DNA from: a virus
Length of the DNA stretch: 24,902 nucleotides
Strand: one strand, 5' to 3'
IMG/VR virus record: IMGVR_UViG_3300009081_000474
Location: 1-24,902 of that record
Shown: in pieces, positions 1-24,902 of the stretch
How the letters are laid out: every line of letters begins with the position of its first letter
How positions within the stretch are numbered: the first letter of the stretch is position 1
Notes under the pieces: generated by a model
The model's input: only the letters and a program-made list of their open reading frames with translations
What the model was told of the DNA's origin: nothing
Databases searched by the model: none
Position numbers and translations under genes: made by a program

Positions 1-774
1 AACATTATTGCGAAGATCATTAAACGGAATCTGAGTAATGTTCGATGAAATACGCTTACAATAAGCCATCTCAGACATTTCTAGAGACAAGATAATGACA
101 CTCTTATTCTGATTAGCAATGTTAACAGCCAAGTTCTGTAAGAAGATACTCTTACCAACGTTAGTTTCACCTGCAAAGACATAGATTGCTCTACCATCTT
201 GCAAGAAACCACCACCAAACTTCTTATCGAGCCACTCCCAACCAGTCTTAATATGATTGTCTACCTTAACAAGATCTTTACAATGCTTATCAATATCAGC
301 AAAGTAATCATGACCTTTCTCATTGTTAAGAGAGATAGAACAAGCATGCTCGAACTTATCAAGAACAAGATTAGTATCAATAACATCTGCCTTGGTACAC
401 ATATCAGTTACCTCTAGCATTGTATTGAATACTGTCTTCTCCTTAATAAACCTCTCAGTATTCTCTAAGAGCTCTTGCTTATTGTTAGACTTATCAATAG
501 TCTTGAATTGCTCTACAAGTCTTTTAAAGGAGTTCTTTAGCTCATCTGTTACTAGATAAGTCTTGACTTCAGTAAGAGTGGGTACAGAAGATCGCTTATT
601 GAAGTAGTCCTTAATAATACCAACGATGTTTTGAGCATCTTTGCTACTAAAAAGGTCTGGCTTCAAGTACTCGACGACTGTACCCATATAGGTCTCATCA
701 GTCAGACAGTTAAATAGAATAACGTACTCGAAAAAGTCGCTATCTATCTTGCTCGTTTTTGATTTCTTTTCCAT
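1..774 (-). CDS. 41: Replicative DNA helicase, DnaB/T4 gp41-like (C-terminal part outside window)
   Basis: Hexameric 5'-3' helicase that unwinds DNA at the phage fork. I translated the reverse complement by hand: 258 residues are visible from the ATG at 774, and the frame stays open at position 1, so the C-terminus is missing. Residues 1-170 are a helical N-terminal domain. The RecA-like domain follows with Walker A GETNVGKS (202-209) and the DnaB-type SLEMSE motif (230-235). The start overlaps the stop of the upstream glycosyltransferase gene by one base (TAATG), so translation is probably coupled; no Shine-Dalgarno is visible. In T4, gene 41 lies close to uvsX; here queC, an amidotransferase and a glycosyltransferase gene sit between them. 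The family call is secure; assignment to gp41 rather than another DnaB-type helicase rests on context. Confidence 0.93.
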   Translation of the reverse strand, partial: MEKKSKTSKIDSDFFEYVILFNCLTDETYMGTVVEYLKPDLFSSKDAQNIVGIIKDYFNKRSSVPTLTEVKTYLVTDELKNSFKRLVEQFKTIDKSNNKQELLENTERFIKEKTVFNTMLEVTDMCTKADVIDTNLVLDKFEHACSISLNNEKGHDYFADIDKHCKDLVKVDNHIKTGWEWLDKKFGGGFLQDGRAIYVFAGETNVGKSIFLQNLAVNIANQNKSVIILSLEMSEMAYCKRISSNITQIPFNDLRNNV

Positions 775-1508
775 TAGTAATTTTTAAAGTATTCTTTGAA
801 GTAAGCATCACTCTTCTTAAACTCCTCAGAGAATCCTTTCAAACCTGGAGATTCATGAGTCACGTAAATCGGAGTAGTACCTAGCTTTAGCTTGAGTTTA
901 TTAGCTTCTAAGCAGAATAGCAAGTCATAATGATGAAACTTTACATTTTCATCCCAATTTACATTCTTTGTAGTTTTAGTATTAACAGCCAAGAAAAGAC
1001 CATCCAAAAGCAAACAACGCTTACCAAATGGGCCAAAGCTTGTAACAAACTCTCTACCATCCTTATCGAAGTGAGAGACAGCCCCACTAAAGGTCTTAGG
1101 GTCACACATCATATGCCACAAAGCATAATTAGGTAGAGAAATATCAGCCCCACCAGCCAAGCCAGCAATATCGAATTGTGCAAAAGCTACTTGGAGCTTC
1201 TCAATCAAGAATGCATCTGTAATGAAGATATCATCATGACAGAAGATAATAGCATCGTACTGATCATAATACTTCTTAGCCTTGTTATATTGAACACCTA
1301 GACCATCAGTATTTTCAGTCCAAACAATTAAGTCAGCTCCATAACGAAGATTCTTGAATTTATAATTTAGCTCAAGAGGTTCGTTAAGAGTAGCTTTCTT
1401 TTGTTTATAAGGTAGTTCATTACCTAATCCCAAACCTTTAATAAGAGGTGAGAACTTAAGGAATGCATCAACGTTCTGCTTTGTGCAGGTATAGAATAGA
1501 ATTTTCAT
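774..1508 (-). CDS. GT-A-like glycosyltransferase
   Basis: A 244-aa protein resembling the StrF/Glyco_tranf_2_5-type family of GT-A glycosyltransferases. It opens with a beta strand (MKILFYTCT), has a GLGVQYNKA segment typical of the nucleotide-sugar site (about 111-119), then a strand ending in the acidic metal-binding motif CHDDIFI (about 130), and later a GLAGG turn. The donor and acceptor cannot be read from sequence. Its ATG overlaps the stop of the amidotransferase gene by 4 bp (ATGA) and its stop overlaps the gp41 ATG by one base, so it is translated within the queC-gat-GT-41 cistron series. Possible roles are further modification of a 7-deazaguanine base in DNA, or glycosylation of a virion or host surface molecule; neither is shown. 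Family call good, function open. Confidence 0.7.
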   Translation of the reverse strand: MKILFYTCTKQNVDAFLKFSPLIKGLGLGNELPYKQKKATLNEPLELNYKFKNLRYGADLIVWTENTDGLGVQYNKAKKYYDQYDAIIFCHDDIFITDAFLIEKLQVAFAQFDIAGLAGGADISLPNYALWHMMCDPKTFSGAVSHFDKDGREFVTSFGPFGKRCLLLDGLFLAVNTKTTKNVNWDENVKFHHYDLLFCLEANKLKLKLGTTPIYVTHESPGLKGFSEEFKKSDAYFKEYFKNY

Positions 1509-2155
1509 ATAAAAAATGGAGAGTTACAAATAAAGTTACCGTGATAAACAATCTTTTTGTTTACAAGTTCACCAACTCTACCTTCTTCGAAAGGTATAGC
1601 GTTATCAAACTTAGTAGAAGAAAAATTACCTTCGCTGTCATAGAACAACGTAGACCCAGAGCGAATAAAGAACACTCTGTTAGATCTTTCATCTACAATA
1701 TAACAAGCGAAAGTACCTTTGAGCAACTCAGCAACACGCTTGATAAGGTCTTGTAGTTGATCAGAGTTCTTGTGGTGATAGAAGTAACCAAGCAAAGCCG
1801 GAATAACACTAGAGTCAACCTTTATATCTTCGAACTTAATAAAGTACTTTTCACAAAGCTCTTCTACATTGGTAATAATACCATTGTGAGCAACATAAAA
1901 GCGATTCCAATAAAATGGGTGAGCTAATTCTGGATTAAACTCTTGGTTAACAGTAGTTGGAGCCTGGCAATGACCAAGATAAAGCTTACTCGGCTTGAGC
2001 TTATTCTCATCGAATGCTCCAGCACTCTTAATACAACTAAGCCAATTATCGTTAGTAATAGATAAACAACTAGAGGCTGATACCCCTCTAGGTTTGTTTA
2101 GCTCGTATAGACTTGCAAACTTCTTTAAAGAAGTAGAACCAAATATTGCACACAT
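1505..2155 (-). CDS. Class II (Ntn) glutamine amidotransferase next to QueC
   Basis: A 216-aa stand-alone class II glutamine amidotransferase domain. Cys2 directly after the initiator Met is the N-terminal nucleophile (MCAIFG). LGHCQAPT (60-67) corresponds to the GHxR glutamine-binding segment, AHNGIITN (89-96) is the oxyanion/NH3 segment, and DSS (114-116) matches the substrate-binding Asp region. There is no synthetase domain, so it must deliver ammonia to a partner. It begins one base after the queC stop, which makes QueC or its preQ0 product the obvious partner. Fused Gat-QueC proteins that make archaeosine-type bases are known in archaea and in phages such as 9g. Here the domains are separate and in the opposite order (QueC first). 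The 7-deazaguanine role is inferred from this neighbourhood. Confidence 0.85.
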   Translation of the reverse strand: MCAIFGSTSLKKFASLYELNKPRGVSASSCLSITNDNWLSCIKSAGAFDENKLKPSKLYLGHCQAPTTVNQEFNPELAHPFYWNRFYVAHNGIITNVEELCEKYFIKFEDIKVDSSVIPALLGYFYHHKNSDQLQDLIKRVAELLKGTFACYIVDERSNRVFFIRSGSTLFYDSEGNFSSTKFDNAIPFEEGRVGELVNKKIVYHGNFICNSPFFI

Positions 2156-2156
2156 A

Positions 2157-2867
2157 TTAGATGAATTTAATTACGCGGCTGTATTCAATAGGGTCAACCA
2201 TCTTATTATCCATGAAACCTTTCACACGACTAGAACAAGCTGGGCAATAACCACAAGCCTGCTCTTTACCTTCGTAACAGGTCCAGGTATTCTTAAAGTC
2301 GACTCCACGATCAACACCTAGCTTGATGATATCCTTCTTATCAAGCTTAATCAACGGGGTAACGATAGAGAGTTTAGTCTTACGATTGAGACCAATAACA
2401 GATGCCAAATTTAAGTAGAACTCATTACTAGAGTCCCAATAACCAGCCTGAGAATCTACAAGAGCACTACCATAGTAAACATCTCGAGCGCTTTGAGCCT
2501 CTGCAAAAGAACACAAAATAGAAAGCATCATCAAATTACGAAATGGAACATAGTTAACTGGCTGAGGATCACCAAGTACATCTTTAGTCTGAGCAACTGC
2601 AATGTTATTATTGGTAAGAGATGAACTAGTTGCCATCTCACCAAAGAAGCTAAGATCAATAGTTCTATGAACAATATTAAGTTCAGGGTACTTATCTTTG
2701 AGAATATTGATTGAAGCCGTAGCGCAACGAAGCTCGTTAGTAGCATGGCGCTGACCATAAAAGAAGCTAACTGCAAAAATATCTGTATATGTCTTTGACG
2801 CAGCTGCATCAAAAAGAATAACTGTTGAGTCAATACCACCGCTAATAGGGATTACACACTTACTCAT
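2157..2867 (-). CDS. queC: 7-cyano-7-deazaguanine (preQ0) synthase QueC
   Basis: ATP-dependent enzyme converting 7-carboxy-7-deazaguanine to preQ0, the last common step of queuosine, archaeosine and phage 7-deazaguanine DNA synthesis. The 236-aa protein is full length. The PP-loop SGGIDST is at 9-15, FYGQRH at 36-41, VPFRN at 107-111, and four cysteines for zinc are at 197, 205, 208 and 211 (CGYCPAC segment). All hallmark residues are present, so it should be active. The ATG at 2867 lies 6 nt below a TATAAT box and no Shine-Dalgarno is visible. The amidotransferase gene follows after one base, then the glycosyltransferase and gp41. The pathway partners folE, a queD-like gene and queE lie 15 kb away on the other side of the window. 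Confidence 0.95.
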   Translation of the reverse strand: MSKCVIPISGGIDSTVILFDAAASKTYTDIFAVSFFYGQRHATNELRCATASINILKDKYPELNIVHRTIDLSFFGEMATSSSLTNNNIAVAQTKDVLGDPQPVNYVPFRNLMMLSILCSFAEAQSARDVYYGSALVDSQAGYWDSSNEFYLNLASVIGLNRKTKLSIVTPLIKLDKKDIIKLGVDRGVDFKNTWTCYEGKEQACGYCPACSSRVKGFMDNKMVDPIEYSRVIKFI

Positions 2868-2873
2868 ACTTTC

Positions 2874-2902
2874 ATTATATATGAAAATAAAATTAAGGGC
2901 AA
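2874..2902 (-). promoter_or_regulatory. Putative sigma70-type promoter of queC, leaderless geometry
   Basis: On the minus strand TTGCCC (2897-2902), a 17-bp spacer and TATAAT (2874-2879) are followed by only 6 nt before the queC ATG. A start site 6-8 nt after the -10 would fall at or next to the ATG. The -35 overlaps one arm of the hairpin at 2895-2926. Confidence 0.55.
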
Positions 2903-2926
2903 CAAGATTTTACCTCATTGCCCCTT
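2895..2926. terminator. Hairpin between uvsX and queC, possible terminator
   Basis: Arms GGGCAA (2897-2902) and TTGCCC (2918-2923) pair across a 15-nt loop. Minus-strand transcripts leaving uvsX would read this stem followed by a T-rich tract (TTAATTTTATTTT). The plus strand also has a T-run after the stem. It probably separates uvsX from the queC block, but the large loop weakens the call. Confidence 0.4.
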
Positions 2927-2974
2927 TTCGATTTTTACTTGCCCTTCTTAGGGGTCTCCTTCTTAACTTCCTTC

Positions 2975-4132
2975 TTAACTTCCTTGGTCTTCGTTGCCAC
3001 TTTCAACACCTCCTTCCTCATCCAGTAACTCATCCTCGAAATCGGGGCTGGCTTGTTCGCCGGAGTTACCGTATTTGTATTTTTCTTTGATTATCTTCTC
3101 TACTTCTGGAATGATCTTGTTATCCCAGAAGTTTTTGTCATCCTTAAATTTGCTAAAATAACCTAGCTTAGTGCCGTCTGGAAGAGTATAGGTACTACCA
3201 GTTTGGATAATCACTCCGTGATTTACTGCCAAATTAAGAATACCAGCATACTTATCCAATCCAGTCAAGAAGTTTAAGTACATCTCAGCCTCTAGATAGG
3301 GTGGGACAAATCTGTTTTTAACAGTAAGAGCTCTGAGAGTAACACCACTATAGTTCTTAGCCTCAGGGAGCATCTTATCGTTATCGTTTTTATCATCCTG
3401 CTTTTCAGAACGACTGGCCAACTGCACAAGCAAGCTAGCCATATAAATTGGACCAGAGCCACCAGACTGCTTCTTCACAAGCGTCGGGTACATAGCTGCA
3501 GGATCGTCATAAGTATGGTTACTGAAAAGAATAGTAGTACCAGTACGAGCAGCCTTGTAAGTCAAAGTGCGAAGCATTGACTTCAATTGCTTGGCTCTCA
3601 AACCCATGTCACCAGCTGACTTACCAGCCTCAGCATCATTGAGTTCTTTCTGAGCAGACAAGTTACCAAGCGAATCAATGCTAATGATAAACTTGCCCTT
3701 TAAACTAGGATTCTTTTCAATACCGTCGAGTAGAGCAAAGATTTGATTACGGCAATTTTCAACTGTATCAACAGGTACATGTTTAGTCTTCTTCGGGTCA
3801 AGACCAACATTCTCTGCACCACGACTCTCAACTGCGATTTCAGTATCGAAAATGACTGGAATCATTCCTCTCTTCTGCGCATTACCGAGAATCTTGTTGA
3901 TAATATAGGTCTTACCAGTCTGAGAAGGTCCGATAAACCCGGTAATTCGGCCCTTCGGTACACCTCCAGTTAGGAGAGAACCAGACATAATGGCGTTAAG
4001 TACATAACAGCCTGTATCGATAAATTCACTAACTTCAGAAAGCGTTTGTTCTGAAAGATAGTTTGCTTCAGGGTTAATTTTGTTTAATGCTTCAAATACG
4101 TTATCAATTGCTTTTTGCGTTTCTTTGCTCAT
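2975..4132 (-). CDS. uvsX: UvsX, RecA-family strand-exchange recombinase
   Basis: Phage recombinase that forms filaments on single-stranded DNA and drives strand invasion for recombination-dependent replication. It is 385 aa, close to T4 UvsX. Walker A is GPSQTGKT (68-75) and the Walker B Asp is at 153 (FIISIDSLG). The end is strongly acidic (about 360-385), as in RecA and UvsX tails that tune DNA binding. The ATG at 4132 lies 6 nt after a TATAAT box whose -35 is in the last codons of the upstream gene. UvsY and UvsW, its T4 partners, are encoded 9 kb upstream on the same strand. Odd point: just past the stop, the +1 frame continues as a lysine-rich stretch (see findings). Confidence 0.95.
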   Translation of the reverse strand: MSKETQKAIDNVFEALNKINPEANYLSEQTLSEVSEFIDTGCYVLNAIMSGSLLTGGVPKGRITGFIGPSQTGKTYIINKILGNAQKRGMIPVIFDTEIAVESRGAENVGLDPKKTKHVPVDTVENCRNQIFALLDGIEKNPSLKGKFIISIDSLGNLSAQKELNDAEAGKSAGDMGLRAKQLKSMLRTLTYKAARTGTTILFSNHTYDDPAAMYPTLVKKQSGGSGPIYMASLLVQLASRSEKQDDKNDNDKMLPEAKNYSGVTLRALTVKNRFVPPYLEAEMYLNFLTGLDKYAGILNLAVNHGVIIQTGSTYTLPDGTKLGYFSKFKDDKNFWDNKIIPEVEKIIKEKYKYGNSGEQASPDFEDELLDEEGGVESGNEDQGS

Positions 4133-4138
4133 AGTTTT

Positions 4139-4166
4139 ATTATATTGTTTTCTATTTGTTATTCAA
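4139..4166 (-). promoter_or_regulatory. Putative sigma70-type promoter of uvsX, leaderless geometry
   Basis: TTGAAT (4161-4166), a 16-bp spacer and TATAAT (4139-4144) sit 6 nt before the uvsX ATG. The -35 is built from the last codon and stop of the upstream gene (…TTT GAA TAA). No Shine-Dalgarno site fits between the box and the ATG. Confidence 0.6.
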
Positions 4167-4545
4167 ATAGTTTAACAACTTTAGCTGCAGTACCTTGCGC
4201 AGCAGGGGTTACCTGTCGCTCAGGAGTAATGATCTTAGAGTTGCTAAACATTCTCTCGTACTGGTTGATCAACTTATCGTCCAGGTCGAGCTCTGTTGCC
4301 TCCACCACGTTCTTGGCGCTAAACTTCCAAACAGTCTTAGGCTCTTCCTTGTTCTTCAGAAACTCTCCGAAGAAGTAAGGCAACACCTGGACCTGAAGCT
4401 GACCAGAGCTAGGATTAGGCACAATATTTATAATGGCTGGGTTCTTAACCCAGAAATACTTCTCTTCTCTAGAGACAAGCTCACCATAGATGTTACGACC
4501 AACGTTGTCAACGAATACAATTAGGTTTTTCTTTTCCATACTCAT
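4159..4545 (-). CDS. Conserved-position small protein between DNA polymerase and UvsX, possible Sm-like barrel
   Basis: A 128-aa protein whose function I do not recognise. The first 60 residues alternate hydrophobic and polar positions with turns such as VGRNIYGEL and EKYFWVKNPAII. This looks like a small beta barrel reminiscent of Sm/Hfq-type folds, a weak guess from pattern only. The remainder is charged and likely flexible. An in-frame TTG at 4575 would overlap the polymerase stop by 4 bp, but the ATG at 4545, or the ATG at 4539, is more likely. A TTGAAA-18-TATATT pair (4570-4575 and 4546-4551) ends 6 nt before the 4539 ATG, the spacing seen at other genes here. Location between gp43 and uvsX suggests a replication or repair accessory role. 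Confidence 0.7.
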   Translation of the reverse strand: MSMEKKNLIVFVDNVGRNIYGELVSREEKYFWVKNPAIINIVPNPSSGQLQVQVLPYFFGEFLKNKEEPKTVWKFSAKNVVEATELDLDDKLINQYERMFSNSKIITPERQVTPAAQGTAAKVVKLFE

Positions 4546-4575
4546 AATATATAAAGGCTTTTTACAAGATTTCAA
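4546..4575 (-). promoter_or_regulatory. Possible promoter of the small pol-uvsX linker gene
   Basis: TTGAAA (4570-4575), 18-bp spacer, TATATT (4546-4551), then 6 nt to the ATG at 4539. A TATATA hexamer with 16-bp spacing overlaps it. This is what argues for the inner ATG rather than the TTG at 4575. Confidence 0.4.
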
Positions 4576-7178
4576 GAGAACAACTCGAACAAATTCGCTT
4601 TAAGTTGCTGTCCTGGAGGCGCAAACTTAAAGTCTACAGCCTCATAGAACCTCTCAATAACATTGCTCACAATCTTCTCAAACATCATATCAACATCAGG
4701 CTTGAGAAACTCTTTGAACTCCTCTGGAAAGTTATACTTGTATGCAATAGTCTTAACGCCGAACTTATTAGGTTCTTGCACTCGAATGAATCGAATCTTA
4801 TCACCAGATACAATCGGCTCATACTTGTGCTTCAAGTTAAGCTTATCCAACAACAAGTTATAGAAGTATGCAGACTTAACATGATAAGGCATACCCTTAA
4901 CAGTCTTAAATCCTTGACACTTAAATGCATAATGGTCATAGTTAGATACTCCCATAACCTGAGCATAACTCTCGATTGGCAGCTCCTTAAACACCGTATA
5001 GGTTTCGTTAAACAGCTTGTTCGTCTCAGCATAGCTCTTAGTCAAGATCAAAGTCTCAATCAGCTTCTTTACCAAAGGCTTAATCGGATTAGGCATTGTA
5101 GATCTCACAACCTCAACACCAGTATACTTGAACTTGTTGCACTTGAGACCTTCATCGTCTAGCTTATGCAATACATAACGCTTCTTCTGCAAGAATAGTC
5201 CAGTATCACAGATAGACTCACGCTTAAACTTGAACCAAGGATCTTTAGAGTTCAAACAGTTCTTAGCCCAATCAACAATCTCTTTATTCAAGACAGACTC
5301 AATATCATTGACAATAGCATACACATCTGCAGAGACTTCTTTACCGTTAAAGAAATTAACCTTATTACGTTTAATGATTTCTTTTATAGTAATGTACACC
5401 GAATCAGTATCGTTATAGATAACTGGATCAAACTTCTCAATCTCTTGATCAGTCATATTAGTCTTCTCTTTGATATAACGTCTAAGAACTTCGTTACTCT
5501 TCTTAATAACACCTTGACCAGTAAGAGTAATCGAACGAGCAATATCAGGATCACCCATCGGAGAACTCTTATTACCAAAGTATCCGTAAATACGATTGAT
5601 CAAAATCTTATAAGTAAGCTGCTGAATCCAAAGACGTTCAACTTCAATGCTAAGCTTCTTATACTCTTCAGAGTTCTTATCTAGCTTAGATTGAATTGCA
5701 CGAGTCTTATCCCATTGCTTCTTATAGTCTTGACGAACTCGCCAGAACTTCTCAGTAATAGTCGGAAAGATACCTTTCTTATTTTGCAAGAACAACTTAT
5801 CAGCCTTAGTAATTGCAATACCTTCTTTCTGACAGAAAGCCAAGAACTTAGTAGGAGTCAACTTATACTCACTGTTATTGACATCCCTTACAACAACGTA
5901 ATCCTTATTCTTAGATACAATACTACCAAACTTAGTCTCAGGAGATAGGTTAAGTGAAATCATTACAGAAGGATACAGAGAGTTAGCATCGAAAGATACA
6001 ACGTAATCTTGAAATCCCTTCTGAGGATCACTTACATATGCACCTTCATACTTCTCAGCTCTTTCATCATCAGTTCGCACAAACGTTGGAATAACAACAT
6101 TATTCTTACGAGCCTCAATAATAGCAGCACCAGTTACAGTAGAGATAGTACCAAGAGCATTCTCAAGAGGAGTAAGACCAACGAATGCTAGAGTACGAAG
6201 AAGCTTAACATACATCTTAGCCTGATCGAGCTTAACCAAGAGTCGAACGTCTTGAACGTTATAATCAATAAACAACTCCCAGTTCTTCTCTGCCAAAGAT
6301 GCAAGATTAGACTCACCGTAATCAATCTTAGCTTCACCCAACTCGAGCTGAGCAATAGCATTCAACTTGTAACTCTCACGAGGTTGCTGAGTAAACGTCT
6401 TGTATAACTCAATATAGTCTACGCAAGAGATACCTTCAATACCCCATTTGGTCTGAAGTTTACCGAATGCAGTTCTAATCTCACGAGCGCGCAAACGACC
6501 AACCGGTGACAAACGCTTAGGTTCATCTTCATCAAAGAGAAGAGCCAAACGATTAATCAAGTAAGGCAAGTCGAAAAACTCAGAGTTCCAACCAGAGATA
6601 ATATCAGGATAATCAAGAGCCTCAAACTCAAGAAACTTCTTGAACATGTCTCGTTCATCAGAACAACAAAAGTATTCATGATCAGCAGTCTTCGGAGTAT
6701 AGTCTTTATAACCCCAAGAGAAGTATTTCTCTTTGAGAGTATCGTAAATAGTAATAACATTGACTGGGTGAGCTGCTTTAGAAGCCTCAGGGAATTCATC
6801 AGGAGAGTACACCTCGATATCAAGAAACCAAGTCTTAAGAGGCATCTCAACTGGATTAATGTTATCCCAGTTCTTCCAATAGTAATCGATCAAGAACTGA
6901 TGCTCAACACGAAGATTTTCATAAACTCGTATAACTCCTCGATCTTCTCCGCCCTTTGAGCGAATAGAAGTATTACGATCATACTGAGTATCAAAGCTAA
7001 CCTTTTCAAGCTTTGTATTATAGATACTTGTGTGAGTAGACCGCTCGCTAGTAGTTTCACGGTAATAATAGGGGCGAACAGTATGTTCTGTGACAACCCG
7101 CTTACCGTTTTCGTCCCATGTGAAATGATAGACAACACTTTCTCCATTTTGCTGTTTATAAGCTACGTTTCTATACAT
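4572..7178 (-). CDS. 43: Family B DNA polymerase, T4 gp43-like
   Basis: Replicative polymerase with 3'-5' proofreading. It is 868 aa (T4 gp43 is 898). Exo I has Asp120/Glu122 (FLDIEVY), Exo II Asn198-Asp203 (NSEFFD), and Exo III Tyr306-Asp310 (YNVQD), so proofreading should be intact. Pol motif A is Asp397 with SLYPS (400-404), motif B Lys524-Asn528-Tyr531-Gly532 (KILINRIYG), and motif C YNDTDS (588-593), where Asn stands in for the usual Gly but both catalytic Asp residues remain. The C-terminus, through LFELFS, may carry the clamp-binding tail expected of gp43 relatives (inference). The start at 7178 lies 28 bp from the glycosyltransferase stop and has its own promoter-like elements. Confidence 0.97.
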   Translation of the reverse strand: MYRNVAYKQQNGESVVYHFTWDENGKRVVTEHTVRPYYYRETTSERSTHTSIYNTKLEKVSFDTQYDRNTSIRSKGGEDRGVIRVYENLRVEHQFLIDYYWKNWDNINPVEMPLKTWFLDIEVYSPDEFPEASKAAHPVNVITIYDTLKEKYFSWGYKDYTPKTADHEYFCCSDERDMFKKFLEFEALDYPDIISGWNSEFFDLPYLINRLALLFDEDEPKRLSPVGRLRAREIRTAFGKLQTKWGIEGISCVDYIELYKTFTQQPRESYKLNAIAQLELGEAKIDYGESNLASLAEKNWELFIDYNVQDVRLLVKLDQAKMYVKLLRTLAFVGLTPLENALGTISTVTGAAIIEARKNNVVIPTFVRTDDERAEKYEGAYVSDPQKGFQDYVVSFDANSLYPSVMISLNLSPETKFGSIVSKNKDYVVVRDVNNSEYKLTPTKFLAFCQKEGIAITKADKLFLQNKKGIFPTITEKFWRVRQDYKKQWDKTRAIQSKLDKNSEEYKKLSIEVERLWIQQLTYKILINRIYGYFGNKSSPMGDPDIARSITLTGQGVIKKSNEVLRRYIKEKTNMTDQEIEKFDPVIYNDTDSVYITIKEIIKRNKVNFFNGKEVSADVYAIVNDIESVLNKEIVDWAKNCLNSKDPWFKFKRESICDTGLFLQKKRYVLHKLDDEGLKCNKFKYTGVEVVRSTMPNPIKPLVKKLIETLILTKSYAETNKLFNETYTVFKELPIESYAQVMGVSNYDHYAFKCQGFKTVKGMPYHVKSAYFYNLLLDKLNLKHKYEPIVSGDKIRFIRVQEPNKFGVKTIAYKYNFPEEFKEFLKPDVDMMFEKIVSNVIERFYEAVDFKFAPPGQQLKANLFELFS

Positions 7179-7186
7179 CGTTCAAG

Positions 7187-7215
7187 ATGATACGCTATCA
7201 CCTTCTTAAACGCAA
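7187..7215 (-). promoter_or_regulatory. Putative promoter of the DNA polymerase gene
   Basis: TTGCGT (7210-7215), a 17-bp spacer and TATCAT (7187-7192), followed by 8 nt to the ATG at 7178. The -35 overlaps the 3' end of the glycosyltransferase gene, as at several other genes in the window. Confidence 0.45.
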
Positions 7216-8438
7216 GCTATTCCGTTAAATTTATTCAGAAGGGTTCTTTCAGCAGCTCCATACTTGAAATGGTACAGCTCCTTCCACATTCCAAGATTTT
7301 CTGGGTTCTCAAGGAAGCGCTTTTCAGAGCGGGCTCTGTGCTTTCTGGAAGACTTCATGTAATCATCCTTGTGCTTCAAGATTTTTCTAATCTGGTCGAC
7401 CAAATCATCTCCAGTCTTGAATTTAAAGTCTGCATCCTTATAGGTGACCAAGTCCTGGCAAATAACAGGAGTACCAAATGCTCCAGCCTCAATCAACTTA
7501 ATATCGCTCTTGCCATTGTTAAATACATTCTCTTGCAATGGAGCAATCATTAATTGAGCATTTAGACTAGCAATCTTCTCAGGGAAGTCATAAAGCTTGG
7601 TCCAGTTATGGAATTCGATCTTACCTGCCTTGTAAAGATCAACCAATGGGATTGGCAATGCACCAAAGAATACCCATTGGAATTCATTTACAGTCTTACG
7701 TACAACTTCGTTAATATGATAAAAGTCATCCTTAAACTTACAACGACCTTCAACATCAATATGAGCTCCAGAGCCAGCATACAAGATACGAGGCTTCTTG
7801 CGATTCTTATCAAAGTTCTGGCTAATCTTCTTCTCATCATAGTGATTACCAATCCACCAACGAGGGGGATAATTTGGAATAACAGTAACGTTTTTGTTGC
7901 CAGTCATCTCTGCATAGTAATCACCAATGTACTTGTTTGTAGTTGTAATCTCATCACAAGTCTGCATAATCTTTGTGCAGAACTCAGCGATCTTAGGATC
8001 ACTAAAGCCAGGTTTGAATTTGTTGTACTCAGGAATGTCCTTGTAATACATGATATCATCAATCTCGTATGCAAGATTAAAACCAAACTTATCTCTCATT
8101 CTCTCAAGATAGGTAACATATCTGTATTGATTCTCAGTAGCCTGGCGTTGAATACGAACAGTCTTGAGAGTGCTAAAGAAGAGTTCGTCGTGAATCATCT
8201 GACATGAGTTCATAACAACTGACTCTATTCGGGAATTGAGCTGATCTGCTGGCCAAAACAATCTCCAGAAACCACAACCAGAATGATCTGCCAAAAAGTT
8301 TACGCTCTTTGGCAGCTGGGTTTCGGCTTGTACTAGATCTTTTCTGGGTGGTTTGTTATCAATATCAACTAAACCATTATTAAAAACAGGTGTACCAAGA
8401 GTGGGGCGACCAAGAACGTTAAAACCAGGACGTATCAT
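7206..8438 (-). CDS. GT-B (GT4-like) glycosyltransferase
   Basis: A 410-aa protein with the look of a GT-B retaining glycosyltransferase. An N-terminal half contains YEIDDIMYYKDIPEYNKF and PNYPPRWW. A C-terminal Rossmann half begins with RILYAGSGAHIDVEG and has the late KLIEAGAFGTPVIC segment (about 330-343), equivalent to the donor-binding E-x7-E region of GT4 enzymes. Donor and acceptor are unknown. It lies between gp46 and gp43, a place that normally holds replication genes, and its upstream element is a TAAATA box rather than a -35/-10 pair. DNA or base glycosylation, virion decoration and host envelope modification are all possible. Family call firm, role open. Confidence 0.85.
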   Translation of the reverse strand: MIRPGFNVLGRPTLGTPVFNNGLVDIDNKPPRKDLVQAETQLPKSVNFLADHSGCGFWRLFWPADQLNSRIESVVMNSCQMIHDELFFSTLKTVRIQRQATENQYRYVTYLERMRDKFGFNLAYEIDDIMYYKDIPEYNKFKPGFSDPKIAEFCTKIMQTCDEITTTNKYIGDYYAEMTGNKNVTVIPNYPPRWWIGNHYDEKKISQNFDKNRKKPRILYAGSGAHIDVEGRCKFKDDFYHINEVVRKTVNEFQWVFFGALPIPLVDLYKAGKIEFHNWTKLYDFPEKIASLNAQLMIAPLQENVFNNGKSDIKLIEAGAFGTPVICQDLVTYKDADFKFKTGDDLVDQIRKILKHKDDYMKSSRKHRARSEKRFLENPENLGMWKELYHFKYGAAERTLLNKFNGIACV

Positions 8439-8444
8439 TTGTTT

Positions 8445-8452
8445 TATTTACC
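8445..8452 (-). promoter_or_regulatory. Late-type TAAATA box before the GT-B glycosyltransferase
   Basis: Minus-strand GGTAAATA ends 6 nt before the ATG at 8438, with no recognisable -35. It matches the last six positions of the T4 late promoter octamer TATAAATA. Confidence 0.35.
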
Positions 8453-8453
8453 G

Positions 8454-10259
8454 TCACAAGCCAGTAAATTCCATACGTTGAGTTAGACCATTATACTTCT
8501 CGAGATAAATAATCTCTCCAGTAGCAGCCTTGATAGATTCCTTACGATGAGAAATAATATAGCAGCACTCGCTATATACGTCAGAGCGGTCTTTTAGTAC
8601 GTCTAGCACCAACTCTACACCTTTCTCATCAAACGAGGAGTCTAGCAGTTCATCGAACAAGCAAACATTATAGGCAACATCCCCTTGCAAACGTCTGATA
8701 TCCATAAACGCAAACAAACAGGCCAAATCAATAGTCTTCTTCTCAGCACCTGAAAAGTTGTTATAACTACATTCAATGCCTTTATCATTAATAATCTTCT
8801 CTTCGAAGTATTCATCAAAGGTAAGAACACAGTTAGAGTCCAACTTGCTCAAGTAATAGGCAATCTTGTTGTTAAACAATTGCAAGATCTTCTTAATGAT
8901 ATAAGACTTAACTCCTTCTTCAGAAACAACAAACTTAACATTGTCAAGAATCTTGGACAAGTTCTTAATAGTCTCAATTTTAGTTTCACTCTCTGTAATA
9001 TTAGCCTTAGAGTCAAGAACAAGCTTGTTATAAGTATTTTCTTGCCTAGAGACAACAGTAATGTCATCATCAAGAGTATTAAGCCAGCCTTTGAGCTGTT
9101 CTTTACGTTCAAGATTGTTCTTATACTTAACCTGTTCAAGTTCAGCTTCTTTGAGCTTCTTATTCAAGTCACTAATTTGCTTACAGATAAAAGCCTTTAC
9201 TGCATCAAACTGGGTAAGCTCTTTCTCTAAATTAGACTTATCTGTCTTTGTTTGCTCAATTTCATTTCTAATACGGAGCTTTTCAGAGTCAATATGGTCA
9301 CGATCATGATCAAGAATAGATCTTGCACAAACAGGGCACTTATCTTCTTTAGTACCAATAGTCTTGTATCTGTTATTAAGATGGTTTATCTCAGTCTCTT
9401 TTTGAGAGATCTTAGTATAGAACTCATTAATCTTAGCATCAGCTTTCTTTAGATTATCATTAGCAGTTACAATCTTTTCTTTGATTGGAGCAATTGTAAC
9501 ATCCTTAAACTCTCTCAAGTAGTCTTCAATGACAGCCAGTTCAGCATTGTTGTCTTTCTTTCTCTTAAGATATTTTTCAAGGCGATTACGACGATCTTCT
9601 TCAAAGCTTTCGCTCTGATTATTGAGATTGTTATAATTTGCCTGAAGAGTAGAAAGGCGAGTAAACTCTGTATTGTAAGAGTTCTTAACTTCGTTAGTAT
9701 CAGCCTTAAGTCTTTCAGACATTCTTGAAAAGACCTCAAGATTAAAGATACTCTCAATAAACTTACGCTTATCTCCTTTCTTTTTACCCATGAAAGGAAT
9801 TGTATTATTGATAGTTAAGGTAACACAGTTCTGAAAGATATCAGCATTAGTAGACAACAAACTCTCAATGTAGGTATTGGTGTTAGCAATACTATCACGA
9901 GTTTTATCTTCTCCGTTAATTTTTAAGAAAACCTTAGCGGGGTTTAGAGTACGCTCAACGTAAATTTCTGAAATAACGTTGTTAGAAACAATTTCAAACT
10001 CAAGAGTTACTTTTACTTTACCATCTGTAAGATTGTTCTTAATATACTTTGCATTAATCTCACGCAAGGTATTACCGAATATAGCAAAGTAAAGAGCATC
10101 AGCAACAGTAGACTTACCAACCCCGTTACGACGATCTTCTTTATCTTTATTAGTACCTGTAATAATATTAAGACCAGGCTTAAAAGTAAGCTCGACAGGT
10201 TTCTCACCAACAGACAAAAAGTTCTTAATAGTGAGATTTTTAAAGTTGATGTGTTTCAT
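8454..10259 (-). CDS. 46: Recombination nuclease ATPase subunit gp46 (SbcC/Rad50-like)
   Basis: SMC-like ATPase that, with gp47, resects DNA ends for recombination-dependent replication and host DNA breakdown. It is 601 aa. An extended Walker A runs from GTN at 35 to GVGKST at 46-51. Long coiled coils flank a zinc-hook CPVC at 308-311. Near the end are the ABC signature-like NFSGAEKK and the Walker B VCLFDELLDSS. All elements of a functional Rad50-type ATPase are present. The ATG overlaps the gp47 stop by 4 bp (ATGA), the usual coupled arrangement in T4-like phages. No Shine-Dalgarno is seen. Confidence 0.96.
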   Translation of the reverse strand: MKHINFKNLTIKNFLSVGEKPVELTFKPGLNIITGTNKDKEDRRNGVGKSTVADALYFAIFGNTLREINAKYIKNNLTDGKVKVTLEFEIVSNNVISEIYVERTLNPAKVFLKINGEDKTRDSIANTNTYIESLLSTNADIFQNCVTLTINNTIPFMGKKKGDKRKFIESIFNLEVFSRMSERLKADTNEVKNSYNTEFTRLSTLQANYNNLNNQSESFEEDRRNRLEKYLKRKKDNNAELAVIEDYLREFKDVTIAPIKEKIVTANDNLKKADAKINEFYTKISQKETEINHLNNRYKTIGTKEDKCPVCARSILDHDRDHIDSEKLRIRNEIEQTKTDKSNLEKELTQFDAVKAFICKQISDLNKKLKEAELEQVKYKNNLERKEQLKGWLNTLDDDITVVSRQENTYNKLVLDSKANITESETKIETIKNLSKILDNVKFVVSEEGVKSYIIKKILQLFNNKIAYYLSKLDSNCVLTFDEYFEEKIINDKGIECSYNNFSGAEKKTIDLACLFAFMDIRRLQGDVAYNVCLFDELLDSSFDEKGVELVLDVLKDRSDVYSECCYIISHRKESIKAATGEIIYLEKYNGLTQRMEFTGL

Positions 10260-11287
10260 TTACTTTTCTGATACAATTCCAGAGTGTAATCAATTATATC
10301 CTTTTTATTCTCAATTTCCAGCTTATTAATGAACTCTTTTATGGCATCAGCAACGTCTACGCTTGCAAAGTCTACATCACTCACCACCTTCTGGACAGCT
10401 GTGTTATACTTATAGTCAACAGTTAGGCTGCTCGGTTTAATAGAGTTTACAGACTTAATTAGCTCTTCTACTTCTTCTGAATTATAATTAACATCAACAA
10501 TAACCTTAATAAAGTTGTTTTGAATAAGCTTTTTATTGAGCTCAATATTATCACTCTTTACATCAGACAAGTTAACTTTGATATGAGAAGGAGATACATC
10601 ATTAACAATAAAATCCATCTTGTTATTGTCAATGTTGAGAATTGTAAAGCCTCTTTGACCAGTATCACCAAAGTCCATATGATATGGAGAGCCAAGGTAA
10701 ATAATTTTGCCGTTGCTATACTCTCTTTCTTGACGAGTATGAAAGTGACCAGAAATAACCAAAGGAGATCTTGTTAATAAGTTTTCACTTGTCATGCCAT
10801 GTTCACAAGTCTTAGTCTCATTAAGCTTAAAAGTAGCAATCTCAAAGTGACCAAAGATAACGTCACTGGCTGGCATCTCGGTGATATCGGTACCCCAAGG
10901 AGCAAAAGTCAGCTTCTTACCAAAAAAGATCTCCGTAGTTGGTTTATCTAGCACAGTAATGTTCTTATGTCCTTTTAAGATAGACAAAGAATGAACAGAA
11001 GAGTTATTCTTAAAGTAACAATCATGATTGCCAGGTATCATGATTATGTTGAACTCTTTGAGTAGATTTAAAAATTCTGAAGTAGCTTGAATAGTGTTGA
11101 CCGCGATTTCATCTCTATAATGCAAGAGATCTCCACAGAAAATAATGTCTTTGATGTCCTGTTCTTTGAGCTTTTTCTTTAACCACTTACCAAACTCAAT
11201 AGCAATATCGTGCCATTGAGAAGAATTTTGATGCACTCCTAAATGCAGGTCACTAAAACAGCATACTCTAGAATTTTTTAAAGTCAT
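10256..11287 (-). CDS. 47: Recombination nuclease subunit gp47 (SbcD/Mre11-like)
   Basis: Calcineurin-like metallophosphoesterase nuclease, partner of gp46. I take the ATG at 11287 (343 aa); the frame is open to 11344, but that extension runs into the sigma-factor gene and adds no family sequence. Metal-binding motifs are in order: FSDLHLG (11-17), FCGDLLHYRD, GNHDCYF and SGHFHTRQE. The C-terminal third is the variable DNA-binding/capping region. The start follows the sigma-factor stop by one base and the stop overlaps the gp46 ATG, so 55-47-46 form a tightly coupled unit in the same relative order as in T4. Confidence 0.95.
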   Translation of the reverse strand: MTLKNSRVCCFSDLHLGVHQNSSQWHDIAIEFGKWLKKKLKEQDIKDIIFCGDLLHYRDEIAVNTIQATSEFLNLLKEFNIIMIPGNHDCYFKNNSSVHSLSILKGHKNITVLDKPTTEIFFGKKLTFAPWGTDITEMPASDVIFGHFEIATFKLNETKTCEHGMTSENLLTRSPLVISGHFHTRQEREYSNGKIIYLGSPYHMDFGDTGQRGFTILNIDNNKMDFIVNDVSPSHIKVNLSDVKSDNIELNKKLIQNNFIKVIVDVNYNSEEVEELIKSVNSIKPSSLTVDYKYNTAVQKVVSDVDFASVDVADAIKEFINKLEIENKKDIIDYTLELYQKSK

Positions 11288-11288
11288 A

Positions 11289-11795
11289 TTAAGATTCGTT
11301 ATAATTATCTTCCTTGTCAGGATCGATATAGACGTAATCACCATTCGGTAATGATTGCATAGCTTCTCTGAACTGAGCCTCTTGATACAAAGCTATGGTG
11401 TCTTTCTCTTTCTTTTCTTTCTTAATTCTAGTGATGAATGCGTGAAATGCAATGGTTGTAAAGTAACTAAACGGGTTATAATTGTAGCCGTTTTTATCTT
11501 TAGTCTTAACGTTAAATTTCTTATTCTTCAAGGCTGTATACATTTTTACTACAGCATCACCAACCATATCATCTCGATAAGAATAGTTAATAAAATTAGG
11601 AGCATAAGAAAGACCTTTGGCGATTTTATAAATTGACTCAGCCAAGTAGTCGTTAATTTCTCCACTCTTGTAAAAGTCTTTAATTTGTCTATAGAATTCT
11701 TTTGGATCAACATAAAACTGTTCTTTGGGAGGCTTTGCAGATGGGTCCATCACAAAGGTTTCTGGCTTCTTAATTTTTGGTAAGTTACTTTTCAT
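11289..11795 (-). CDS. 55: Late transcription sigma factor, T4 gp55-like
   Basis: Small sigma70-family protein that in T4 directs host RNA polymerase to TATAAATA late promoters together with gp33 and the clamp. From the ATG at 11795 it is 168 aa (T4 gp55 is 185). The recognisable core is the region-2-like segment with DDMVGDAVVKMYTAL, NPFSYFTTIAFHAFITR and the basic IKKEKKEK run, closely resembling the gp55 pattern. The alternative start at 11870 lies deep in uvsW and adds non-homologous sequence. The chosen ATG overlaps the uvsW stop by 11 bp. TAAATA boxes found upstream of several genes in this window are plausible targets. Confidence 0.85.
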   Translation of the reverse strand: MKSNLPKIKKPETFVMDPSAKPPKEQFYVDPKEFYRQIKDFYKSGEINDYLAESIYKIAKGLSYAPNFINYSYRDDMVGDAVVKMYTALKNKKFNVKTKDKNGYNYNPFSYFTTIAFHAFITRIKKEKKEKDTIALYQEAQFREAMQSLPNGDYVYIDPDKEDNYNES

Positions 11796-13224
11796 GGCAG
11801 TTAATAAAGGCGTGTGGAATTTTTTCTTGTTTATATAATTGCTTTCTCTTCTGATAATGCTGCATGCCATACTTTAGGTTGTCAGCAATATCGAAAATGA
11901 TAAGCTCTTTTTTGTCTTCGTGTAAACGTAATCCACGACCTATAGATTGTACTATCTTTACCTTCGCTTTTCCACCACCAGCAAAGATTAAATAGTGAAG
12001 ATTTTTAATATTAATACCAGTCGAAAATATCTTAGAGATAGCAACGACACAGATATTAGTTTGCTTTTCCATTAAAGTCTGAACTCTCTTACGCTCTTCT
12101 ACTTCTACTTCTCCTCTAATAAAATAAACCTCTTTAGTGTGGTCTTTAGTTAAGGTGTTATAAATTTCTTGACCGTGGTCAATTAAGTCAACCAATACAA
12201 GAGAGTTGTTGTCGAATTTATCACACAAGTGTTTAATTACACCATTACGAAATTGATTGGTAATAAGAAATCTTAACTCGTGAATATATTCATCTGCAGG
12301 AGTACTGTCTTTAGTCTTAACAAAATCAGGATATTTTTTATAGTCTAATACTAGAGCAGTAACCTTGGCTGGAGTAACATAACTCTCAGCCTTTAGCTCA
12401 TGAGACATCTTGGAATAGATAACAGAACCAAACTTACTAAAAATATTCCATTGATCTAATACATCTTCTGGCAGAGTTCCAGTAAAGCCAAACTTGTGAA
12501 TTGTATAGATCTTTTTTAGCAGATCGTTTATTTTGTTACCTCTACGAACCTTGTGCACCTCATCAACAATGAGAAGATCTACATTCTCTGTCCATTCAGT
12601 ATCGGATATCTCAGATTGCAAGATACCCATATTAGCAATAATTACATTAGTACTTAAATCCAAGGGTGAACTACCAGTCCAAGTACTATAAGTATAGCTA
12701 ACATTATAGTCTTTAAAGTCATTAAAAGACTGATTTACTAGACCAAGATCAGGAACAATTAGCAAGCATTTAAAGTTAGGATTCTGATGGTAAATATTCT
12801 CGAGTAAAGAAGACATAATAAGAGTCTTACCACCGGCAGTAGCTAACTCAATTATACCGAAGCTAGCCTTTAGAGCAGTTTGAACTACCTCAGTTTGATA
12901 GTCACGCAAATCAAGTCGTAACTTCTTATCAAGGTAGTCTAGTTTTAGTTTGGGTGAGAAAAGCTTTTTAAAACTCTCGGTTAATTTAATTTCGTATGGT
13001 TCGCTGCTTTGCTCAGCAAACTTTTGTAATACAGTATGAAAATGAGGTTCAATTCTACCAGTTGGTGTTATAACATATGTTCGCTCAGGAGCGAAGAAGC
13101 CTCTCTTTCGAGCAAAGACAGCAGCCTTGTTCTTTACAGAGAAGTGTTCTCGTACTGCTTTAAAGTCTCCGGCTAATTGAGCAGTATTTCGTCTGTTATC
13201 AACATCAATGGTTATTACCGTCAT
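11785..13224 (-). CDS. uvsW: UvsW-like superfamily 2 DNA helicase
   Basis: DEAD/H-type helicase that in T4 remodels recombination intermediates, regresses forks and unwinds R-loops, closing down origin-dependent replication. It is 479 aa. Motif I is ATAGGKT (128-134), motif II DEVH (221-224, the same variant as T4 UvsW), motif III GFTGTLP, and motif VI QSIGRGLRLHEDK. An N-terminal domain of about 100 residues precedes RLDLRDYQ, the Q-like motif region. The ATG overlaps the uvsY stop by 4 bp and the 3' end contains the sigma-factor start. The grouping uvsY-uvsW-55-47-46 condenses genes that are further apart in T4. Confidence 0.94.
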   Translation of the reverse strand: MTVITIDVDNRRNTAQLAGDFKAVREHFSVKNKAAVFARKRGFFAPERTYVITPTGRIEPHFHTVLQKFAEQSSEPYEIKLTESFKKLFSPKLKLDYLDKKLRLDLRDYQTEVVQTALKASFGIIELATAGGKTLIMSSLLENIYHQNPNFKCLLIVPDLGLVNQSFNDFKDYNVSYTYSTWTGSSPLDLSTNVIIANMGILQSEISDTEWTENVDLLIVDEVHKVRRGNKINDLLKKIYTIHKFGFTGTLPEDVLDQWNIFSKFGSVIYSKMSHELKAESYVTPAKVTALVLDYKKYPDFVKTKDSTPADEYIHELRFLITNQFRNGVIKHLCDKFDNNSLVLVDLIDHGQEIYNTLTKDHTKEVYFIRGEVEVEERKRVQTLMEKQTNICVVAISKIFSTGINIKNLHYLIFAGGGKAKVKIVQSIGRGLRLHEDKKELIIFDIADNLKYGMQHYQKRKQLYKQEKIPHAFINCHEK

Positions 13225-13634
13225 GTAGTTTCAAGTTTCATTATCTCGACGATGTTCTTTATATCATACGTTATGGAAGAAAGAACTTTTTCTACTTTTT
13301 CGAGATACTCTATAATGAGTGTATTATAGTATATCTGATTGTTTATTTCCACAATCTTTTCGTTGCTCTCCATAGCTTTTTCTACTTTAGAGAAGTCTAA
13401 TACAACAGGAGCAGCCTTTGCAGCTGCAGCAGCTAATTCAGATCTGAGTTTTTCTTTTTGTGTCTTCAGCTTACTAGCATAAATTTTATGTCTAATTAAA
13501 CGACCAACAAACAAATGTTTGAATGCTGGAAGTTGTAGCTGTTTTTCTTTGACAGTAAATTCGTTTATTGTACAGAAATCGTTAAGTTCTTTGCCGTACC
13601 TTTCCAATACCGTCTCATCCGCAACTATACTCAT
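13221..13634 (-). CDS. uvsY: UvsY-like recombination mediator
   Basis: Helps load UvsX onto ssDNA covered by single-strand binding protein. It is 137 aa, the same length as T4 UvsY. The pattern agrees: a basic middle (KIYASKLKTQKEKLRSE), an Ala-rich linker, then an EIxxQIYY-x-LIIEYLE helix and a C-terminal helix (ITYDIKNIVEIMKLE) that parallels T4 UvsY's ending. Similarity is by pattern and not strong residue by residue, but the position directly upstream of uvsW supports the call. The first gene of the leftward operon, it has a well-formed TTGCCT-16-TATAAT promoter ending 6 nt before the ATG. Confidence 0.75.
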   Translation of the reverse strand: MSIVADETVLERYGKELNDFCTINEFTVKEKQLQLPAFKHLFVGRLIRHKIYASKLKTQKEKLRSELAAAAAKAAPVVLDFSKVEKAMESNEKIVEINNQIYYNTLIIEYLEKVEKVLSSITYDIKNIVEIMKLETT

Positions 13635-13640
13635 AAAGTA

Positions 13641-13668
13641 ATTATATACAATAAAATTTGAAAGGCAA
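13641..13668 (-). promoter_or_regulatory. Putative sigma70-type promoter of uvsY, leaderless geometry
   Basis: TTGCCT (13663-13668), 16-bp spacer, TATAAT (13641-13646), then 6 nt to the uvsY ATG. It faces the late-type box of the plus-strand gene at 13681; the two share bases. Confidence 0.6.
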
Positions 13669-13675
13669 ATAAATA
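13668..13675 (+). promoter_or_regulatory. Late-type AATAAATA box before the 13681 gene
   Basis: AATAAATA, one mismatch from the T4 late octamer TATAAATA, ends 5 nt before the ATG at 13681. No -35 is apparent. Confidence 0.45.
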
Positions 13676-13680
13676 GTTAT

Positions 13681-13929
13681 ATGCTTTCGTACGAAAAAAG
13701 ATTCTTTTCTGAGATGAACCTTGCTGGGGGCGTAAATTCCTCATTTGGTAATGCTTATGCTCCAGGTGGCATGGGTAGCTATGGTAACGCTATTCAAACA
13801 ACTGATTGGTATGCAAGCAATGATGCTCGTCAGCCGTTTCCAAAAGGCTCTACCAGATTGAATAAAAGACCTAAACCATTAAATAAGAAAAAGAAAAAAT
13901 ATGGAATGGGTTCTACCAGAAGGCGTTAA
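13681..13929 (+). CDS. Small Gly/Asn-rich protein with basic tail, possible virion protein
   Basis: An 82-aa protein with no family I recognise. The N-terminus (MLSYEKRFFSEM) is a short charged/aromatic helix similar to those of the other late-type genes here. The middle is Gly, Ala, Asn and Ser rich (LAGGVNSSFGNAY, GGMGSYGNA), and the end is strongly basic (RPKPLNKKKKKYG, RRR). Such composition suits a nucleic-acid-contacting or internal capsid protein. The late-type AATAAATA box 5 nt upstream of the ATG fits late expression. Its last 29 bp overlap the next gene in another frame. Confidence 0.7.
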   Translation: MLSYEKRFFSEMNLAGGVNSSFGNAYAPGGMGSYGNAIQTTDWYASNDARQPFPKGSTRLNKRPKPLNKKKKKYGMGSTRRR

Positions 13930-14302
13930 TTTAGACGAGTATGTTGGTTTTGTTTATAAAATAACATACATACCAACTGGAAAGTACTACATTGGTAAGA
14001 AGTTCTTCTGGAAGATTCTAAAGAGACCACCTCTCAAAGGCAAGAAGAATAAGCGGCATGAAAAGCAATCTTCTGATTGGAAACAGTATTGGGGTTCATC
14101 CGAAGAGCTTTTAAAGGATATTGAAAAGTTTGGCAGAGAAAACTTTAAGAGAGAGATTCTTTACATGGCTAAATCTAAATGGGATTGTGCGTATGAAGAG
14201 GCGCGCCTTCAAATGGAAAGCAAAGTATTGTTTGACCCAAATTGTTACAACGGAATTATAAATATCAGACTAAAGAAGTTTTTAAAGAAACCAGTTGAAT
14301 AA
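13901..14302 (+). CDS. GIY-YIG domain protein (Seg-like endonuclease candidate)
   Basis: A 133-aa protein with an N-terminal GIY-YIG-type core: GFVY (16-19) and YYIG (29-32) in a GFVYKITYIPTGKYYIGKK context. This is followed by a basic loop (PPLKGKKNKRHEKQ), the WKQYWGSSEEL segment common in phage Seg-like members, and FGRENFKREIL. The family includes free-standing homing endonucleases of T4 (SegA-E) and repair nucleases. No separate DNA-binding module is evident after about residue 110, so it is short. The ATG lies inside the previous gene (29-bp overlap), so its expression is probably coupled. Nuclease activity is inferred from the motif pair. Confidence 0.75.
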   Translation: MEWVLPEGVNLDEYVGFVYKITYIPTGKYYIGKKFFWKILKRPPLKGKKNKRHEKQSSDWKQYWGSSEELLKDIEKFGRENFKREILYMAKSKWDCAYEEARLQMESKVLFDPNCYNGIINIRLKKFLKKPVE

Positions 14303-14322
14303 GAAAAAATACGTGTTACAAT
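14295..14322 (+). promoter_or_regulatory. Putative sigma70-type promoter of the 14329 gene, leaderless geometry
   Basis: TTGAAT (14295-14300), 16-bp spacer, TACAAT (14317-14322), then 6 nt to a GTG start. As at uvsX, the -35 is formed by the final Glu codon and stop of the preceding gene. Confidence 0.5.
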
Positions 14323-14328
14323 CTCGTT

Positions 14329-14862
14329 GTGGAGAAGAAGAAATATATAAAACGTCTTAATTTAAATACTATTTCACTAATAGATTTAAAATATCTTATT
14401 GAAACCGAAGTAATACCTAAAACAGTTAATGAAGTAGTAGAGTATTATAATGAATTGTTTGATATAACAAAAGAATATCATAAACAATTCTTTTACCATA
14501 ACTTCATAAAAACAATTTGCGATATCTATAATAAAGAAAAGACATATTTCTCCTACATATTTTATTATAATCCACAAAAATTTTTAATTGATCAAGAGAT
14601 TGAGCTGTTAATAAACAGACTTAATAAAACATTGCCACTGGTGTTTTACTGTGATAAGCTTCCGTTTGAATGTATCGATGACAAGTTTACATCAGGTGAA
14701 ATGCAGGAATTAAAAGAAAAGCTAAAAATTCAGATAGATAAAAAGAATAAGAAAGACTTTTCATTCAGAAGCATAAAGGCCTTTGCTAAGAAGTATAAAC
14801 TCACGTTTCTATCAGAAGAATACTTTAACGATCTGAAAGTAAAGCATGGTTTGTATAAATAA
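14329..14862 (+). CDS. Hypothetical protein, Lys/Ile/Tyr-rich
   Basis: A 177-aa protein starting at GTG; I recognise no family. It is predicted almost wholly helical, rich in Lys, Ile, Tyr, Phe and Glu, with few Gly or Pro, and no membrane segment or known motif. The first half carries hydrophobic helices (VNEVVEYYNELFDITKEYH), the second charged helices ending in LKVKHGLYK. Base composition is visibly more AT-rich than neighbouring genes (runs of AAA, ATA, TAT codons), which hints at separate acquisition. The GTG start is supported by the -35/-10 pair immediately upstream. It lies alone between the GIY-YIG gene and a late-type box, so it may be transcribed earlier than its neighbours. Confidence 0.65.
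   Translation: MEKKKYIKRLNLNTISLIDLKYLIETEVIPKTVNEVVEYYNELFDITKEYHKQFFYHNFIKTICDIYNKEKTYFSYIFYYNPQKFLIDQEIELLINRLNKTLPLVFYCDKLPFECIDDKFTSGEMQELKEKLKIQIDKKNKKDFSFRSIKAFAKKYKLTFLSEEYFNDLKVKHGLYK
14854..14861 (+). promoter_or_regulatory. Perfect T4-type late promoter octamer TATAAATA
   Basis: An exact TATAAATA ends 5 nt before the ATG at 14867. It overlaps the stop codon of the preceding gene. With transcription starting about 6 nt below the octamer, the mRNA would begin at or beside the ATG. Confidence 0.55.
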
Positions 14863-14866
14863 TAGT

Positions 14867-15328
14867 ATGAGTAAGTTTGAGGAAACTCTAAATAAATACT
14901 ACGGTCTTCTTGAGTATGCTTCCACTGGTACATTCGGTCAGTCTGGAAATACCGCAATCAACCCTAACGCTAGCCCAATTAGACCAATGCCTGGTACAAT
15001 GGATACTGGCGACATGGAACAGCCTTTAGACAAGACCAAGATTAGAGCTGGTACTCCAAGATCAATCGCTAGACTTCAGCTTCAAGACAACGAAGGTGAC
15101 ATCAGAACAACTATCAACAAGCTAGCTGTTGGTAAGCCTTTAACTCAACCAGAGCAAGAAATAGTTGCTAAGATTAAAGGAATGGAAAGATTTAAAAAGA
15201 CTGGCAATGTTAGCTCTTTAAAGCCAGAAGAAGATAAAGAAACAAATCTAGCCAAGACAGTTGTAAGCGATAATGTAGAAACATTAAATAATCCAAATAG
15301 ACCCAGAGTAAGTTATGCCCAAGCCTAA
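14867..15328 (+). CDS. Putative internal head or virion protein with capsid-targeting-like N-terminus
   Basis: A 153-aa protein of no recognised family. I choose the ATG at 14867, just below the TATAAATA box; an upstream ATG at 14846 is in the preceding gene. The N-terminus MSKFEETLNKYYGLLE is an amphipathic helix ending in LLE at 14-16, a fit to the (L/I)xE rule of T4 prohead protease (gp21) sites. A Gly/Pro/Asn-rich low-complexity stretch (17-50) follows, then a charged helical part. No transmembrane segment. It is the first gene of a tight run of three: the next starts inside its last 14 bp. Late expression and head location are inferences from the promoter and the N-terminus. Confidence 0.7.
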   Translation: MSKFEETLNKYYGLLEYASTGTFGQSGNTAINPNASPIRPMPGTMDTGDMEQPLDKTKIRAGTPRSIARLQLQDNEGDIRTTINKLAVGKPLTQPEQEIVAKIKGMERFKKTGNVSSLKPEEDKETNLAKTVVSDNVETLNNPNRPRVSYAQA

Positions 15329-15761
15329 TATTTCATCATTTGATGCTACCGTTGTAAAATACCTCTTGCAGATTAACGAGCAAGGTGGTGGCGGTGGAGT
15401 TGCAATTCCTTCATCTCCACAAATTGGTGATGCTCCAGAAGGGCCTCAATCAGTTGCTACTGGGGATATGCCAATGCCTCCAGACGCAACAACTCCAATT
15501 GACGATGAAACAGAAGCAGAAGCTGAGGATAAGACTCCAACCCCAGAAGGTGTTATCTACCTTATCAATCTTATTAAGAAAGCTTTCTGGCTTGATCCTA
15601 ATACAGTTGACTTAAGCGGCTTTCAAACTAATCTATTAACTAAGAAAGTTACTGCCAAGAATGCAGAAGAAGTACTAGATGTATTAAAAAAGATTATTGA
15701 CGATGCTGGCTTGTTAGAGATTCCAAACGAAACTGATACAGCTGAAACAAGAGACGAATAA
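15315..15761 (+). CDS. Acidic Pro/Gly-rich putative internal head protein
   Basis: A 148-aa unknown protein. It begins with a helix (FDATVVKYLLQINE, 9-22) ending in INE before a run of five glycines, again compatible with an (L/I)xE prohead-protease site. Residues 28-75 are low-complexity, acidic and Pro-rich (GDMPMPPDATTPIDDETEAE). The C-terminal 75 residues look folded: YLINLIKKAFWLDPNTVDLSG, then KNAEEVLDVLKKIIDDAG. The ATG overlaps the previous gene by 14 bp and the stop overlaps the next ATG by one base (TAATG), so the three genes are translationally coupled. No enzymatic motif seen. Confidence 0.7.
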   Translation: MPKPNISSFDATVVKYLLQINEQGGGGGVAIPSSPQIGDAPEGPQSVATGDMPMPPDATTPIDDETEAEAEDKTPTPEGVIYLINLIKKAFWLDPNTVDLSGFQTNLLTKKVTAKNAEEVLDVLKKIIDDAGLLEIPNETDTAETRDE

Positions 15762-16387
15762 TGAAAAAATTTAGCGATATAGTCGAGGCAGTTGTTAGCC
15801 ATAATGATCTTATTAGCAGGCAAAAAAAGGATGCTGCTTATTTTATCTTTGGAAGAATGCATCCACCAACCGCTGGTCACGACTACCTAATTAAACTCGC
15901 TAAAGAATACGCTGATAAAAATAATGCAGATTTTTACGTGTTCTTATCTCCAAGCGAAAAAGGTGATAAGAATCCAGTACCATATAAAGCAAGATTGTCA
16001 GCATTTAAAAACAATCCAACCTACGAAGATATTAACGTAGTTGAGAATGATAGAATTACAACACCTCAACACGCTGCAGGGTACCTTCACAATGTTTTAA
16101 AATACCCTATTGTTAGCATTGTAAGTGGTAGCGATCGTAAGGCTGATAACGAAGAGACATTTAAGACACCAATGAGAGATGGTACAAAGATTGGTGTTAT
16201 TGCTCTGGGTGGAGAAAGAGCAATGAAAGGTGATATTGATCCTAGTGATGTATCAACAGTAAAGGGCTCTAAAGTAAGAGCCCTCGCTAAAGCTGGTGAT
16301 TATAAGAGTTTTAGATCTTCTTTACCACCAAATACAAGTGAAGAGGATGCCAAAGCTTTATTTGACATCCTCAAGGGTGCTAAGTAG
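15761..16387 (+). CDS. HIGH-superfamily nucleotidyltransferase (NMN adenylyltransferase/cytidylyltransferase-like) with capsid-targeting-like N-terminus
   Basis: A 208-aa member of the HxGH nucleotidylyltransferase superfamily. FGRMHPPTAGH (30-40) is the (H/T)xGH ATP/CTP site, SGSD (122-125) is a mid-domain loop, and STVKGSKVRALAKAGDYKSF (165-184) corresponds to the ISSTxxR motif. Such proteins occur in many T4-like marine phages and are variously labelled nicotinamide-nucleotide adenylyltransferase or cytidylyltransferase; substrate is not determined by the motifs. Before the domain is a 20-residue leader, MKKFSDIVEAVVS, very like T4 internal-protein targeting peptides (M-K-x-aromatic...xE/A), so the enzyme may be packaged in the head. 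Its stop overlaps the convergent ftsZ-like stop by 8 bp. Confidence 0.8.
   Translation: MKKFSDIVEAVVSHNDLISRQKKDAAYFIFGRMHPPTAGHDYLIKLAKEYADKNNADFYVFLSPSEKGDKNPVPYKARLSAFKNNPTYEDINVVENDRITTPQHAAGYLHNVLKYPIVSIVSGSDRKADNEETFKTPMRDGTKIGVIALGGERAMKGDIDPSDVSTVKGSKVRALAKAGDYKSFRSSLPPNTSEEDAKALFDILKGAK
16263..16284. repeat. Perfect 8-bp hairpin inside the nucleotidyltransferase gene
   Basis: AGGGCTCT (16263-16270), a 6-nt loop, AGAGCCCT (16277-16284). It lies about 100 bp beyond the stop of the convergent ftsZ-like gene, so it could help end minus-strand transcripts, but no strong T-run follows on either strand. Confidence 0.35.
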
Positions 16388-17486
16388 AAAGCTTCTTAAG
16401 CTCTTCTAGCTTGGCAGTTGGATTACCCAAACCACCAATTGCAGTAAAGATACTCAAGCCAGCCTTGTTGCCTTTATAAATTCCTTGATGCACAGTTGAG
16501 TTATTCTTCAAGGTTCTTGTCAATTGCTCAAAGGCCTGATCAAGATACTCTTGTGGAATATTATCAAGAGCATTTGAATCCCCTACCACAACTGCAGCAG
16601 CAATATTACCAGTACCGAGATCAATGCCACCAGACAAGATATTCTTCTTTAGATTGTCTCTCATAGCCTTTGAAATCTCAGTACCATCTGACCATTGAGT
16701 AACTTGTGTTGCTCCGAATACAATGATACCGCTATCAAGAACAGTCTTATAATCCTTATTATCAAAAGAGGTATAACTACTATTCTTTGTGATAATAGTA
16801 TTAAAGAGATTAAAGAGAGAGCAAATGCTGTTGTTAGAAGTATTCCAGAACTGATTAATAGACAGTCTTGGGTAGATTGTATTAATCTTCTCATTATCAA
16901 TAATTACCAATGGAGAAACGATTCCTTGATCTACTAGCTCAAGAACCTCCGTTAAAGTCTTAAGAGCATTCTCAGCACACTTTTTACCTTCAGTGTTCTT
17001 AGGCAGAGCCAAAAATACACCAACCTTGCTTGAAGTAGACTTGATTGAGTCTTGATAGTCCTTTGCAATCTTAATGAGCTCAGTTGTTGTGCCAGATCCA
17101 GTACCACCACCAGCGCCAGCACATACAAAGATACGATCAAAATTACCTGCAAAAGACTTTCTGAATAGATCTAGAACATCTTCTCTTTGCTCAATTAGAG
17201 CCTGCTTAGCAACTTCTCTATTTTTACCAGCACCTGAATCTTGACCAATCTTTAGCTTGTTAGGTACATCAATAGTGGCCAAGTCTTGCTGAGCAGTATT
17301 AATTACACAAGTTCTCTTGTAACCAAGCTTGTGAAATGTTTCAGCAATTCTAGAACCACCTTGACCAGCACCAACAAAGCTAAACTTAAAGCCTACTGGA
17401 ATCTTGTCTTCAATGTCAGTATTAATTTCTTGACCAGGCATTGGAATGTCTGGTAACTCCATATCGAAAGATGTATCATCACTCAT
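16380..17486 (-). CDS. FtsZ/tubulin-superfamily GTPase
   Basis: A 368-aa cytoskeletal GTPase of the FtsZ/TubZ/PhuZ superfamily. An N-terminal disordered extension (1-30) precedes the first strand and G-loop FSFVGAGQGGSRIA (35-47). The tubulin signature AGGGTGSG is at 125-132. FDNKDYKTVL (241-250) aligns with the FtsZ T7 loop, keeping Asp242 and Asp245, so GTP hydrolysis by the longitudinal neighbour should be possible. An insertion rich in Asn/Ser (211-240) precedes it. There is no FtsZ-type C-terminal peptide; it ends ELKKLST. In other phages, members form filaments that centre or move phage DNA and capsids. It follows the unknown 17495 gene with an 8-bp gap. An FtsZ decoy role is the main alternative. 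Confidence 0.88.
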   Translation of the reverse strand: MSDDTSFDMELPDIPMPGQEINTDIEDKIPVGFKFSFVGAGQGGSRIAETFHKLGYKRTCVINTAQQDLATIDVPNKLKIGQDSGAGKNREVAKQALIEQREDVLDLFRKSFAGNFDRIFVCAGAGGGTGSGTTTELIKIAKDYQDSIKSTSSKVGVFLALPKNTEGKKCAENALKTLTEVLELVDQGIVSPLVIIDNEKINTIYPRLSINQFWNTSNNSICSLFNLFNTIITKNSSYTSFDNKDYKTVLDSGIIVFGATQVTQWSDGTEISKAMRDNLKKNILSGGIDLGTGNIAAAVVVGDSNALDNIPQEYLDQAFEQLTRTLKNNSTVHQGIYKGNKAGLSIFTAIGGLGNPTAKLEELKKLST

Positions 17487-17491
17487 ATTGC

Positions 17492-17520
17492 TATTTATGA
17501 TTTAGGTTTAAAGGCTTCAA
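17492..17520 (-). promoter_or_regulatory. Putative promoter of the ftsZ-like gene
   Basis: TTGAAG (17515-17520), 17-bp spacer, TAAATA (17492-17497), then 5 nt to the ATG. It can be read as a sigma70 promoter with a weak -10 or as a late-type CATAAATA box. It lies within the 3' end of the upstream gene. Confidence 0.45.
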
Positions 17521-18031
17521 GAAATAGCTCGTATGTTGACTTTTCTTTTTCTGGTAACACACCAGAAGGTATCTCTACTACATCTGCAGAGGGTATATTG
17601 TTGTCATAATCACCGTAAATCTTATCGTTCTCGAATTCGGTAAAGTCAAATTTAACTACAGGAGCATCAACTACAGGAGAAACAATGCCTGTATTTTCAA
17701 GCTTATTCTTCTTATGAATATCTTCTAGAATAATAGAACACAATTGCTGTGTTTCAGTATCTCTTTTAGCTCTAGACAAGAAGTCTTCAATCTCGGCTTT
17801 TGTAAAAGACCCTTCGAGTCTATCAATTGGGTTTTTAATCTCACCCCAAACATGGTGAACAAGATACTTTTCGGTAATCTTTGCACAATCTCTAATAACA
17901 AAATAAGCCGACTTCTTGACAATAGTAACACCTGTATCGGGTTTACTAGCAGCGATTTTCGCTGGGCCAAGAAGACCGGCTTGCTTTGACTGACTAACTG
18001 TTAAAATTTTATGTTCAAATGCGCTTGACAT
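17495..18031 (-). CDS. Hypothetical protein encoded directly upstream of the FtsZ-like GTPase
   Basis: A 178-aa protein I cannot assign. Residues 1-110 look folded (SAYFVIRDCAKITEKYLVHHVWGEI, then a helical FTKAEIEDFLSRAK). From about 118 it becomes acidic and Pro/Asp-rich with little predicted structure (NDKIYGDYDNNIPSADVV), and it closes with a short helix (STYELFLEAFKPKS). No DNA-binding helix-turn-helix is obvious. It ends 8 bp before the ftsZ-like ATG and its 3' end carries that gene's promoter, so a partner or adaptor role for the filament is possible but only from position. The ATG lies 7 nt below a TAAATA box. Confidence 0.65.
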   Translation of the reverse strand: MSSAFEHKILTVSQSKQAGLLGPAKIAASKPDTGVTIVKKSAYFVIRDCAKITEKYLVHHVWGEIKNPIDRLEGSFTKAEIEDFLSRAKRDTETQQLCSIILEDIHKKNKLENTGIVSPVVDAPVVKFDFTEFENDKIYGDYDNNIPSADVVEIPSGVLPEKEKSTYELFLEAFKPKS

Positions 18032-18038
18032 ACAGTAA

Positions 18039-18046
18039 TATTTACT
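18039..18046 (-). promoter_or_regulatory. Late-type AGTAAATA box before the 17495-18031 gene
   Basis: Minus-strand AGTAAATA ends 7 nt before the ATG at 18031, in the short gap after folE. No -35 seen. Confidence 0.3.
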
Positions 18047-18063
18047 GCAGTCAGGTAGAAAGA

Positions 18064-18720
18064 CTACTCTTCGGCCATCTTAATAAAGTCGTAAAACTCC
18101 TTGCGAGTCTTCTCATCATCATAAAAGTCTCCAGACAGCTTAGAAGTAACCATATAACAACCTTGATGTCTAACACCTCGATTACAAGCACAGGTATGTT
18201 GAGCCTTAACAACGACTGCAACACCCTTATTATGTTCACAAACCTCATTAATAGCCTTATGAATCTGCATAGTCAAGCCTTCTTGAATCTGAGGTCTACG
18301 ACCATAAAACTCAACAATACGATTGAGCTTACTCAAACCAATAACACGACCTTCTAGGCTAGGAATATAAGCAACATGCACCAAGCCAGTAAAAGCCAAG
18401 TGATGGTGACTACACATACTAGTCAATGGGATATTCGTCTGAGAAACAATACCATCATAACCATCAGCAGGGAATGAAGTAATCTTCGGAGGAGCCTCGT
18501 AACATCCAGAGATCAAATCAAACACAAACGACTTAGCAACACGTCGAGGAGTACCAGCGCTATTCGGATCATTTCGCCAATCAATGCGAAGAGCATCAAG
18601 AAAGGCCTCATAGGCCTTTGCACCTTTATCAATGATAGCAAGCTTCTGCTCTTCAGTCAAAGCCATGGAGCTGTTAGCAGTCGGGAGGAGGTAATCTTTC
18701 TCTCTAATCTCATCATTCAT
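18064..18720 (-). CDS. folE: GTP cyclohydrolase I
   Basis: Converts GTP to 7,8-dihydroneopterin triphosphate, the entry step for both folate and 7-deazaguanine synthesis. It is 218 aa, the usual length. The zinc site is Cys103 and His106 (TSMCSHHHLAF) with Cys177 in HTCACNRGV, which also contains the conserved RGV motif. GTPRRVAKS (56-64) is the standard N-terminal signature. All active-site features are present. It diverges from the queD-like gene across a 73-bp gap and has one of the best promoters in the window. Its pathway partners queD-like and queE lie across that gap, while queC lies 15 kb away. Confidence 0.95.
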   Translation of the reverse strand: MNDEIREKDYLLPTANSSMALTEEQKLAIIDKGAKAYEAFLDALRIDWRNDPNSAGTPRRVAKSFVFDLISGCYEAPPKITSFPADGYDGIVSQTNIPLTSMCSHHHLAFTGLVHVAYIPSLEGRVIGLSKLNRIVEFYGRRPQIQEGLTMQIHKAINEVCEHNKGVAVVVKAQHTCACNRGVRHQGCYMVTSKLSGDFYDDEKTRKEFYDFIKMAEE

Positions 18721-18726
18721 ACACCT

Positions 18727-18754
18727 ATTATAGAGTAAAATTCGTTTGAGTCAA
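18727..18754 (-). promoter_or_regulatory. Putative sigma70-type promoter of folE, leaderless geometry
   Basis: TTGACT (18749-18754), 16-bp spacer, TATAAT (18727-18732), then 6 nt to the folE ATG. The -35 lies inside a cluster of overlapping short palindromes (18746-18761). Confidence 0.65.
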
Positions 18755-18761
18755 GGCTTGA
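18746..18761. promoter_or_regulatory. Overlapping short palindromes in the folE/queD-like divergent region
   Basis: The 16-mer TTGAGTCAAGGCTTGA holds two overlapping odd palindromes, TTGAgTCAA and TCAAGgCTTGA, over the folE -35. It could be an operator controlling both directions. No regulator is identified. Confidence 0.3.
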
Positions 18762-18793
18762 TTCTAGGAAAAAAGTTCATAACATATTCGAGT

Positions 18794-19495
18794 ATGAGAT
18801 ATTATTCCACGAAGGTTATTGAACTCGGAAGCGCTGCTTTTCGTCAGCCAAACGCAAAGTCTCACTGCAGATTTATTCACGGATATCGTTTGACTGGTAA
18901 GTTTATGTTTACTGCAGAGACTCTTGACACTAACAACTGGGTTGTCGATTTCGGTGACTTCGATGAACTGAAGGGCTATTTGCAAGGTCAGTTTGATCAT
19001 AAGCTCGTTATTTCTGATAAGGACCCTGCTCTTAAGGAGCTTGAGGCTCTTGAGAAGGCTGGAGCTGTTGAGATTACTTTGTTGAAAGAAGGTGTTGGGA
19101 TTGAGATGTTTGCTAAGTACTGCTTCGAGGCTGCTGATAGCTACGTGAAGCATAAGACTAATGGCCGTGTTCGCGCTCACTCTGTTGAGGTGTTTGAACA
19201 TGAGAAGAATTCTGCTATTTACTCTGCTGAAAGCGCAGATGAGACTCTTGCAGAAGTTGAAGATGAAGTCGAGGCTGTTGCTCCAGTGAGGGGTAAGGCT
19301 AAGAAAGGTAAGACCGCTGAACCTGCCTGGACTCCTCCGTCTCCAACTGCTTCTAAGCAGACAGAAGCCTTGCCATATGAGACTAATAAACCTGTAAAGA
19401 TTACCCCTAAGCAGACTACTACTCCACCGACTGGTGTCCCTGTTGGTGGTAAGAATAGGCCCTCTACTTGGGACTTTGGAACTAAATGGGCTTGA
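18794..19495 (+). CDS. queD: QueD/6-pyruvoyl-tetrahydropterin synthase-like protein with altered zinc site and long tail
   Basis: QueD makes 6-carboxytetrahydropterin from the FolE product. I use the ATG at 18794 (233 aa); an upstream TTG at 18746 adds nothing conserved. Residues 1-140 match the fold: Cys25 with HGY (29-31), NNWVVDFGDFDELK (47-60) and DHKL (68-71). Two expected zinc histidines look replaced: SAAF where AAH is usual (Phe16) and HGY where HGH is usual (Tyr31). I recall other phage and prophage proteins with a similar SHCRF-LHGY pattern, so this is probably a family trait, not decay. A tail of about 90 residues, acidic then Lys/Pro/Thr-rich, has no QueD counterpart. Placement with folE and queE supports the pathway. 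Confidence 0.8.
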   Translation: MRYYSTKVIELGSAAFRQPNAKSHCRFIHGYRLTGKFMFTAETLDTNNWVVDFGDFDELKGYLQGQFDHKLVISDKDPALKELEALEKAGAVEITLLKEGVGIEMFAKYCFEAADSYVKHKTNGRVRAHSVEVFEHEKNSAIYSAESADETLAEVEDEVEAVAPVRGKAKKGKTAEPAWTPPSPTASKQTEALPYETNKPVKITPKQTTTPPTGVPVGGKNRPSTWDFGTKWA

Positions 19496-19519
19496 ACTCG
19501 AGAGTGATTCCTATATCAT
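19492..19519 (+). promoter_or_regulatory. Putative sigma70-type promoter of queE, leaderless geometry
   Basis: TTGAAC (19492-19497), 16-bp spacer, TATCAT (19514-19519), then 6 nt to the queE ATG. The -35 contains the stop codon of the queD-like gene. Confidence 0.5.
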
Positions 19520-19525
19520 TGAATT

Positions 19526-20260
19526 ATGAGTTCATTAATTCTCTCTGATGACTTCGTCTTTGAAACTGTAGAAGGTGAAGGTCATTTGGTTGGCTACCCG
19601 AGTATCTTTATGAGGTTGGCTATGTGTAACTTGACGTGTATCGGGTTTAAGTCTCCTGATTCACCGTTTGGTTGTGATAGCTATGTTAGCTGGTCTAAGA
19701 AGAATAAGAGGTCTTTTGAGGAGATCTTTGAGATTCTTGAAAGTAATGGTTATATCGAGAAGCTTAAGACTAATCATATCTTTAAGATTACTGGTGGTGA
19801 GCCTCTTATTCAGCAAAAGTCTTTGATTGATTTTATTAAGGCTTTTGAAGATAAGTATAAGTTCTTCCCTAGAATTGACTTCGAAACTAATTGTACTATT
19901 AAACCTGACTCGTTCTGGTACGAAAATAGTATGACTACGTTTACTGTATCGCCTAAGCTGACTAGTAATGGTGATCCTGCTGAGAAGAGATATAATCCAG
20001 AAGTTATTAAGTTTCATAAAGATAATGGTTCTTTCTTTAAGTTTGTTATTGCTAAGGACTTTGATGTTACTGAGATCTATGACAAGTATATTAACGAGTT
20101 CAATATTATTAAGCGTTCAGTTTGGCTGATGCCTTGTTGTGGTTCTCGTGATGAGCATAATGCAGTAGCTCCTTGGGTTGCTGAAGTATGTAAGAAAGAG
20201 GGGTTTAACTTTAGCCCTCGATTGCAGTTGGTCTTGTGGAATAAGGCCTTGAAAGTCTAA
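19526..20260 (+). CDS. queE: 7-carboxy-7-deazaguanine synthase QueE (radical SAM)
   Basis: Radical-SAM enzyme that contracts 6-carboxytetrahydropterin to 7-carboxy-7-deazaguanine. It is 244 aa. The start region ETVEGEGHLVGYPSIFMRL (13-31) is a QueE signature. The cluster cysteines appear as Cys34, Cys38 and Cys50 (CNLTC ... GCDS): the usual CxxxCxxC is expanded by about nine residues between the second and third Cys. QueE is known for variant cluster loops, so activity is still likely. KITGGEP (about 89-95) is the SAM-binding GGE motif, and SPKL (about 142-145) is also typical. It ends just before a strong inverted repeat at 20269-20317. Confidence 0.93.
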   Translation: MSSLILSDDFVFETVEGEGHLVGYPSIFMRLAMCNLTCIGFKSPDSPFGCDSYVSWSKKNKRSFEEIFEILESNGYIEKLKTNHIFKITGGEPLIQQKSLIDFIKAFEDKYKFFPRIDFETNCTIKPDSFWYENSMTTFTVSPKLTSNGDPAEKRYNPEVIKFHKDNGSFFKFVIAKDFDVTEIYDKYINEFNIIKRSVWLMPCCGSRDEHNAVAPWVAEVCKKEGFNFSPRLQLVLWNKALKV

Positions 20261-20268
20261 TACAAAAT

Positions 20269-20326
20269 AATAACTAGACATATGAGCTTTTTTGATTTAA
20301 GCGTATGTCTAGTTATTTTCTTTTCG
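20269..20326 (+). terminator. 14-bp perfect inverted repeat with T-run, spanning the start of the 20282 gene
   Basis: Arms 20269-20282 and 20304-20317 are exact reverse complements (AATAACTAGACATA and its complement). A G-U and a G-C pair extend the stem to 16 bp around a 17-nt loop, and TTTTCTTTT follows at once. This is a good intrinsic terminator for queE, yet the ATG at 20282-20284 lies inside the stem, so it may also control translation or act as an attenuator. Confidence 0.65.
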
Positions 20327-20629
20327 CTGTTGATATATGTCTGGAAGGACACTAGTCTTATTCCAGACATTCTTTCTTTTGTAACAGTTAATCGATTAGG
20401 AGTTGTAAGACGCTGGAAACGCAATCTTAACAACATAGACTTCCCCTTGTTTCTTGAAACAGAGAATCAAAATTTAATTACTAGCCTAATTGCCTGCCCA
20501 TTTTGTTTATCTTTTTGGTCATCTGTTCTTCTATGCTCTGTTGGTATTATTCCTGATGTATTATATGTACCATTGTATTGGTATGGGATTTATATTTCAT
20601 ATTTGTTAATTAAGAAACTAGAACTATGA
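20282..20629 (+). CDS. Small membrane protein, DUF1360-like
   Basis: A 115-aa protein with an N-terminal hydrophobic helix (VCLVIFFSLLIYVW, 8-21), a basic loop (VVRRWKRN), a second hydrophobic segment containing CPFCLSFWSSVLL (about 72-84), and a third near the C-terminus (YVPLYWYGIYISYLLI). The CPFC-x-x-FW motif in a membrane segment resembles DUF1360 proteins found in phages and bacteria; function unknown. The start codon and first codons are part of a 14-bp inverted repeat, suggesting translational or transcriptional control. Its last codon and stop overlap the next gene by 4 bp (ATGA). A weak TTGAAA-16-TAACTA pair lies upstream. Confidence 0.7.
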   Translation: MSFFDLSVCLVIFFSLLIYVWKDTSLIPDILSFVTVNRLGVVRRWKRNLNNIDFPLFLETENQNLITSLIACPFCLSFWSSVLLCSVGIIPDVLYVPLYWYGIYISYLLIKKLEL

Positions 20630-20910
20630 GCGAACACACATTTAAAAATTTTAATGAGTTCTACGACTTTTTAGCTACCAACAACTCTCACTTTACTAGC
20701 ACTAAAATTCAGAGCTTTATGGGGGTTGTTCATACGGCTAGAAAAACTAGCTGCGGTATGTGCAAGCGTAAGAACTTTAACATTGCAGATGAAACATATA
20801 GAAACATGTTTACTTTGCTGACTCAAGAAGATAAACAGATGATTAAATCTCTATTAAATGTTGACTCTGTAAAATTCTTCATGAATGAAGCACCAATGTT
20901 TACATTCTAG
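20626..20910 (+). CDS. Hypothetical small protein with CGMC motif
   Basis: A 94-aa soluble protein with no recognised family. Helical segments flank a central TSCGMCKRKNF (about 41-51), where one CxxC could bind metal or be redox active, although the usual second pair is missing. The N-terminal part (FKNFNEFYDFLATNN) and C-terminal part (EDKQMIKSLLNVDSVKFFM) look like alpha helices. The ATG overlaps the stop of the membrane-protein gene by 4 bp, so the two are likely co-translated and may act together at the membrane. Nothing else in the sequence narrows the role. Confidence 0.6.
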   Translation: MSEHTFKNFNEFYDFLATNNSHFTSTKIQSFMGVVHTARKTSCGMCKRKNFNIADETYRNMFTLLTQEDKQMIKSLLNVDSVKFFMNEAPMFTF

Positions 20911-20933
20911 TAGATTTATTATTTCGTGAACTA

Positions 20934-20939
20934 TATAAT
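20934..20939 (+). promoter_or_regulatory. TATAAT box 6 nt before the NadR-type kinase gene
   Basis: TATAAT (20934-20939) followed by 6 nt and ATG. No good -35 is visible at 16-18 bp, so it is weaker than the others, but the -10 and its distance to the ATG match the pattern. Confidence 0.4.
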
Positions 20940-20945
20940 AGTATC

Positions 20946-21656
20946 ATGAGAATTGCCATTTCCGGTGCCCAGTGCATGGGCAAATCTACCCTGATTAAAG
21001 ACTTTCTTGCAGAGTGGACTAATTATAAATCTCCAGAGAAGACATATAGAGATGTTCTTGTAGAAGGTAATTTACCTCATAGCTCAAACACCACAAAAGA
21101 ATCTCAACAGAAGATTCTTGACTTCATGGTTAAGCAGCTAGAAGAGACTCGTAAGGGAGATAAGATTGTATTTGATCGTTGTCCCTTAGATAATCTCGTA
21201 TATTCAATGTGGGCTTATCATCATAACGTTGGAGATATTGATTTTGACTTTATTAAGAAGTGTATTCCAGTTGTTCGTGATGCTTTGAAGCATATTGATA
21301 TTATCTTTTATATTCCAATTACTAGAGCCGCAAAGACTCCAGATATAGAAGAAGATGCCATGAGAGATGCTAACCCTTTTATGAGAGTTGAGATTGATAA
21401 CCTCTTCAAGGTGTTTGCTATAGAAAATAGAGACAACCCTAAGTCTAATTATTTCCATGCTGATGATCGCCCTCCTATTATTGAGACCTTTGGAGAGCGC
21501 AATGAACGTATCCAGATTATGAAGTTGTATTTGGATGCTGATGGAGACTCTATGGACCCTAATGCCAATATCTTTAACGATCCAAATTTAGGCATGGAAG
21601 ACATTGAGGCTCTAGAAGCTTTGGCAAGACCTGAGCCAAAACAGCCTAAAAAATAA
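20946..21656 (+). CDS. P-loop kinase/ATPase, NadR-kinase (AAA_28)-like
   Basis: A 236-aa P-loop protein. Walker A GAQCMGKST is at 7-15. FDRCPLDNLVYSMWA (about 79-93) is the DR-x-x-x-D segment of deoxynucleoside-kinase and NadR-type kinases. A lid-like region (about 135-150) follows, and a Pro/Lys-rich acidic tail ends the protein. The fold suits phosphorylation of a small substrate such as a nucleoside or nicotinamide riboside; substrate not determined. NadR combines such a kinase with an NMN adenylyltransferase, and a separate HIGH-superfamily nucleotidyltransferase is encoded at 15761-16387, so a split NAD salvage pair is possible. TATAAT lies 6 nt before the ATG. Confidence 0.7.
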   Translation: MRIAISGAQCMGKSTLIKDFLAEWTNYKSPEKTYRDVLVEGNLPHSSNTTKESQQKILDFMVKQLEETRKGDKIVFDRCPLDNLVYSMWAYHHNVGDIDFDFIKKCIPVVRDALKHIDIIFYIPITRAAKTPDIEEDAMRDANPFMRVEIDNLFKVFAIENRDNPKSNYFHADDRPPIIETFGERNERIQIMKLYLDADGDSMDPNANIFNDPNLGMEDIEALEALARPEPKQPKK

Positions 21657-21659
21657 ATA
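21652..21659 (+). promoter_or_regulatory. Late-type AATAAATA box before the 21666 gene
   Basis: AATAAATA overlaps the stop codon of the upstream gene and ends 6 nt before the ATG at 21666. Confidence 0.35.
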
Positions 21660-21665
21660 AAATTA

Positions 21666-22391
21666 ATGAGCAAACTCACAGTAATTATTCCTGCTGCTGG
21701 TGTAGGTAGCAGGTTACGGCTTCCTTATTCAAAAGAAATACTAAGAGTTTCAGAAGATAAATCTCTTATTGATTTCTCATTTGATTTTTTTAAAGACTAC
21801 GGAAGAAAAGATGTGGAGTTTGTTTTAGTTATAAATGAAAATAAACTAGATGTAGTAAAGTATCTATCCAAATATAAAGATAGATTCAATATTAGTTTCA
21901 CTTTTCAAAACCCGAACGAGCAAGAATACACAGGTGCTATAAAAAGCGCAAAACATTTGTTTGGAGAACATAATGTTATATTACTACCTGATACTTTAAT
22001 GAAGCTAAGTCTCGGGGTTGATTTATTTAAATCTATAGAAAGCAGTCTTACAGAAACTGGTTTTACATTCTTTTATAAAAAAGAAACTAACCATAACATG
22101 CTCAAAACAAAAGGTGCGTTATTTATAAATGAAAACAATATTATAGAAATGTATGAGGACAAACCACAAGAGCGATTAGAGAGATTTAATGCTTATTGGT
22201 GCAGCTTTGCCTTTAGAAAGAGAGCTTTTGACCAAAGTATGACATTTATGGAAAAGAGCACGTTAAGACAGCGGGTTTTTGTTGATGAGATAAAAACCAC
22301 ACCTTTGTATTTAAGTAAGGGTATTGAGGTGGAAGATTATACAGATCTGGGTACATGGCATGAATTAAACCGGTATATTAAAAATGCATAA
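21666..22391 (+). CDS. Sugar-1-phosphate nucleotidyltransferase
   Basis: A 241-aa NTP-transferase-type protein that would join a nucleotide to a sugar phosphate. The N-terminal nucleotide-binding signature is IPAAGVGSRLRLPYSKE (8-24), followed by a Rossmann-like series of strands. LLPDTLM (about 99-105) is the metal/substrate site where the family usually has GD, and VEDYTDLGTWHELNRY closes the fold in the manner of glucose-1-phosphate thymidylyltransferase relatives. Sugar and base are not deducible. The HAD phosphatase gene begins inside its last 8 bp, which suggests a two-step sugar-activation module. The product could feed the glycosyltransferases encoded elsewhere in the window. Confidence 0.8.
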   Translation: MSKLTVIIPAAGVGSRLRLPYSKEILRVSEDKSLIDFSFDFFKDYGRKDVEFVLVINENKLDVVKYLSKYKDRFNISFTFQNPNEQEYTGAIKSAKHLFGEHNVILLPDTLMKLSLGVDLFKSIESSLTETGFTFFYKKETNHNMLKTKGALFINENNIIEMYEDKPQERLERFNAYWCSFAFRKRAFDQSMTFMEKSTLRQRVFVDEIKTTPLYLSKGIEVEDYTDLGTWHELNRYIKNA

Positions 22392-22962
22392 AAAACTAAT
22401 CACAGACTGTGATGGTGTGTTGCTCGATTGGTCTTTTGCATTTGATGTATGGATGAGAGAACAAGGATACATTAAATTGCAAGATACTGATCATATTTTT
22501 TACCAGAATAAAAAATATGGTATTCCTGAAGAGGAGGCTTTAAGTTGTATTACTAGATTTAATGAAAGTGGAGCAGTTGGTTTTCTTCCACCTTTTAGAG
22601 ATGCTCAAGAATATATTAAAAAACTAGCAGAAGATGGCTGGAGATTTGAAGTAATCAGCAGCTTACATATAGACAAATATGCTCAAAAATTAAGAGCAGA
22701 AAATTTAATACACTTGTTCGGAGATGTATTTGATCATATAAATTGCAGTTTAGATTTTACAAAAAGTAAATTAGATAGTCTTAAAGAAAGATATAAAGGT
22801 AAAAATTATTTTTGGGTAGAAGATAGTGTTTCTCATGCAGTAAGCGGCAAGCAAGTTGGTTTGCGAAGCGTTATTATGGACCACGCTTACAATAAAAATT
22901 GGACCGGAGATAGAGTTTATAATTGGAAAGAAATGTATAAACTAATAACAGAAAACAATTAG
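22384..22962 (+). CDS. HAD-superfamily phosphatase/hydrolase
   Basis: A 192-aa HAD protein. Motif I is TDCDGVLLDW (7-16) with Asp8 nucleophile and Asp10 acid/base, motif II is ISS (about 89-91), motif III is a Lys in FTKSKLD, and motif IV is WVEDS (about 143-147). The helical cap between about 17 and 70 gives substrate access. It would remove a phosphate from a small metabolite; substrate unknown. The ATG overlaps the nucleotidyltransferase stop by 8 bp, so the two are co-expressed and probably act on the same sugar, though a nucleotide phosphatase is equally possible by fold. Confidence 0.8.
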   Translation: MHKKLITDCDGVLLDWSFAFDVWMREQGYIKLQDTDHIFYQNKKYGIPEEEALSCITRFNESGAVGFLPPFRDAQEYIKKLAEDGWRFEVISSLHIDKYAQKLRAENLIHLFGDVFDHINCSLDFTKSKLDSLKERYKGKNYFWVEDSVSHAVSGKQVGLRSVIMDHAYNKNWTGDRVYNWKEMYKLITENN

Positions 22963-22976
22963 TAAATATTTCTTTA

Positions 22977-23005
22977 TTGACAGAACAGGCTAAAAAGAAT
23001 AAATA
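22977..23005 (+). promoter_or_regulatory. TTGACA/TAAATA promoter before the basic 23012 gene
   Basis: A perfect -35 TTGACA (22977-22982), 17-bp spacer, TAAATA (23000-23005), then 6 nt to a GTG start. The element also reads as late-type AATAAATA (22998-23005), so both early and late use are possible. Confidence 0.5.
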
Positions 23006-23011
23006 ATAGTA

Positions 23012-23227
23012 GTGATACAGTACAAAGAGAGATTTTTAACTCTTCTAGAAAAGACCACCCGCACAACCCCGCAGGGTGGTAAAGGTACTCTTAAAGCTAA
23101 AGCTACTAAGAAATTTGGTAAGGGCAAAATGTCTTGTAGCAAAGCTAGAAAGTTAAAGACAAAGAAAGCCACAGCTCATACAAAGGCTCAGGCTAATTGG
23201 TTTTTAAATTTTCATTGCCAAAAATAA
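23012..23227 (+). CDS. Very basic small protein, possible internal DNA-binding head protein
   Basis: A 71-aa protein starting at GTG, chosen because the promoter-like boxes end 6 nt upstream and no ATG is available. It has about 20 Lys/Arg and few acidic residues. The first 13 residues (IQYKERFLTLLE) form a helix ending in LLE, again an (L/I)xE site, and the rest is Lys/Thr/Gly-rich (GKGTLKAKATKKFGKGK, KARKLKTKKATAHTKAQ). A small hydrophobic end (NWFLNFH) closes it. No family recognised. Composition suits a DNA-condensing or DNA-ejected internal protein, made late and processed; this is inference. A 7-bp hairpin lies in its 5' part (23054-23080). Confidence 0.6.
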   Translation: MIQYKERFLTLLEKTTRTTPQGGKGTLKAKATKKFGKGKMSCSKARKLKTKKATAHTKAQANWFLNFHCQK

Positions 23228-23230
23228 ATA
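23223..23230 (+). promoter_or_regulatory. Late-type AATAAATA box before the 23236 gene
   Basis: AATAAATA overlaps the stop of the basic protein gene. It ends 2 nt before ATG 23233 and 5 nt before ATG 23236; the second spacing is that seen at other starts. Confidence 0.35.
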
Positions 23231-23235
23231 CTATG

Positions 23236-23451
23236 ATGAAAGAATTCAATAACAACTTCAATAAACTACTCGAGAACTATGCTCCACTAAGAACACAGTC
23301 TCGATTATTTTATCCTAGAAACTTAAAGTTGTCTGAAGAGTTTATTAAGAGCTTTAAAAGCGAATACAACCGTCTTTTAAAAGAAGGTAATCATCCTAAA
23401 AAGATTATGGAAAAGATTTCCAAAGCTCTTAAGTTTCACATCAACGGTTAG
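23236..23451 (+). CDS. Small basic protein with capsid-targeting-like N-terminus
   Basis: A 71-aa protein from the second of two adjacent ATGs (72 aa from 23233). The N-terminus MKEFNNNFNKLLE closely parallels MSKFEETLNKYYGLLE of the 14867 gene and T4 internal-protein leaders, with LLE as a possible prohead-protease site. The remainder is a helical, Lys/Arg-rich body (NLKLSEEFIKSFKSEYNRLLKEG, split by a turn at NHPKK). No family recognised. It converges on phoH with an 11-bp overlap of the two 3' ends. Late expression and head packaging are inferred from the upstream AATAAATA box and the leader. Confidence 0.6.
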   Translation: MKEFNNNFNKLLENYAPLRTQSRLFYPRNLKLSEEFIKSFKSEYNRLLKEGNHPKKIMEKISKALKFHING

Positions 23452-24127
23452 ACTTAAGTTCATTAAGTTTACCAACAATAAACTTTAAGATTTTACTTCT
23501 TTTAATATCTTCATCAGTAAGAGTAAAGGATTGAATGCCGTTACTCTTACAATCGTCACTATTAAACTTAGCTACAATGTTACCGTAGCTCTTCTTGTCT
23601 CTAATATCTACTTGGTTACTATCCCCAATAACAACTAGCTTACCATGTTCACCAAGACGAGTGAGAACAATAATAAGCTGATCAAGTTCAGCGTTCTGAG
23701 CCTCATCTAACAACACAATCTTATCATGGAATGTTGTACCTCTCAAGAAGTTAAGAGGTTGAATATCTAAAGCACTCTCAGAAGCTAACTTAGTAATAGC
23801 AGCCTCAGAAATCATCTCACTAAGCTTTTCCAAGAACGGAGCACCGAAAGGACCAATCTTTTCATGTAATTCACCAGGCAAGGCTCCTAGTTTTTGATTT
23901 GAACACTCAGCAATACTTCTCAAATATAGAATGCTCTTAAAACTTTTTCTTTGGATTAGTTTCAAAGCGGCTAATACAGCACAATATGTTTTTGCTGTAC
24001 CAGCTGGCCCATCAATAAAGATAAGCTTATTGTCTCTGTCTAATATAGCATCAACAATTCTCTTGTGATTTTCAGAAAGCTCATACTTTTCTGCTACATT
24101 AAATGCCTTTGGGTTTTTAGATGACAT
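23441..24127 (-). CDS. phoH: PhoH-like P-loop ATPase
   Basis: A 228-aa PhoH-family ATPase, very common in marine phages; the biochemical role is unsettled (RNA-associated helicase/ATPase functions have been proposed). Walker A GPAGTAKT is at 40-47, and Walker B is IVLLDEAQN, followed by LDQLIIVLTRLGEHGKLVVIGDSNQVD, the typical PhoH sensor region. I use the ATG at 24127. The frame is open to 24352, but that extension runs antisense through the oxygenase gene and lacks family sequence. The ATG is 7-8 nt below a TATATT box. Its 3' end overlaps the convergent small gene by 11 bp. Confidence 0.94.
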   Translation of the reverse strand: MSSKNPKAFNVAEKYELSENHKRIVDAILDRDNKLIFIDGPAGTAKTYCAVLAALKLIQRKSFKSILYLRSIAECSNQKLGALPGELHEKIGPFGAPFLEKLSEMISEAAITKLASESALDIQPLNFLRGTTFHDKIVLLDEAQNAELDQLIIVLTRLGEHGKLVVIGDSNQVDIRDKKSYGNIVAKFNSDDCKSNGIQSFTLTDEDIKRSKILKFIVGKLNELKSNR

Positions 24128-24137
24128 AATCTTTAAT

Positions 24138-24149
24138 ATATACGTATAT
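24138..24149. promoter_or_regulatory. 12-bp palindrome in the phoH/oxygenase divergent region
   Basis: ATATACGTATAT is a perfect palindrome in the 61-bp gap between divergent phoH and the oxygenase gene. It overlaps the likely phoH -10 region and could be an operator, but AT-rich palindromes arise easily by chance. Confidence 0.25.
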
Positions 24150-24153
24150 TTAG

Positions 24154-24181
24154 TTGAAAATCCAAATCTAGCATTTAAAAT
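24154..24181 (+). promoter_or_regulatory. Putative promoter of the 2OG oxygenase gene, leaderless geometry
   Basis: TTGAAA (24154-24159), 16-bp spacer, TAAAAT (24176-24181), then 7 nt to the ATG at 24189. Confidence 0.45.
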
Positions 24182-24188
24182 AAAATGT

Positions 24189-24893
24189 ATGTTCTTACTG
24201 CATGAGGAAACAGACCCACCTATTATATGGGCTGAGAATTTCTTACCAAGAGCTGTTGTAGACTCCATTTTTAAAGAAATGTCAGATATTAAACAGTATT
24301 TTGGTACACCTGTTTGGAAGTTTGGTGATGGAGCAACAAAGCTCGAAAACACTTCTACTGATTTTGAAACAACTAAAAATAACCTTAATCACCTTTGCTG
24401 GGGTAGTGATATCTGGTTACCAGACCCTAACATTCCAGCTGGTTATGCCCTAAACAACCTTGATAAGTTTTTCTTCCATCAAGGCATTCTTAAGTTTATG
24501 GGCTCTTGTAAGAGCAGAGAGTTCCAGCTTGGAGCTAGATATGGTTTGACTGGACGAACTCATATCATAAGCTATGGTAATGGTGGATATTACAACTGGC
24601 ATTCTGATGATGGGGTTTACGGTCTTTCTATTCATGGTAAAGAAATTGCTATGACCCCTGTGTTTACTATGTCATATACTCTTGTTAGAGATGAATCTCT
24701 GATAAAGGGCGGTAGCCAGTTGTTTATGCATGAGGGTAAATGCTATGAATACCCGCTTAAAAATAATTTTCTTTGTATTTTTCCTTCTAGATTGCATCAC
24801 GCTTGCTCAGAAGTAATTTGTGATTCAGCTATGCCATGGGAAAATAATCGCTTTAACATTCAAATATGGACTTGTCAAGATGATAGAAACTAA
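24189..24893 (+). CDS. 2-oxoglutarate/Fe(II)-dependent oxygenase (prolyl-4-hydroxylase-like)
   Basis: A 234-aa double-stranded beta-helix oxygenase. The iron triad is His138-x-Asp140 (YNWHSDD) with a distal His at 203/204 (RLHHACSEV), and Arg221 (RFNIQIW) is placed to bind 2-oxoglutarate. GGSQLFM (174-180) corresponds to the GGxLxF strand of prolyl-hydroxylase-type members. The first 100 residues form the family's N-terminal part. Such enzymes are frequent in T4-like marine phages and may hydroxylate proteins, nucleic acid bases or small molecules; the substrate is not determined here. It diverges from phoH and ends 9 bp before the window edge. Confidence 0.88.
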   Translation: MFLLHEETDPPIIWAENFLPRAVVDSIFKEMSDIKQYFGTPVWKFGDGATKLENTSTDFETTKNNLNHLCWGSDIWLPDPNIPAGYALNNLDKFFFHQGILKFMGSCKSREFQLGARYGLTGRTHIISYGNGGYYNWHSDDGVYGLSIHGKEIAMTPVFTMSYTLVRDESLIKGGSQLFMHEGKCYEYPLKNNFLCIFPSRLHHACSEVICDSAMPWENNRFNIQIWTCQDDRN

Positions 24894-24902
24894 AATTGGA
24901 CT

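Follow-up and report, generated by a model that had tools for sequence, protein, structure and literature searches.

Promoter boxes fixed to start codons point to leaderless mRNAs in a lineage of the T4 superfamily

Genes and promoter boxes of the window

The window analysed here is the whole stretch of 24,902 nt of record IMGVR_UViG_3300009081_000474 (positions 1 to 24,902), deriving from an uncultured T4-like virus of bacteria. T4 core genes are present (DNA polymerase, UvsX, UvsY, gp46/47, UvsW and gp55), with gp46/47 and UvsW assigned via domain matches and gene order. Two classes of promoter boxes lie directly before its start codons (Table 1). A sigma70-type -10 hexamer ends 6-8 nt upstream of 11 of the 33 curated starts (2000 dinucleotide shuffles: mean 0.86, maximum 5) and is accompanied by a TTG -35 at nine (mean 0.07, maximum 2), these starts having been picked with the finding already known. 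A separate motif-blind choice of starts, applied to the window and to ten related contigs with 100 dinucleotide shuffles per record, gave a -10 at 6 of 24 window starts (shuffle mean 0.54, maximum 2) and a -10 with TTG at 5 of 24 (maximum 1). Each shuffle covered the whole 100 nt upstream and so took no account of the higher AT content immediately before starts, where it is at its maximum; shuffle expectations are therefore somewhat low, while the single-nucleotide spacing peaks are independent of this effect.

A previous sequence-only reading had named nine -10 sites, and all nine are present, at 6 nt from the start codon for queC, uvsX, uvsY, folE, queE, the GTG-14329 gene and the kinase, 7 nt for the 2OG oxygenase and 8 nt for pol. 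The TTGnnn element that it placed 16-17 bp above the -10 in most cases occurs at eight of them, the kinase being without, and the derivation of -35 elements from the last codons of the upstream gene was verified for TTGAAT at uvsX and 14329 (..TT GAA TAA). Its description of a window-wide architecture needs to be narrowed, as five of the 33 curated starts carry a late-type box instead of a sigma70 box and 17 carry neither. A second class escaped that reading, namely boxes of the T4-late type (NATAAATA, lacking a -35), located 5 nt (13681, 14867, 17486) or 6 nt (21666, 23012) before the start codon. ATG 13681 and the divergent uvsY start are just 46 bp apart. The window also encodes a gp55-type late sigma factor, for which tblastn matches were obtained in all 10 downloaded clade records besides the window.

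The arrangements at folE, the 2OG oxygenase and the late box of 14867 recur in the related contig G001 (at 21192, 15719 and 25039, respectively). Genes of the sigma70 class include folE, uvsX and the 2OG oxygenase; among the 20 of 33 late-class G001 proteins scanned, the four with a function were portal, tail tube, a virion structural protein and a glycosyltransferase.

Table 1. Promoter boxes and the late sigma factor gene of the window
Feature	Box	Position	Strand	Start codon (distance)	-35 element and remarks
queC -10	TATAAT	2874..2879	-	ATG 2867 (6 nt)	TTGCCC 2897-2902, spacer 17
uvsX -10	TATAAT	4139..4144	-	ATG 4132 (6 nt)	TTGAAT 4161-4166, overlapping final codon and stop of upstream gene
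Small conserved gene -10	TATATT	4546..4551	-	ATG 4539 (6 nt)	TTGAAA 4570-4575, spacer 18
DNA polymerase (pol) -10	TATCAT	7187..7192	-	ATG 7178 (8 nt)	TTGCGT 7210-7215
gp55-type late sigma factor gene		11289..11795	-		phrog_234 late sigma transcription factor, E 1e-26
uvsY -10	TATAAT	13641..13646	-	ATG 13634 (6 nt)	TTGCCT 13663-13668; UvsY PF11056
Late-type box	AATAAATA	13668..13675	+	ATG 13681 (5 nt)	
GTG-14329 gene -10	TACAAT	14317..14322	+	GTG 14329 (6 nt)	TTGAAT 14295-14300, from end of upstream gene
Late box	TATAAATA	14854..14861	+	ATG 14867 (5 nt)	
Late box	CATAAATA	17492..17499	-	ATG 17486 (5 nt)	tubulin/TubZ-like gene
folE -10	TATAAT	18727..18732	-	ATG 18720 (6 nt)	TTGACT 18749-18754, spacer 16
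queE-like gene -10	TATCAT	19514..19519	+	ATG 19526 (6 nt)	TTGAAC 19492-19497
Kinase -10	TATAAT	20934..20939	+	ATG 20946 (6 nt)	no TTG -35
Late-type box	AATAAATA	21652..21659	+	ATG 21666 (6 nt)	
Late-type box	AATAAATA	22998..23005	+	GTG 23012 (6 nt)	
phoH -10	TATATT	24135..24140	-	ATG 24127 (7 nt)	divergent from 2OG oxygenase promoter; PhoH PF02562
2OG oxygenase -10	TAAAAT	24176..24181	+	ATG 24189 (7 nt)	TTGAAA 24154-24159

Spacing, conservation and Shine-Dalgarno content across the clade

The pattern repeats, with unequal strength, in the window and the ten related contigs (11 records, GC 31-41%). In the motif-blind counts pooled over ten records, -10 boxes numbered 15, 68, 28 and 26 at spacings 5-8, with the peak at 6 that the sequence-only reading implied, and late boxes 14, 90, 60 and 25 at spacings 4-7, with the peak at 5. 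The -10 count was maximal at 6 nt in 9 of the 11 records (exceptions G005 and G008). A late-type box exactly 5 nt before the start was found in 26 of 184 genes of G001, against a background of 0.58 per position, and in 19/211 (G003), 8/80 (G010), 8/74 (G011), 7/66 (G012) and 8/91 (G013), while in G004, G005 and G008 late boxes were commoner at 6 than at 5 nt. Positional enrichment over dinucleotide shuffles was indeed seen: observed counts exceeded the shuffle maximum for late boxes in 10 of 11 records, for -10 plus TTG in 11 of 11 and for -10 alone in 8 of 11, G004, G005 and G008 remaining within the maximum of their 100 shuffles for -10 alone. The scope given to the pattern previously was overstated, as a strict box at leaderless spacing precedes 266 of 1200 clade starts (22%; about 44 expected from shuffles).

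The two classes also differ upstream (G002 included): TTG at spacer 16/17 occurred in 35%/27% of 116 sigma70-class genes, compared with 3.8%/3.2% in the late class (157 genes, at background) and 4.1%/2.5% in the remaining 1008 genes; at spacer 15 the late class reached 9.6%. Among boxless genes, 562 of 934 had a pyrimidine at -1; the count was 86 of 90 for late spacing 5 (P 9e-14) and 56 of 68 for sigma70 spacing 6 (P 2e-4), but, off the predicted spacing, it was also 13 of 15 for sigma70 spacing 5. Counted by family, the share was 0.95 at late spacing 5 (80 families) vs. 0.60 in all other genes (537).

Among orthologs of five genes (pol, queC, uvsX, uvsY and the 4539 gene) with protein identities as low as 30-50%, many still have the promoter tied to the start codon. 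The -10 lay at 5-8 nt in 36/48 pol orthologs (34 of those with a TTG -35), 31/36 distinct queC orthologs, 33/53 orthologs of the 4539 gene, 18/46 of uvsX and 6/13 of uvsY; together this makes 124 of 196 distinct upstream regions, 99 with TTG, only 2 of the 196 having a Shine-Dalgarno. When every gene with at least 8 orthologs is taken in (nine genes), the count is 141/276, the pattern being poor in four of the nine sets (uvsW 0/15, queD 1/9, gp47 5/22, gp46 11/34); three of the 9 queD orthologs had a Shine-Dalgarno.

In the window, a Shine-Dalgarno core preceded none of the 33 curated starts (shuffle mean 2.41) and one of 25 motif-blind starts, in agreement with what had been noticed from the sequence. 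Across the clade the Shine-Dalgarno content was near background in all records but one: cores were found in 3-9% of genes in 10 of 11 clade records vs. 28-58% in six named phages. The exception is G008 (19.6%), and G005 (9.0%) was slightly above its own control stretches. Promoter boxes were rarer at genes abutting or overlapping their upstream neighbour (46/454), and such junctions concentrated at -4, -1 and +1; coupling inside operons, as already suggested by the sequence-only reading, predicts both.

Probable leaderless initiation and its alternatives

In the accessible text of PMC1524935 the T4 late promoter TATAAATA occupies -13 to -6, and spacing 5 therefore places +1 at the A of AUG. 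From known geometry, the predicted +1 coincides with this A at spacing 6 for sigma70 and at spacing 5 for T4-late promoters, and the pooled peaks match exactly. Transcription starts are here predicted from this geometry and from the -1 pyrimidine. Considering promoter anatomy, spacing, conservation, the near-absence of Shine-Dalgarno and the presence of gp55, all directly observed, we estimate at roughly 85% the probability that both promoter classes of this T4-superfamily lineage give rise to mRNAs with no leader or almost none, together with operon coupling and little or no use of Shine-Dalgarno. A host sigma70-type RNA polymerase would transcribe early and metabolic genes through TTGnnn-16/17-TATAAT-6-AUG, and the polymerase carrying the phage gp55 sigma would transcribe late genes through NATAAATA-5-AUG. 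In both classes the A of AUG, or a nucleotide at most about 3 nt before it, would be the first of the RNA, so that the first gene of the transcript would be translated with a minimal leader or none. Against fully leaderless messages, leaders of 1-4 nt would result wherever the -10 box sits at 7-8 nt or the late box at 6-9 nt. Later operon genes, overlapping or abutting the previous stop (ATGA, TAATG), would probably be reached via translational coupling, and Shine-Dalgarno pairing would be little used or unused. The earlier interpretation, leaderless initiation with coupling, is supported to this extent, and the clade phages probably initiate translation otherwise than T4. A stronger version, which we hold only tentatively, is that the lineage abandoned Shine-Dalgarno and shifted its host-sigma as well as its gp55 promoters, with nearly every primary transcript starting at the initiator and translated by 70S-type leaderless initiation plus coupling, aided in G001 at least by a phage-encoded initiator-like tRNA.

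It is also conceivable, albeit rather unlikely, that leaderless messages are limited to late (gp55) transcripts and a minority of the early ones, and that many other genes have short non-Shine-Dalgarno leaders. Such a mixed pattern is seen in Pelagibacter phage HTVC008M, where NATAAATA boxes number 8 at spacing 5, 2 at spacing 8 and 7 at 18-43 nt; 49% of its 163 genes have a Shine-Dalgarno core. A strict box is indeed absent from 161/234 first genes and 258/343 distant genes of the clade (419/577 together), be it that the promoter is degenerate, a small gene was missed, the start is wrong or the leader is an ordinary one. However, clade Shine-Dalgarno content is near background except in G008, and boxless first genes are still enriched in late boxes of relaxed form at 5-9 nt (at most 0.10 vs. 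0.01 per position).

We judge it improbable that the boxes are unstructured A/U-rich initiation regions of the S1-type, non-Shine-Dalgarno kind, on leadered mRNAs begun further upstream. The sequence just upstream of clade starts is A/U rich and low in G (three records profiled), and this region stands alone at most operon-internal genes; nonetheless it would not account for single-nucleotide peaks one nt apart between box types, for a TTG -35 at 16-17 bp restricted to the TATAAT class, or for the -35/-10 pair conserved among orthologs. The -1 pyrimidine argues in the same direction, with 96% at late spacing 5 against 47-64% over spacings 6-8 (28/60 at 6), yet it is also frequent off the predicted spacings (87% at late 9 and 10, n 23 and 15).

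Misplaced start codons, with true starts downstream behind ordinary leaders and Shine-Dalgarno sites, are very improbable. The motif-blind caller did truncate the window genes at 13681, 19526, 20946 and 22384, but in the translations SGGIDS already occupies residues 9-14 of QueC counted from ATG 2867 and GAQCMGKS (P-loop) residues 7-14 of the kinase counted from ATG 20946, both of which we take to be catalytic motifs; the kinase start is pinned since its P-loop sits among the first residues. Moreover, Shine-Dalgarno stayed at 3-7% over five start-choice tolerances (G001, G003, G013).

That TATAAT and ATG, both common in AT-rich DNA, met by chance and good cases were picked is suggested by the low GC and by the absence of a clear peak of relaxed TAnnnT before ATG, but for the group as a whole it is rejected, with next to no probability left, by the motif-blind and the 2000 window shuffles, by T4, which at similar GC (35%) has 0 late and 0 -10 boxes at leaderless spacings, and by 63 pattern matches vs. 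9 for the reversed pattern (14 records).

Where both promoter classes are tied to the initiator, the signals that start transcription and translation could merge across a large lytic genome, and leaderless reading throughout the lineage would, if true, represent a virus-wide, stage-independent translation strategy, of which no case in a lytic phage was found in the literature searched. In the clade the ribosomal requirements of high-level leaderless translation could be studied in a natural setting. Start calling based on Shine-Dalgarno should do poorly in it, and the pattern bears on reading promoters of uncultured viruses from sequence alone as well as on host identification, because efficient translation of leaderless mRNA is to be expected of the host.

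Comparison with known systems

T4 and its relatives represent textbook phage expression, with leaders and Shine-Dalgarno sites. T4, P-SSM4, Cr30, phiM12 and C48C1 showed no excess of boxes over shuffles and had a Shine-Dalgarno in 28-58% of genes. T4 late boxes lie 14-41 nt upstream of the start, mostly 21-29, and 57.6% of T4 genes have a Shine-Dalgarno, in line with the contrast to T4 drawn earlier; the initiation mode of T4 (Straboviridae), with Shine-Dalgarno at most genes and a late leader of about 20 nt, is not found in the clade. Both systems share the TATAAATA box, the lack of a conserved -35, a gp55-type sigma and, tentatively for the clade, the link to late genes, as far as the accessible text of PMC1524935 and PMC7892883 describes them, but in T4 the Shine-Dalgarno typically falls between late box and start, whereas in the clade the box lies 5 nt before a predicted leaderless start. 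HTVC008M (Kyanoviridae) shares NATAAATA at spacing 5 and, unlike the clade, is a mixed system with distant late boxes and Shine-Dalgarno sites; part of the proposal is testable now because this phage is cultured and mixed.

In the accessible text of Zheng et al. (2011, PMC3160421), leaderless, 'TA-led' genes of Deinococcus-Thermus and Actinobacteria are recognised by a TATAAT-like signal situated about 10 bp before the start codon, leaderless genes making up about 40% and 20%, respectively. A positionally enriched signal of this kind is common to the clade, where it is strong when pooled, although G004, G005 and G008 show it weakly for -10 alone. TA-led genes, however, belong to cellular genomes, while the clade is a phage lineage with Shine-Dalgarno near background and a second (gp55) class spaced alike. 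The Lambda cI mRNA is likewise a phage message beginning at AUG, but in the accessible part of the review (PMC9031893) it concerns a single gene, whereas in the clade a whole phage programme would be expressed in this way.

Promoter boxes at the gene starts of the window

The window spans all 24,902 bases of a virus record. It carries several T4-superfamily genes, encoding a RecA-family UvsX, a helicase resembling UvsW, gp46/47-like proteins and QueC, and likewise UvsY, folE, a QueD-like gene for 6-pyruvoyl-tetrahydropterin synthase and a tubulin/TubZ-like GTPase, together with a QueE-like gene and a 2OG oxygenase recognized by Pfam matches only, under the curated cut-off. Its DNA polymerase was approximately 28–33% identical to the best named phages among the matches listed, and a megablast comparison of the window with the phage collection returned no match. 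The preQ0 pathway of the window is nearly complete (Table), possibly for the modification of DNA or tRNA.

The gene-start architecture of this DNA is real, conserved and unusual, and leaderless expression is, judging from the sequence patterns, by far the best reading of the starts in the clade (the window and ten downloaded relatives from IMG/VR). The nine sigma70-type -10 boxes that the sequence-only reading had placed 6–8 nt before start codons (queC, uvsX, pol, uvsY, folE, queE, the GTG start at 14329, the NadR-type kinase and the 2OG oxygenase) were all present at the spacing claimed, counted from box end to start codon. A -10 box, defined by T at positions 1 and 6, A at position 2 and at most one mismatch at positions 3–5, lay 6–8 nt upstream in 11 of 33 curated window starts (2000 dinucleotide shuffles: mean 0.86, maximum 5), and a -10 box with a TTG at spacer 15–18 in 9 of the 33 (shuffle mean 0.07, maximum 2). 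The curated set uses start 23233 and omits 24187, the listed positions 23234, 23237 and 24187 not being true starts. Since these 33 starts were picked with the finding known, more weight is carried by the motif-blind ones, where the -10 box occurred in 6 of 24 (100 shuffles: mean 0.54, maximum 2) and the box with TTG in 5 of 24 (shuffle maximum 1). The reported lack of Shine-Dalgarno sequences was confirmed as well, the core (GGAG, GAGG or AGGA only) being found in 0 of 33 curated starts (shuffle mean 2.41) and 1 of 25 motif-blind starts.

Features located in the window and in related IMG/VR records (G numbers; L numbers denote record stretches, with coordinates after the colon)
Feature	Record and position	Remarks
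QueC gene	window 2157-2867	preQ0 gene
Small conserved gene	window 4159-4539 (-)	directly upstream of uvsX; weak phrog_527 match only
gp55-type late sigma factor gene	window 11289-11795	phrog_234, E 1e-26
Tubulin/TubZ-like GTPase gene	window 16380-17486 (-)	
GTP cyclohydrolase gene	window 18064-18720	preQ0 gene
QueD-like gene	window 18794-19495	preQ0 gene
QueE-like gene	window 19526-20260	preQ0 gene; weak Pfam match
2OG oxygenase gene	window 24189	
CAU-anticodon tRNA, initiator-like	G001 L082:15310-15382	T1:T72 mismatch, initiator-resembling arm
tmRNA	G001 L082:2843-3222	RF00023, 113 bits
tmRNA	G003 L092:12277-12660	RF00023, 90 bits
tmRNA	G008 L167:5-397	RF00023, 146 bits
Group I intron match	G001 L083:10624-10859	RF00028, 70.9 bits
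bS21 ribosomal protein gene	G004:134233-134376 (L208)	sole case among 13 records

Box spacing and promoter signs in the clade

With uvsX as query, 73 loci were obtained from IMG/VR, some within contigs of 200–230 kb, and ten related records were compared with six named T4-like phages (T4, HTVC008M, Cr30, phiM12, C48C1 and P-SSM4); uvsX of the relative G001 is 94% identical to that of the window. Genes were called by a codon-usage based caller blind to upstream sequence, and were dropped if their start lay within 100 nt of the upstream or 60 nt of the downstream record end. G002, a near-duplicate of G001, was excluded from the pooled spacing, pyrimidine, operon and family counts and included in the TTG spacer counts, with its own row in the shuffle tests; G013 was analyzed over bases to 80,000 of 80,050. 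Four further records (G006, G007, G009 and G014) entered a pattern scan only, in which the two sites of G005 are also those of G006, and one site of G008 appears twice in the count.

Besides the -10 boxes, late-type boxes (at most one mismatch from TATAAATA) stand before clade genes, lying exactly 5 nt from the start in 26 of 184 G001 genes (background 0.58 per position) and in 19 of 211 G003 genes. Pooled over ten records, late boxes numbered 14, 90, 60 and 25 at spacings 4, 5, 6 and 7, and -10 boxes 15, 68, 28 and 26 at spacings 5, 6, 7 and 8; in G004, G005 and G008 late boxes favored spacing 6 over 5, and G004 and G005 had a broad -10 peak. A sigma70 -10 element occupies -12 to -7, so that spacing 6 places +1 on the A of AUG. 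Spacing 5 does the same for a late box, since in T4 the latter spans -13 to -6 according to a passage of PMC1524935. The tubulin/TubZ-like gene of the window, in a T4-like phage, has a late-type box 5 nt ahead of its ATG. GTG starts made up 13% of the 90 late spacing-5 clade genes despite the caller's GTG penalty, which would fit leaderless GUG starts.

Chance occurrence in AT-rich DNA was set aside after dinucleotide shuffles with both motif-blind and curated starts. The positional enrichment of -10 boxes predicted by the sequence-only reading was recovered, with counts above the maximum of 100 shuffles in 8 of 11 clade records (exceptions G004, G005 and G008) and a pooled maximum at spacing 6; the -10 box with TTG exceeded that maximum in all 11 records, and late boxes in 10, the exception being the window (1 of 24). 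Because the shuffles take no account of how AT content changes locally ahead of starts, they are a somewhat generous test; the stronger argument comes from the single-nucleotide spacing peaks.

A second explanation, that the boxes are A/U-rich initiation regions rather than promoters, was also tested and set aside. In sigma70-class genes (n = 116) the frequency of a TTG was 35% for spacer 16 and 27% for spacer 17, as compared with 4.1 and 2.5% of other genes (n = 1008). The late class (n = 157) had 3.8% at 16, 3.2% at 17 and 9.6% at 15, and the low values at 16 and 17 are as expected from T4 late promoters, which passages of PMC7892883 describe as lacking a conserved -35. Family-collapsed (1200 genes into 590 families), the late class had a pyrimidine at -1 at a frequency of 0.95 (80 families) vs. 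0.60 for all other genes (537), and the sigma70 class was down to 0.76 over 42 families. RNA polymerase favors a pyrimidine ahead of a purine start, and gene by gene a -1 pyrimidine preceded 86 of 90 late spacing-5 genes vs. 562 of 934 with neither box (P 9e-14), 28 of 60 with a late box at 6, for which position -1 would itself be +1, and 56 of 68 at sigma70 spacing 6 (P 2e-4). The preference is not exclusive to these spacings, reaching 87% at a late spacing of 9 (n = 23) or 10 (n = 15) and 13 of 15 at sigma70 spacing 5.

Orthologs, with protein identity as low as 30%, showed the -10 box at 5–8 nt in 36 of 48 distinct upstream regions for pol, 31 of 36 for queC, 33 of 53 for the 4539 gene, 18 of 46 for uvsX and 6 of 13 for uvsY. 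A TTG -35 accompanied 99 of these 124 boxes, and a Shine-Dalgarno occurred in 2 of the 196 regions; the background was 0.001–0.015 per position. The box was weaker or absent in uvsW (0/15), queD (1/9, with a Shine-Dalgarno in three), gp47 (5/22) and gp46 (11/34), giving 141 of 276 regions over all nine scored genes; identical upstream regions were merged, and eight genes with fewer than eight orthologs were left unscored. The product of the 4539 gene, perhaps a DNA-binding partner, ends in LFE in the window and often in a KLFD-like form in relatives.

Probable leaderless expression and its possible helpers

The simplest account of the clade starts would combine transcription start, leaderless translation and coupling: primary transcripts would begin at the initiator codon or at most about 3 nt ahead of it, ribosomes would load onto the 5'-terminal AUG, and coupling would serve the genes inside operons. 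Of the 234 first genes, 31% had a strict box at leaderless spacing; the share was 37% for the 169 genes lying 11–40 nt behind their neighbor, 25% for the 343 farther away and 10% for the 454 that overlapped the neighbor or lay within 10 nt of it. Gene junctions were concentrated at -4 (99, ATGA type), -1 (58) and +1 (60) among 1200 clade genes. In many relatives uvsX abuts or overlaps the preceding gene and has no box of its own. The strict boxes, 266 of 1200 in total, include false positives (36 for -10 and 8 for late by summed shuffle means) and miss degenerate ones; first genes without a strict box had relaxed late boxes at 5–9 nt at up to 0.10 vs. 0.01 per position. Divergent genes were separated by medians of 35–67 bp in 8 of 11 clade records, 198 in G001 and 126.5 in G003, and by 97 in T4 (n = 6); the caller gave just two such pairs in the window, and these values are too few to rely on.

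The functions of the two classes fit early and late programmes, in a small sample. Among 20 of 33 late-class proteins scanned in G001 were a portal, a tail tube, a virion structural protein and a glycosyltransferase, with the remainder belonging to families of unknown function or having no match; 8 of 9 sigma70-class proteins included a 2OG oxygenase, a GTP cyclohydrolase, UvsX, an epimerase and a kinase, with three unmatched.

A CAU-anticodon tRNA of G001, which we take to resemble initiator tRNA, is a possible helper of leaderless translation, which raised initiator tRNA strongly boosts according to passages of PMC9031893. G001 encodes 24 tRNAs and a tmRNA, so this tRNA may merely be part of the set; its second CAU tRNA and those of G003 and G004 resemble elongator types, and G005 has two CAU tRNAs as well. 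A phage-encoded bS21 as shared cause does not explain the group, being confined to a single record. For the tmRNAs of G001, G003 and G008 the best match is the ordinary tmRNA family of Rfam, a weak hint to the host, and their predicted tag peptides are long and mutually different. G001 also contains a group I intron match. In a search for the host in the genome_contigs collection, the uvsX profile led to 77 pattern stretches but to no relative, and the polymerase profile to 13 relatives on contigs of mixed taxonomy, at 22–32% identity too distant to name a host.

Comparison with other T4-like phages

The Shine-Dalgarno core preceded 3.3% of 184 genes in G001, 6.6% of 211 in G003, 4.5% of 200 in G004, 9.0% of 188 in G005, 4.5–8.8% in G002 and G010–G013, and 19.6% of 97 in G008. 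It did not exceed either of two control stretches farther upstream of each start in the window, G001–G004, G011 and G012, and fell between the two controls in G010 and G013; it was slightly higher than both in G005 (0.090 vs. 0.074 and 0.069) and higher in G008 (0.196 vs. 0.072 and 0.144). Wrongly chosen start codons were set aside as an explanation, the low values of G001, G003 and G013 being unaffected by start-choice tolerance. The core was found in 49.1% of 163 genes in HTVC008M, 47.7% of 199 in Cr30, 42.6% of 272 in phiM12, 39.0% of 118 in C48C1 and 27.9% of 136 in P-SSM4. The asserted difference from T4 holds, T4 having the core in 57.6% of 198 genes and its NATAAATA boxes 14–41 nt from the start, mostly 21–29, typically with a Shine-Dalgarno in between. 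No box count rose above the shuffle maximum in T4, P-SSM4, Cr30, phiM12 or C48C1.

Both ingredients, leaderless genes and T4-type promoters, are of known kinds; the surprise lies in their extending to both classes of promoter in a large lytic phage lineage. Passages of the AR9 paper (PMC5312081) describe leaderless transcripts as frequent in phages but put the leaders of AR9 itself at 26–491 nt, and NATAAATA late promoters are reported in cyanophages in passages that give no distance to starts (PMC2984593). Leaderless late promoters in T4-like phages were not reported in the literature listings or in the passages covered, including those of PMC3037559, PMC5780444, PMC9004378 and PMC4535381, which is weak evidence of novelty, as most subscription literature lies outside this scope. 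The clade is not uniform, G008 retaining some Shine-Dalgarno sequences, and the cultured Pelagibacter phage HTVC008M (L181–L188) is mixed, with eight NATAAATA boxes at spacing 5, two at 8 and seven at 18–43; only its late count exceeded the shuffle maximum (9 vs. 4). Its genes with a spacing-5 late box start, for example, at 6280, 7562, 31132 and 49760 in NC_020484, and spacing-18 genes with a Shine-Dalgarno at 36520 and 46310. The spacing-5 late boxes of HTVC008M are as in the clade, yet stand beside late genes led by a Shine-Dalgarno, and together with G008 they make it plausible that the T4 superfamily shifted gradually.
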